A stretch of DNA of 64,000 nucleotides from Argopecten irradians. Its lineage: Eukaryota > Mollusca > Bivalvia > Pectinida > Pectinidae. Positions 1 through 64,000 of this stretch are shown piece after piece. A program made the position numbers and the translations under genes. The stretch spans positions 18,291,255 to 18,355,254 of the forward strand of contig NC_091138.1 in assembly GCF_041381155.1 (NCBI RefSeq), read 5' to 3'. Within the stretch, counting starts at the first letter, position 1, and each line of letters starts with the position of its first letter. The notes beneath the pieces were generated by a model, which was given only the letters and a program-made list of their open reading frames with translations, made no database searches and was not told the DNA's origin.

Positions 1-242
1 ACACTCCACTTCCGTGGAATTCTGGTAGAGACTTTGGTGAGTCTCGGCCAGGGCACAGAACCTTCCTCACAGGGGCGAACGCTCAACTCAAGGCCAAAAA
101 TGAGGCGGTGCCAAGGGAGGCATTAGGAGATCCAGTCAGTTAGGAAGAAGAGAAAAGATAAGATCCTAAATTTAGTCGCCTTTTACGATCATGCAATAGG
201 GGCAGCAGGTACAATTCTAACGCCCTACCTGCAGGGCCATCC
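1..242 (-). repeat. CAAA-tailed SINE-like repeat, 5' portion (inverted)
   Basis: This matches, in reverse, the 5' half of the abundant repeat of this window (head GGTAGGGCGTTAGAATTGTA, A/T-rich block GGATCTTATCTTTTCTC). It abuts the 3' half of the same family in the other direction, as after a 5' inversion during insertion. Confidence 0.8.
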
Positions 243-256
243 CTTGTGAGGTAGAC

Positions 257-455
257 TTTTCGCCCGTTGTCAGTACAATCTGACCGAGTGGGTACTTTGT
301 GTCTTCCGCGGCATGTTTCAGTGATATAGTACTAAATTTAAGAAAAAGGCAACAGTTCCACTATACAACACGAACATACAAGCAACACACCGCATATATG
401 GGATGTCGTCCTTGGATGACCCTGCCTGTAAATAGCACGTTAATTTAATCAAACC
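257..455 (+). repeat. CAAA-tailed SINE-like repeat, 3' portion
   Basis: It runs from CGCCCGTTGTCAGTA to a CGTTAATTTAATCAAAC tail and is diverged from the consensus. It pairs with the inverted 5' portion at 1-242. Confidence 0.75.
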
Positions 456-710
456 AAGAAATCATGATGCATTTACACATAAATGTAAATATATAGACAT
501 GTTATAAAAAATATCAAAAACACACTTTCAAGTGTTCTGTCTTTTTCTTATCAATAGAACTTACCTTTTCCATGGAAAGTTTCAAATTCCTCCTGAAGAG
601 TGTGTATCCATAATTCGTGCAGCTGTTGCTGAGGTCCCCAAAGCAATGTCGGCTTCTATATTTAGAAGCATATCCGTCCGGGAATTCATGAATAGTGACC
701 ACATGGCAAG
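456..710. other. Possible exon remnant, unassigned
   Basis: About 180 bp here has higher GC and is open on both strands. On the - strand it ends at a good donor (AAG|GTAAGTT at 558-567). On the + strand it reads PPEECVSIIRAAVAEVP. No family was recognised and no partner exons were found. Confidence 0.2.
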
Positions 711-726
711 CTATTTTTTTAAGGTA
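711..726 (+). repeat. Left copy of a 16-bp direct repeat flanking family A element
   Basis: CTATTTTTTTAAGGTA occurs here and, without mismatch, at 2151-2166 on the other side of the element. Confidence 0.75.
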
Positions 727-2150
727 CCTGGCCCGAAGGGCCGGTGAGCTTATGTCATGGCGCGGCGTCCGTCCGTCGTCCGTCGTCCGTCCGTCAACAT
801 TTCCTTTAAATCGCTACTAGTCATAGAGTTCTGCATGGATTGTAACCAAATTTGGCCACAAACATCCTTGGGGGTAGGGGAACAGAACTTGTATAAAGTT
901 AGGCTCTGACCCCCGGGGGCATGAGGGGCGGGGCCCAATAGGGGAAATAGAGGTAAATCCTATAAATCGCTACTTGTCCTAGAGTTCTGCATGGATTGTA
1001 ACCAAATTTGGCCACAAACATCCTTGGGGGTAGGGGAACAGAACTTGTATAAAGTTTGGCTCTGACCCCCGGGGGCATGAGGGGCGGGGGCCCAATAGGG
1101 GAAATAGAGGTAAATCCTATAAATCGCTACTTGTCCTAGAGTTCTGCATGGATTGTGACCAAATTTGGCCACAAACATCCTTGGGGGAAGGGGAACAGAA
1201 CTTCTATAAATGTTGGCTCTGACCCCCGGGGGCAGGAGGGGTGGGGCCCAATAGGGGAAATAGAGGTAAATCCTATAAATCGCTACTTGTCCTAGAGTTC
1301 TGCATGGATTGTAACCAAATTTGGCCACAAACATCCTTGGGGGAAGGGGAACAGAACTTGTATAAATTTTGGCTCTGACCCCCCCGGGGGCAGGAGGGGC
1401 GGGGCCCAATAGGGGAAATAGAGGTAAATCCTATAAATCGCTACTTGTCCTAGAGTTCTGCATGGATTGTAACCAAATTTGGCCACAAACATCCTTGGGG
1501 GAAGGGGAACAGAACTTGTATAAAGTTTGGCTCTGACCCCCCGGGGGCAGGAGGGGCGGGGCCCAATAGGGGAAATAGAGGTAAATCCTATAAATCGCTA
1601 CTTGTCCTAGAGTTCTGCATGGATTGTAACCAAATTTGGCCACAAACATCCTTGGGGGAAGGGGAACAGAACTTGTATAAATTTTGGCTCTGACCCCCCG
1701 GGGGCAGGAGGGGCGGGGCCCAATAGGGGAAATAGAGGTAAATCCTATAAATCGCTACTTGTCCTAGAGTTCTGCATGGATTGTAACCAAATTTGGCCAC
1801 AAACATCCTTGGGGGAAGGGGAACAGAACTTGTATAAAGTTTGGCTCTGACCCCCTGGGGGCAGGAGGGGCGGGGCCCAATAGGGGAAATAGAGGTAAAT
1901 CCTATAAATCGCTACTTGTCCTAGAGTTCTGCATGGATTGTGACCAAATTTGGCCACAAACATCCATGGGGGAAGGGGAACAGAACTTCTATAAATGTTG
2001 GCTCTGACCCCCCGGGGGCAGGATGGGTAGGGCCCAGTAGGTGAATTAGAGGTAAATATTCGAATTCCTTCAGAAAAGAAACAATGAACCTGTATTTAGA
2101 ACATTACTTGGCATTACAAACCAGGTGAGCGATACAGGCCCTCTGGGCCT
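727..2150 (+). mobile_element. Pearl/HINE-like element, family A, with eight 157-bp tandem repeats
   Basis: The left end carries CCTGGCCCGAAGGGCCGG, then GTGAGCT and a GTCCGTCGTCC-rich stretch. Eight units of about 157 bp follow (811-2060; each has TCGCTACT..AGAGTTCTGCATGGATTGTA). The right end is CCAGGTGAGCGATACAGG, then CCCTCTGGGCCTC. The layout is that of non-autonomous Helentron-derived or pearl elements described from bivalves and insects. No coding sequence is present; frames that run through the units are array artefacts. Confidence 0.72.
811..2060 (+). repeat. 157-bp tandem array (8 units)
   Basis: The motif TCGCTACT recurs at 811, 967, 1124, 1280, 1439, 1595, 1752 and 1909. Units differ by a few substitutions and in the C/G run (CCCCCGGGGG). 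The same unit occurs three times at 55911-56380. Confidence 0.95.
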
Positions 2151-2166
2151 CTATTTTTTTAAGGTA
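2151..2166 (+). repeat. Right copy of the 16-bp direct repeat
   Basis: Identical to 711-726. In the second family A copy the corresponding end reads TCTTGTTTC, so the match is not simply the element's own terminus. Confidence 0.7.
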
Positions 2167-2900
2167 GTTGGCAATCTCTGTCCGAGCATGGTGTACAAAA
2201 TATTGATCGTGTTGTTGGTCTGGACTTGAACAAAGAAATGTTACGTAATTATTTCAGAATTTTTCTCTGTTTTGGATACGCAATCGTACTCAAAGACCGC
2301 ATGGCAGTAGATAATGAAAACATGAATTGGCATTTCCTGTCTTTAAACTGCTTTCATGATTTTCTACATTTAGTTTTCTGAGAAATCGGGTACGCGCACG
2401 ATATTTCCAACGGGCAAAATTCTGACTAAATGCACTATTAGTAATTTTCTGCTCTACCTCCAAAATAGTTATTTTTGTATAAATTATTGACATAATATTA
2501 ATATTTACAAAAAGTATGTCTTAACATGTTTCACGGGTTTTTGCCTAGCAACGGCCCTAAGTAACCAGGAAGTGTTGGTATGCGATTTTCGCAAATTTCA
2601 CAGTTTAAATCATGAGTAATATTTTACAATGCAGTTAAGTATCTTATACATATTTATCAAGTATCTTTGTTGTGATCATCATTTCAAAACGTACTATTTA
2701 CAAGAAAAATCCTAGCAACTCTTTGATTACCTAGCAACCATCTTTATATTTCATTAAGGAATCAATATGAACATCACATTCAATAACTAAAACCCGCAAA
2801 TGACAAATAAAGAATCAACTTGTCAATGCATGCATTCCCTGAACCCTAAATGACAATAATATACACCTGGATTTAAACAAGACTGTCTGCTATTGTTAAT
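2167..2900. other. Intergenic DNA, nothing recognised
   Basis: AT-rich single-copy-looking sequence. No coding frame, SINE head, inverted repeat or tandem unit could be supported. Confidence 0.5.
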
Positions 2901-3000
2901 ATACCCTGAAATCTCGATACACACCCGCACTTCATACACGCAACACACCGCATACATGGGGGGCTGTCCTTACATGACCCTTGTTGTTAATAAACAAACA
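2901..3000 (+). repeat. SINE-like repeat, 3' fragment
   Basis: ACACGCAACACACCGCATACATGG..CCTTACATGACCC leads to a short AACAAACA tail. The copy is diverged. Confidence 0.75.
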
Positions 3001-3127
3001 TACCGCAGTCTTCCAAAACACACACCTTGCACTTCACACACGCTACACACTGCAAACATGGGAGGCGGTCCTTACATGACTTTGGCTATTAATAGGACGT
3101 TAAAATAATCAAACTAATAAACAAACA
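3001..3127 (+). repeat. SINE-like repeat, 3' fragment
   Basis: It runs from TACCGCAGTCTTCC to AGGACGTTAAAATAATCAAAC, directly after the preceding fragment and in the same direction. Confidence 0.75.
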
Positions 3128-3240
3128 TCCTATTAACAGCCAGGTGTATGCAAGAACGTGTAAGGTTTGTTGGTGGTGGAAACCCAGAGTACTCGGAGAG
3201 AAACCACCGACCAGCAGTCAATAGCGGAACTTTTCGGGAA
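3122..3240 (-). repeat. Second SINE-like family sharing the CCTATTAACAGCC tail
   Basis: Read in reverse, it has a tail similar to the main repeat but a different body, with GGTTTCTCTCCGAGTACTCT. I recall bodies of this kind (GAGTAC.CGGAGAGAAACCACCGACC on the + strand) as dispersed repeats in bivalve genomes. Confidence 0.4.
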
Positions 3241-3249
3241 CCGTGGCCC

Positions 3250-3721
3250 TGAAGGTAGACGTTAGAATTGTACCTACTGTCCCTATTGCATGATCTTAAA
3301 AGGCGACTAAATTTAGGATCTTATCTTTTCTCTTCCTTACTGACTATCTTTCCTAATGCCTCTGTTAGTACCGCCTCACTTTTGACCTTGAGTTGAACGT
3401 TCTGGGTTCTGTCCCTTGACCGAGAAACACCATAGTCTATAATAGTGGTAGTTTCTGCTCCTGCTTAGCGCTCAGCAAACAGGGAGCGGGACGACTGGTT
3501 CGCCCGTTTATAGTATAATGTGACTTGGTGTCTTCGGCGGCATGCTTCAGTGATATAGCACTATAAAAAGGGCAACAGTTACACTATACAAGAACATGAA
3601 TATACCGCAGTCTCCCAAAACACGCACCTCGCACTATATCACGCAACACACCGCATACATGGAAGGCCGTACTTACATGACCATAGCTGTTGATAGGACG
3701 TTAATTAATCAAACAAACAAA
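3250..3721 (+). repeat. SINE-like repeat, near full length
   Basis: It runs from GGTAGACGTTAGAATTGTAC to GACGTTAATTAATCAAACAA. It contains candidate pol III boxes (TTAGCGCTCAGC near 3464 and GGTTCGCCCG near 3498), and the tail is repeated CAAA. Confidence 0.85.
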
Positions 3722-4155
3722 TTATAGTGCTATATCACTGAAGCATGCCGACAAAGACACCAAGCAACACACCCCACCCGGTCACATTATACTGACAACG
3801 GGCGAACTAGTCGTCCCACTCCCTGTTTGCTGAGCGCATTGCAGGAGCAGAAACTACCGCTATGATAGACCTTGGTGTGTCTCAGACAGGAAACAACCCA
3901 GAGCCTTCCTCACAGGGGTGAATGCTCGACTCAAGGCCAAAATTGAGGCGTAGCCAAGGGAGGCATTAGCAAACAAAGTCAGTAAGGAAGAAGAGAAAAG
4001 ATAAGATCTTAAAATTAGTCGCCTTTTACGATCATGCAATAGAATAGGGGCAGCAGGTACAATTCTAACGCCCTACCCACACAACATACACACCGCATAC
4101 AAGGGAGGCCGTCCTTACATGACCATAGCTGTTAATAGGACGTTAATTAATCAAA
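3722..4155 (-). repeat. SINE-like repeat with inverted 5' part
   Basis: Positions 3724-4078 are the 5' part of the repeat in reverse. Positions 4079-4155 are the 3' part in forward direction, ending in CGTTAATTAATCAAAC. The two parts do not overlap and lack about 85 bp of the middle. This is the pattern left by twin priming of a LINE-type reverse transcriptase. Confidence 0.7.
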
Positions 4156-4389
4156 CAATGAAGGCAAGACCATACCAATCTATACTGGGGTGACGTGACC
4201 TTAAAGTATACATCTTCAAGGAAGTACTGTGATTATGATCTCGGAATAAAGTTTTCTGGAGTCTTACAATTTGTAGTTGTTTAGTTCACTAGTCACATTT
4301 AAGGCATGGATGATGGTCCATATTTTGTTCTCTCTTAGAACATTAAATGTCATACGGAAAATAGAGAAAATTAGTATCATGATTTAAAA

Positions 4390-5420
4390 TTGTTTCCAGA
4401 GGAATGGAGAGGAAAGGATATCTTTGCCAATAGCGGGAAGCTGTGCTGGATCACTAATAAGAATGTTTTCCTCCAAATGACAAACTTATTTTTTGCTATA
4501 TTCAATCAAATGTTGTTTATGGCATGGAAGATCTTCTGCTCCAGGAGGGAAAATTCATCAATGATGATGAGGTTGGTATTGACCAATGTAGTACACTGCA
4601 GTTCCTTTTTCAAGGTATGAATGACAGCTAATATCTATTTTGGAGAAAATAAAACAGTTTCTTCATTAATGAGAAACGCTGCCACGCCAGTTGCAGCAAA
4701 CTTTTTTAGTTATGACATGTTGATGTTTGGTCATTTCAACAACTGCATCCAAAAGGTATGATTTGCCAGTACCAGCAGGCCAAACAGTACAGGCCAGTAC
4801 TTACTGGTTTGGCAAGTGATCCTTAAGCCAGTTAAGTGCCTTCAACTGTGTAAAGGAAAAGGTAGTCAGTATCTAGGATAGATCCATTGGGATATGATTT
4901 GGTTTCAAGTCGCCAAGGTCTGTCTCGGGGTTTGATTCATTATGTCCAAAACTTCATTTCTATATAAAGCTTAAGGTTTGCCCTCAGCTACTTCATTCTA
5001 AAAGATATCTGCCTCTTCGGAGTCTATCCATCCTGAAGAGACTAATTTTTTGGCGATGTCTTTTACTTTTTCCATATTAAGCCCTGTTGTTTGGCTACCT
5101 GAAGGCTTTTTATTAAATCTTCGTTATTTGTAGCATTTCTCTATAAGCACATTCCTCAGTGAAAGAGCGAGTTTCATTTTCGAGAGAAACGATGTTTTCT
5201 GCTGTTTCTCTGGTCAAGGATAAGTTGAGGACAAGCTTTTGTTCATAAAACTTCTCTTGTTGATCGCTAAAGGGAATGAGTAATCTCCACCGGGGAACAA
5301 CTTTTTTACCTTCTTTCGTTTCAGAAGATGTCTTCCTTTTTTGTCGCAAAATTTTGTATTTGTTGTAGGTTTATTACCTTCATCCTCTGTCCGCTGGTTT
5401 CCCAAAATTGTATCTGTATT
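4390..5420 (-). pseudogene. Decayed PIF1-type helicase, possibly from a Helitron
   Basis: On the - strand, separate frames encode family motifs in the right order: a Walker A (PAGTGKSYLLDAVVEM, 4755-4785), a Walker B (LIIIDEFSLLEQKIF, about 4530-4575) and motif III (ILISDPAQLPAIGKDIL, about 4410-4455). Upstream, at 5113-5349, lies VVPRWRLLIPFSDQQEKFYE and following, with an acidic stretch, in the position where PIF1-like transposon proteins have their linker region. Several stops and shifts separate the motifs, so it is a fossil. Helitrons carry such helicases, but no Rep domain is visible, so a stand-alone PIF1 copy is equally possible. Confidence 0.65.
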
Positions 5421-5444
5421 GCCTACGAAATCTGGATAAATTCA

Positions 5445-5553
5445 TGCCGCAGTCTCCCAAGGCATGCACCTCGCACAACACACCGCATATATGGGAGGCC
5501 GTCCTTACATGACCATAGCTGTTAATAGGACGTTAAATAATCAAACAAACAAG
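5445..5553 (+). repeat. SINE-like repeat, 3' fragment
   Basis: It runs from TGCCGCAGTCTCCCAAGGCA to AAATAATCAAACAAACAAG. Confidence 0.85.
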
Positions 5554-5605
5554 CAAATAAATTGATGGCTACTCTCTTATTAGATGAAGATTAATCTGGA
5601 TCAAG

Positions 5606-5652
5606 GTGGGAGGCCGTCCATACATGACTCTGGCTGTTAAAAGGACATTTAT
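5606..5652 (+). repeat. SINE-like repeat, short 3' fragment
   Basis: GGGAGGCCGTCCATACATGA, then CTCTGGCTGTTAAAAGGACA; no CAAA tail is left. Confidence 0.6.
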
Positions 5653-5751
5653 ATAGTAAACTACACCAAACCAATATCATTAACTATATTTCTATAAACC
5701 TTGTAGAAAGATCATTCTTGACGCTGCACAATACCCATAATAGGACGATCA

Positions 5752-6030
5752 GTTTGTTTGTTTGATTAAATTTAACCTCCTAAAGCCAGGGTCATGTAAG
5801 GACGGCCATGTAAAGACACCAAGCTACACACACACACGGTCACATTATACTGACAACGGGCGAACCAGTCGTCCCACCCACTCCCTTAATGTTGAGTGGT
5901 AAGCATGAGCATAAACCACCACTTTTATATGGTGGGTCTCGGTCCTATAGGGCGAGCACTCAACAGAAGGCCAAAAGTGAGGTGGTGTCAAAGGGAGATG
6001 TTAGGAAAAAGAAAAAGAGGTAAAAAGAGC
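5752..6030 (-). repeat. SINE-like repeat with internal deletion
   Basis: The reversed tail (GTTTGTTTGATTAAATTTAA) is followed directly by the middle of the repeat (GACACCAAGC..GGTCACATTATACTGACAA) and part of the head. About 150 bp between tail and middle are absent. Confidence 0.75.
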
Positions 6031-6064
6031 ATCAGTTCCTGAATAACTTGAAGATACAAAATGA

Positions 6065-6178
6065 AAGTACCGCAGTCTCCCAAATTACGCGCCACATACG
6101 TTTATATACATACGCTAAACACCGTATACGTGGAAGGCCATCTTAACATGATCCTAGTTGTTAATATGACGTTATTTT
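6065..6178 (+). repeat. SINE-like repeat, diverged 3' fragment
   Basis: ACCGCAGTCTCCCAAATTACGC leads to TAGTTGTTAATATGACGTTA. It ends at the tail of the neighbouring LINE. Confidence 0.7.
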
Positions 6179-6455
6179 TAGGTTTTTTTGTTTGTTTGTT
6201 TGAGTTTTACGGCCCATCGACAACTAAGGTCATTTAGGGCCAAACTACAAGTCATGCATTAATATCAGGATAAAAGATCAGGGTAAGAAAAGGCAAGTAA
6301 GGACTAAAACACAGATTGTAAACGTTTATTTGATAAAAAAAAAAAGGTTTGCATGGGATAAAATAGTTTTGGCTAAAACACATGAGAAAACTCATGCACA
6401 ATGTTGATGAAACGATGAAATGTTGAGTTGATACGATGATATGATGAGAAAACGT

Positions 6456-7272
6456 TCATATTTTGTTTAAAATACCTATCTCTTTGAGATAATTGAAAAT
6501 ACGATTATGTCTCACGGCATGAAACAAAGTGTACATGTCGGAGACATCATAGTACTTATCTCGTATGTGTTTAAAATCAATACAATGCAATAAAACATGC
6601 TCCACTGTGAGAGGAGAATCACATGCATGGCATGTAGGAGGATCCTCCCCTCTCAATAGATAGGAGTGTGTAAAATATGTGTGTCCAATTCGGAGCCGAG
6701 AGAGAACAACTTCCTCTCTGCGGTCTCTCCGACTGGACAGGTTAGGATTAAGTGTAGGTTGTATTTTAAACAGTTTATTGTTTGTTTCGGTAGACCACCT
6801 TTGTTGCCAATGGTGTTTAATGGCTGACTGAATGTAAGGTTTGATGTCGGTGTATGGTAGTTTCAAATGTGTTTGTGCTAGGCGAAGAGCAGTCTTAGCT
6901 GCTTTATCGGCCTTTTCATTTCCCTTTATACCCACATGGCTGGGAATCCAGAGATAAGTAATTTGAGTTTTAGAAGACAATCGAAATGTTCGGATCAAAA
7001 GATTTTGGATTAATGTGTTTCTAATTGCCTTTTCAATGCGGTGTTCTTCGATATGGTCAGGCGCCAGACCGATAGCACATGCTTCCGCAGAGAAAATGGA
7101 GGCAACATCCGGGAGTCGGATATAGGAGCAGTGATTAGATGTACAGCATGCTGCCGCAACATTATCACCATCTTTTGATCCGTCAGTGTAGATCTGAACA
7201 TGGTCAGGGAAAGCCCTAATGCACTCCGAAAGGAGGATTTGTGTTCTTCGGGTAATGCACTGGATTTTGCCC
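6456..7272 (-). pseudogene. LINE ORF2 remnant: RNase H and C-terminal zinc-finger-like region
   Basis: The frame reads HVQIYTDGSKDGDNVAAACC, then SIFSAEACAIGLAPDHIEE, then TYLWIPSHVGIKGNEKADKA, which hold the first Asp, the Glu and the final His/Asp of RNase H. Between EKAI and RNTLIQ the usual S-D-S-x-S motif is missing, so a short deletion removed a catalytic Asp and one frame change follows. The C-terminal part has PTCHACDSPLTVEHVLLHC, a Cys-x2-Cys..His..Cys knuckle common in these LINEs, and ends at TAG-free YLKEIGILNKI plus a stop. Confidence 0.82.
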
Positions 7273-7273
7273 T

Positions 7274-7561
7274 CTAATGTAGAGATAAATTGATATCAGG
7301 TGTTTGAATGAGCCATGGTGGTACATCCGATACGGTGTACTCGTCAATGGTGTCGAAATTTACATTTAGTTCCAGCAACAATTTTGAAATTCTGATGCCA
7401 AATGTTGGTGTGAGCTTTTGATTTTGTGTAAATATTTCTTGATGTTGTGGATTGAATACAAGGTTAAATGCGGGATTTTGGGGGTTGGATTTCAGTTGAG
7501 CTGCATACTGTAAGGATAATTTATTTCGTCGATCGTCTAGAGATGGCTCATTAGCTTCCAC
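7274..7561 (-). pseudogene. LINE ORF2 remnant: segment between RT and RNase H
   Basis: It encodes PSLDDRRNKLSLQYAAQL, then KSNPQNPAFNLVF, the conserved Arg-Arg-x-x-L-x-x-x-Y..L-x-x-N-P-x-N-P block that follows the thumb of I/Jockey-type reverse transcriptases. One stop separates it from the RNase H part. Confidence 0.75.
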
Positions 7562-7562
7562 A

Positions 7563-8136
7563 TGGAGACTCTTTATTTAATTAGGAAAACAAACAAATAA
7601 GCATGGGTGACTAGCTGATAATAGTTAAATAGATTTATTGACTTAAATACCCAAAAAGTGTTTCAAACATAGCCTTCTATTTTGCAGGTGATGTTTTTTA
7701 TTGCGAGCGTAAAATCACACATCCTTACGTAAGAGAAACAAAAAAATACCCCAGAAAGGCGTTCAAGCATGGCACAGGTAAGTCACCACGTGCACAGAGA
7801 CTGGACAGTGTTCTAATGGACGATTATTCTGAATATCGAATCAAGTCTATTGTAACAATAACAATATAATAATAAACATCCTTATATTTAACAATGAACA
7901 CGCTTAATAAAGTCCAAAGTAATTTCACATTTAATGTATTTATTGAAAGTATTTATTACAATACACCAAGGGCGTAAACCATCTCCTTGCAATAGTCCAA
8001 AGGATAATGAGCGGAAGTGCTACATACACGGGGACACCTGTTGCCGAGGATGATGGAAATTAAGGTTAGGAAGTAGTAAGCGAGCACTTTATGTCTAACA
8101 GACATACAATGTATATCTAGTTTACTAGTGTGTTCT
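7563..8136. other. Intergenic DNA, nothing recognised
   Basis: AT-rich sequence with no supported frame. A short AAACAAACAAATAAG at 7588 may be a leftover repeat tail. Confidence 0.45.
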
Positions 8137-8356
8137 GTATAATGTGACATGGTGGGGTGTGTTGCTTGGTATCTTCGACGGCATTCTTCAGTGATATAGC
8201 ACTATAAAAAGGGCAATAGTTCCACTATACAAGAAGACACAACATTAATATACCGCAGCCACATTGCACAATATACACGCAACTCACCGCATACATGGGA
8301 TACCATCCTTACTTGACCCTGGCTGTTAATAGGATGTTAATTTATGAAACAAACAA
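8137..8356 (+). repeat. SINE-like repeat, 3' half
   Basis: It runs from TATAATGTGACATGGTGGGG to AATAGGATGTTAATTTATGA and AACAAACAA. Confidence 0.8.
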
Positions 8357-8424
8357 TCTGAAGACCGTATGATTATTGTGTGATCGGGAGCCATTGTCCA
8401 TCTACTGAAGCAGACTATTAAATA

Positions 8425-8545
8425 CACCGAACAACACACACCACCAGGTCAAATGGACAAACCAGTCATTTTTCTACAGTCATTTTTCTACATTACTGTT
8501 TAACGGTATTCAAGGAAAAACATTTTATAGACTGTTGTGTCCTGA
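8425..8545 (-). repeat. SINE-like repeat, strongly diverged
   Basis: ACACCGAACAACACACACCA and ACAAACCAGTCATTT resemble the reversed middle of the repeat (ACACCAAGCAACACACCCCA, GCGAACCAGTCGTCC). Confidence 0.45.
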
Positions 8546-8811
8546 CAAGGGGGCATAACCAAAATCCCACTCGCCGACGCACACCCAATTAATGAATAAA
8601 AGTAAGACGATTACAAATTCTTTGTACGCATTACTTGTCATATTTTCAACAATGATTCATTCCCTTCGACCATACAAAACGTATTTGCTATTACGGTAGT
8701 CAAAATAAACACTAATTATTCGAATTATTAGCCTAAAAACTTATTTTTAAAGGTTTCGCGATTAATTAATAATAAACTTAAATCATATCCTTTCACAAAA
8801 GTTATATTATG

Positions 8812-8965
8812 TCGAGGTCATTGCCTCCAGTCATATGATAAACACGTGCCCTCTTGTTTACGTAGTCATATGATAAACACGTGCCCTCTTGTTTACGTAG
8901 GGCTTTATCCCATTCCTACGTTGTCAACTTAGCCAACATTCGGAACAGTATTGGGTTTGCTTCAT
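8812..8965 (+). repeat. Diverged duplicate of 11974-12085
   Basis: The segments GAGGTCATTGCCT, CCCATTCCTACGTTGTC and CGGAACAGT recur in the same order at 11974-12085. This suggests a duplicated regulatory or transcribed segment upstream of the NRF-6-like gene. Function unknown. Confidence 0.5.
8829..8900 (+). repeat. ~36-bp tandem duplication
   Basis: GTCATATGATAAACACGTGC, then CCTCTTGTTTACGTA, occurs twice in direct succession. Confidence 0.85.
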
Positions 8966-8999
8966 CACAATATACTTACACACAAGAAAATACGACAGT

Positions 9000-9950
9000 C
9001 GAGCAGGGAAAAGCAACAATCCAAAATTGTCAAAGGAAAGATATGTATTTATTACCTACTTCTACTTTATTTGATCTTGATTTTGTATATCAACGTATTC
9101 TATTATTTTTATGAAACCAGTGATGGTCCATGGCCAAAACCATGGCATTTTGACATGAAACCTGTGAACTGTGAAAGTACCATCTATTTGAAGTAAAACT
9201 CGTCTCGAATAGCATGTAAATCAGTCAAAATTATAATTCGATCAGGACAGAAGCACAAAGGCGGAAACGATAAAAACAGATAACAAACAATAGGATGTAA
9301 TTATTTTCCGCTTTATTGATATATAATTCTTTTTAAATCCGCTTTATTAATATATAATTCTTTTTAAATCTGGGTAAGTCACACCCTAAAAATAATGAAA
9401 GAGTGATCAAAATGGCTACATGTAATAAACGTCTATACATGAAGACACTCCATATTACACCAAGACATACACTGGAGGTTTGATTGCACTGAAATTCCTA
9501 AAAAATGTTATACAAAATTTAACTATAAATAAGATATTAAAACAATCTAGCTAGTGTTAACATTATAGTTATGCTATGGAAAATTATCATGTTTAAAATA
9601 TATGAAAGAGACGACCACCTGAACCCAATATAGTAAACTAACGTACAAAAGCAAGTGGTGGTTGTCATTCCATTTTGAAGTCAAGGGTTATCTCGACCTG
9701 ACGCCTCAAGTAGTTTTATCACGTGAATAAGGTGTAATTTTAGTGATACAGTTCTCCGCCGCCATATAAGGACATCAGATATATCAGATATATCCCTTAT
9801 CTAAAAGTTGTTTATACAAATGTAAAGTATGACTCAATCGACCAAATAAAGCAATGTCCTATTCTATCTGTTTCTTTATAAGGACATATGTACCTAGACA
9901 CCTTCGTCTAAATTTTTTTTTTATTTCTAACATAATTTCTTTTTCTTTAC
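9000..9950. other. Intergenic DNA with one 31-bp doublet
   Basis: The doublet at 9309-9372 (CCGCTTTATTGATATATAAT, then TCTTTTTAAAT) is the only clear structure. No gene was recognised. Confidence 0.45.
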
Positions 9951-10163
9951 GTGTTGCTTGGTGTCTTTGGCGGCATGCTTCAGTTATATAGAACTATAAA
10001 GAGCACGAGTTGCTCTATACAAGAGGACACTACACGAATAATACCACAGTCTTCCAAAACATGCACCTCGCTCGTCAAACACGCAAGATACTACATACAG
10101 GGAAGGAAGTTCTTAAAGGATCATGAGTGTTAACAGGACGTAAACACGATAAACCAAACAAAA
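9951..10163 (+). repeat. SINE-like repeat, diverged 3' half
   Basis: It runs from GTGTTGCTTGGTGTCTTTGG to AGGACGTAAACACGATAAAC and CAAACAAAAT. Confidence 0.75.
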
Positions 10164-10266
10164 TAATAAAGGAACAAAGTAAACAGCTCAAGTGAAGATC
10201 ACAAGGACAACACGAATACATCAAAGTAATACTGCAAACACCTATAATACCGCAATATACATTTTT

Positions 10267-11531
10267 AGCCCACCATCATCAGATGATGATGGTGGGCTAT
10301 TCAAATCGCCCTGCGTCCGTGGTCCGTCGTCCGTCCGTAAACAATGCTTGTTATCACTATTTCTTAAAAACTGCTTCAGGGATTTTGTTCAAACTTCACA
10401 TGGAGGGACCCCTTGGTCCATATTTGTGCCATACAGATTTTGAGGCTGATCGGAAAAACAAGATGGCCGCCAGGCAGCCATCTTTGATTTTGGCAGTTGA
10501 AGTTTGTTATCGATATTTCTTGAGAACTACTGAAGGGACTTTGTTCAAACTTCACATGGAGGGTACCCTTGGTCCCTAGTTGTGCCATACAGATTTTGCG
10601 GCTGATCGGAAAAACAAGATGGCCGCCAGGCAGCCATTTTTGATTTTGGCAGTTGAAGTTTGTTATCGATATTTCTTGAGAACTACTGAAGGAATTTTGT
10701 TCAAACTTCACGTGGAGGTTACCCTTGGTCCCTAGTTGTGCCATACAGATTTGGAGGCTGATAGGAAAAACAAGATGGCCGCCAAGCGGCCATCTTTGAT
10801 TTTGATAGTTAAGTTTTGATATCCCCATTTCTCAAAAAGTGCTGAAGGGATCTTTCTCAAATTTAATATGTAGGTTCCCCTAGGGCCCTTGTTGTGCATA
10901 TTGCATTTTTGGACCAATCGATGAACAAGATGGCCGCGAGGCCGCCATCTTTGATTTCGATAGTTAAAGTTTGTTATGACTATTTCTCAGATAGTACTGA
11001 AGGGATCTGTCTCAAATTTCATATGTAGGTTCCCCTAGGGACCTAGTTGTGCATATTGCATTTTGGGACCGTTCGGTTAACAAGATGGCCGCCAGGCAGC
11101 CATCTTGGATTTTGTTATTCAAAGTTTGTTATCGCTATTTTTCAGAAAGTACTGAAGGAATCTGTCTCAAAATTCATATGTAGGTTCCCCTAGGGCCCTA
11201 GTTGTGCATATTGTGATTTGGGACCGATCGGTCAACAAAATTGCTGCCAAGCAGCCATCCTGGATTTTTATATTCAAAGTTTGTTATCGCTATTTCTCAG
11301 AAAGTATTGAATGGATCTTTCTCAAATTTCACATGTAGGTTCCCCTAGGGCCCTAGTTGTGCATATGCATATTGTGATTTGGGACCGATTGATCAACAAG
11401 ATGGCCGCCAAGGAGTCATCTTGGATTTTGATAGTTGAAGTTTGTTACCGCTATTTGTGATCCATCTTTCCTTTGTCAGATATAGATCATTCTTTGGTGG
11501 GCGCCAAGATCCCTCTGGGATATCTTGTTGT
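10267..11531 (+). mobile_element. Pearl/HINE-like element, family C, with ~155-bp tandem repeats
   Basis: It starts with a 32-bp near-perfect hairpin (AGCCCACCATCATC and complement, 10267-10298), then a GTCCGTCGTCCGTCC stretch. About seven units of roughly 155 bp follow, each with CAAGATGGCCGCCA. The right end has GGTGGGC, the hairpin ATCCCTCTGGGAT (11509-11521) and ATCTTGTTG. No gene is encoded; the 150-residue - strand frame is an array artefact. Confidence 0.7.
10345..11460 (+). repeat. ~155-bp tandem array inside family C element
   Basis: GATGGCCGCCA-type blocks recur near 10462, 10619, 10776, 10930, 11085, 11240 and 11400. Each is preceded by CAAACTTCACATGGAGG or the related CAAATTTCATATGTAGGTTC. 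Confidence 0.9.
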
Positions 11532-12251
11532 CGTCAATATAACGCATAAAACGTATACATTCGCAAAGGGGTCTTAATGTGCAATCATATATACGTTGTA
11601 TGCGTTTGAGTTTCCCAGCTCGACTTTATAACTTCAGTGCAACAGCCGATTCTGGGCACTAGAAAGTGTAAAACGAGAGTCAGTTCACTGATTCGTATAC
11701 CACGTCATTTTCCAGTGATGATAATAGAATATGAATGTTATAACTTTAAGTGTTGAACAGGCGTTTGTCATACAGGGTTATTGAAAATCTAAAAAAATTA
11801 GCTAAAGGTAATCATAAATAATGAGATAGACGTGAAGAGTATAAAAATAACGGTTTCCATCCGTTTTGTTAAACCACTGCATAGACTATGATAGTTTCCC
11901 GATGACTTAGTTCATGATTAGATACATAGAATGACGTCAGTATAAAGTGATTCATTTTTAAGTATAGTTTCCTCAGTGCCGAGGTCATTGCCTTTAATAT
12001 CCGTCATATATACGTACCTTAAACTTCTATCTCATTCCTCCGTTGTCCGCTCTGACAACTGTCGGAACAGTTTTCGTCTTTAATTGTAATCTTTACTCCC
12101 ACAGACAAAAAATGTACGGAAGCCGAATTATACCGAATATAGGTTTACATACAATAAATACCACTTTCATACTCGTTTTCAAGATCAATTTAGACCAATA
12201 TGCGACTTTTGATAAGAATTTCTTTTAATTAATAGGAATTCCACCTGACTC
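11532..12251. other. Intergenic DNA including a diverged duplicate (11974-12085)
   Basis: Only the similarity to 8812-8965 was recognised. A weak frame at 12043-12228 has no family likeness. Confidence 0.4.
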
Positions 12252-12378
12252 GAGTTCGTTCCCTTGGCCGAGACACATTTTATTATATAAAAGTGGTAGT
12301 TTTTTTAATTTCGCTGAACGCTCAGCATGAATATAACCGCACGACTGGTTTACTAATTGCAATCTGACATTATCAAAG
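12252..12378 (+). repeat. SINE-like repeat, diverged middle part
   Basis: CCGAGACACATTTTATTATA, TAAAAGTGGTAGTTT, GCTCAGCAT and CGACTGGTTTAC match the middle of the repeat in order. Confidence 0.6.
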
Positions 12379-13210
12379 ATCTAAATATGTCTCGATGATC
12401 TCTACGGTATGGCCATGGCGCTTAAGGGTGGGTGAATAAGAGAACATTTGACATAATTTGAAATGACTACGTATGGTTGGGCCTTTTTTGGTTTCCAAAT
12501 CCATGAAATTTTCAAAAGTATTTTTCGTGATTAGTTTGTTGTAATTTAAACATTTATCAACTATAATGTTTGTAATGTAATTTTGCAGCTGAAGTTACCA
12601 TGGTTACCATCTAAAATACGTTACAATTTGGACAATTTTGGCACTTTATGCCAATTATTTTGTTTATGAACCTATAGAGTGCTTCCTTGAATATACTTTA
12701 ATAATTTAATTTTATAATATAATATTTAATGAGAATATGTATGCATTTCCAATACATCTTTAGGAGAAATAAAGTTAGTTAAGGATGCGCTCCATTGTTT
12801 CTATAACAAGAACAAATTTCCACATTTTCATAATTTATCCATATTTCGAGTGGTGACCATGGCAAGTGAAACTGATCTTTTATAACTAGATTAGGAAAGA
12901 CAAATCCAACAATTTAAATACTGAATAACGGTTTTGAAAATAAAACACAACACAAATATAACATACCGGGTATCCTCCTGAACAATGGATACTTACACAC
13001 ACACACCATATTGCATAGAACCTGATAAACCAAACCCTACATGGTCATTTCTCGGCCATCGTACACCATGTAAATGTCATTTGAAGCGTTATCACCTCTG
13101 AGTTAGTTCATATTTAAATATAGATATATGTAACCGTACTTGTTGTCTCATTGCCTGTTGGTGCAGACGGCTGTAACCGGAGTACATCAACAACCGTCGT
13201 TTATCCGATC
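12379..13210. other. Upstream region of the NRF-6-like gene
   Basis: AT-rich, with no repeat or gene recognised. The promoter and any untranslated first exon should lie here, but no convincing TATA or initiator could be chosen. Confidence 0.4.
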
Positions 13211-13234
13211 ATGGTAATTGTACCCGAAGAATAA
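13211..13234 (+). promoter_or_regulatory. Short upstream ORF before the NRF-6-like start
   Basis: An ATG 36 bp before the predicted start opens a seven-codon frame (MVIVPEE) closed by TAA. If the transcript includes this stretch it could lower translation of the main ORF. The transcription start cannot be located from sequence alone. Confidence 0.35.
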
Positions 13235-13246
13235 AATATTGGGAAA

Positions 13247-13886
13247 ATGACATTACATGTAAGAACCATATTCGCTTGTTTTCTAGTGTCAGTACTAAGT
13301 AGTGTCGTTAACGGCATAGGAACAAGTGATGGAAGTACAAGTAAATCTGGACGTGTAGTCAGCCAAAGTACTTTTCCTAGTACAGCACCAGTGATACCAA
13401 CGAATACGGGAACAACATACCAGGCTGCTGCATCTTCAGCAAATAAAGGAACCACAAACCCGGCTGCCGCGTCTTCAGCGAATACAGGAACAACCTACCT
13501 CCCGACTCCGGGGATTTCCCAGGCAACTGTGAATAATGACACATCAAACCCCTCAGTTTTTGTCGAAAATATACAAAAATTTCTTGAAAATTTTCAGGTC
13601 TCCAACACGATTCAGAAACAAATAGGTAGCTTCATTAAGGCTAACAATGTGTCGTTCCCTATATCAATTATGACACCAGAAAATCTACAGAATGTACTTA
13701 AGTTTCTAGGCCCTGCTTCCAGCAACCTTCAAGGCCTTTCTCAGTTTGCCGGACAGCTCGTGAACATTCCCAATGAACTACGGAATTCCACTAATGATTT
13801 GGAACATGACATCTCTCCTCAATGTTACGATCATCTACAGTTCATTGTCTCGGAGCTAATGAAAAGGGAACAATGGGCGATCAAAA
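13247..13886 (+). CDS. nrf-6: NRF-6-like exon 1: signal peptide, Ser/Thr linker, start of NRF domain
   Basis: This exon encodes residues 1-213 plus one base of codon 214. It starts MTLHVRTIFACFLVSVLSS, a clear signal peptide. A low-complexity segment with a short tandem repeat (AASSANKGTT, AASSANTGTT) follows, which looks like a mucin-type linker. It ends at SPQCYDHLQF...REQWAIK, the first cysteine-bearing block of the NRF domain. The donor is A|GTAAGT. A reading that continues past 13886 to a stop near 13981 is read-through into the intron. Confidence 0.9.
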
Positions 13887-16800
13887 GTAAGTATTTCCAC
13901 AAAACAATGTCAATCCACATAAATTTACCTATTAGTGATCGTTTACATGTTCCGTGTTCAACAGAGGAGAATCTTATGTAGAATGTTAATAATATTGTTT
14001 AAGGTTTACCTGTTTGCCTGTTGTCACTATAATGTATGCTACGCATACTTTGTTGTCTATGACGGCATGCTGCAAGAAGATAGCAACACAAAGGGCAATA
14101 CAAGTAAATATACATAAAATAAAACAAGAATGTTTACAGTGCAAAAACGCTGGTAACGTGAAAAGGTAAGGGGTCACCTGCTCCAATAGGCCCTGCAGGT
14201 AGGGCGTTAGAATTGTACCTGCTGCCCCTATTGCATGATCGTAAAAGGCGACTAAATTTAGGATCTTATCTTTTCTCTTCTTCCTAACTGACTTTATCTT
14301 TCCTAATGCCTCCCTTGGCACCGCCTCACTTTTGGCCTTGAGTTGAGCGTTCGCCCATGTGAGGAAGGCTCTGGGTTCTGTCCCCTAGCCGAGACACACC
14401 AAAGTCTATAAAAGTGGTAGTTTCTGCTCCTGCTTAGCGTTCAGCATACAGGGAGTGGGACGACTGGTTTGCCCGTTGTCAGTATAATGTGACCGGGTGG
14501 GGTGTGTTGCTTGGTGTCTTCGGCGGCATGCTTCAGTGATATAGCACTATAAAAAGGGCAACAGTTCCACTATACAAGACACAACATGAATATACCGCAG
14601 TCTCCCAAAACACGCACCTCGCACAACATACACGCAACACACCCGCATACATGGGAGGCCGTCCTTACATGACCATAGCTGTTAATAGGACGTTAATAAA
14701 TCAAACAAACAAACAAATCCAATGTATGCAGTGTGTAGCGTGTGTAAAGTGCGAGGTGCGTGTTTTGGGAGACTGGTATTTTCGTGCTGTGTCTTTTATA
14801 GTGGAACTATTGCCCTTTTATAGTGCTATATCACTGAACAATGCCGTCGAACACACCAAGCAGCACACCCCACCCGGTCACATTATACTGACAACGGGCG
14901 AACCAATCGTCGCACTCCCTGTATGCTGAGCGTAAAGCAGGAGCACAAACTACCACTTTTAAGACTTTGGTGTGTCTCGGCAAGGGGACAGAACTGGTTC
15001 GCCCATTGTCAGTATAATGTGACCGGGTGGTCACCCATCTTAATTTAACTTTGTATGTAGATTAACATTGGAAAGATATCGGACTTAATTTCGGAGTTAT
15101 TGCCCTTTGTGATAATAAATATGGAACCTTAAATATGTGAACAAGATAGTGTGAGTTAGTATGCACCAATCTTAATGCAACTGTGTATGTAGACCTATTA
15201 GATCTATGTTCCTATTTCATGAACAAAAGACATCAGTTGGCTAGTAAATGACAACCAATTTGTATCAAATATCAGGTGACAGTTAAGGTCCATGGGCTTC
15301 TTGTTTATATATATACCCGTCACATTTACATGGTAAAAAATAGTACTTTTCGTAGTACTCCTTTATACTTGCCTATATTTCGCTATAAAAATTAGGAAAA
15401 GGGGGGTTAGGTGAGTCTCGAAATAATCTATACCCACATAGTTCTAAGAATGGCACTAGAATAAGTCGCACTGGGTGTAAAGTAAACGTCGCGTTTTGCT
15501 TTTGATACCATGCTCTTATCGGGTAAAGTCATCATATAACAATCACAGAACGAAGGAACGGTAATTGGAATATGGATTCAGCGGATTTTAGGTCACCTGA
15601 GACGAAGTGACCTATTCTAATCGCCTTTTGACCGTTGTCATCCGTTATGTGTTTGTAAACAATTTACATTTTCGACTTCTTCTCTAAAACAGCTGAAGCA
15701 ATTTCAATGAAACTTTGTAGAAACCTTCTAAGGTATAAGGCCAATCAAAATTGTGAATTATATGACCCCAAGGGGGCTGTGGGAGGGACCAAAAGGGGTA
15801 AAATTGACTAAAATTTCAAAAATCTTCTTCTCCACTCACAGATTTGGTAGAATCAAAACCTCTTCATAGAAAGAAAGGTCTCGAGGCCCTCCACAAAATT
15901 TGTGAATTATATGACCCTGGGGTCTCATGTTTCCCCCTGGGGAGGTGGTCAAGTTTACTATAGTTTATATAGGAAACACACATTTATGAACTTTATTTGC
16001 TTATTTTTCATTGGAAATAAGTCAAACTGGGTTAGAATTATTAGCCAGAAGGGCGGGGCCAAAACTGGTCATATTGGGTTACTATTCAAATATCTTTCTT
16101 CTGATTTCTTTTTTCAAAAATATTATTTTATTCAGTAATACATGTAAATAACAATACATTTCCCATTCACATATCTAGGGCTCTCATTCAATTTCCATAT
16201 TTGTTATATTTTAGATCAAATTTATCTCGCTCTTCTCTCTTACCTAATAACAGATGTATTAAGAATGTGCGCTTGCATACATTTCAATCATTCGTCTCAT
16301 CCACTCAAAAAAATTATATGCAATGAAGTCAATTTAATTAACTTCCACAACAGTTTAAAAATATATCAAGAGAGACAACTCTTACATAAAATGGTCAGAA
16401 GGGAGACTTTCATTCCGTTTCATTCGGGAAAAAACCAAACACATTTACTCATAAGGAACACCATATTCACCTAACTTGCACCACTCTCTGCTCTTTTATG
16501 AGGATATTTTCAACATTCACACATAATAACAATACTTATTGTTACAGTAATACTGCATAGTAAATTGGATTGTTTGCGTAATTAAATAATAATAATGATG
16601 ATCAATATAGAAGGACATATGAAATCATTATTTGAAGGATATTTTATAATAATAATGATAATAATTACAGGAGGACACAAAAATCATTCTTTGAAGGACA
16701 TTATGGTAAAAATATATTCCAAATTAAAATGACATACTGAGTATAGAAAAGGTAAACCTTTCAAAAATTAAAAGTTATAGTCCTATTTTGAAAGAAAAAA

Positions 16801-19800
16801 ATTGTGCAAAATTCACAGTATGTTATATTCTTCTGAATTCACAGATTCGTTAGAACCAAATACTCTTCATAGATTGAAAGGTCTTAAGGCCCTTTACAAA
16901 ACGTGTGAATTTCATGGCCCTGGGATCTCAGATTTTCCTGACCGACCCCGTTGGGGCAGAGGGGCGGGGCCAAAATAGCTAAAAGGACCTCTTTCACGAA
17001 CAATGGAATTTTGCCCATGAACCAATTTTATTGAAATTAAATGTAATATGTAGCAATATAAATACAAACCCTTGAAATACGTTAAAAAATTCAAAAGGTC
17101 CCAGGGGCCTGTGCTATGGCCAAATTAATGTTGCCCAGTAGAGGTGTATGATAGGGTTCCCTTTTTGATCCAAAATGGTATAAAAAATAATGTTTTATGT
17201 CATAAAACTGTATTATTTTCTGAAGAGTATAAATAATTACATATTATGATCACAAATATGTAGGCAATATGGGACAAATAAAATTTTGGGTGTTATTTTC
17301 GGCCATGTCAATTATTAACAATGGTGATTCACCCACTTCCAGTTTGAGTGCACCAAAAATATTTTCTAAAAAATTGGCTCATTACCTGAAGTGAATATTA
17401 TGAAAATTTCAGAAAAATTGTGGACCGGTAAATTTGTTGTTTAAAGGTTATAATATAGCATGGTCTATTTTTAGTAACGTTACATAATGTTAAGAATATG
17501 CTTATTTTGGATCATTTATCACGAATCTAACGGTGTCAACATTAATGTATAATCCAATACTCATCTGTAACGCTTGATATGATTTCAAATTGATTTATTT
17601 AGTGATACTTTGTAGAAAAATTAAGTTTTACATAATCAAAATTACAAAACATTTGGGTGTTTTATGACACCAATGAGCTGTTTTGCATTTGAAGTAGCTT
17701 CACTAATATGTCCTGTTCTAATGATTTAATTTGTTATTATAAAGCATATTTACAGTGAAGAGAGTGATTAAAATGGGATTCTGTAACTGTGTGGTTTGAG
17801 AGGGAAGAGTTACCAGGTTACACGGGTCATGTTACAAACCTACAGTAGTTCAATTATTTGTAGGGCTAACACTTCTGATTAACATTTATGTTGATTCATG
17901 CTAAAAATGTAAATCTCATCACTTTAACATATCGTTTTAGATTTTAAGTTTATTTTTTTTCGGGAAACTCATTGATGTATCATTTCAGATTTAGATACAT
18001 TAATGGCAAATACTTCTTTAATCATGCAAAAAAACTAACTGAATGTAGCAGTTTTAATAATGAAAATAGACATTACCTGTAAGTAGATCATCAAAACTTG
18101 ATTTATCTTTATTGTCAATAATCATATTTGAATTCCATGTTAGTATTATTATATAATTAGAAAATTAAACAGCTTTACTGAGTAATAAGACACAAAAGAA
18201 AGGCTTCGATCACAGTACATGAACATGGTGTATATCACCGTGGTAAAGAGTGTGTGGCGATGAAACCGTTTTATTCAATACTATATAAACTGACCTTGAG
18301 TTTAGAATTATATGAGTTTTATAAGTAATTGTAAAGTAATCCGTATGGACAAAAACATCTCTAAAAATCTTAATTGGCGGATATGGTATTAATCGTACAG
18401 AGATAATGGAGAAACAGTCAAACAGGAAATGAGAGTGTCTGATCAAACTGGAAATCATTTAAACGCATGTATTGCATATACTTTATGTTACTTAGCTTTG
18501 TGTCACGTATAAATTTATTTATTTGGATCCCCCTGACATGTATAATTCATGTTGTGATAACCAAATTTCTTATAAAATCATTTTTTACCTGAAATGATAA
18601 ACCTTATGCCATTTTGATTGATAGTATGATGTGTTTACGATACACAAAGCTAATTATGAAAAATAAAACTGTGGACCTCAAAAACTTTTGACTGTTTCAT
18701 TAACCATAATAGATGCTGTTATTTTTTCAACTGAAAAAAATCTTAGTTAACTTTTATGGAATTCATGAAAATTCTATAGAAAATTAAAAAAAAAAACTCG
18801 AAATCAAACTTCAGTTGATTGATCACAAAATGTTCTGAACAATCTAAATATTAAACTGCTAAGAAATACTTATATGGTAAAATTAATACATTTTTGAACG
18901 AAAAAAAATCATATATCAATTTGTCTATGTTTTTTTAAACAAAAACTTGTAATGGTGTGATTTGGTGCCATTGCCAACACTTTGAAAGCACAATATTTTG
19001 AAGAAAAAAAACACAACAATATACTACATATATGCACTAATATACGGGATGTGTGAAAATTGGTAAAAACTTAATTCTCTTACTTAATAATCTACTCCCA
19101 CCCATTTTTTTCTAGATTTTGTTATTATTTTACTTTACATGCCTTTCAGCTGTAAATAAAAATAACATTTCTGAGAATGCAGTTGCAATCATCATCTAGC
19201 TTGAAAAGTGAATGATAATGCCCTAAATATTCCGAAATACTTTGTTACTGTGATTCAATATTTTGATTATTCTACAATATATAGGTTATAAAATCATATA
19301 TTAATTTAAATCTAATGTAACTAATGAGTATTAAATAAGATTAAGAAATTAGTTTCTTTGTTTTCTCAATTTTATGATTGAAAAGGGCCGTGGTGCAACC
19401 ACGGTGTAATACTGCTAAAAAAGACCTTGCCTCATTAAGACCTTTAAACGACAAATTTACCGGTCCACAATTTTTCTGAAATTTTCACAATATTTACTTC
19501 AGGTAATGAGCCAACTTTTAAAAAAAAATATTTTTGGTGCACTCAAACACGAAGTTGGTGAATCACCATTGTTAATAATTGACATGGCCGAAAATAATAC
19601 CCAAAGTTTCGATATTTTCGATCTTTAAAATTTAGCCAAAATTTTATTTGTCCCATTTTGCCTACATATTTGTGATCATAATATGTAATTATTTATACTC
19701 TTCAGAAAATAATACAGTTTAATGACATAAAACATTATTTTGATAACTTTTTGGATCAAAAAGGGAACCCTGTCATACACCTATACTGGACAACATTAAT

Positions 19801-22800
19801 TTGGCCACAGCACAGGCCCCTGGGACCTTTTGAATTTTTAAACGTATTTCAAGGGTTTGCTTTAATGTTGCTACATGTAACATTTAGTTTTAATAAAATT
19901 GGTTCGTGGGCAAATTTCCATTGTTCGTGAAAGAGGTCCTTTCAAAAATCTTCTGAATTCACAGGTTTGATGGAACCAAATAATCTTCAAAGATTAAAAA
20001 GTGAATTTATAAAATCACTGACACTGACTGACTTCTAGTTTGGTTTTGTTGTTTAATGTTGGCAAAGCAATTTGGAATTTTAAGCATAAGGTTCGGTAAC
20101 ATAATACACTAACTGTCAAAATTATAAACAAAAAATGAAAATTCTAATACGAAGGTTCAACTTTAAAGTTTATTCAAATTAGTAAATACGTTTTACAGAT
20201 TTGAACCAACTTTGCAATGTTCTTTCTGTATCAGTACTCAGGTTACCGTCAAGGCCTCTTGGGCATCTTGTTAATCATAACAATAGGTTTCCGTCAACAA
20301 AATATTTACGTACATTTTTTGTTGACGAAAACGTACTACATGTACTATAGCATCCTTATAACAACAGGTTTTTGATGCAAAATTTGTACGTACATATTTT
20401 GCTGACGAAAACGTGTTACTAGTAACACAATTTCGTCAGTGCGCTTTCGGCCATCATCTCATATATATTGCATGAACCTAATTAAATTCTGGAAACGACT
20501 GATACTATAAAGCACCTTTTGTATGTGGCGTTCCTACGAATTTCGCGTTCAAAGGATATTCCAGGACATTTAGCTTCTTGAAAAAAAGCATGTCCTTCCT
20601 GATGTATCTCCTGATTGTACGTCAATTAGTGAGATACCAAATATTTCCTGTTACAGTGATAGATGCCACAGGGAAACTGTCGTCTGGATTGATGGACGGG
20701 AACCTGTTCTGGTCAGGTTCATATGACGAGTGTCTGAGTGTGAATGCTGCCGAGAAGTTTGATGGACAATACTGTACAGCTACTATCTCCCTCGCATCCA
20801 TTTTGGTAAGTGATAAATAACCGTTATAAAGCGCTGAATTTGTACTTGTACACAAAACATTTATTTCGCTGCGTATACTTTTTTGTTTGATTTATTAACG
20901 TCCTATTAACAGCTAAGGTCATGTAAGGACGGCCTCCCATGTATGCGGTGTGTTGCTTGTATGTTGTGCGAGGTGAGTGTACTGGGAGACTGCGGTATGT
21001 TCGTGTTGTGTCTTCTTGTACAGTGGAACTGTTGCCCTTTTTATAGTGCTATATCACTGAAGCATGCCGCCGAAGACACCAAGCAACACACCCCACCCGG
21101 TCACATTATACTGACAACGGGCGAACCAGTCGTCCCACTCCCTGTATGCTGAACGCTAAGCAGGAGCAGAAACTACCACTTTTATAGACTTTGGTGTGTC
21201 TCGGCCAGGGGACAGAACCCAGAGCCTTCCTCACAGGGGCGAACGCTCAACTCAAGGCCAAAAGTGAGGCGGTGCCAAGGGAGGCATTAGGAAAGATAAG
21301 TCAGTTAGGAAGAAGAGAAAAGATAAGATCCTAAATTTAGTCGCCTTTTACGATCATGCAATAGGGGCAGCAGGTACAATTCTAACGCCCTACCTATACG
21401 TCTTCAATAACTAATTAATACACATAAAGAATCTCGTGAACACTAGTTACTTCCTCTTTTCACCTGCAATGTTGACTTATCCTGTAACAAACACTGACAT
21501 TTTCAGAAATACACCTACCACAGATGTATTTTGCAGTATTAAGAATTTTAGCACGATTCGACGGACTCACTCCGAGATGTAATCAATTAATCATATTACT
21601 TCTATTCGCGAGTATTGACTCGCATAACAAAATGCATTAAACGAAGACAGTAAAAATTTCACGCATTTTTCCATAGATTACAAAGAAATAATTAATAATC
21701 ATACAAACAAGAGGCCCATGGGCCTTAACGGTCACCTGAGTTAGAATTTATAATGAAACAAATAACGAAACAAATTAAAGACATATAAACACCATATGCT
21801 GGGCCTTGAAGTTGGTCAGTGATTTATAAATTTGAATTTTAGACTATGAAGAGTATTTGCTTCCATCAAACCTGTGAACTTAGAGGTATTTTTTGAAATT
21901 TTAATCATTTTTACCCCTTTTTAGCCCCGCCCCTCTGCCCCCAGGAGGTCGGCCAGGACAAAAGTGGATATGATATTAAAATGCTATCTCAGGCTAATAA
22001 TTCTAACCAAGTTTGACTCATTTCCTATGAAAATTGAGCAAAAAATGTTCATTAATGTGTTTTTCCTATATAAACTATAGTGAACTTGACCCCCTCCCCA
22101 AGGGGAAACAGGACATTCCAGGGTCATATAATTAACAATTTTTATAAACAAACTTTAAGACCTTTTCATCTATAAAGTGTATTTGATTATACCATTTCAA
22201 GAATTTTAAAAGAATATTTTTGAAGTTTTAGCCTATTTGACCTTTTTTGGCCCCGCCTCTCTGCCCCCAGGGGGTCGGCCTGGACCAATATGGATATGAT
22301 ATTAAAATGCTATCTCAGGCTAATAATTCTAACCAAGTTTGACTCGTTTCCAATGAAAATTGAGCAAAAAATGCTCATAAATGTGTTTTCCCTATATAAA
22401 CTATTGTAAACTTGACCCCCTCCCCAGGGGGAAACGTGAGACATCAGGGTCATATAATTCACAATTTTTGTAAAGGACCTTAAGACCTTTCTATTTATGA
22501 AAAGTATTTGATTCTACCATTTCCAGAATTTCAGAAGAAGATTTTTGAAGTTTTAGCCTATTTGACCCTTTTTTTAGCCCCGCCCTTCTGCCACCAGGGG
22601 GTCGGCCAGGACCAATGTGGATATGATATTAAAATGCTATCTCAGGCGAATAATTCTAACCAAGTTTGACTCGTTTCCAATGAAAATTGAGCAAAACATG
22701 CTCATAAATGTGTTTTCCCTATATAAACTATAGTAAACTTGACCCCCTCCCCAGGGAGGAAAAGTGAGACCCCAGGGTCATATAATTCACAATTTTTGTA

Positions 22801-25800
22801 AAGGACCTTAAGACCTTTCTATTGATGAAAAGTATTTGATTCTACTATTTCCAGAATTTCAGAAGATTTTTGAAGTTTTAGCCTATTTGACCCATTTTGA
22901 CCCCGCACCTAAGGCCCCTGGGGGTCAGTCATTGAAAATTTGTTAATAGGATTAAATGGCCTTCTCATACTGATAATTCTGACAACATTTGACTCATTTC
23001 CTATTACAAATGACCAAATAATGCGCAAAAATGTGTTTTCCCAATATAAAATACAGTAAAATTAACCCCCTCCCCAGGGGGAAACTAGAGACCCCAGGGT
23101 CATATAATTCACAATTTTTGTAAAGGACCTTAAGACCTTTCTATTTATGAAAAGTATTTGATTCTACATCTATGAGTAGAGAAGAAGATTTTTGAAATTT
23201 TACTCAATTTTACCCCTTTTGGCCTCTCCCACAGCCCCCTGGGGGTGGGGACCATATAATTCACAATTTTGATTGGCCTTATACCTTAGAAGGTTTGTGC
23301 AAAATTTCATTGAAATTGATTCAGCAGTTTTGGAGAAGAAGTCGAAAATGTAAATTGTTTACGGACATACGACGCACGACGACGGACAAAAGGCGATTAG
23401 AATAGGTCACTTGAGACTTCGTCTCAGGTGACCTAAAAAGTTACTGCAATAATGTTATTGTTATGAAATGTCATACTGTTTCTGTAATTACCCACTAAAA
23501 ACCTTTAACCTCAGCATTTTAATCATGTAAGCAGGTGTATTGAGTATGTATATTATAATCGCCTCCTAAAAATTCATAACTTTGTTATTTTACAATTTTA
23601 CAATCAAATAGGGGGACCTATTCCCGATGGCGGCGGCAGCGAACTTACATCTGGGCGTGTGTATGCCGGATAGCTGTACTGCTATGGAAATCAACACCGT
23701 TTTGAATACCAGTAAGTCCGTTTAGCTACAACTATGCAAGGCGTATGGCTTTAAAAAAATTTAAAAAAAAACTTTTCTCTCACCGATCAAAGTATTCTAT
23801 GTGGCGTATGCACTTAATACGAATAATGCAGTCAATATCAGAATTTTTATGTTAAAATATATATTAAATGTTTCACCTTTCTTAATTTTGATAAGTCCAC
23901 TTTGGTAGAACGTGTTTTTTAGCTCGCCTATTCGAAGAATAGGGGGAGCTAATGTTGTCACCCGGGCGTCAGCGTTGGCGTCCCATTTCACGTTAAAGTT
24001 TTTGAGCAAGTTTCTCTTTCGTCAATTGTTTAGGCTTAAGTCATCATAAATGTTTATGATTTTATTTTCCTAATGTGTATGGATGCTGAACGTGATAATA
24101 CAACCAATTTGGGGCCCTTTAGGGTTTTTTTGAGTCTGTTAATTTGTCATATTTCCACGTTAAAGTTTTTGAGCAAGTTTCTATTTTGTCTATTGTTTAA
24201 GCTTAAGTCATCATAAATGTTTATGATTTTATTTTCCTAATGTGTATGGATGCTGAACGTGATAATACAACCAATTTGGGACCAAACTATTTCCATGTTT
24301 AAATAGTAAATACTTGAACATCAACTTCTTCTGGATAGGCGAGCTTTGCTGTTCTCCAACAGCTCTTGTTTCATTTCATTTCAACAAATTTTATTGACAA
24401 AGATGTTACAAGTCAAATGGATTAAATAACAGGCAAAGCCTATATAAATTCTCTCCAATCAATCAGCTCTTGTTACTGTTAGATATTGTCTGAGTTATAT
24501 TTGGTATTATTTTTTAGCTCTGGGTTTATTGCCTCTGGGAGAGAATAGCCTCCAAACTTCCGCAACTGTATGTTCAGAACGTGCCGAGTACGACGATTTG
24601 GCTATAGGAGGATTGTAAGACTTATATTCATATATATATATATAAACAAAATAAGTCAAATGTCCATAAAAACCACCCAATGAACGGGTGGAATGTGGTC
24701 TTTTTTTAGTCAGGTGGTTTTTAAACATAGGGAAGATTGTGTTGAAATTGTACCATTTTGGCACCTTGCAAGGCGGGAGTGTCCTTAATTCGTAGTTGCC
24801 TTGATACAGAGCTGGTCGAATGGCAGATTTGACCGTATATGTGTAAGTCATCGTACAACAAACCAATCTTGTTAGTGAATACAACTTACAACAGTTATTA
24901 TCAATAAGTATGCATAGTTACCAATATAGGTTCATAGAAAATCAAATACTATCCAACAAGTATACAATTAATTGTCGATAATGGAAAATCTGCCAAAGAA
25001 AACATTTTTGCCGACTTGAAATTTGTGAGTTAGCATGGTAACTACGTTGATTTGGGGTGCAATTGGGTGAGTTGGCCTATGCCTTTAATTAACGTAGTTT
25101 CATTAACTCTTTAGCGAAATTTTATTTTGTTATAACAAATTATTTCTTCTGGTCCATGGAGTTTGTTATAGCAATATATCACTGTATCACAGAAGCAAGC
25201 CATCGAAAACGCCAAGTCAACGGACGAATATTTGTCTCATACAATACATTGTGCTAATCACTGATATATTTGTCCTCAAACATTACAATGTACTAATCTC
25301 TGTGATATATTTGCCCCCCTATGGCAAAATGTACTAATCTTTGTAATATATTTGTTCACCTACAGTACAATGTATTAATCTTTGTGATATATTTGTCCCC
25401 CCTACAGTACAATGTGCTTATCTCTCTGACCTGATATTTGTCCCCATACAGTAAAACGTCCTATCTTTATGATCCCATGTTTGTCTCTATACAGTACAAT
25501 GTGCTAATCTCTCTGACCTGATATTTGTCCCCCTACAGTACAATGTGCTAATCTCTGTGATCTGATATTTGTCCCCCTACAGTACAATTTACTAATCTCT
25601 GTGATCTAATATTTGTCCCCCCCCCTACAGCACAATGTGGTAATCTCTGTGATCCGATATTTGTCCCCGTACAGTACAATGTACTAATCTCTGATATGAT
25701 ATTTGTCCCCGTACAGTACAATTTATTAATCTCTGTGATCCGATATATGTCTCCCTACAGTACAATTTACAAATATCTGTGATCCGATATTTGTCCTCGT

Positions 25801-28800
25801 ACATTACAATGTACTAATCTCTGTGATCTGATATTTGTCCCCGTACAGTACAATGTACTAATCTCTGTGATCTGATATATGTCTCCCTACAGTACAATTT
25901 ACTAATCTCTGTGATCTGATATATGTCTCCCTACAGTACAATTTACTAATCTCTGTGATCTGATATTTGTCCCCCTACAGTACAATGTGCTAATCTCTGT
26001 GATCTGATATTTGTCCCCGTACAGTACAATGTACTAATCTTTTGTGATATATTTGTTCCCCTGCAGTACAATTTGTTTATCTCTCTGATCTGATATTTGT
26101 CCCCGTACAGTACAATGAACTAATCTCTCTGGTCTGATATTTGTACTAATCTCTCTGATCTTACATTTGTCCCCGTACAGTACAATGTACTAATCTCCAT
26201 GATCTGATATTTTTACTAATCTCTGTAACCTGATATTTGTCCTCGTACAGTACGATGTACTAATCTCTGTTATTTGACATGTGTCTCCTATAGTACAGTA
26301 TGTGGTGTGTTTGGTGTCCTGATGCTCCTATCGACTCTGTTCGATGTTTTGTACAATCACCACCAGAGGAAATCTACCAAGACAGTCCCGCATGAGAATG
26401 GAACTTCTCCGGAGAGTAAATACCAGGTTAATGGAGATGTGGCTGAGAAACCAAAAACACCAACACAACCAGGTAATAGATACATTTCTGACTGCATGAT
26501 ATGTAAACCAGATAACCGTAACACGTATGATAAATGATAACAACAATGGCACTTGTTATACGGTGACAACAGAAATGTTGTTTTACATTAACGTTTTCCT
26601 GAACATTAAGATATAGACATGTTTTATTTTTTCTGATGGGGTGCATTACAGTATCCACACGCCTCGCTGTCTTACTCCGTTAGCACCACTATTGAATGGC
26701 ATTAAATAATGCTCATATTTCAATCAATCAAGCTGGTCTTCCATTATCCGTTTTTCCAAAAGGTGTTAAATTTAATTTGAATTTTACATGGCATACCTAA
26801 AATATTTTACAGATATTTCGTTAAAACTGAAAAAAAAGACATATCTTCACTTGTGGAGAGGCAACGAATAGTAGCCATTTTGTTATTATGACTTCGCGAA
26901 ACAATTTTCTTACAAATTAACGCATTCAGCCACATCGCTAATATGACTTTTCATGGTAATTAGATTTATAGTTGAAACAAAACCCATTCTTTTCACAAAG
27001 AAAACAGGGAAGAAAAATACGAAGAATAACACGACGCTGGTTAAAATATTAAATTATATATCAAATAGAGAGAGATAAAGGGGCTGATCGCCTCGAAAAT
27101 TTGACAATTTTTGTCCACACAGTTGGAATTACTTCTTTGTCTCAAATAGAAAAGGAAAAGATAATAAAGGAGAAAAAATTTTTTTTGAAAGTTTAGTGAA
27201 TTTGGCTCTTTTTGTCCCTGGTTCGGTGTCGTGAGAGTTATACTGACCATTTTGTGTTCACCTGTGCATTTTGAAAATTAGGTCAATATCAGTTTTGGAG
27301 AAGAAGTTAAAAATGTACCAGCAAATCATAGGAGTAATATTTAAAATGAAAATAAAATCATTTGCCTTAAAGATGCTCCACCGCCGACAGAGCATAGATG
27401 GTACCCGTCATTTGAACAATAATTGATGTTTAATCATGTATATATATATGTCTAATCAACTCAAAAAATTATATAAAATAAATGATTTTGCTTTCGGTGC
27501 ATGCGCAATCAGTATTGCATTCCAAATAGGATATAGTGCCACGGAAGTTTTTCGGGATGCAATTAATTATTTTTAATATTTTTATCTTGAAGTAAAATAA
27601 AAAGCTCAGACTTTTCAATGGTGGTAATGGTATAAAGTAAGTAACTTTTATACCTGAAGAAAAATACGAAATCGTCTGGTCTTGTTTTTGATAGAAAAAA
27701 ATATCATTTGTCAGCGGTGGAGCATCTTTAAAACCATGATTCTTTTTAAAAATCATTGTCTTTACCTTTGTTGGGACAAGCTACATGTATTTGGGAATGT
27801 GCTAACTCTACTAACCATTACTAAGTAAGGAATGTTATCCTATATTATTCCAAAATCGAGTAACTATATATATTAAGCAGTCTGCGGGAAATTAACAAGA
27901 GGAATAGAACGAGATGTTCTGTAAGGAGAAATCGTTCTGTGGTCCGGACTCAAATAATCATCCATTTAATTATTTTATTTTTAAGGAATCCTGGCGAAAC
28001 TTGCCATGACATTTTCTGTGTACACCAATGGTAAGAAGCTGATCAGCACAGAACAAGGAGGTGGAGCTCTCAGTGCCATCAACGGTATCCGATTCATCAG
28101 TATCACATGGGTAGTTCTAGGACATTCATTTTCTTCTGCTCTAAACACTATGCGTAAGTATTGGTTTTGAATAAGACAACAACTAAAATAGCAATTAACT
28201 GAAATTGGTTATAAAGTATTAAACTTTCAACAGTATCACATGTTCAAAAAAGGCTATATGTATCATTTAATTCATGTTCAAATAAAGACCGAGAGCAGTG
28301 CAGTGGAAAAAAGGACTTTTTTTTATATAACTATACTAATGAAAAAGTTAAAAATAGTAATACATTGACACCAGGATGACTGATTTTGTTTAAAATTTGA
28401 GAGATTTTGGTTTGAAGTGGCTGATCTAACATATCTATTGTACAAGCAGGTAGGGCGTTAGGATTGTACCTGCTGCCCCTATTGCATGATCGTAAAAGGC
28501 GACTAAATTTAGGATCTTATCTTTACTCTTCTTTCTATCGGACTTTATCTTTCCTAATGCCTCCCTTGGCACCGTCTCACATTTGGCCTCGAGTTGAGCG
28601 CTCAAGGAGTGGGACTACTGGTTCGCCCGTTGTCAGGATTATGCGACCGGGTGGGGTGTGTTGCTTGGTGTCCTCGGAGGCATGCTTCAGTGATATAGCA
28701 CTATAAAAAGGGCAACAGTTCCACTGTAGAAGAATACACAACATGAATATACCACAGTCTCCCAAAACACGCACCTCGCACAACTTGCACGCAACACACC

Positions 28801-31800
28801 GCATACATGGGATACCGACCTTACATGGCCATAGCTGTTAATAGGACGTTAATTAATCAAACAAACAAGTACAAGTAACCTAGAATTTCCTGACCAGTAT
28901 ATTACACAATTATTCTACATTAGCTAATGACTGTTTATTTTTATCATATCACCTATTTACAGAGAATCCTACTTTTATAAGAGAACTTTTGAGCAATTCT
29001 ACATATTGACTTTATTTTAATCATATCACCTCTTTACAGAGAATCCTACTTTTATAAGAGAATTCATAAGCAATTGGTCGTCAATGCCAATGGTCAATGC
29101 CCTCCTATCTGTGGACTCATTTTTTACTCTAAGGTAGGTCGTATATGTGACGGCGACTGCGAAAATGGGTACAGATGCGGCAAGCCTCATTCTGAGAAAA
29201 AGCCGTCTAAAATCACGAGACATTTTGCTGTATTTTTCTGTGACGTGATCGAAGACTTTTTATTATTTTTTTTCACACAATATATTGACTAGTCTAGCAA
29301 CACATAAGCTTGGACACCATGAAATGTACAATATAATTAAAGTCAATTTATTACTTTGTTTATCAACAGTAATAAACAACTGTTTGATCTCGTAAATTCT
29401 TTTATTCTTCGATCGGCAGATCCAATTATCTTTGCTTCTTGCCGACAAACTTGATAACTGCTGTGAAGACATGATGTGTTAAATAAAATACGACACTGAA
29501 TTAAATGTGTTACTTATTATATTGGCTCATGAGTTAATTGTTTTGTTTCAAAATAATAAATGTGCATTGTTAATATACTGGAATCCCAAAGATGACACAA
29601 GCTTACGCATATTTATAGAAGCACGGACCCGAACGCACCCGGTGTTTACGGGAGATCACTCTAGTTAGTTTCTTAGTGGCGTAATGACAACAACACGTAC
29701 GTTTACATCTCTCTGAATTGTCATAGTGTGTAATCTGCAATGATGATTACTTGATCAATGAAAACCAAGCCCGGTAGGTGAGATACGATGTTATATTAAT
29801 GAAGGAACGTTCAAACTGAGTAGTTAAAGTAGTATCACTTTATACTTCGCGATGTTGTGAAACGCGTATCATACGTAAGCTTATACGTATTCGACAGTTT
29901 GAATTAATGTACCATGGCACGAAATCATGTTAGACTTGAATCATTAAAATGAGTCAACTATCTACTGCAACGAACAATAGTTGTTGTAGCATTCCAGCAG
30001 AAATTATTTTGAATCAGGATAAACCATTTATAGATGAAATAGAGACTGTTGATCAACTTTATTATTCAAGACTGTACACATCATCCGAGGGTAGCGCCGA
30101 TGCTTTCAGAGAACTTTCGTCAGATTCCAGTGAAGACGAGTGTAATTACGAGTCCGATAAGTCATCAGATGATAATGATGTTGTATTTGTTTCAACAGAT
30201 CCCACTGAATGTGACACTATTGAATATATAGCACAGGCAAAATTTCGTAATGACACATGTGGCTGTAAAGTGTATGGTGGAGAAGCATGTAGTGTAAAAA
30301 TAGACTTAGAATCGGCATTTTAATTTAGAGAACATTGTCACCAATTAACACATGATGAACTAGATATTACTGTTAAGGCTGAGCTATTTGCTCATCATAA
30401 ATCTGGCAGTCATACCCAATCTAAGAAACACAAGATAAAGGAACGAGAGCGACCATATCAGGAGTTTTATTTCAATGGAATCCGTGTTTGTAGAACTACA
30501 TTTTGTTTTATTCATGGCATCAGCAAGAACAAATTACAGGCAATTAGTAAGTCACTAGATACTGTTGGTTTGATGCCACGAAAACATGGAAATTCTGGAA
30601 AAGCTCCGCATAATGCTCTCTCTGTACAAGACAGACAGAATATCAAGACATTCTTGTCAAAATTTGCTAGAGACAATGCATTGCCTATTCCGGGAAGATT
30701 ACCAAATTACAGGTCTGAAAAAGTGCTTCTTCTTCCCTCGGATACAACTGCCATGGACATTTTTGAAAAGTTTGATTCACTGGCCGGCAAAATGAATTAT
30801 AGACGAGTGAGTCTACGCACCTTCCAAAGAGTATGGCATGATCTATGCCCATATATCACAGTCATGAAACCATGTACAGACTTGTGTAACTCTTGCCAAA
30901 TTTTTTCATTGAAATTATCTGCTACTGGTTCAATAAATGATGATGAAAAGAAACAAGTCTTGGAGGAATACTGTACTCATATAAGTCAGGCAAAACAACA
31001 GAGAGATGTATACAGAAAGCAGTGCACAGAGAGTAAAGAAAAGTTCAAGTTATTGTCAGAAGCAGAGAAGACAACAGGTAATTAATAATAATGAAATACA
31101 AATTAATATTTACATTTTTTGCTGAGCAATAGATTCTTCAGATAGACATCTTTAAATAAAGCATATCAGAATTATTCAAAGTTTATATAGATTATTATTT
31201 TAAACAGGTTCCAAGTCTGCTATTACAGCTTTTCAGCCTAGCTTTCAGTAGACTAGAATGTTAAGATAAAGACCACTCGTGTATACATACCGGGGTATAT
31301 AATATTACATGAAATGCCTTTCAATTTTTTTTACATAAAAAACCTTTAAATTTTTATTCATGAATTGGGAAAAAATCTGAATGTTCATAATGAAATCTTA
31401 TTTGATTTCAATTAAACTTAACTACATGTACAATGTATTTGATTTTTAAGAACAAATGTATTTATCAAATTAATTATATATAAAAAAAAAACAAATATAC
31501 TTGATGTAGTAATGCTCATGTTATGTAGAAATGTATACGGTTGTCTTTATTTCTTTGTAGGCAATTCACTCTGTACAGTTGATGGTGCTTTCCACTATTC
31601 CTGGGATTTCGCACAAGTTCATTTTCCCCATCATGCTCAACAAGTTGGTCCAATCTTCTTTAAGACACCAAGGAAATGCAGTGTCTTTGGAATCTGCTCG
31701 GAAGGTTCAGGTAATTAACCCCCGAGTTTTACTTTAATAAGCTTAAGATAATCATAAAACCAATTAATTAATTGATCTTTAAAATACATCAGTTTTATGA

Positions 31801-34800
31801 TTTGCAAATTAAATCAAATCAAACATAATCAATTATTGGTAATCTAAATTACATGTATATCATTTACCTTAAACACCTTTTTATTGAAAATTTCCTTTAA
31901 TGATATGAGATTTCAATTAAAAATTGAGTGACAGTGATGATTCCAGTGGTACACATTTGTTGATATTGCCAATGAAACTGGTAGGAATTAACTACAGTAC
32001 TCCTTTACTTGATCAATACATTGTAATTATTCAACAGGACAGCTAGTTTTCTATTTGGTGGATGAGGCTGAAAGTTCAGGAGTAGGAAAGGGAGCTAACT
32101 CAGTTATCAGCATGGTCCATCACTATTTTCATCATCATGGACATGGAGAAGAGATCGCCAACATCCATTTTGACAACTGCAGTGGACAGAATAAAAACAA
32201 CATTGTGTTGTGGTATGCCCTTTGGAGGGTGATAGTTGGTAAGTCCCCTTCATAGGTTTGTTAGGCTTCATCCACAATTTTGTATGTATATATGCTGATC
32301 TTAAAATTTTCATTTCTCCATATATAGAATTATGACATTTTCCTGTTTTAATAAACCAAATTGTGCAATACAATGATGGAATTTCATATTTCAGACATTT
32401 GAGATTTAAAAGTCAATACCACATCATGACCTGATTAATTTGTAGCATTAGAACTACATGAATACCTTGAGATTGGGTGGGGAGGTTTAATATATGTATA
32501 GATTAGTCACTGACTTTCAGTTTTTACTATTTTAGTCATCAATCAGTCTACAATTTAAATAGTTTGTTTCTCAAAAGATCAAATTAAAATATTCAAATTT
32601 GGAACTTATTATAGATTTGCAACAATTAATTATAAATATTTTTTTTATATTGATATTGTATAGCAGTAGTACCTATAATTTCCTTCTAATGGTAATTTTT
32701 AAAGTTTTTTGTAGAACAATGAACTCATTTTTTGTTTTATTGTATAAACAGGTCTTCATGTTGGTATCCAGTACTCGATGATGATTGCTGGCCATACAAA
32801 GTTTGATCCTGACTGGCATTTTGGTGTGTGGAAATTGCGCTGGAGATCTAGTAATGCTGAAAGTTTAGAGGAGGTTGCTCGCACAGTTACAACTTCATCA
32901 CGGAGTGGACACAATATTCCACAGTTGGTTCAAGATGAGGAAAAACCAGTCATCTTTAGGGACTGGAAGTGTTACCTGAAACAATACTTCAAGCCATTGA
33001 AAAACCTGACAAAATACCACCATTTTCTTGTGGAATCTACAAAGCCAGGTGAAGTGTTGTGTAAGGAAGTCGGTGACTCACTTCCAGTGTCAGTCAATCT
33101 ACTTAAGAGAAAGGAAATCCTTCCATCTGCAGAAGATGAACCAGAGGAAATTGTGTCAAAAGGACTAGATCCTTCTAGACAATGGTACTTATATGACAAT
33201 ATTAGGGAATTTTGTAAAAGTGAAAGTTCAAAAAACATTACCTGTCCAAAACCCACTGTACCAAAGTCAGAAATGGATCTGACAGAAAGCAACCAAGTAC
33301 CAAATGTTCCATGCTACTGTTACTTTTACGATGAAAATGACTGCTATATTACATTGTTCACATTTGTAAGGCGTGTCTTGTCTTCAAAAGATCTGTAGTG
33401 ATGGAAATAAGTTTATTTTATGTAGGAATTTGTGAGCGGATATTCCTTTTGACAACAGAACTTTTTGTCTTTAGATGTATATGTATATATACACATAACC
33501 TTTGATTCTACCACCTAGTGTTGGACTGATTATTGTTTTTAATTGATGATCGATCGATTATGATTTTCCTAAAGACTATCGATTATGAAATTCAATAATC
33601 AATTATTAAAATGGGAGATAACTTGTGCTTATTTTATATTGTTCTGAACCTTTATTATTTGTATATTGGTGTAAAACAAATTTTCTCAAAATGTCTTAGA
33701 CATGTTAGATAAACAATAATTTGAATTAAAAAAAACACTTCGTTGAACCGTTGCCACAAGATATCTTTCTAAAATTCTTCAGAGAAAATAAAAGGTTGAA
33801 TACATAAATATAAAAAAAGTTTTCTATAAATGTAATCCAAATTCAAAATTGATAATTAGTAGGTTGTCCTAAACCGATCATTGAATGTGATTTTACAACC
33901 GATTATTAACACTAAGTAGCCTTCACTGTTTGTTTTTATTGACTGTCTCCCAATTTTTATCTATTCCTAGTGGATATACTAGTACTATTAAACTTAGACT
34001 GATTTTAAAGTTGGAAATTAAAAGTAATTGAGGATCAATATTACTAATATATTAGACACAAAATTAGTACTGATGTAGGGAAGTGAAGTAAGGCTGTGTG
34101 CATATGAATTTTACATGTATATATATAAATCGGTGTGATTTAAACGGCCCCCTCCCACTTCCTTTTCCATTTTTACCTGACTTTTCCAGCCTATTTCTAC
34201 CAATTCTCAGTAATTATTCCAATATTTTACTGAATGTTATTATTTTGCTAGCTTCATGATCTATCAAACATTTAAGAAGTGTGATCATTTCAATATTTAT
34301 GGCTTTGGAGTTAATATTTAGATTTTGAATTCTTTCAAAAATTTTGACATTAGATTATCTCCCTTTGATGTATATACATTTGTACGTGTAACGACGTTTT
34401 AAAATGATATGGACAATTTATTTTTCGTAATTAAGAAGGGATAACATAAAATATTTGTTTGGTTTTGAAATATATGTTGTATTTCAAAAGTATTGACATG
34501 TCAATATATCCCTTTTGTTATGTGTTGCAAATATTATACTTTTATGACGTTATTTGACTTTTGTGTTTTCTGTGTTCAGTGAAGTGATACAGGTAAACAA
34601 ACAAATTTTTCTCCATAACCGTACCACATAGAGACCTAATTTTTTGGATTTACATAATTTATAATGTAAGCTTGCAAAAAATGTATAAAACTCAATTTGT
34701 CAATTTTCCTCATCTGACCCCATTTTCGCCGTCGCCGTCACATATAACTTATGTAATGGGACTTGTTGTCAGTGTATTTCACCGGGTCGCGAATATATGT

Positions 34801-37800
34801 CCAAATCAAATACAATTAGATTACTCATAAACCGTAAAGATCTGTAAGAAGGGTATTATGTATTAAGTTAATTGTATGTACAAGCGATTAAAAAATCAGT
34901 CTGGAAATGATGTTTGTGGTATGTTATATGTAAAAATAACACAATGACACAGTCTAATTTGTCCTTTTTGGCCCTTAAACGAAATTGTCAAGTTTTCAAA
35001 ACTGTTATTTATTGATTCAATTGAAAAATTGTCAAGTTTTCAAAACTGTTATTTATTGATTCAATTGAAAAATTGTCAAGTTTTCAAAACTGTTATTTAT
35101 TGATTCAATTGAAATTGAGAATGACGAATAAATCTTTGATATGTTAGGTATGGTTGTTGTTTACCATTGAAGTTGCTATGGTAACCAACCTAAATATACA
35201 TACAGTATGAAATGTGGAAATTGTCGATTTGTAAAGAACATGGAGCGTATCTTCATATTGATTTTGCATGTTATTGATTCTTAGATTACAATTACAATAT
35301 TTTCTTACGCAATGCATATTTCGGATAGTTATCATGGAAAATAAGGCAGCAAAATCAGAAAACAGTCATAATAATTGAATTAGAGATAAACTTAATATAT
35401 AAAATACAACAATTTATTTTCTTAATACTTCAAAATAGCGATAGATGTGTGGGCCATGAAGAGCCCAAACTATACATAGTCCTTTGTTGTATACGTTACT
35501 GAGAACATAGTCTGACGACGATATTTCTATCCGCGACTTAAGCTCAAATTTTCAAAAAAGTACCATAGAATATTTAACAAATTTAATTTCTGTTACGTAC
35601 GTCATTTTCAATTGTCAGTTTTTCACTTGGTTACAGTGGACTACTGGTATCTTACCTGTTTATGAAGGAGATGAAGAGGGAGAAGGGACGAATCAACTGG
35701 TTCATGTTCTACTTCCACCGTTTTTGGAGGTCAGTAACTTTTGATATATCATGTATTGTGGACATATGGATGATATTAGGAGTGAGACATTTTGATAACA
35801 TGCACATAAAATTCCAGCTTCTAGTACCAAACTGATAGGAATTTCTTTTGAGAATAGTAAGTATATATTGTATATTGAGTTTTTCCACCTGTCCTATGTA
35901 ATAATTAATTTTTTTGTATTCAATTGTAACAAACAGTCCTAATAAAAGATTAGAACAATCACTCTAACACATTATCAGAACAAAAAAGTATTATCTATCG
36001 GCAAAGGAAGACATAAAACAAAAATTCATAGTCAAATTATTTGATCTCACCAAATGGCAAAATAGCTGCATAGAGGTCTGTGATAGCAATCGAAATCATT
36101 TGGAACAATTAAGTTTTATCATATTGCTAATAAAGCCCCATCTGTCGTATCTACAGTTAAATCTTGATTGGCTTTGTGATATGATTTGTATTGACCTTTG
36201 GTCTTTCTATATTTAAAAGGCTTACGCCGGCGTATATGTTGGTGCTATTTTTGGACATGTCCCTATTCCGGTACCTGGGCGATGGACCTTTCTGGGCTAA
36301 AGAAGGAATAGAACCATTTTGTAAAGATACTTGGTGGACGAACCTTCTCTATATCAACAATTTATATAGAAATAAAGAAATGGTAAATACATAAAACGAG
36401 GAATACCACAACATACGTAGGTGGTTATTTTCGCGGGTCAAAATTTTCGGCATTTGAACTAAAACGATGAAATAATTTCTCGCAATTAGGCTTTAAGGGT
36501 CTAGATGATTCAACCATTTCTCACTATTCCGCGTACCAAATAAGGGGTATCACTTTGGGCCGTTTAACGGCAACTCAGTGATAAGCAAAATATTTTGCAT
36601 GAAGATACCTTAGGGTCAGCTGCATATTGTTTGCTAGTCAGAATATCCTATTTTTTCTGCGCTCATGGTCATTTCAGAGGTCAAATGATAGATTCTTAAT
36701 TCACATTTTCATTGTGTAAGTCCTAATTAATTAAATGTTAGAATAGAAATAATATTATTCTGCAGTTTTTGCATGTAAATATTGGGTTTGTTACGTTCAG
36801 TTCAGAAAATTTATTAGAATTTTTAAAACGTAGGTCACAGTGGTGGCTAAGTTAAGTATCTGTTCTATTTTAGCAATAAAAGCTTTCATATATTTTGCTA
36901 AAAGAAAACAAAAACAAAAGGTGATTGACAAACCATATTTAGCACAATGTACAAAACTAAACCGACCCGATCCTTTTTACACTATACCTCTGCCTGAGAC
37001 CCTCAAACCACCTGTCGTGGTTTGGCGCCAATGTAGAAGAACAGGGAAAATTAAGCATTTCTGTCGTGTGCCCCGAAAGGAATCAATGTAGAAAACTACG
37101 GCTGTACCGATTGAGCCAATTAAGCATGCTGCGTCAGCTGAGTGACAGAGGCTGTGTTTAAAACTGCACACAAACCCGCTCCTTTACAATTGAAGTCTGC
37201 TCTTTACTAGATTGATGACAGTCATAATTATATAGATACTGAAAAACGAAATATGTCTTTTTTTCAGTGTTTTGGTTGGGCCTGGTATCTGGCCAACGAC
37301 ATGCAGTTCTACGTGGTGAGCCCACTCCTTCTGGTGCCGTTATACTTGTAAGTGACCTGTGGTTAATAATGGTGTGTAGGAATCATATACAATTATAAAT
37401 ATAACAAGATCGTTCTCATTTCATTCATTAGTGTTTCTTTAAACTTATTCATTTTTATTACTTTTTTAAGTCAAATCATATCATATCATATACCTTATGT
37501 GTCAAAGCTATATTTATCATACCTGTTTCACAGAATGTCAGTTCTGGTTCTCTATATTATCATTTCAGCTCCAAGAAGATAGGACTTTTTGTCAACAGTT
37601 TAGCCTTGTTGGGGATCACTATAGCAACTGCCGTAGTATCGAGCCGTTACGAGCTGGATGTGGCTTCGTTCTCGGCTGATAATTTAATGTAAGTTGTAAT
37701 ATCAGTAATATACTTCACGTAACTGCTACTGTGTGGATGCTGTTTGGAAAGAAAAATTTTACCAGCTTGTCATTTTCACAAGGATATTTGTATATATAAT

Positions 37801-40533
37801 TGATTATGTTCACAAGGATCATTTTGATAATACTTGATTGATAAGAGAAATAAAACACCCACAAAATCACTCGTATCAATATTTCGAGAATTTACCTCCA
37901 TCATCCTAGAGTTACCAACATATAGAGGTTGGAAATGAATAATTTGAATTTATAGGTAAATTATTAATTCCATTGCCATACCTATAAAGTAGGATTACCG
38001 ATGTCTGTAATCAACATAAAGTGATGATCAAGGTTGTTGTTTATTACCTACCGTATACTAACATACATTAGCATAACATTAATTAGCGCTTTCCCGTATA
38101 ATATGGTGCGTTAAAATAAGATAAGCATTCATATAATAAGCAATAATAAAATGTAATATTACAAAATAAAGTACATTTTCAGAATCCGAATACTTACAAT
38201 GATTTTCTTTTTTAATTATCTAGGGCAGATATGACCCATTACTTTTACGACTACTACGTAGTTCCTTGGTGTCGTATGGGACCGTACATCGTCGGTATAG
38301 TAACCGGGTACATCATCTACCGGACTAACGGACAGTACAAAATACCGAAGGTAAAATTTTGTTTGTTTGTTTGATTAATTAACGTCCTATTAACAGCTAT
38401 GGTCATGTAAGGACGGCCTCCCATGTATGCAGTGCTTGTGTGTATGTTGTGCGAGGTGCGTGTTTTGGGAGACTGCGGTATATTCGTGTTGTCTTCTTGT
38501 ATAGTGGAACTGTTGCCCTTTTTATAGTGCTATATCACTGAAGCATGCCGCCGAAGACACCAAGCAACACACCCCACCCGGTCACATTATACTGACAACG
38601 GGCGAACCACTCGTCCCACTCCCGTTATGCTGAGCGCTAAGCAGGAGCAGACACTACCACTTTTATAGACTTTAGTGTGTCTCGGCCAGGGGACATAACC
38701 CAGAGCCTTCCTCACAGGGGCGAGCGCTCAACTAAAGGCCAAAATCCTCAATTCAGAAATTTGTTGTGTTTCCCGGTTTCGATAATATTTCAAACTGTAA
38801 CTAATTAAAAAACTGGAAACATTTGAGATTGGCCTTGACATTCCTCATAAAACGGAAGTGCCTAAATGTTGCAGTAGTCTAGAATACATATACTAACACT
38901 ACGTAATAAAGTTTGTATTAATTACACAAGGAAAAATGACAATAAAAATAGTGTAAATTTTCACTGCATTATGGGCTTCAAATTCAAATATTTTCATGAT
39001 TCTGATATTTTACTACTATATTGCAATTTATGACTCCATCAGGGAATCAACTTATTGATATGGATAGCTTTTGCCGTGACAGCCTGTCTGGTGGTGTATG
39101 GTATCAATGGCCCCGTCCATGGTCATACCTGGAGTAATGGTGTTAACGCCCTGTATAACGCCGTACACCGCTCTGTGTGGGGAATGTGTGTCTGCTGGGT
39201 TATCTTCGCCTGTGTCACCGGTAATGGAGGTAAGTTTTCTGACAAAGTTGTTTTATTTGTATTTTAACCATATGACACGATGGAAAATCATTTTTTACAA
39301 ACCAATATGAACATAGTACGTCCTTGAAATTATGTTTTTCATAATTGCATTATGATAACGCTAATTAATAGAAATTCGGTATTCACCACAGTGTAATAGT
39401 TGAATATTACGCAAACGCCACATGCAAATACAAATCAGGATTTTTTCAATCACAATGTATAATGTTACATATAGAACAATCATCTAACGACAAATATGAA
39501 AACTGTGATTAAAATTGATGAATTATGTTTTTTTTTCTGTAGAAATATTTACTTTTGTAAAAGTGAAATACTCATGTGCCTTATTTTAGACCGTGTGCAT
39601 TTGACGAATTCCTGACTGAACAATGGGAGAAACGTTTTTATAATGTGAAAAATCTTACGTTCGTTTTTCTTAATATGAAATTGAGTCCTATACAAAATAC
39701 AAAAAATCGTTTAATTTTTTCATGGCATGAATAATGAATTGGCACTTATCTTTGTATTCAATGTCGCTATAAAGTCGTTTGGCCATGTGATTAAAGAATT
39801 ACACCTGTTTTTCAAGGCATCATAAACGACTTTCTCTCGTGGAAGCTGTTCGTCCCTCTTGGTAGACTCAGCTACTGTATTTATCTGACACATCTACTCG
39901 TCATTTCGTATTACATACAGACCCTACGACAACCACTTTACGCAACAACTTTACAATTCGTAAGTAGTTTTAAACAGTATATCGAGATCAACTTCAATTC
40001 CTTATTCGTTTCGAAGTTAAGAACAAATGCAAATACAACTATTGTAAATATTTGCTTGTATTTCATTGTCGGGTATATCCATGTTCATTCTGGATACTGT
40101 CACAGCTTATTACATCTAGAATGTCTAAAATTGCAACATTTTATATATTGTATAATTACGTTTTACATTTCTATGTAACATTAATACACTTATTATAGTG
40201 CAATAAAGATATCACTGAACTATGTGATTTTATGAAAATTATGACTTACCGTTTATACTAGTCTTCTACAACACGCATTCAGCACACTTTATAGGGGGAT
40301 AGGGCTATCATTTAATGACATTCACTGTAGATATGACGCAACAGGTAATACAAATCTTTCACACAATATATTTCTCTTGATAGTAACAACTTTTTTTGTG
40401 TTTTATTTTCCAGACTTTCATATTCCTTGGATCATTGATGTTATCTATCCCTGTGTCCATCGTAGCCTCTTTGGCATTTGAAGCTCCAATGATGGCTCTT
40501 GAAAAAATCATCTTCAGGCGAAGCAAAAAATAA
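13247..40533 (+). CDS. nrf-6: NRF-6-like (nose resistant to fluoxetine) multi-pass membrane acyltransferase, 14 exons
   Basis: Exons 13247-13886, 20657-20805, 23612-23711, 26299-26472, 27986-28153, 29040-29133, 35637-35729, 36220-36382, 37268-37347, 37569-37688, 38224-38350, 39043-39229, 39817-39959 and 40414-40533 join in phase with GT/AG borders into 785 codons. The protein has a signal peptide (1-23), a Ser/Thr-rich linker with an AASSAN repeat (to about residue 105), an NRF domain (about 190-296, with GVCMPDSCT), and an acyltransferase-3 domain with many membrane segments. R390 and H401 form the R-X10-H motif known in that family (NGIRFISITW..LGHS). C. elegans NRF-6 and NDG-4 are reported to act in lipid or drug transport across epithelia; the substrate here is unknown. 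The start is the ATG before the signal peptide; a seven-codon upstream ORF begins at 13211. The symbol is a family-level call, not proven orthology. Confidence 0.93.
14191..14717 (+). repeat. SINE-like repeat, full length (best copy)
   Basis: It starts CCCTGCAGGTAGGGCGTTAG and ends CGTTAATAAATCAAACAAAC plus tail, 527 bp. Candidate A and B boxes (TTAGCGTTCAGCA, GGTTTGCCCG) lie mid-element rather than at the head, so the pol III promoter assignment is tentative. It lies in intron 1 of the NRF-6-like gene. Confidence 0.88.
14718..15033 (-). repeat. SINE-like repeat, reversed, with short forward fragment
   Basis: Positions 14718-14992 are the reversed 3'-to-middle part without the CAAA tail. Positions 14993-15033 (CTGGTTCGCCCATTGTCAGT onward) read forward. 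It is inserted against the tail of the preceding copy. Confidence 0.75.
15034..15308 (+). mobile_element. Family B-type pearl/HINE-like 3' end (truncated copy)
   Basis: It ends CAGGTGACAGTTAAGG, then TCCATGGGCTTCTTGTTT, the 3' terminus of family B. The two stretches CACCCATCTTAATTTAACTT and CACCAATCTTAATGCAACTG, about 130 bp apart, look like internal units. The 5' end is replaced by a SINE. Confidence 0.5.
15309..15586. other. Intron 1 DNA between two repeats
   Basis: No repeat or coding sequence recognised. Confidence 0.4.
16100..16820. other. AT-rich insert within family B element
   Basis: It separates two family B segments. Two related stretches near 16590 and 16650 (AATAATAATGAT..GAAGGAC) hint at an internal duplication. 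No termini could be defined. Confidence 0.35.
16982..17447 (+). repeat. Left arm of the foldback element
   Basis: It contains GGGGCCTGTGCTATGGCCA, the octamer CATGTCAATTATTAAC and GTGGACCGGTAAATTTGT, each found complemented in the right arm. Confidence 0.85.
19441..19942 (-). repeat. Right arm of the foldback element
   Basis: Complement of the left arm, with an extra ~35 bp near 19600-19640. Confidence 0.85.
20274..20656. other. End of intron 1 with two related palindromic stretches
   Basis: TTGTTGACGAAAACGTACTA near 20320 and TTGCTGACGAAAACGTGTTA near 20398 belong to a diverged doublet of about 80 bp. No further feature was recognised. Confidence 0.4.
20657..20805 (+). CDS. nrf-6: NRF-6-like exon 2
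   Basis: The acceptor is TTACAG|TG and the donor TTG|GTAAGT. The exon supplies MIDATGKLSSG, then NLFWSGSYDECL and QYCTATI. This is the middle of the NRF domain: the family pattern is a Met-Asp-Ala-x-Gly-Lys run followed by Gly-x-Tyr-x-x-Cys. It joins exon 1 in phase 1 and ends in phase 0. Confidence 0.92.
20881..21396 (-). repeat. SINE-like repeat, near full length, in intron 2
   Basis: It runs from TTTTGTTTGATTTATTAACG to ACAATTCTAACGCCCTACC. It is one of the least diverged copies. Confidence 0.88.
21706..23435 (-). mobile_element. Pearl/HINE-like element, family B, complete, in intron 2
   Basis: On the - strand it starts with the hairpin GGTCACCTGAGACGAAGTC and complement (23405-23433), then a GTCCGTCGTCGTGCG-like stretch. 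About four units of ~326 bp follow (AGGCTAATAATTCTAACC at 21991, 22317 and 22644, diverged near 22967). It ends CAGGTGACCGTTAAGG, then CCCATGGGCCTCTTGTTT. It is non-coding. Confidence 0.72.
21991..23340 (-). repeat. ~326-bp tandem array inside family B element
   Basis: Each unit contains GGATATGATATTAAAATGC, TTTGACTC.TTTCC and CCCTCCCCAGGGGGAAA. Later units are diverged. Confidence 0.85.
23612..23711 (+). CDS. nrf-6: NRF-6-like exon 3
   Basis: The acceptor AAATAG|GGGG and donor CCA|GTAAGT bound 33 codons plus one base. It encodes NLHLGVCMPDSCTAMEI, the last conserved cysteine block of the NRF domain (Cys-Met-Pro-x-x-Cys). Confidence 0.92.
23921..24371 (+). mobile_element. Pearl/HINE-like element, family D, short, in intron 3
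   Basis: It starts with the hairpin AGCTCGCCTATTCGAA, then GAATAGGGGGAGCT (23921-23950). Two units of 167 bp begin CACGTTAAAGTTTTTGAGCA (23989 and 24156). It ends GGATAGGCGAGC, then the hairpin GCTGTTCTCCAACAGC (24349-24364) and TCTTGTTTC. Confidence 0.7.
24372..25237. other. Intron 3 DNA with an unassigned open frame
   Basis: A 125-codon - strand frame at 24507-24884 (TVKSAIRPALYQGNYELR..PPCKVPKWYNFN) is the longest here. I do not recognise it and it has no splice or start context. A strongly diverged SINE middle lies near 25165-25225. Confidence 0.3.
25238..26298 (+). repeat. ~44-bp minisatellite of splice-acceptor-like units ending at exon 4
   Basis: About two dozen imperfect units read approximately TACAATGTGCTAATCTCTGT then GATCTGATATTTGTCCCCCT and ACAG. 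Each unit contains a pyrimidine tract followed by CTACAG, GTACAG or similar, which is a consensus 3' splice site. The last unit (TGTCTCCTATAGTACAG) supplies the acceptor of exon 4. Unit length varies slightly and several units are shortened. Confidence 0.85.
26299..26472 (+). CDS. nrf-6: NRF-6-like exon 4: first core membrane segment and cytoplasmic loop
   Basis: The phase requires the acceptor at TAGTACAG|TATGTGG, giving ICGVFGVLMLLSTLFDVLY, a membrane segment, then a charged loop rich in Lys, Glu and Pro. The acceptor is the last unit of the minisatellite at 25238-26298. A second AG lies 5 bp upstream (CTATAG at 26293) but does not keep the frame. Confidence 0.88.
26473..27366. other. Intron 4 DNA
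   Basis: A decayed family B-like 3' portion (AGTTTTGGAGAAGAAGTTAA near 27293) is the only recognisable content. Confidence 0.4.
27371..27727. mobile_element. TTAA-flanked MITE, copy 1, in intron 4
   Basis: Inverted ends AGATGCTCCACCGC and GCGGTGGAGCATCT are flanked by TTAA (27367-27370 and 27728-27731). TTAA target sites are typical of piggyBac- and Kolobok-type elements. It is 357 bp and non-coding. Confidence 0.82.
27986..28153 (+). CDS. nrf-6: NRF-6-like exon 5: R-X10-H acyltransferase motif
   Basis: This exon encodes GILAKLAMTFSVYTNGKKL, then LSAINGIRFISITWVV and LGHS. Arg and His are separated by ten residues, the motif known as essential in acyltransferase-3 proteins. The acceptor is TTAAG|GA and the donor TGC|GTAAGT. 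Confidence 0.93.
28447..28868 (+). repeat. SINE-like repeat with 7-bp flanking duplication, in intron 5
   Basis: Head CAGGTAGGGCGTTAGGATTG, tail AATTAATCAAACAAACAA. GTACAAG occurs at 28440-28446 and 28869-28875. About 90 bp around the candidate pol III boxes are missing. Confidence 0.85.
28935..29067 (+). repeat. 77-bp tandem duplication of the exon 6 acceptor and exon start
   Basis: TATCATATCACCTATTTACAG followed by AGAATCCTACTTTTATAAGA occurs with its exon start at 28963, and again with small changes at 29040. Both copies have a good acceptor. The upstream copy reaches a stop after about 15 codons, so the downstream copy is the functional one. Confidence 0.8.
29040..29133 (+). CDS. nrf-6: NRF-6-like exon 6
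   Basis: This exon encodes NPTFIREFISNWSSMPMV, then NALLSVDSFFTL, which continues in exon 7 as SGLLVSYLF. The acceptor TTTACAG is the second of two tandem copies 77 bp apart. The donor AAG|GTAGGT lies 12 bp before the inverted repeat of a DNA transposon. Confidence 0.9.
29142..29169 (+). repeat. Left TIR and TATA target copy of the intron 6 transposon
   Basis: TATA is followed by TGTGACGGCGAC...GGG. It matches the complement of 34719-34746 with one mismatch. Confidence 0.85.
29170..29948. other. 5' non-coding part of the intron 6 transposon
   Basis: No second gene was seen between the left TIR and the transposase start. Confidence 0.4.
29949..33398 (+). CDS. Transposon-encoded DUF7869-like protein, four exons, one early stop
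   Basis: The exons are 29949-31077, 31561-31710, 32038-32238 and 32752-33398, all in phase with GT/AG borders. The middle exons encode VDGAFHYSWDFAQVHFP, HFDNCSGQNKNN and GHTKFDPDWHFGVWK. The spaced Asp residues in an RNase H-like setting suggest a DDE transposase, and I recall these blocks from proteins labelled DUF7869. The N-terminal part is acidic (SSDSSEDECNYESDKSSDD). A cysteine pair (CTDLCNSCQIF) precedes the catalytic-like region. An in-frame TAA at 30321-30323 splits exon 1, so this copy is probably inactive. The frame stays open for about 750 bp after the stop, so the damage looks recent. Confidence 0.75.
33399..34718. other. 3' non-coding part of the intron 6 transposon
   Basis: AT-rich sequence between the transposase stop and the right TIR. 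An AATCGATTA-rich patch at about 33540-33610 is low-complexity. Confidence 0.4.
34719..34746 (-). repeat. Right TIR and TATA target copy of the intron 6 transposon
   Basis: CCCATTTTCGCCGTCGCC...CACA is followed by TATA. It is the complement of the left end. Confidence 0.85.
34983..35115 (+). repeat. 44-bp tandem repeat, three units, in intron 6
   Basis: AATTGTCAAGTTTTCAAAAC, then TGTTATTTATTGATTCAATT, starts at 34983, 35027 and 35071. The units are essentially identical, so the array is young. It lies outside the transposon. Confidence 0.9.
35637..35729 (+). CDS. nrf-6: NRF-6-like exon 7
   Basis: This exon encodes GLLVSYLFMKEMKREKG, then INWFMFYFHRFW, and completes SFFTLSG across the 6.5-kb intron. 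The FYFHRFWRLTPAYM run, finished in exon 8, is characteristic of the family. Confidence 0.92.
35730..36219. other. Intron 7
   Basis: No repeat or structure recognised. Confidence 0.5.
36220..36382 (+). CDS. nrf-6: NRF-6-like exon 8
   Basis: This exon encodes RLTPAYMLVLFLDMSLFRYL, then GPFWAKEG..CKDTWWTNLLYINNLY. The C-x-x-x-WW-x-N-LLY-I-N-N-hydrophobic signature is typical of NRF-6-like proteins. The donor is ATG|GTAAAT, phase 0. Confidence 0.93.
36383..37267. other. Intron 8
   Basis: A frame at 36840-37091 is open for 83 codons but has no family likeness or splice context. Nothing else recognised. Confidence 0.4.
37268..37347 (+). CDS. nrf-6: NRF-6-like exon 9
   Basis: This exon encodes CFGWAWYLANDMQFYVVSP and LLLVPLYL. 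The W-Y-L-A-N-D-M-Q-F-Y block is the most conserved element of the family. It has standard TTTCAG and GTAAGT borders. Confidence 0.95.
37569..37688 (+). CDS. nrf-6: NRF-6-like exon 10
   Basis: This exon encodes a membrane segment (SKKIGLFVNSLALLGITIAT) followed by a polar loop that ends SADNLM. The acceptor is TTTCAG and the donor AAT|GTAAGT. Confidence 0.9.
37689..38223. other. Intron 10
   Basis: AT-rich; nothing recognised. Confidence 0.5.
38224..38350 (+). CDS. nrf-6: NRF-6-like exon 11
   Basis: This exon encodes MTHYFYDYYVVPWCRMGPYI, then VGIVTGYIIY. The Y-x-x-P-W-x-R-x-x-P-Y-x-x-G pattern is typical of the family. A SINE-like repeat begins 10 bp past the donor. Confidence 0.94.
38361..38743 (-). 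repeat. SINE-like repeat starting 10 bp after the exon 11 donor
   Basis: The reversed tail GTTTGTTTGTTTGATTAATT starts at 38361, and the exon 11 donor is at 38351. The repeat is little diverged and ends in its own middle (GCTCAACTAAAGGCCAAAA), so it is 5' truncated. Confidence 0.87.
39043..39229 (+). CDS. nrf-6: NRF-6-like exon 12
   Basis: This exon encodes two hydrophobic stretches around WSNGVNALYNAVHRSVWG. Y-x-x-x-x-R-x-x-W-G-x-x-x-x-W is a conserved feature. The donor GGAG|GTAAGT is in phase 1. Confidence 0.93.
39230..39816. other. Intron 12
   Basis: Nothing recognised. Confidence 0.5.
39817..39959 (+). CDS. nrf-6: NRF-6-like exon 13
   Basis: This exon encodes GIINDFLSWKLFVPLGRLSY, then CIYLTHLLVISYY. 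The run F-L-S-W, P-L-x-R-L-S-Y, Y-L-x-H is the C-terminal signature of the acyltransferase domain. Confidence 0.95.
39960..40413. other. Intron 13
   Basis: Nothing recognised. Confidence 0.5.
40414..40533 (+). CDS. nrf-6: NRF-6-like exon 14 and stop
   Basis: This exon encodes the last membrane segment (FLGSLMLSIPVSIVASLAFE), then APMMALEKIIF and a basic tail RRSKK before TAA. The family usually ends with F-E-x-P-x-x-x-L-E-K, as here. Confidence 0.95.
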   Translation, partial: TFIFLGSLMLSIPVSIVASLAFEAPMMALEKIIFRRSKK

Positions 40534-40648
40534 AATTTCTAAATGAATGTCTTGTATGACATTGTAGGATGATGGATGGACATGGATGTTTGGGATTACA
40601 AAGTAAATCTTTCTACAGATTTTTTTTTTCTATTCCATTGTGCTCTAG

Positions 40649-40654
40649 AATAAA
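40649..40654 (+). promoter_or_regulatory. Polyadenylation signal AATAAA
   Basis: An AATAAA hexamer lies 116 bp after the NRF-6-like stop codon, a usual distance for a short 3' UTR. No other AATAAA was seen between the stop and this one. Confidence 0.55.
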
Positions 40655-41136
40655 ATTTAATTTCCTAATATGTTCACCTTTTCCTTTATATTTCACGAAA
40701 ATATTTGTTTAAGGTCATTTGACTTTTATCACAACGTATACAGTAGAAAACAAACTAAAAAACGTCTTTGGTGAAATACAAAAAAATCTTAAGCTGTCAG
40801 TTAAGACATTGTATAGTACGAAGTAGAAAATGTCATGTTCTGATATATTTATTACCACTGTGACCAAGCTAATCCTAGTTATATAAACAATTACACCTTT
40901 TCTATTTAGCATAAACTTTATGGTATTGCCTCCCTTACCACATTTGAATCTGGTAAGTAGAGTGACCATAGGTAGCAAAATGGGTTGAACAGATTTTATT
41001 ATTTTTGCGAATGGTTAAATGTCTCAGGGTCTTGGACAAGTGCAATTGGATACCAGATGTTTTGGACCTTATTTCGCGGAGTTATGGGCCTTTCATTAAC
41101 GAAAGCGGAGAATATGAATTCCACCGAATTGCTTGC
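40655..41136. other. 3' flank of the NRF-6-like gene
   Basis: AT-rich; no gene or repeat recognised before the family B element. Confidence 0.4.
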
Positions 41137-42068
41137 TTTGAGGTCACCTGAGACGAAGTCTCAAGTGGGCTATTCTAATCGCCTTTTTCCGTCGTCGTGC
41201 GTTTCTGCACAAACCTTCTAAGGCATAATGCCAATCAAACCTGTTAATTATATGGTCCCGTCCCCAAGGGGCTGTGGGAGAGGAAAGTATAATTAACTAA
41301 AAATTCAAAAATCTTCTTCTCCACTCACAAATGTAGTAGAATAAAAACTTTTCATAAATAGAAAGGTCTAAAGATTCTTTACAAAATTGGGTGATTTATA
41401 TGAACCTAGGGTTTCTTGTTTTCCCCTGGGGATGGGGGTAAGTTCACTAAAGTTTATATAGGGAAAACATACTTTTGAACATTATTTGGTCATTTGTTAC
41501 AAGAAATGAGTCGAATGTTGCCAGAATTATCAGTATGGGATGACCATTGAATCCTATTAACACATTTTCCAAAAGTGGTCAAATAGGCTTAAACTTCAAA
41601 AATCTTCTTCTGGAATTCTGGAAATGTTAGAAATACATACTTTTCATAGATAAAAAGGTCTTAGGTCCTTTACAAAAACTGTGAATTATATGCTAAACTG
41701 AGTATCATGACCCCCCCCCCCCCCGGGGAGGGGGTCAAGTTTACTAGTTTATATAGGGAAACACATTTATGGGCATTTTTTGCTCAATTTTCGTTGGAAA
41801 TGAGTCAAACTTGGTTAGAATTATTACCTGAGATAATAGTTTAACATGATATATCCATATTTGTCCTGGCCGACCCACTGGGGGCAGAGGGGCGCGGCCA
41901 ATAATGGATCAAATAGGCTAAAACTTCTAAAATTATTGAAATGGTAGAATGATATACTTTTTATAGATGGAAAGGTCTTAAGGTGTTTTATAAAAAAAAT
42001 ATGTATTATATATGACCATGGGGTTTTACATATCCTCTTGGGGATGAAGTCAAATTTACTATAGTTTA
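41137..42068 (+). mobile_element. Pearl/HINE-like element, family B, 3' truncated
   Basis: It starts AGGTCACCTGAGACGAAGTC, then CCGTCGTCGTGCG, and contains about two family B units with CCCCTGGGGATGGGG and a run of 14 C at 41710. A SINE-like repeat replaces the 3' end. Confidence 0.7.
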
Positions 42069-42364
42069 TATTGACAACGGACGAACCAGTCGTCCTACTC
42101 CCTGTATGCTGAGCGCTAAGCAGGAGCAGAAACTACCACTTTTATAGACTTTGGTGTGTCTCGGCCAGGGGACAGAACCCACAGCCTTCCTCACAGGGGC
42201 GAACGCTCAACTCAAGGCCAAAAGTGAGGCGATGCCAAGGGAGGCATTAGGAAAGATAAAGTCAGTTAGGAAGAAGAGAAAAGATAAGATCCTAAATTTA
42301 GTCGCCTTTTACGATCATGCAATAGGGGCAGCAGGTACAATTCTAACGCCCTACCTGCAGGGCC
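42069..42364 (-). repeat. SINE-like repeat, 5' half reversed
   Basis: It runs from TGACAACGGACGAACCAGTC to CTACCTGCAGGGCCATC, close to the consensus. Confidence 0.85.
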
Positions 42365-42545
42365 ATCATAGTGAAGAATTCTCAACATGCATTAGTACTA
42401 TAGTAGTGAACGATACCTTGATGGATGTTGAGGATTCTTATTATGGCACAGAAAGTGAATGTTACCTTGCCCTGCAGTGGTTGGAGATAAACCTGATGGA
42501 ACTGGATCTATATCCACATGTTTCATTTAGAATGGATACATTCTC
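42365..42545 (+). other. Open segment between two head-to-head SINE copies
   Basis: The frame reads EEFSTCISTIVVNDTLMD, then ESECYLALQWLEINLMELDL, and ends at a TAG in the next repeat. It looks like protein but matches no family I know. The frame also runs into the reversed SINE upstream, so the apparent 134-residue ORF is chimeric. Confidence 0.3.
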
Positions 42546-42882
42546 TGCCCTGTAGGTAGGGCGTTATAATTATACCTGCTGCCCCTATCACATGGTCGCA
42601 AAAGGCGACTAAATTTAGAATCTTGTCTTTTCTTTCTTTCTCACTTACTGACACCACCTCACTTTTGGCCTTCTTACTAGTTGCTTAGCGCATAGCATAC
42701 AGGGATTATATAACTGGTTCGCGCGTTGTCAATATAATATGACTAATTGAGACGTGTTGCTTGGTGTCTTCGGTGGCATTCTTCAGTGAACATGAAGATA
42801 CAACACGAATATATCAGTCTCCCAAACCACGCACTTAACACACCCCATACATGTTAATAGGACGTAAATTTGATTAAATAAA
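42546..42882 (+). repeat. SINE-like repeat, diverged
   Basis: Head GCCCTGTAGGTAGGGCGTTA, then middle and tail pieces with deletions, ending AGGACGTAAATTTGATTAAA. Confidence 0.75.
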
Positions 42883-42883
42883 C

Positions 42884-43015
42884 CAGGGAGGCCGTCCTTA
42901 CATATAACCATGATTGTTAAAAGGACGTTTAGCCTGTCGAAAAAGGCGACTAAATTTAGAATCTTATCTTATTTCTATTACCTAACTTCCTTTATAGGTG
43001 TCGCAGACTCACTTT
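42884..43015 (+). repeat. SINE-like repeat, two fragments
   Basis: GGGAGGCCGTCCTTACATAT..AAAAGGACGTTTA is a 3' piece. AAAAGGCGACTAAATTTAGA..CTCACTTTTG is a 5' piece. Confidence 0.65.
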
Positions 43016-43017
43016 TG

Positions 43018-43053
43018 TACGGTGGCTGATTTATGCCATTTCGTCTTTTCGTC
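43018..43053 (-). repeat. CGTCTTTTCG repeat, left remnant
   Basis: ACGGTGGCTGATTTATGCCA, then TTTCGTCTTTTCGTC, is the complement of the end of the copies at 51075-51312 and 51590-51835. The rest of this copy continues at 48155, beyond two insertions. Confidence 0.6.
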
Positions 43054-43057
43054 TTAA

Positions 43058-43363
43058 AGATGCTCCACCGCTAACAAATGGTATTTTTTCACTATCAAAA
43101 ACAGGAGCAGACGATTTAGTATTTTTCTTCAGTTACAAAAGTTACTCACTTTACACCATTGAACAGTTTGAGCTTCTAATTTTACTTCAAGTTAAATATA
43201 TGAAAAATAATTAATTGCATCTACTGATTGCGCATGCACCAAAGGCGAAATAAATTATTTCATATTATTTTTTGTGTTAATTAGGCATATATATACACGA
43301 TTAAACATCCATTATTGTTCAAAGGATGAATATCATTTATGCTCTCTTGGCGGTGGAGCATCT
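43058..43363. mobile_element. TTAA-flanked MITE, copy 2
   Basis: Ends AGATGCTCCACCGC and GCGGTGGAGCATCT, with TTAA on both sides (43054-43057 and 43364-43367). The interior is diverged from copy 1 and in the opposite direction. Confidence 0.82.
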
Positions 43364-43365
43364 TT

Positions 43366-46300
43366 AATAGATGATTTGCATTTCTCAATGATATAAGCGG
43401 CAAATTTGTAATGACGTAAGGAACACCTGACAAAATCGCGTGCCTGACAGCTGTTGTCAAAATGGCGAAGCACTGTCGTTTGGACAACTTACGAAGCGAC
43501 AATCGCTTGAAGAATTTGGATTTTATGTAAAGCGTGATATTACATATTTTCCTCAGTGTAAAATATATGAAGATTGATGCAGATTATGCATGGATATTCT
43601 TATACGGGCGAAAAAACTAGTGTTGGCAATGTAAACAATCGCACGTTCAACAGGTCAATGTACAGCTGATACGTCTGCAGCATGCATGTTGTCTGTTGGT
43701 TCATCGAATAACTACATTAACCCTTTGTCAGCAACATGTTCAGCTTTTAGGACTTGAAAGGAATTGAGTAAGACCACATCCGAAGAATGCTATACAGAAC
43801 CAGTGACGAAGAAACGTAATATAATGTACATGTAAGTTACTGTACTGTATACATGTATATGTATTTAGTGCTAACATGGCGGAGACGTCAAGCATAGACG
43901 TTTATAACCAGATATAGGAAAAAGTTTGCTGTTTCACAAATGACTTGAAATATGATAAATGAAGTAAATTATGCATGTAGGCAAGCCAATACTGTCAAAT
44001 TTGTATTAGGCATAGAATTTTATTAATCATTAACTATTTCTTAGAAATCATCTGATTATCATTTAGGTTCAAACAATTATCATAAAAATTCCAGGTAAAT
44101 ATAAGATACTGCCATCTCCAAACAATTACTTTGACCAGTGTAAATTCCAAACTTTTCTTAGAGTAATGAGAAGTATCCAATATTATACATGTAGTCAATA
44201 GTAATTATTTAAAATTAAAAAAAAAATATGCATGTAATTGTGGCAGAAATATTTTATATTGTTACAGATGAAACATAAAAGCACCTGCAAGAGTATAAGA
44301 CAAGTTAAAGCTTTTAAAGTTTAATATTTTGTGTAGATTGTCAAGTCCAGTTTTTATCAATAACAATACTATTATATTTACTTGTATACTACAGAACTAA
44401 AGATCATTTGTATTAAATGACAAATGAGCTTCTGTCAATAAATGACATATTACCTTAGTCAAAGTGTAACAATTAATCACATGCTTATTTTTAATTACAT
44501 GAAGCTAATCATAGAAAACTTTGACGTGATAGAAGTTCTTAAATCATAAGGACATACATGCATATGAGGAAAGGACTGGATTAAAAGAATGGACATCATA
44601 ACTTATGGACAGAGAGAAATTTTATACAAATGCATTGTAGATACACTACAAATGTAATCCAGTATTTTTATTAAAATGTGTTTAAAGTGAAAAATACAAG
44701 TTATGACAGCACTTTGTTGTTTTATTTGTATTCCAAACTTTATGAGCTACATGTAGCCTGTATTCCCTTCATTTGAGTCAGTCGAAATGTCCCGGATTCC
44801 AGCTCCTTGTCCCTTTCCTACCCAAGAAATGGAAACAGTGTCCATTGACACTGATAGTGATAGTGATAATTGTCTTTATGTAGTTCCCTTGCATCAGATG
44901 TGTATACAGTAATAACTGAACAGTCTTTAAACAGAAATGCAATGTTCAGGGTTTCTTTCAAAAGAATAATATGGACAGTCTATACAAATGTATAAGCATC
45001 TTTTAAAGGTATTATTGAAATTTACACCCTGCCACCCTCGATACTCCAGGGTTTCCTATCCACCCCTGAACTATCCCATTATAAACAGGAGGCAGTTCAT
45101 GAGAATAAAACTGGCCAATCACAGGTCTGCAGAGAAATCCTTTTAGATTTCAGAGAGTGAGTGATGTCCAACTTCAAAGCCACAGTCAACCACAGTGTAC
45201 CATTATTAGATTATTTTGATGTACAAGATCATCAAAGGATCAAATTACCTGTGTCTTCTGTTGCCTTCATTTTTGCTATGCCATAGCCCAAGGGTGGATA
45301 TAATGTCAGTAGATAGTAACCCCTGGAGTATTGAGGATACACCTCTGCAGGATCATTTAGTTTGTTACAAAATATATTTCATATTAAGATAATTTAAGAT
45401 AACTAATAACAGATTTCTATGAAGTGGCACACATGCTTTTGAGAGCAACATTGAACATGCAACCATTGATAGTGTGGTTTTTATTCAGTTTTTATAATGG
45501 TAAAATTACTGCCATAACCTTTATTCTCTTCTTGAGAATAAATTATTAATAAATAGATTTAACACACATAAGAAATTCTAATAATTTTATTTGCTAAAAG
45601 TGTTCAATTTTGCATGGTGCAGCACTGCAGGACAAAAAGCACTCACAGTCTGACCTGCAAACACAAGAGTTTCTTCAATATTCTCTAGATGCAAAAATAT
45701 ATTTTGAGATTAATGAAATATCATTTAAATTTCTTGTCATAATTTTCCATTCAGCTTTAAGTGTTCAACAGTTTCTAGTGGATATAATGACAGTGAAAAT
45801 AACCTCTGGAGTATCAAGGATGCAGTCTCCCATGTTATGAATATGTCATTGTTCTGTAGTAGAAGGGGACATATACATGGCTAGTAAGAGGCTGAACTTA
45901 ATACATCTACCACCTCAGTTAAGGTTCACTGATCTGGACCTGGACCATCCAAAAACATACAATCATTTTATTACAATAAAAAGAATAGTGATGATGCATT
46001 TGTGTTTCTTCAGATGTGAACAGGTAACAAGACATTCAAACCTAATACAGGTGAAGATCTGATTTAATGTAAAGTATATACATGTAACATGTGTATATAC
46101 AAAAAAAGTCTGGAGTTATTCTTTTTTTATTGCACTGTTTAAATATTAGAGTTAAAATCTATCTTTTTTACCTCATTTAATAAATATGTTATTCACAAAT
46201 AGATTTTGTTATAGGTTGACTGCTTTGCAATCTTAAGATTTAGTGGTAACTATTTTATCAAACAGCTGCAATGATATCAAAAGTCAAGTTCTGACATCTT

Positions 46301-48148
46301 ATTCTTAATCTCTGTTAAATCTTAAAATCTTTGAAAAGAGAGTATGAAATATTAAATAAATGGAAAGCCTGAATGTAACTAGAATGATTGTTTGTTTCAA
46401 TGTTAGCATATTAAAGCTTTGATCATACCCTATTGCTTTCTTACCAAAATCCAAAAAGGAAGGGATTGATCATTACATGTATTTTGCCTTATGTTTGTTT
46501 GCAGATTTACATGGAGAAAACTGAATGTACAGTATATTATTTGGTTTGTTAAAGGCCCACTACCTTTCCGAAACGGCTTTTAATTTTTAAGATGGCAATG
46601 TAAAACAAGATCGATAATTTTGTAGAGTCTTAAAAATTATTAACTTACCGCTAATACTACATTTATCATCACCTTCTGAACGATTTGATTAAAATAAATA
46701 AAATATTTATTTTCATAACGCGGGTCGTATTATGTTTCCCGCCGTCGTCCTATATACCGCGCGGTAGTTGACTATCACTGCGCCAGACGGCAAAACAGCG
46801 AATTGACTCTCCACTGTTTTCATATGTTACGCAGGAAATCTTGCATATGTTTGGTGTGGTAACCTTATTTTAGGTAATCGGTATGCATTTTCTGATGTTA
46901 TTAATGTTTTTTAAGAAACCTTTATATTTTGCTCCGGAAAGGTAATGAGCCTTTAATAAAATTGAATATTTAGTCTCAAATAAATCCATCAGTTTTTCAA
47001 ATTCAATAAATGTTATTGACTCATAGATATTAGCCATTGGCCTATGGCTGTCAAGAAAAAGCTTTATCCTCTCCAATTTGTATAATTGTGGTTTTCTTTT
47101 TTTCATTGCTGCTCACAAGAAACATTTGAACGGATCATCAAATAGAAAACGAGAAGACTGATATAGACAACCAGAAGACTGATTTCTCTTCTTAAAACAT
47201 TTGAAGTGTCATCATAATTGTCCCAAGTAAACCAAATAAGATTCATGTATATTTACATGTACATACATTCTATATACATGGTACATGTATAAATATTTAA
47301 TGTTTCATAAAATGAAAGGACGACAAGTAGATTTCTTTAAATATCTGCTGAATACTCCCTCTCATTCTACAGAGTACTCCCTTAATGTGAAACTCATGTG
47401 TAACTCACCAGAGCAAACTTAGTACACTTTACTTATACTGACTAAAGTAGACCTAGTGCATTAGCAATCTGTTTCTATTTGCAAAGAAATGTTCATCATA
47501 TTTGAATTGACTGTGTTGTCAAAACATGTACTTAATGTTTCTGGTGTTAAATAGGTATTAAATACACCGGACATGTACATTATATATAATTTTAATGTTC
47601 ATATGTATACATGTACATTGCCTCCAGTAATGTAGGGGGGCTGCAAGTTTACGTGTTGTACATGTACTTTTGATCAATGAATTTATTATTTTTATTTCAA
47701 TGGCGGTAACTACGCACACAGAGATTGGTCCACAATTATTTCTCAATAATCTTTCATATATAAACTGTCAGTATAATCAGGTTTCATAATTCATATGGAA
47801 AATTGAGGATTTTTAACATTTTTCAATCTGCGTTCCGTACAAACAGCTGACAAATGGATGATCAGAGTGTGTAATATAACGTTGCATTGAAGCGACGAGT
47901 TACCCTTATATTTCATCTGTGACTGTTTCAGAAATAAGAAAATAGTATAAAAATACCTTATTCAAGCAATTATTATCTTATCATGAGTTGCCACGCCGAT
48001 ATTTACACCAAAAACAACGCGTTTCGTCGTGTTGACATCGGTAACAAATGTGTCAGGTAATAGACAGGAAGTGCCGTTTTTGTCAGGTGTTCCTTACGTC
48101 ATTACAAAATATGCCGCTTACATCACTGAGAAATGCAAATGGTCTATT
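43366..48148. mobile_element. 4.8-kb element with ~72-bp inverted repeats, interior decayed
   Basis: The left arm (43366-43437) and right arm (48077-48148) are complementary over AATAGA..ATTTGCATTTCTCA, TAAGCGGCA and TTGTAATGACGTAAGGAACA, then CCTGACAAAA. The interior has only short frames (for example MSRIPAPCPFPTQEME at 44789 and MASKRLNLIHLPPQLRF at 45877) that I cannot assign, so no transposase is recognised. A TTAA MITE lies inside. Target duplication unclear. Confidence 0.7.
46553..46952. mobile_element. TTAA-flanked MITE of a second family
   Basis: Ends AGGCCCACTACCTTTCCG and CGGAAAGGTAATGAGCCT, flanked by TTAA (46549-46552 and 46953-46956). 400 bp, with a GC-richer centre (CCGCGCGG near 46760). 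No gene. Confidence 0.8.
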
Positions 48149-48154
48149 AGATAT

Positions 48155-48445
48155 CTTAATTCTCGTATTTTCGCCTCGAAGAGACGAAAATTAACAAATT
48201 GAAATTTCGTCTTTTCGCGGCGAAAAGTCAAACACGAAAAGACAAAAGTGATGCACGCTAATTAGCGCCTTTATTTTTGGAGATTTAAGAAACCTTAAAT
48301 TTCGTCTTTTCGCTATTTAAATTCGTTCTTTTCGTTCCGAAAAACGGAAATTAACGAACCTTTATTCTCGTCTTTTCCCTGAAAAGAAGCGAAAAGACGA
48401 AAATTGACAAACCTTAAATTTCATCTTTTCGGGGCGAAACATAAT
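48155..48445. repeat. CGTCTTTTCG repeat, main part of the interrupted copy
   Basis: TTTCGTCTTTTCGC, CGAAAAGACGAAAATT and close variants occur about eight times on both strands. Confidence 0.8.
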
Positions 48446-48555
48446 AGATGCTGAGTATCTTACAATACAATGTTAATTTTATCATCAGTCTCCTCTCGTC
48501 AAAATATCATGTTCAATGTATACTGCAGATATATCTTCTAGTGTGATTTCAGAAA

Positions 48556-48678
48556 CTACACTATATCTGTAATATGATCTCTGCAACGTTCACGTAGAAT
48601 CACTCGATGGCCTATCTTTTCAATCCCCAACAACTCGAACTCGTCATCCTTTAGGTTGATGACTACCTTTGGTGTGAT
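48556..48678 (-). CDS. SAM-domain exon, C-terminal half, with stop
   Basis: Read on the - strand from acceptor TTTAG|ATC: ITPKVVINLKDDEFELLG, then IEKIGHRVILRERCRDHI and a stop. It matches the second half of a SAM domain (L-x-x-L-x-D-x-E-x-x-x-L-G-I-x-x-x-G-x-R). It joins in frame with 49000-49068. Confidence 0.7.
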   Translation of the reverse strand: MTPKVVINLKDDEFELLGIEKIGHRVILRERCRDHITDIV

Positions 48679-48999
48679 CTAAAGTTAAGAATGCCATTAC
48701 AATGCAAATTGGTTGGACTTTGATAAAACTATGTTTGATTTTTATACAAATTTTAAGTTAAGTAGACTACACCGCAAAAAACTGTAGGCAATGTGATCTT
48801 CGAACGATTATTGGTATATTATACAAATGTAATACCAAAGGCAGTAACTCATCCAATCAATGTGGATTTAAGGACATGATACGTTATTACCATGGTTGTT
48901 AAATCTACTAAATTTGATAAATACTGAAAGAAAACTAAAGAAGATATCGGCGCAAACATGTTTCGTGCCGTACGAACTTATAACGACATACCAGACTAC

Positions 49000-49068
49000 G
49001 TTACATATTTCAAATCGCTGTTTTAGATGAGCCAACCCCAACTCTTCCAAAATGTCATCCATTGTAAG
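49000..49068 (-). CDS. SAM-domain exon, N-terminal half
   Basis: Between TTTTACAG| and |GTAGTCT it encodes LTMDDILEELGLAHLKQRFE and ICN, helix 1 and 2 of a SAM domain. SAM domains usually mediate protein-protein or RNA contacts. Earlier exons were not found, so this is either the 3' end of a host gene or a captured fragment. Confidence 0.7.
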
Positions 49069-49209
49069 CTGTAAAACAAAGCAGTCTCACCCGTATATTT
49101 TTGCAGTATACCACACATATGTATATAAGTATTTTTTTGTTTGTATAAGTATATGCATGCACTTTGTATTATATTGTCTGTTTTATATTGTCTGTTTTCC
49201 TTCTTTTCT

Positions 49210-49268
49210 ATGGTTTGTTTGTTTGTTTGTTTAATTAACGTCCTATTAGCAGATATGGTCATGTAAGG
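49210..49268 (-). repeat. SINE-like repeat, tail fragment
   Basis: GTTTGTTTGTTTGTTTAATT, then AACGTCCTATTAGCAGATATG, reversed. Confidence 0.75.
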
Positions 49269-49547
49269 ACCATTCAGGGAGTGGGACGACTGGTTCGCCC
49301 TTTGTCAGTATAATGTGACCGGGTGGGGTGTGTTGCTTGGTGTCTTCGGCGGCATGCTCCAGTGATATAGCACTATAAAAAGGGCAACAGTTCCACTATA
49401 CAAGAAGACACAACATGAACATACCGCAGTCTCCCAAAACACGCACCTCGCACAACATACACGCAACACATCGCATACATGGGAGGCCGTCCTTACATGA
49501 CCATAGCTGTTAATAGGACGTTAATTAATCAAACAAACAAACAAATC
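49269..49547 (+). repeat. SINE-like repeat, 3' half, little diverged
   Basis: It runs from CAGGGAGTGGGACGACTGG to GACGTTAATTAATCAAACAA and tail. Confidence 0.87.
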
Positions 49548-49571
49548 TTTTTATCCATCCATTTTGTAATG

Positions 49572-49757
49572 GCTTCAGTGATATAGCACTATAAAAAGGG
49601 CAACAGTTCCATTATACAAGAAGACACAACATGAATATATTGCAGTCTCCCAAAACACTCACCTCGCACAACATATACGCAACACACTGCATACATGGGA
49701 GACCGTCCTTACATGACCATAGCTGTTAATAAGACGTTAATTAATCAAACAAACAAA
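49572..49757 (+). repeat. SINE-like repeat, 3' third
   Basis: It runs from CTTCAGTGATATAGCACTAT to AATTAATCAAACAAACAA. It is preceded by the spacer CATCCATTTTGTAATGG also found at 51390 and 51905. Confidence 0.85.
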
Positions 49758-50747
49758 TTGTAATGGCCACCGTCTTTGGGTTAGAAGTGTTGGAAAAACC
49801 ACATCTCTGCATTTTCATCTTGAATCTTATCAGACTCATCATCAGTGATGGCAGTGTTTTGGAATGGATAAAGAGAAACATTCAATAACTCTGCTAACAG
49901 AGGACGTAGTTCGGATGGAGCACATTCCACTACAATACTGTAGCAAATTGAAGAGTATAGGAATGTTGCTGTGTAAACTTTGCCACACATTTGGGTTACA
50001 TTTCACATCTTCACCCTTGACTAAAGAATTAATCAATTTGAAATTGTCATATGATGTATGTATATATCCACACACAGTGGGCTTAGATGATAAAGATGTG
50101 ATTAAATCAAAAAGAAAAAAAGAAAAAAAACATCATGGGTAATCTCAACTACAATCGTCAACATATTTTTTATAATGTAGTAGCTCTGGATGAAATTCTA
50201 ACAGACAGATCAATTTTTTTCTTAGTCATTTGACACAGAAGTGTTCTTGCTCCTGACAAAAAATCTACTCCAGAAGCAAATCTGTGCAGGAGATTTCTTG
50301 TCCTTTCCTCTTGTACATATGGAAGCTACAAAAATGAACATGACAGGTGAAATAGGGTAACAAAAACTGTTATTTTTACAGTTTTTAAATCACTTTAAAT
50401 GATGAACTCTACTAGCCCTACATATCCTCAATTTAGTGTACCTGGTAGTATTTTTTCAACGAAGGTAATTTCTACATTCTAATTTGTACTCTGTCGGACT
50501 GCAGTCTTATATAAAATGACAGTTATTATCACAGTAAATGATTTAGTACTTGATTACTTTTACACCCGACTATCAATTGAAAAAAAAATGAGTTTACCTT
50601 AATTTATGTTTTGATGCGGATTTCTTTGGCATTCCCGTGCTATTCCAAGACCACATTCGGCGTTGAATTGACAAAGATGTACCATCACATATAACAATTG
50701 ACGGATTGCCGGAGTCATCTCGACCAATCTCGAAACGCGTTACAAAT
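49758..50747 (-). pseudogene. Unclassified spliced coding fragment, copy 1
   Basis: On the - strand one exon (to 50598) reads IVICDGTSLSIQRRMWSW, then NSTGMPKKSASKHKLR, and ends at AAG|GTAAAC. The next begins at 50329 after TTTTTGTAG and reads LPYVQEERTRNLLHRFAS, then GVDFLSGARTLLCQMTKK. Further down is VECAPSELRPLLAELL..NTAITDDESDKIQDENA. Frame breaks are present. It looks like part of a transposon protein, but I cannot name the family. A second copy lies at 52113-53345. Confidence 0.5.
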
Positions 50748-51068
50748 GAGACACACCAAAGTCTATAGAAGTGGTAGTTTCTGCTCCTGCTTGGCGTTCA
50801 GCATCAAGGGAGTGTGCCGACTGGTTCGCCCGTTGTCAGTATAATGTTACCGTTTAGGGTGTGTTGCTTGGTGTCTTCGGTGGCATGCTTCAGTGATATA
50901 GCACTATAAAAAGGGCAACAGTTCCACTATACAAGAAGACACAACATGAATATACCGCAGTCTCCCAAAACACGCACCTCTCACAACATACACGCAACAC
51001 ACCGCATACATGGGAGGCCGTCCTCGCATGACCATAGCTGTTAATAGGACGTTAATTATTCAAACAAA
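50748..51068 (+). repeat. SINE-like repeat, 3' two thirds
   Basis: It runs from GAGACACACCAAAGTCTATA to AATTATTCAAACAAACAA. Confidence 0.86.
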
Positions 51069-51074
51069 CAAAAA

Positions 51075-51312
51075 TGGTCTTTTCTGGCCGAAAAGATGAG
51101 ATTTTTGAAGGCGAAAAGACGAGAGTCAAAGTCACTAAATCACATTCATCACTTTCGTCTTTTCGTGTTTAATTTTTCGTCTTTTCGCCTCGAAAACACG
51201 AGATACAAAGATGGTTAAAATTTCGTATTATCGGGAGGAAAATACGAAATTTAAGGTTTCGTAATTCTCGTCTTTTCGCCCGAAAAGACGAAATGGCACA
51301 AATCAGCCACCG
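51075..51312 (+). repeat. CGTCTTTTCG repeat, copy A
   Basis: Three CGTCTTTTCG and two CGAAAAGACG motifs stand among variants. The left end is ATGGTCTTTTCTGGCC and the right end AAATCAGCCACCGTA. Confidence 0.8.
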
Positions 51313-51410
51313 TAAAAGCCATTTAACACTCCTTGTAACAATGATGTGTGTCCTTGATGCTTTTTGTTACGTTAATGCATTGTCTTTTATCCATCCATTT
51401 TGTAATGGCT

Positions 51411-51586
51411 TCATAGCACTATAAAAAGGGCAACAGTTCCATTATACAAGAAGACACGACATGAATATATCGCAGTCTCCCAAAACACTCACCTCGCACA
51501 ACATACACGCAACACACCGCATACCTGGGAGGCCGTCCTCGCATGACCATAGCTGTTAATAGGACGTTAATTATTCAAACAAACAA
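51411..51586 (+). repeat. SINE-like repeat, 3' third
   Basis: From TAGCACTATAAAAAGGGCAA to TTATTCAAACAAACAA, part of a ~520-bp duplicated unit. Confidence 0.85.
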
Positions 51587-51589
51587 AAA

Positions 51590-51835
51590 TGGTCTTTTCT
51601 GGCCGAAAAGATGAGATTTTTGAAGGCGAAAAGACGAGAGTCAAAGTCACTAAATCACATTCATCACTTTCGTCTTTTCGTGTTTTATTTTTCGTCTTTT
51701 CGCCTCGAAAACACGAGATACAAAGATGGTTAAAATTTCGTATTATCGGGAGGAAAATACGAAATTTAAGGTTTCGTAATTCTCGTCTTTTCGCCCGAAA
51801 AGACGAAATGGCACAAATCAGCCACCGTAAAAGCC
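51590..51835 (+). repeat. CGTCTTTTCG repeat, copy B
   Basis: Almost identical to copy A 519 bp upstream, so it arose by recent local duplication. Confidence 0.85.
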
Positions 51836-51923
51836 ATTTAACACTCCTTGTAACAATGATGTGTGTCCTTTATGCTTTTTGTTACGTTAATGCATTGTCT
51901 TTTATCCATCAATTTTGTAATGG

Positions 51924-52112
51924 CTTCAGTGATATAGCACTATAAAAAGGGCAACAGTTCCATTATACAAGAAAACACAACATGAATATATCGCAGTCTC
52001 CCAAAACACTCACCTCGCACAACATACACGCAACACACTGCATACATGGGAGGCCGTCCTTACATGACCATAGCTGTTAATTGGACGTTAATTAATCAAA
52101 CAAACTAACAAA
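51924..52112 (+). repeat. SINE-like repeat, 3' third
   Basis: From CTTCAGTGATATAGCACTAT to TTAATTAATCAAACAAACTA. Confidence 0.85.
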
Positions 52113-53345
52113 TTGTAATGGCCACGGTCTTTGGGTTAGAAGTGTTGGAAAAACCACATCACTGCATTTTCATCTTGAATCTTATCAGACTCATCATCAG
52201 TGATGGCAGTGTTTTGGAATGGATAAAGAGAAACATTCCATAACTCTGCTAACAGAGGACGTAGTTCGGATGGAGCACATTCCACTACAATACTGTAGCA
52301 AATTGAAGAGTATAGGAATGTTGCTGTGTAAATTTTGCCATACATTTGGGTTACATTTCACATCTACACCCTTGATCTGTATCTGGTGGGTGAAGGTAAT
52401 TTCCTCATGGCTGCTGCATTCTCATTTCTTTATTATTATACTTTATACTATATATAATCTCATTGATAATATCTCATATACTGTCATGACTTCTGAAACA
52501 TATACTTAACAAATGCTTTCAAATACTCTTTCATGTCATTTATATATATATATATTTTGTTACCAGGGAGAGAACTTACATAGGCACGGCCTGTTGTTTG
52601 ATCCCATTTCAATTGATTTGAAATAAAATTTTGTTGAAATTGACTAAAAAATTAATCAATTTGAAATTGTCATATGATGGATGTATATATCCACACACAG
52701 TGGGCTTAGATGATAAAGATGTTATAAAATCAAAAAATATCATGGGTAATATCAACTACAATCATCAACAGATTTTTTATAATGTAGTAGCTCTGGATGA
52801 CATTCTAACAGACTAATCAATTTTTTCTTTGTCATTTGGCACAGAAGTGTTCTTGCTCCTGACAAAAATTCTACTCCAGAAGCAAATCTGTGCAGAAGAT
52901 TTCTTGTCCTTTCCTCTTGTACATGTGGAAGCTACAAAAAAATGAACATTACAGGTGAAATATGGTAAAAAATTTGATATTTATACAGTTTTTAAATCAC
53001 TTTAAATGATGAACTCTACTAGACCTACATATCCTCAATTTCGTATACCTGGTAGTATTTTTTTCAACAAAGGTAATTTCTACATGTTATGTACTCTGTC
53101 GGACTGCAGTCTTATATAAAATGACAATTAATATCACAGAAATGGTTTAGTACTTGGTTAATTTCACATCTGACTATCAATTGAAAAAAAATAGTTTACC
53201 TTAATTTATGTTTTGATGTGGATTTCTTTGGCATTCCCGTGCTATTCCAAGACCACATTCGGCGTTGGATTGACAAAGATGTACCACACATATCACAATT
53301 GACGGATCGCCGGAGTTTGATTGACAGGTCATTTCGACCAATTGC
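52113..53345 (-). pseudogene. Unclassified spliced coding fragment, copy 2
   Basis: Highly similar to 49758-50747, with the same exon borders. It carries an extra ~240-bp stretch at about 52380-52625 containing a TA microsatellite. Its frame past CQMTKKK differs (LISLLECHPELLHYKK), which shows that at least one copy has shifted. Confidence 0.5.
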
Positions 53346-53361
53346 GTAACGCGTTATAAAT

Positions 53362-53597
53362 GAGACACACCAAAGTCTATAGAAGTGGTAGTTTCTGCTC
53401 CTGCTTGGCGCTCAGCATAAAGGGAGTGTGCCGACTGGTTCGCCCGTTGTCAGTATAATGTGACCGTTTAGGGTGTGTTGCTTGGTGTATTCGGTGGCAT
53501 GCTTCAGTGATATAGCACTTCCACTATACAAGAAGACATAAACACGCACCTACATGACCCTGTCTGTTAATAGGACGTTAAAATAATCAAACAAACT
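53362..53597 (+). repeat. SINE-like repeat with internal deletions
   Basis: GAGACACACCAAAGTCTATA through GATATAGCAC, then short pieces, ending AGGACGTTAAAATAATCAAA. Confidence 0.8.
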
Positions 53598-54773
53598 AGT
53601 TCAAGTGCATATCTGCTTGTCACTAATATTCATGAAGCTTGCATGCTCTGGTTTTGATGCTGCTGATTCCCGTATTTCTTTATATTCATTAAATTTGTGC
53701 TTCCATTGGTTAACATATTGTAGAAATTTAATATATCAACATCCTCATAAAAACTTGAATTACAAAAAATTGTATACTTGTTATGATCATGATTTATGAA
53801 ACTGTACATGTATTTGAAAAAAAGGAACAAATATATGTCTGGGTAAATACATTTTTTTAGCTTTATTTGTATCCATGTCAGTGTTGAAACTACATGTATC
53901 TTTGAAATAAATGAACATCTGGCATTTTTTCGTTGTTTTTTGTTTTTATGATTTTTTTACAGAACTGAATCAATAGATATCTGATAGAAATCACTACTGG
54001 CAGGTGACCAGTTCTTGCCGAGTATCAATTCTCGCCATCGCATGCGTAGACTTGAATGATTGCAGACGAATTTTCAGACAATTAATTGTTTGTGGAAATC
54101 AGCATGGAAGTGTCTTCTATCAGAAGATGGTTTTTGACATAAATTTGTATCGAATATATACAGATGCGATGAAGAGAATCGGTACTCTGCGAGAACTAAT
54201 CACCTGGCAGGGTTTGCCTACTTTTGTTTTGTTGAAACTGAAGTTAAAAACAAAAACAAAACGAAAAAAACACACACAAAACCAAAACGACTGTTTATTC
54301 CTATCCAGCTTTGCAGCTACAATGTGCGTCTATGACCTTGTGACCTAATATGTGCGGGTCTTCCGATTTTCTTTGGCATCTAAAAATCCTGGCAAATACA
54401 CACATTTCACTGCTTGTTTCTCTATTTATAGTGACAGATTTAATGTAACTTCCTTTTGCAAAGGACAACGCTTTCTGCTTCTGCCTCAATGCCGGCGTGC
54501 AGGGAAGATATCCGACCAAAATGTCATCTGGGCCCGCTATGTTTGTTTACGTTTGATGACGGGCCTTTCCCACTTGACAACCGTCGCTAAGATGGGCGTG
54601 GTTAACGTCAATTTCTGGTCTTTGCATGGAAAACCATCAGTAAAGTCAATATCTAATAACTTTGAAATTTATAACCAGGCAGTCCTAAATTTGTGATATG
54701 TGAAGCACTCTTAAATACTGTTTCCATAGTCATGGTGGTCTTCAACAAACACGGTATAGAACGTGTATTGGTC
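53598..54773. other. Unassigned DNA
   Basis: Two adjacent + frames (54004-54348 and 54352-54696) are open but resemble no family. The stretch around 54480-54620 is GC-richer than its surroundings and might be a promoter or 5' exon. Confidence 0.3.
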
Positions 54774-55191
54774 CTGCATGTAGGGAAATTAGAATTGTAC
54801 CTGCTGCCCCTATTGCATGATCGTGAAAGGCGACTAAATTTAGGATCTTATCTTTTCTCTTCTTCCTAACTAACTTTGTCTTTCCTTTTGGCCTTGAGTT
54901 GAGCGTTCGTCTCAGTGAGGAAGGCTCTGGGTTCTTTCCCCGGGCCGAGACACACCGAAGGCTATAAAAGTGATAGTTTCTGCTCCTGCTCAGCGCTCAG
55001 CATACAGGGAGTGAGACGACTGGTTAGCCCGCTTTGTCAGTACAATGTGACCGGGACGGATGTGTTGCTTGGTGTCTTTGGCGGTATGCTTCAGTGATAT
55101 AGCACTATAAAAAGGGCAAGTTCCACTCTACAAAAAGACACAACACAAACACACCACAGTCTCCCAAAACACGCACCTAGCACTTCACACC
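54774..55191 (+). repeat. SINE-like repeat, 5' part, cut by a hAT-like end
   Basis: Head GCATGTAGGGAAATTAGAAT through CACGCACCTAGCACTTCACA. The sequence then switches abruptly to CAGGCATGGGGTAATCG. Confidence 0.82.
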
Positions 55192-55350
55192 AGGCATGGG
55201 GTAATCGTAATCGATTGTAAGTAATTACATTTTCTCAAGTAATCGACAGTAATCAGTAATTGAAGACTATTTCGATTACTTGTAATCGTAATCGATTACA
55301 GTGAAATTTTACTGTGTAATCGTAATTACATTTCAGTTACTTTTCAATTA
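55192..55350 (+). mobile_element. hAT-like terminal fragment
   Basis: CAGGCATGGGGTAATCGTAA, then TCGATTGTAAGTAATTAC, has the start and TAATCGTAATCGATTAC-rich subterminal style I associate with hAT ends in invertebrates. No second end was found within the next kilobase. Confidence 0.4.
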
Positions 55351-55848
55351 CATTATATCAATTATGAAGTTGAATTTCTGCTAAATTATGCAGTATATAT
55401 TTGGTTTAGAAAGTGAAAAGTTCAACTTGTCTGTTGTAGTTCAACTAAAACTTAAGATAGATGTTACATTGTTCAGTATTGGTCTATACATAATATTTTA
55501 TATTTAGTTTTCTGAACTGTAAGGCTAAAAGAAATAAAGAATTAAAATAAAATGTTTATACATGTACATTTTATAACTTATTTTAAGTTTCACCAATGTG
55601 CCCATGGACATAAGAGTATGTTGTATTTAACAATGGAAAGTATTGTTTTCATAAAAGCCAACAGGTGTTGACTAAGTTCAATTTAGTTGTATCAGGGAGT
55701 ATCTCCTCAGATTTCCTTCAGATGAACGTGTTGTTTTAGGAAACAATGAGAAGTCAGTTAATACCGTGTTATATAATCTGTAGCTGTCCTTTTCACCTGT
55801 ACAGTCAACCAAGTACCTGTTTAGCTCAGAAGCATAAGTCACATTTTT
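55351..55848. other. Unassigned DNA
   Basis: AT-rich; possibly interior of the hAT-like fragment. Nothing recognised. Confidence 0.35.
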
Positions 55849-56478
55849 AGCTCACCTGGCCCGAAGGCGAGGCGGGGCCCAATAGGGGAAATAGAGGTAA
55901 ATCCTATAAATCGCTACTAGTCATAGAGTTCTGCATGGATTGTAATCAAATTTGGCCACAAACATCCTTGGAGGAAGGGGAACAGAACTTGTTTAAATTT
56001 TGGCTCTGACCCCCTGGGGGCAGGAGGGGCGGGGCCCAATAGGGGAAATAGAGGTAAATCCTATAAATCGCTACTAGTCATAGAGTTCTGCTTGGATTGT
56101 AACCAAATTTGGCCACAAACATCCTTGGGGGAAGGGGAACAGAACTTGTATAAATTTTGGCTCTGACCCCCTGGGGGCAGGAGGGGTGGGGCCCAATAGG
56201 GGAAATAGAGGTAAATCCTATAAATCGCTACTAGTCATAGAGTTCTGCTTAGATTGTAACCAAATTTGGCCACAAACATCCTTGGGGGAAGGGGAACAGA
56301 ACTTGTATAAATTTTGGCTCTGACCCCCTGTGGGCAGGAGGGGTGGGGCCCAATAGGGGATTTAGAGGTAAATATTCAAATTCTTTCAGAAAAGAAACAA
56401 CGAAACTGTATTCAGAACATTCCATTACTTGGCATTACAAACCAGGTGAGCGATACAGGCCCTCTGGACCTCTTGTTT
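55849..56478 (+). mobile_element. Pearl/HINE-like element, family A, copy 2, with three 157-bp units
   Basis: It starts AGCTCACCTGGCCCGAAGGC and passes directly into unit sequence, so the leader is deleted. Units begin at 55911, 56068 and 56225. It ends CCAGGTGAGCGATACAGG, then CCCTCTGGACCTCTTGTTTC. Confidence 0.72.
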
Positions 56479-56517
56479 CTTTTAAAAAATCCTTTAAATT
56501 ATATACTTTTTATATAT

Positions 56518-56921
56518 TTGGCACCGCCTCACTTTTGGCCTTGAGTTGAGCGTTCGCCCCTGTGCGGAAGGCTCAGGGTTGTGTCCCCTGGCCGAGACAC
56601 ACCAAAGTCTATAAAAGTGGTAGTTTCTGCTCCTGCTTAGCGTTCAGCATACAGGGATTGGGACGACTGGTTCGCCCGTTGTCAGTATAATGTGACCGGG
56701 TGGGGTGTGTTGCTTGGTGTCTTCGGCGGCATGCTTCAGTGATATAGCACTATAAAAAGGGCAACAGTTCCACTATACAAGAAGATACAACATGAATATA
56801 CCGCAGTCTCCCAAAACATGCACCTCGCACAACATACACGCAACACACCGCATACATGGGAGGCCGTCCTTACATGACCATAGCTGTTAATAGGACGTTA
56901 ATTAATCAAACAAACAAACAA
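56518..56921 (+). repeat. SINE-like repeat, 5' truncated, little diverged
   Basis: From TGGCACCGCCTCACTTTTGG to GACGTTAATTAATCAAACAA and tail. Confidence 0.88.
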
Positions 56922-57169
56922 AAAAAAGCATGCATTACATTGAAAATTATAAATATAAGAAAAATTTCATGGCAACTGATTTCCTCTTTCTCATTAGAAA
57001 AATCAAGAATCAGATTTCAGGTTTAAAATATCTACTTGTTGTGCTTTTGAAAAAGCAGTAAATAAGTACAGTCTGTGATAGTCCTGCTGTCTGTTCAGTT
57101 GGTGAGACTACAGCCCGTCTTCCAATTGCTGCATTTGTACAATAACATAATGTAGATAAGAAACAGTCG
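56922..57169. other. Unassigned DNA
   Basis: Nothing recognised. Confidence 0.4.
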
Positions 57170-57808
57170 TTATCCTGTTTACTCGTCAATGGTGTCGAAA
57201 TTTATATTTAGTTCCTGCAAAAACTTTGAAATTCTGATGCCAAATGTTGGTATGAGCTTTTGATTTTGTCTGAATATGTCTTGGTGTTGTGGATTAAATA
57301 CAAGATCGAATTCCTATCTATTGAGAGGGGAGGATCCTCCCACATGCCACGCATGTGATTCTCCTCTCACAGTGGAACATATTTTAGTGCACTGTATTGA
57401 TTTTAAGCACATACGAGATAAGTACTACGATGTCTCCGACATGTACACTTTGTTTCATGCCGTGAGACATAATCGTATTTTTAATTATCTCAAAGAAATC
57501 GGTATTTTAAACAAAATATGAACGTTTTCTCATCATATCATATCATCGTATCATCTCAACATTTCATCGTTTCATCAACTTTGTGCATGAGTTTTCTCAT
57601 GTGTTTTAGCAAAAACTATTTTATCCCATGCAAACTTTTTTTTTTTTATCAAATAAACGTTTACAATCTGTGTTTTAGTCCTTACCTGCCTTTTCTTACC
57701 CTGATCTTTTATCCTGATAATAATGCATGACTTGTAGTTTGGCCCTAAATGACCTTAGTTGTCGATGGGCCGTAAAACTCAAACAAACAAACAATTATCC
57801 TGTTTACT
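57170..57808 (+). mobile_element. LINE copy with 5' inversion and 14-bp target duplication
   Basis: TTATCCTGTTTACT occurs at 57170-57183 and 57795-57808. Inside, 57180-57306 is the reversed upstream part of the LINE (same as 7339-7460, RT/RNase H linker). Positions 57309-57794 are the 3' part in forward direction: NSYLLRGEDPPTCHACDS through YLKEIGILNKI, stop, 3' UTR, CAAA tail. About 0.7 kb between the two parts is absent. This is the classic result of twin priming. Confidence 0.88.
57309..57521 (+). pseudogene. LINE ORF2 C-terminal remnant
   Basis: Encodes LRGEDPPTCHACDSPLTVEH, then ILVHCIDFKHIRDKYYDV, to the stop. It is nearly identical to the - strand copy at 6456-6670, which shows that both belong to one recent family. 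Confidence 0.8.
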
Positions 57809-58330
57809 TAGTAGATTTATAGAAACTATACAACATTTCTGTCAAGTGTGGTCTCCACAGTTGACTTCGCGGTCTTTATATGTATTGTTTGTGATATATT
57901 AGACCATGATATTGAAGGTGACGTTACTGTTCTTAAATAAATTATTGTGATATATAACTTATAACCAGAAAGATATTGAAGGCAACAGTTGACGTTAACG
58001 GTCTTGAAGGCTTTATTTGAGATATAAGATAATGCTAGGTATAAAAGGTTAAAGTAACCAGCTACCATCACCAGATGTTTTTCTTTCTTTTTTCTTCTCC
58101 TTTTTTTTTGACTGATATCATATGGGATTTCCCCGGGGTCAATGCTTTCTCTGAGGTTTCTTCGTCAGTTTAACTATTCTGTTTAGAACTTCTTCCCTCC
58201 TCGCTATCGCAACATCGTCTTTCTTTGTCATTCGGAACACCTTCAATAATTCGGATCCAAAATTTCAAAAATGAACAGAAGTTCCGAAAGTACGGTGACG
58301 TCACTTTTTTAAGACCATGGTTTAAGGTCG
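57809..58330. other. Unassigned DNA
   Basis: A - strand frame at 57826-58071 and a pyrimidine run near 58080 were seen. Nothing could be named. Confidence 0.35.
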
Positions 58331-58332
58331 TA

Positions 58333-58680
58333 CACGGCAATATGTCTTCAGGTAAATTTGACCTGAAAAAATCTTGACCTGAAATTGACCTGAAGTTCAC
58401 ATGAAATTCACCTGAAATTGAGGTCAATTTCACATGAAGATTTGTTCAGGTCAATGTCTGGTCAATTGACCTGAAAAAATTTTCATGTGAATTTCAGGTC
58501 AATTTCACCTGAATTTTTTTTCATGTGAAATTCAGGTCAATCTGAAAAATTCTCCATATGAATTTCAGGTCGATTTCACCTGAAAAATTCTTCATGTGAA
58601 ATTTAGGTAAATTTCAGGTCAAATTGACCTAAAAAAACTTCAGGTCAATTTCACCTGAAAAATTCTCCATGTGAAATGAG
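58333..58680 (+). repeat. Left arm: CAGGTCAATT/CACCTGAA motif array
   Basis: Variants of CAGGTCAATTTCACCTGAA and TTCATGTGAAATTCAGGTC alternate on both strands about a dozen times, so the arm can also fold on itself. Confidence 0.8.
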
Positions 58681-58815
58681 ATTATATTTTTAGCCTAAAG
58701 ATTGACACAATAAAATCTGAAGATGAACATAATCACCATAAAAGTTTAGTCAGTGATTTTTATTACAAGAACCCTTACATCGACTTATACCTTAGAAATA
58801 CTCCTCTATATAACA

Positions 58816-59310
58816 ATTAGGGCGTTACAATTGTACCTGCTGCCCCTATTGCATGATCGTAAAAGGCGACTAAATTTAGGATCTTATCTTTTCCTTTCTT
58901 CCTAACTGACTTCATCTTTCCTAATGCCTCCCTTGGCACCGCCTCACTTTTGGCCTTGAGGCTCTGGGTTCTGTCCCCTGGCCGAGACACACCGAAGTCT
59001 ATAAACGTGGTAGTTACTGCTCCTGCTTAGCGCTCAGCATAACGGGAGTGGGACGACTGGTTTGCCCGTTATCAGTATAATGTGACCGGGTGGGTTGTGT
59101 TGCTTGGTGTCTTCGGCGGCATGCTTCAGTGATATAGCACTATAAAAAGGGCAACAGTTCCACTATACAAGAAGACACAACATGAACATACCGCAGTCTC
59201 CCCAAACACGCACGCACCTCGCACAACATACACGCAACACACCGCATACATGTGAGGCCGTCCTTTTCATGACCATAGCTGTTAATAGGACGTTAATTAA
59301 TCAAACAAAC
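58816..59310 (+). repeat. SINE-like repeat with 9-bp target duplication
   Basis: Head ATTAGGGCGTTACAATTGTA, tail CGTTAATTAATCAAACAAAC. TATATAACA lies at 58807-58815 and 59311-59319. It is inserted inside the foldback element and is therefore younger than it. Confidence 0.88.
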
Positions 59311-59319
59311 TATATAACA

Positions 59320-61145
59320 GTGATCATAAATGTTAATCAAACAAATGCCAGTGTTGCTTTTACTAGATATCTACATGAAACCTGTACAATATGTACCTGT
59401 AATTTGTATCTTACAAGCTATTGAGAATTATACTGAAAACTGAGATGATGCAACAGGTAAAAGAGAGACATGTAGTATAAAACTCAATATGTGAAACACA
59501 TAGGGTATACATCTCCATCATGATCTTGCATTAATTATTTTTATAGTATATTCATCTAATGAAGAGAGGTAAATACATGTATTCAATAAATAAATGTTCC
59601 TGTCAGGTAATTACAAGGAGAAATATTAATTTATTAATCAATTTGTCTTTCAACATGGTCTATAGCATAGATACTGGAATTTCGGAATTTCTATAGATAG
59701 ATCTACAAGAATTTTTTAATCGCACACATACATTATTTTTTACATGTACGGTATGTCAGTATATATGAGCATGTGTCTAGTTTATTTATAATACATGTAT
59801 ATACATGTGTACAATAATAATATATACTGTGGCCTTGGAAATAAACCATAGTATTACATGTAATAAAGAAAATGGGACTTGTGTAAGACTACACAACATG
59901 ACTCTGTCATACGTCACAACTCGACTCGCTTACGTCACAGACATTATAAAATAGAACATAATTTTATTCCGGAAATAGTACCCACTTCAAACTGTATTAC
60001 TTGTTCCTAAAATAAGATAACAAGGATGTTCAAAATATATCAAGAAATACAGATTATTCATATTGATATTTTAGTAGCATTGATTTGAGATAAGTATTTG
60101 AATTTGAATTAAAACGTATTCTTATCGACGTTTCACTTTTCCGGAATTTCGTTGTTTCGGCAATTATGCTGTGACCTGAAGTGCACGGCGATTGTGCTCG
60201 GCAGACGATCAATGCATTTGACGTTCATGGAATATGCACGGTAAGTTGTGAGTGAAATAACACACACTATATAGTTAATATAATACATTGTTTAGTTATT
60301 AAAAAATCTATGTAAAATTTCGATGGCCATACTGCAGTGTAGGCTAAAATGAAATGCCGAACTGATCAGCGCGGACATTCGTTTTGATATCGCATTCGTG
60401 GTGGTACACTATAGGTACCGTGGCCGTTTTCGTTTATAAAATACGGTTCGACCGGTTGTGAAAGTCATTATTTAGGCCAAAGTTTAAATCCTGACGGATC
60501 TGCGTTTTTATACCGGTCTACATGCATGTAAGAACTTTTTCAAAGTTCGTCTAAAAACAATTAATATAAAAAACGAACAACTAGCCAGGCTATTGTACAT
60601 GTACTGTAGGTCCAATCAGTCATCGAAAACCAAAAATGGAAAACAGTCCGCATTTCATTTTTTCTAGTAGCCTATACATTTAGGCCTACATTTATATGCT
60701 AAATATTGAAGCACTATGATTCAAGATTTGGCCCGCTTTACAATGAGAACACATGATTTTTACAGTGAGTAACTTGTACATTTACAATATGTTAGGACCT
60801 ACAAATACAAATGAATTGTTACACTGTTACGTAATCAGTAAAACACGTTTATAACGAACACTGTTACAAAGTTTCCCATGATAGGCCTATATCTGCATTA
60901 TCTGTATAACGAACTTTGCTAATAGCGAAATGATTCTGCTGGTCCCCAGGGGTTCATGATAACGTGTTATACTGCAACTCAACTGTGTTTTACATTACGA
61001 GTGTGTATACAGTGAGTGTGACCTTATGATGTGTTGGTCTGTCTTACATTGAGTATACATGTACATGTTCATGTAAAGCCAGTTATAGACCTGTTTTACA
61101 GCGAGTGTATTTTGTAATGAATGAAGTCTGAAAGGATTAACTGAT
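59320..61145. other. Interior of the foldback element
   Basis: AT-rich, with a GC-richer patch at 60120-60250. No family recognised. Confidence 0.35.
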
Positions 61146-61412
61146 ATGGCATCCCTAGCCTTAGCCCGAGATACCCTAGCCCTGACACCAGACTTCGACA
61201 TTATGACATCTACAACATGTATCTGTCATAATCTCCAAGGATTTATAAGCGTCATGTGCGTCCTTGTAATGTCTAAACTATTAAGCCTGGTGTCGGGGCC
61301 AGAGTATCACGGGCTAGGTAATATAATCATCCTCGAAACTGCAGGGGTTACTATCAATGACTGTCACAGTGGCGTTATATCCAGTCCTGGACTATATATC
61401 TCGAAAAACTAG
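61146..61412 (+). other. Open frame of 88 codons inside the foldback element
   Basis: It reads MASLALARDTLALTPDFDI, then MTSTTCICHNLQGFISVM. Not recognised. A possible 5' exon with donor (ATGCACG|GTAAGTTG) lies at 60240 and a possible later exon follows TTTTACAG at 61980 (YKEMLTRDAGIERIHGYR). Coding status unproven. Confidence 0.25.
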
Positions 61413-62469
61413 AGGCAACATCCACTGCTTTTAATTGTATTTTTTGGTTCATATTCAACAGTTTTCACTAGGATGGATCTGGATCTGGTGCTTGTGAAGT
61501 TCAGAACCTAATTATAAACCATTGACTACAGGAGACTTTGCAGAGGCGACTATACTGTACATGTGTCCCACGTTAGTCAACAGGAAAATACGAATACTAA
61601 GAAGCCAGAAGGTAATGTATGTTCATGTAAATATATACATCGGTCTAATTTCTACCATGAATAATTCGAAGTCTCGATGTTTCGAAGTTTTTCTGACGGT
61701 CCCTTGAACTTCGATACATCGAGGTTTGACTGTATAAAGATGTGAAATTTAGTGAAGGAGGTGATAAACATATTGTACAATCATAGTGAAAATTATAAAT
61801 AACATGTATTATTTATATGTGTCTTACACAAACAGAGTTCTAATTACTTGCTGGACCCACTAGACACATTCAGTACTTAAAATAAACTGATAAACTACTT
61901 CAGTTAACAATTTAGCAGTAACTGTTACATGCAGGCTGCCAGCTAAGTTTTACCCTGAATTTTCACATCCGTTTTACAGGTACAAAGAAATGCTGACCAG
62001 AGATGCAGGAATTGAAAGAATCCATGGATATAGGATACGTGAATGCAGTTCAGAAACATTTACAATTTGATTTGAGGAAGAGTAAATTTCCCGTGTACAA
62101 TTTAAAACAATACCTAGCCTGGTATCATCAAAATTGTGATGGCGATGACTGTGTTCCTTTGGCTTGAATGATGTAATGATAAACATGTTAGTTCAGACTC
62201 CTGACAATATAGTACATGTAAATAGTGAGTGGTATAAGTGTAATTTGAATATGTACCATCACAGAATGATTTTGGTATATGGTATTGGATTGCATTTGAT
62301 GTTTATTAATAAATTTGACACTAATTTAATGTTATCTTTCTTTTAATTATTCTGCTGGCATCCTTCATTGTGTCAGACAGCACTAGTGTATTCATTTCTA
62401 TCACGGAGAGTGTACCGATACATGTAAACGATCAACAGAGAAAACTGACAGGAACACCACCTGATTTAC
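61413..62469. other. Interior of the foldback element, right part
   Basis: Only the exon-like piece at 61981-62070 was noticed. Confidence 0.35.
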
Positions 62470-62659
62470 ATATGAAGACTTTGACTTGATTTCACATGAA
62501 CATTTCTTCAGGTCAATTTCAGGTGATATTCAGGTCAATTTCATATGAATTTCAGGTCAATTTCCAGGTCAAGATTTAGACCTGAAATGAATTTTTTGCT
62601 TTTTCAGGTAAATTTCACCTGAAATTGACCTGAATTTACCTGAAGACATATTGCCTGTG
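62470..62659 (-). repeat. Right arm: CAGGTCAATT/CACCTGAA motif array
   Basis: Shorter version of the left-arm array, ending in the complementary terminus. Confidence 0.8.
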
Positions 62660-63073
62660 TATACTGGAAGTAGATCAGAATAATTTTTTTCATCTAAAGT
62701 CGATTACAATTTGAGTCAGACTCTCGTCTTCAAAGTGGTCGACATAAAATATACAATATTTACAACATGGCATATATCACGGACAATACAGCATTCTATC
62801 CCAGTTAGCTTAGCACATATTTTTTTAAAGGCACTCATAAAACTTATGGTGCATAAATATATGGAAAATAAAAAGCACATCTTAATGACAAGTGTCTATT
62901 GTACATATATGTCAATATGACAAAAGTAAAAAATATTATAAAAAAGAACAAAAAGTGGTGAGTTTACTAAAATAGCTATATTAAGAAGCATATGAAACAG
63001 TCATCACTGAGATAAATGTAGAAAATGATTTTTGCTTTCGTATTCAAATCTAGAAAGTTTTGTAGTTTATATC
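62660..63073. other. Unassigned DNA
   Basis: Nothing recognised. Confidence 0.4.
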
Positions 63074-63194
63074 TCGCCCATGTGAGGTAGGCTCTGGGTT
63101 CTGGCCCCTGACCGATAATACCATAATCTATTAAAGTAATAGTTGTGCACCTGCTTATCGCTCAGCATTAAGGGAGTGGGACGACTGGTTTGCT
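63074..63194 (+). repeat. SINE-like repeat, middle fragment
   Basis: CGCCCATGTGAGGTAGGCTC, then GGGTTCTGGCCCCTGACCGA, to GGGACGACTGGTTTGC. Confidence 0.75.
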
Positions 63195-63238
63195 GAAAAT
63201 GGTCAGGTTACATAATCTATTAAACCATGTCTTTACAG

Positions 63239-63304
63239 CATAAAAAGAGAGAACAAGGACATAAGTCATTCAGATCCCCCGCCAATGAAGATATCAAAGC
63301 TGAA
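63239..63304 (+). other. Possible 66-bp exon
   Basis: Between TTTACAG| and |GTAAGT it is open for 22 codons (HKKREQGHKSFRSPANEDIK). It is basic and polar and of unknown family. Neighbouring exons are not in view. Confidence 0.3.
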
Positions 63305-63434
63305 GTAAGTTTGATTGTGGAGACTTACGTGTAGAAAAAAAAACAGGAAAAAGGAAGTTGAGCTCAAGAAAGATGGAGTATAATTCAAGTAGAGCGGGGC
63401 TGCAATTGTTGAATCGGGTATACAGCCTTGACAT

Positions 63435-64000
63435 TTATTTTAGACTATATACACAAAGATGGGTGGAGTTTTGCAAAGTAACATTTACCATTTACCATGA
63501 TATTTTCAGCAATGTTTCCATGGTAACGGAAAAAGTGCAAAAGGTACTACTAGACCATAAAAAGAATGTGTCTATGAAGTTTCGTGGAAATATCTCTGCT
63601 GGTTTTAGAGTTATGCTCCGGAAATGAACCTGGTACAAAAATATGTTATTTTCAGCAATGTTTCTATGGTTACAGAAAAAAAGCACAAAAAGTGAAAACC
63701 TAAAATAGCAAAAGGCACTACTAGACCATAAGAACAATGTGTCTATGAAGTTTCATGGAAATATCTCTGCTGGTTTTAGAGTTGTGCTCCGGAAACGATT
63801 CTTACACAAAAATCTGCCATTTTCAGCAATGTTTCCATGGTTACAGAAAAAAGTACAAAAAGTGAAAACCTTAAAATAGCAAAAGGCACTACTAGACCAT
63901 AAGACTAATGTGCCTATGGAGTTCCGTGCATATACCTCAACCGGTTTTCCAGTTATGCTGCGGAAACGAACCTTGTACAAAAATATGATATTTTCAGCAA
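63435..64000. repeat. 172-bp tandem array at the right edge
   Basis: CTCCGGAAATGAACC at 63616 recurs, slightly changed, at 63788 and 63960. Each unit has TATTTTCAGCAATGTTTC, then CATGGTTACAGAAAAAAG and ACTACTAGACCATAA. About 3.3 units are in view. Open frames on both strands are an effect of the repeat. Confidence 0.9.

Follow-up and report, generated by a model that had tools for sequence, protein, structure and literature searches.

Sharing of 3' tails between SINEs and LINEs is a known strategy. In the window, by which we mean the whole stretch of 64,000 nucleotides of Argopecten irradians DNA that was analyzed, an abundant SINE (main SINE) and a LINE end alike, and the locus raises the question of which LINE copies this SINE. 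A first-pass annotation had named the LINE of the window, or a close relative, as the likely source of reverse transcriptase. We compared the two tails by alignment, covariance models and predicted folding, and searched the genome for a closer LINE.

LINE and SINE copies

Two LINE 3' ends are present in the window (Table 1), with the core starting at 57749 on the plus strand and located at 6214-6233 on the minus strand. Each copy ends in ATGACCTTAGTTGTCGATGG GCCGTAAAACT and then (CAAA)n. Short joins before the CAAA run, omitted from the earlier description, read ACT in the LINE and TTAAT or similar in the SINE. The inverted piece adjoining the plus-strand 3' end is a 5' inversion of that LINE copy.

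A 5.1-kb copy from the genome (L069) served as the LINE reference. Its ORF2 encodes an APE-type endonuclease (EN), a reverse transcriptase (RT) and RNase H (Pfam PF03372/PF14529, PF00078 and PF00075), a set within one ORF2 that we take to be the mark of the I superfamily, and the two most basic stretches of ORF2 sit between EN and RT. No Pfam match was found for ORF1, in which CCHC-like motifs were seen by eye. Open frames reach 1,235 codons and are found in several genomic copies. The exact 20-mer core of the LINE occurs 1,184 times in the genome (reversed control 0), and at least 15 of these cores fall inside one tandem array. Flanking duplications were observed in 13 of 42 LINE copies against a null of 13 %, a modest excess in which five of the 13 are CAAA-type repeats; four clean duplications are 12 bp each.

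The count of about 30 SINE copies was correct, the body being found at 30 merged places in the window. The tail core ATGACCATAGCTGTTAATAG was located at 22 places in the window (19 plus, 3 minus) when up to 4 mismatches were permitted, and the exact 20-mer core of the SINE has 7,386 occurrences genome-wide (reversed control 0). SINE and LINE copies alike have a fixed 3' end and variable 5' ends. A common boundary stretch (length at least 8) was seen in 14 of 51 main SINE copies against a null of 6 %; the 14 include about four repeats of tail-like or array type, and L063 and L064 look like one site copied. The duplications are mostly 10-13 bp. The SINE head contains box-like motifs by eye, and ARAGORN called no tRNA in it. 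Rfam gave no match in the window, the reference SINE, L079 (a copy of the second SINE) or L003 (a tandem array).

The second SINE is presumably of the V type, as recognized in L073-L080, with the V-like core CTCCGGGTACTCCGG. Its head appears tRNA-like by eye, and ARAGORN called no tRNA in 8 loci. Its tail is nearly that of the main SINE, the hairpins being identical at 31 of 33 positions. The body of seven other copies is 94-100 % identical to L079, in a sample chosen by an exact 34-base match and so biased toward young copies. A common boundary stretch of at least 8 was found in 7 of 15 copies against a null of 0 %, with duplications mostly of 9-12 bp.

Table 1 Features of the SINEs and the LINE located in the window
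Feature	Position	Strand	Basis and remarks
V-type SINE, 3' part, diverged hairpin	3125..3223	minus	blastn against L079; SINE-only covariance model, E 0.048
Main SINE, near full-length	3245..3721	plus	blastn; hairpin at 3664-3704
LINE copy covering the RNase H and C-terminal coding region, 3' UTR and tail	6183..7573	minus	L069 3440-4880, 93 %
LINE 3' hairpin, second copy	6206..6246	minus	SINE-only covariance model, E 1.2e-5
Main SINE, full-length reference copy, about 530 bp	14189..14720	plus	
SINE 3' hairpin: outer stem CGUCCU/AGGACG, inner stem UGAC/GUUA, loop CAUAGCU	14656..14696	plus	Predicted fold; LINE-only model, E 8.6e-7
Main SINE, near full-length	20879..21395	minus	Hairpin is the top SINE match of the LINE-only covariance model, E 1e-7
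Main SINE, internal deletion, with hairpin	28446..28868	plus	
Main SINE, 5'-truncated, with hairpin	38358..38744	minus	
Main SINE, pair of adjacent copies, hairpin in each	49271..49757	plus	
Main SINE, 5'-truncated, with hairpin	50748..51072	plus	
Main SINE, 5'-truncated, with hairpin	51413..51587	plus	
Main SINE, 5'-truncated, with hairpin	51923..52113	plus	
Main SINE with hairpin, preceding the plus-strand LINE copy	56518..56922	plus	
Inverted LINE piece, 128 bp (L069 3678-3551), adjoining the plus-strand 3' end	57177..57304	minus	blastn
LINE 3' end, closing with hairpin and CAAA run	57310..57794	plus	blastn, L069 4398-4875, 94 % identity; covariance match
LINE 3' hairpin: outer stem UGGCCC/GGGCCG, inner stem UGAC/GUCG, loop CUUAGUU	57736..57776	plus	Predicted fold
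Main SINE, near full-length	58818..59310	plus	Likely 10-bp target-site duplication CTATATAACA, by eye

Similarity of the SINE and LINE tails

The identity of 21 of 28 positions between the two tails was reproduced. When the CAAA run was excluded, the best local alignment scored 16, a value reached by none of 5,000 dinucleotide shuffles (z 8.2; shuffled mean 6.1, maximum 14), and the similarity thus extends past the run. Along L069, the highest ungapped match to the SINE hairpin falls at the 3' end of the LINE itself (23 of 33 positions), with runners-up of 17 on the same strand and 19 on the opposite strand.

Reciprocal covariance models were also used. The LINE-only model, built without L123, matched 14 SINE tails in the window at E-values of 1e-7 to 0.0024 and three more up to 1. 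The SINE-only model (built without the window rows, the L003 array, L055, L092, L078, L088 and L091) matched both LINE tails of the window at 1.2e-5 and the 3' end of L069 at 9.6e-7, the next match on L069 being at 0.42. Neither single-family model reported an unrelated repeat in the window up to E 1. Homology of the SINE and LINE tails is well supported.

A predicted common 3' hairpin

When the SINE and LINE tails were folded separately, the same two-stem hairpin was predicted for each, the LINE fold including extra pairs with its flank. The inner stem and the loop are largely common to both: two substitutions in the inner stem leave all pairs intact (chance 0.018 under random substitution), and the 7-nt loops have two differences. 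In the outer stem, 5 of 12 positions have changed with all six pairs kept (chance 0.008, same model). RNAalifold returned the same structure with two doubly changed pairs for six tails (three typed consensus tails and three older LINE-like copies) and predicted no structure over all 68 decayed copies. In these 68 distinct copies, which remained after 9 of 77 distinct hairpins were dropped as truncated, shifted or doubtful, 89.3 % of cells pair versus 82.9 % when shuffled and at most 59 % when slid. Further pair types were not above shuffles (352 of 500 as high), and the double changes largely represent a single LINE-versus-SINE split with few independent events. The LINE hairpin is mildly stabler than shuffles (z -2.0 and -1.8), and the stability of the SINE hairpin is not beyond them (z -0.68 and 0.25).

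Older LINE-like tails with the loop CCTGGCT also exist in the genome. Represented by a consensus typed by eye, they align with the main SINE at a score of 18 (modern LINE 16) with equal hairpin identity (23 of 33), and match the V-type SINE at 25 of 33 positions (z 13.9 over shuffles) versus 22 of 33 for the modern LINE. Among the main SINE copies, the loop CATAGCT was found in 25 (median 95.1 % identity to the reference copy of the same loop type) and TGG-type loops in five (82.8 % identity to the CATAGCT-type reference), a comparison with too few copies, a biased reference and the L003 copies left out. One of the five TGG-loop copies reaches 97.8 %, and another of them, L002 (94.0 %), is probably scored on the body of an adjacent copy. 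Loop change may have run in parallel in the two kinds of element, with CCTGGCT in older copies, SINE and LINE-like, giving way to a TAG type in young ones; if so, the parasites would behave as if tracking the host enzyme.

Search for a closer LINE

No LINE with the exact stem of the SINE was found by pattern genome-wide, in searches of limited power that could miss one. A pattern without the known SINE bodies gave 2,855 matches, and most of the 100 listed have the upstream letters of the V-type SINE. For a second such pattern (327 matches), which by our estimate a random family would pass with a chance of about 0.42, 16 of the 100 listed were examined, and tblastn matched none of them to ORF2. 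A further pattern, with the third stem pair changed, yielded only 5 matches, all scattered. Among the matches listed for the patterns excluding known SINE bodies, no recurrent LINE-like third family was observed. In the family classification, 462 of 607 loose matches, partly listed, fell in no family, and L009, which overlaps the window, was left out.

The degenerate ORF2 C-terminal motif TVEH, chosen to sample other LINE families, had 871 matches; each of the 100 listed resembles the present LINE family, and no other family appeared among them. The top-scoring group in a Pfam RNase H search of the genome was a second LINE family. No such hairpin (0 matches) was found in the 1.6-1.7 kb from the RNase H start of three members, the exact 3' end being unmapped, and the family was therefore set aside only provisionally. 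Minisatellites in L101, L102, L107 and L108 resemble the tail in part and were excluded from the element counts.

Candidate partner of the main SINE

The proposal that this LINE family or a close relative mobilizes the SINE stands in part. Tail homology and the common hairpin with compensated stem changes favour it, but the closest LINE match is only 23 of 33 and both stems and loops differ. Mobilization by this LINE clade is the most likely reading, and "a close relative" is the safer half of the claim, because stems and loops differ, the V-type SINE and the older tails are closer, and the pattern searches are limited. We consider it fairly probable that this clade copies the main SINE by recognizing a hairpin centred on the loop. 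Three parts of this model are inferred: recognition through the predicted hairpin, copying by this clade and not by one still unseen, and tolerance of a different outer stem.

The main and V-type SINEs end in a homologue of the 3' hairpin of the EN-RT-RNase H LINE clade, with a CAAA-rich run of the same kind after it. In the most likely course, the ORF2 protein of the clade would take up SINE RNA transcribed by the host, recognizing the hairpin chiefly by its inner stem and loop, and would prime reverse transcription within the CAAA run where the target site is nicked. Several observations go against this explanation. The loop, most important in fish L2, is not identical in SINE and LINE, and the hairpin of the main SINE agrees with that of the V-type SINE at 31 of 33 positions but with no LINE found at more than 23 of 33. 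The stability of the SINE hairpin, the lack of a predicted structure over the 68 copies, the pair-type counts, the single split behind the double changes and the modest excess of LINE flanking duplications weigh on the same side. A wider reading, tentative and somewhat doubtful, is that one RNase H LINE clade serves both Meta-like and V-like SINEs through the two-stem hairpin, the loop acting as the shared key and the outer stem drifting with compensation.

It is rather unlikely that the true partner is a different LINE lineage, extinct or so far unseen, that has the stem CGTCCT/AGGACG, with this LINE as its cousin. That stem is common to two SINE bodies, neither of which has the stem of the LINE, and the older tails with the loop CCTGGCT would be in keeping with such a lineage. 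Some partner may also have served the V-type SINE recently, because its copies are nearly identical (94-100 %) and several have flanking duplications. The pattern matches listed, with their limited power, speak against this lineage in containing no recurrent LINE-like third family.

Far less credible is the idea that the LINE and the SINEs separately gained the hairpin as a mobile module or a satellite unit, or that the tail moved the reverse way, with no common enzyme today. Tail-like units do occur in tandem, with a unit of about 66 bp in L003 and of mostly 59-67 bp in the array from C3:66485968 onwards, but pairing kept through substitutions is needless for a passive module. Moreover, in a loose search 17 of 21 ORF2-linked places have the tail of this LINE, or a variant of it, at a distance of 302-413 bases downstream of the C-terminal motif, and four have none, 20 of the motif loci having been picked mostly because no exact tail was listed nearby and four on C4 and C6 not having been screened for that. 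Chance or composition, with a likeness confined to the CAAA-rich ends, is refuted: CAAA runs do end both elements and the window is AT-rich, but no shuffle reached the observed score with the run left out, and the reciprocal models gave E-values of 1e-7 and 9.6e-7.

Comparison with known systems

A full-text literature search with element sequence strings or SINE, LINE and partner terms gave no match, the central molluscan SINE papers lying outside its reach, and this SINE/LINE pair may already be published. MetaSINEs are characterized by a 66-bp Meta central domain, and Nishihara et al. 2016 reportedly ascribed their variable 3' tails to changes of LINE partner. The RUDI/V-SINEs of molluscs, said to have been described by Luchetti et al. 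2016, resemble our second SINE in having a V-like core and a tRNA-like head (by eye), a tentative assignment.

As in the MetaSINE superfamily and the bivalve SINEs presented in one survey (PMC10294476), the main SINE has a long central domain between its head and its LINE-like tail. Nimb and Ingi, mollusc LINEs of the I superfamily, carry EN, RT and RNase H in one ORF2, as here (PMC10294476 and PMC11203168). According to the survey, LINE donors have been assigned to only three of eight SINE families of bivalves (PMC10294476), and a hairpin common to an open-frame LINE and two SINE families provides a concrete, testable partner assignment.

In the stringent-type pairs UnaL2, ZfL2-1 and ZfL2-2 (PMC4176376), a 3' stem-loop is followed by a short repeat, as in the present elements. 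Fish L2 LINEs bind the tail hairpin between EN and RT, the region that holds the two most basic stretches of the present ORF2, and their stems are exchangeable and their loops are not (PMC4176376). This combination of loop identity and an exchangeable stem resembles the mostly conserved loop and compensated stem observed here. Unlike the fish L2 pairs, the present LINE has RNase H, and its predicted two-stem hairpin contains a 4/2 internal loop. The contrast between stem and loop is a natural counterpart of the fish L2 swap experiments in an RNase H-bearing LINE.

Similarity between the SINE and LINE tails

When the abundant SINE-like repeat (main SINE) was counted in the window, 30 places were observed after merging, in agreement with the approximately 30 copies of the first-pass annotation, and its tail was found at 22 places with at most 4 mismatches. 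The RNase H-bearing LINE has two 3' ends in the window (see table). Its tail was said to match that of the SINE at 21 of 28 positions, and our recount gave exactly this number. The likeness is not confined to the CAAA run: with the run left out, the two tails aligned with a score of 16, which exceeds the maximum of 14 (mean 6.1) among 5,000 shuffles.

In the 5.1-kb reference LINE copy (L069), no stretch matches the SINE hairpin as well as that copy's own 3' end. A covariance model built solely from LINE tails and run on the whole window ranked both LINE tails first, followed by 14 SINE tails (E 1e-7 to 0.0024) and three more (up to E 1). The reciprocal model, built from SINE tails outside the window only, found both LINE tails in the window (E 1.2e-5) and one place in L069 (E 9.6e-7; next 0.42). 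It had zero matches in three copies of another LINE family with RNase H, in the 1.6-1.7 kb taken from the RNase H start of each, a stretch that may stop short of the exact 3' end.

Hairpin structure of the tails

RNAfold predicted an identical hairpin for the SINE and LINE tails, each folded alone. It has 5-6 pairs in the outer stem and 4 in the inner one, separated by a 4-nt/2-nt internal loop, and a 7-nt loop; the LINE fold has extra pairs to the flank. The outer stems (SINE CGUCCU/AGGACG, LINE UGGCCC/GGGCCG) differ by five substitutions, yet all 6 pairs are kept and two are changed on both sides. The chance that an equal number of random substitutions would spare pairing is 0.008 for the outer and 0.018 for the inner stem. 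After 9 of 77 distinct copies had been dropped, 89.3 % of cells were paired in the remaining 68, compared with at most 59 % when slid by 1-3 columns; the two pairs richest in double changes mostly reflect a single LINE/SINE split. Counting against the structure, RNAalifold gave none for the 68 decayed copies, though it gave exactly this two-stem hairpin for a set of six tails that included three typed consensus sequences. Fold stability was not above shuffles for the SINE (z -0.68 and 0.25) and only mildly above them for the LINE (z -2.0 and -1.8).

Tandem arrays of tail units and other repeats are listed in the table. The C3 array is a satellite of LINE 3' ends.

Features of the window and of other loci in the same genome
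Feature	Location	Strand	Basis or remark
LINE 3' end	57794	+	BLAST alignment
LINE 3' end	near 6183	-	BLAST alignment
LINE copy, inverted 128-bp piece joined to LINE 3' end	57177-57794 (window)	+	
157-bp tandem repeat, two arrays 54 kb apart	764-2162 and 55865-56478 (window)		
44-bp repeat in tandem array	25247-26288 (window)		
SINE-type tail units in tandem	L003:1-1900		mostly ~66 bp apart, broken by SINE copy
Exact cores of the LINE tail, at least 15	C3:66485968-66487058		mostly 59-67 bp apart
~41 bp minisatellite	L101:1-1051		unit like part of hairpin
Same 41-bp spacing as L101	C1:15527622 and C1:16426111		recognised mainly by spacing
LINE copies starting straight after another CAAA run	L021, L022, L023, L037, L051		

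Candidate donors of the SINE tail

A closer LINE was sought in the genome (845.8 Mb, 1,508 contigs). A pattern for hairpins with a different innermost pair gave 34 matches, of which 12 were fetched. Eight carried LINE-like tails, with loop CCTGGCT in seven and CCTAGCT in one, although the pattern demanded non-T and C at two loop positions and thus partly selected the loop type. One of these loci (L086) also holds ORF2 fragments. An older LINE-like consensus, typed by eye from the eight tails, scored 18 against the main SINE (modern LINE, 16); with the second SINE described below, its score was 23 (modern LINE, 19). Further exclusion patterns, of limited power, found no recurrent LINE among the matches listed. 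The statement that best fits these results is that the tails of the SINEs are derived from this LINE clade or have an ancestor in common with it, no exact LINE match having been found.

A pattern forbidding some upstream letters of the main SINE gave 2,855 matches, and most of the 100 listed had common upstream letters. Eight copies were fetched (L073-L080), in which, by eye, the head looks tRNA-like and the core V-like; ARAGORN called no tRNA in these eight loci. We take this second family to be a RUDI-like V-SINE. Its reference copy (L079) ends in CGTCCTTACATGACCCTGGCTGTTAATAGGACGTAAAACTAAACAAACC, and its hairpin is identical to that of the main SINE at 31 of 33 positions and to that of the LINE at 22 of 33.

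Coding capacity and insertion of the LINE

ORF2 of L069 is open over 1,234 codons and encodes an APE-type endonuclease (EN), RT and RNase H; frames near this length occur in several copies. In 42 copies, the alignment to L069 extends into the tail and starts inside the fetched stretch. Their starts range over many positions from 1331 to 4827, as set by BLAST and partly by copy choice; in 12 of the 42 the start falls in the hairpin or no more than ~40 bases from it. The join in the plus-strand window copy is a 5' inversion of the kind made by twin priming. The LINE copies that follow a CAAA run look as though an older tail had been their insertion site or had primed them. Flanking duplications of ~9-13 bp were observed in copies of the main SINE, second SINE and LINE, with a modest excess over the null for the LINE, and are consistent with one kind of target-primed insertion.

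Comparison with known systems

That SINEs share tails with LINEs is a classical finding. According to a study of bivalve transposons (PMC10294476), LINE donors are known for 3 of 8 bivalve SINE families. The present pair is therefore another case of a known phenomenon, possibly published already.

For two zebrafish LINEs, PMC4176376 reports that exchange of the 3' hairpin stem is tolerated and exchange of the loop is not, and places the hairpin-binding region between EN and RT. In our pair, the LINE and SINE are the same at 16 of the 21 positions enclosed by the outer stem, the stem changes are compensated, and ORF2 has its two most basic stretches in the EN-RT interval. It is thus plausible by analogy that this LINE clade would recognise the SINE hairpin, though the loops differ at 2 of 7 positions.
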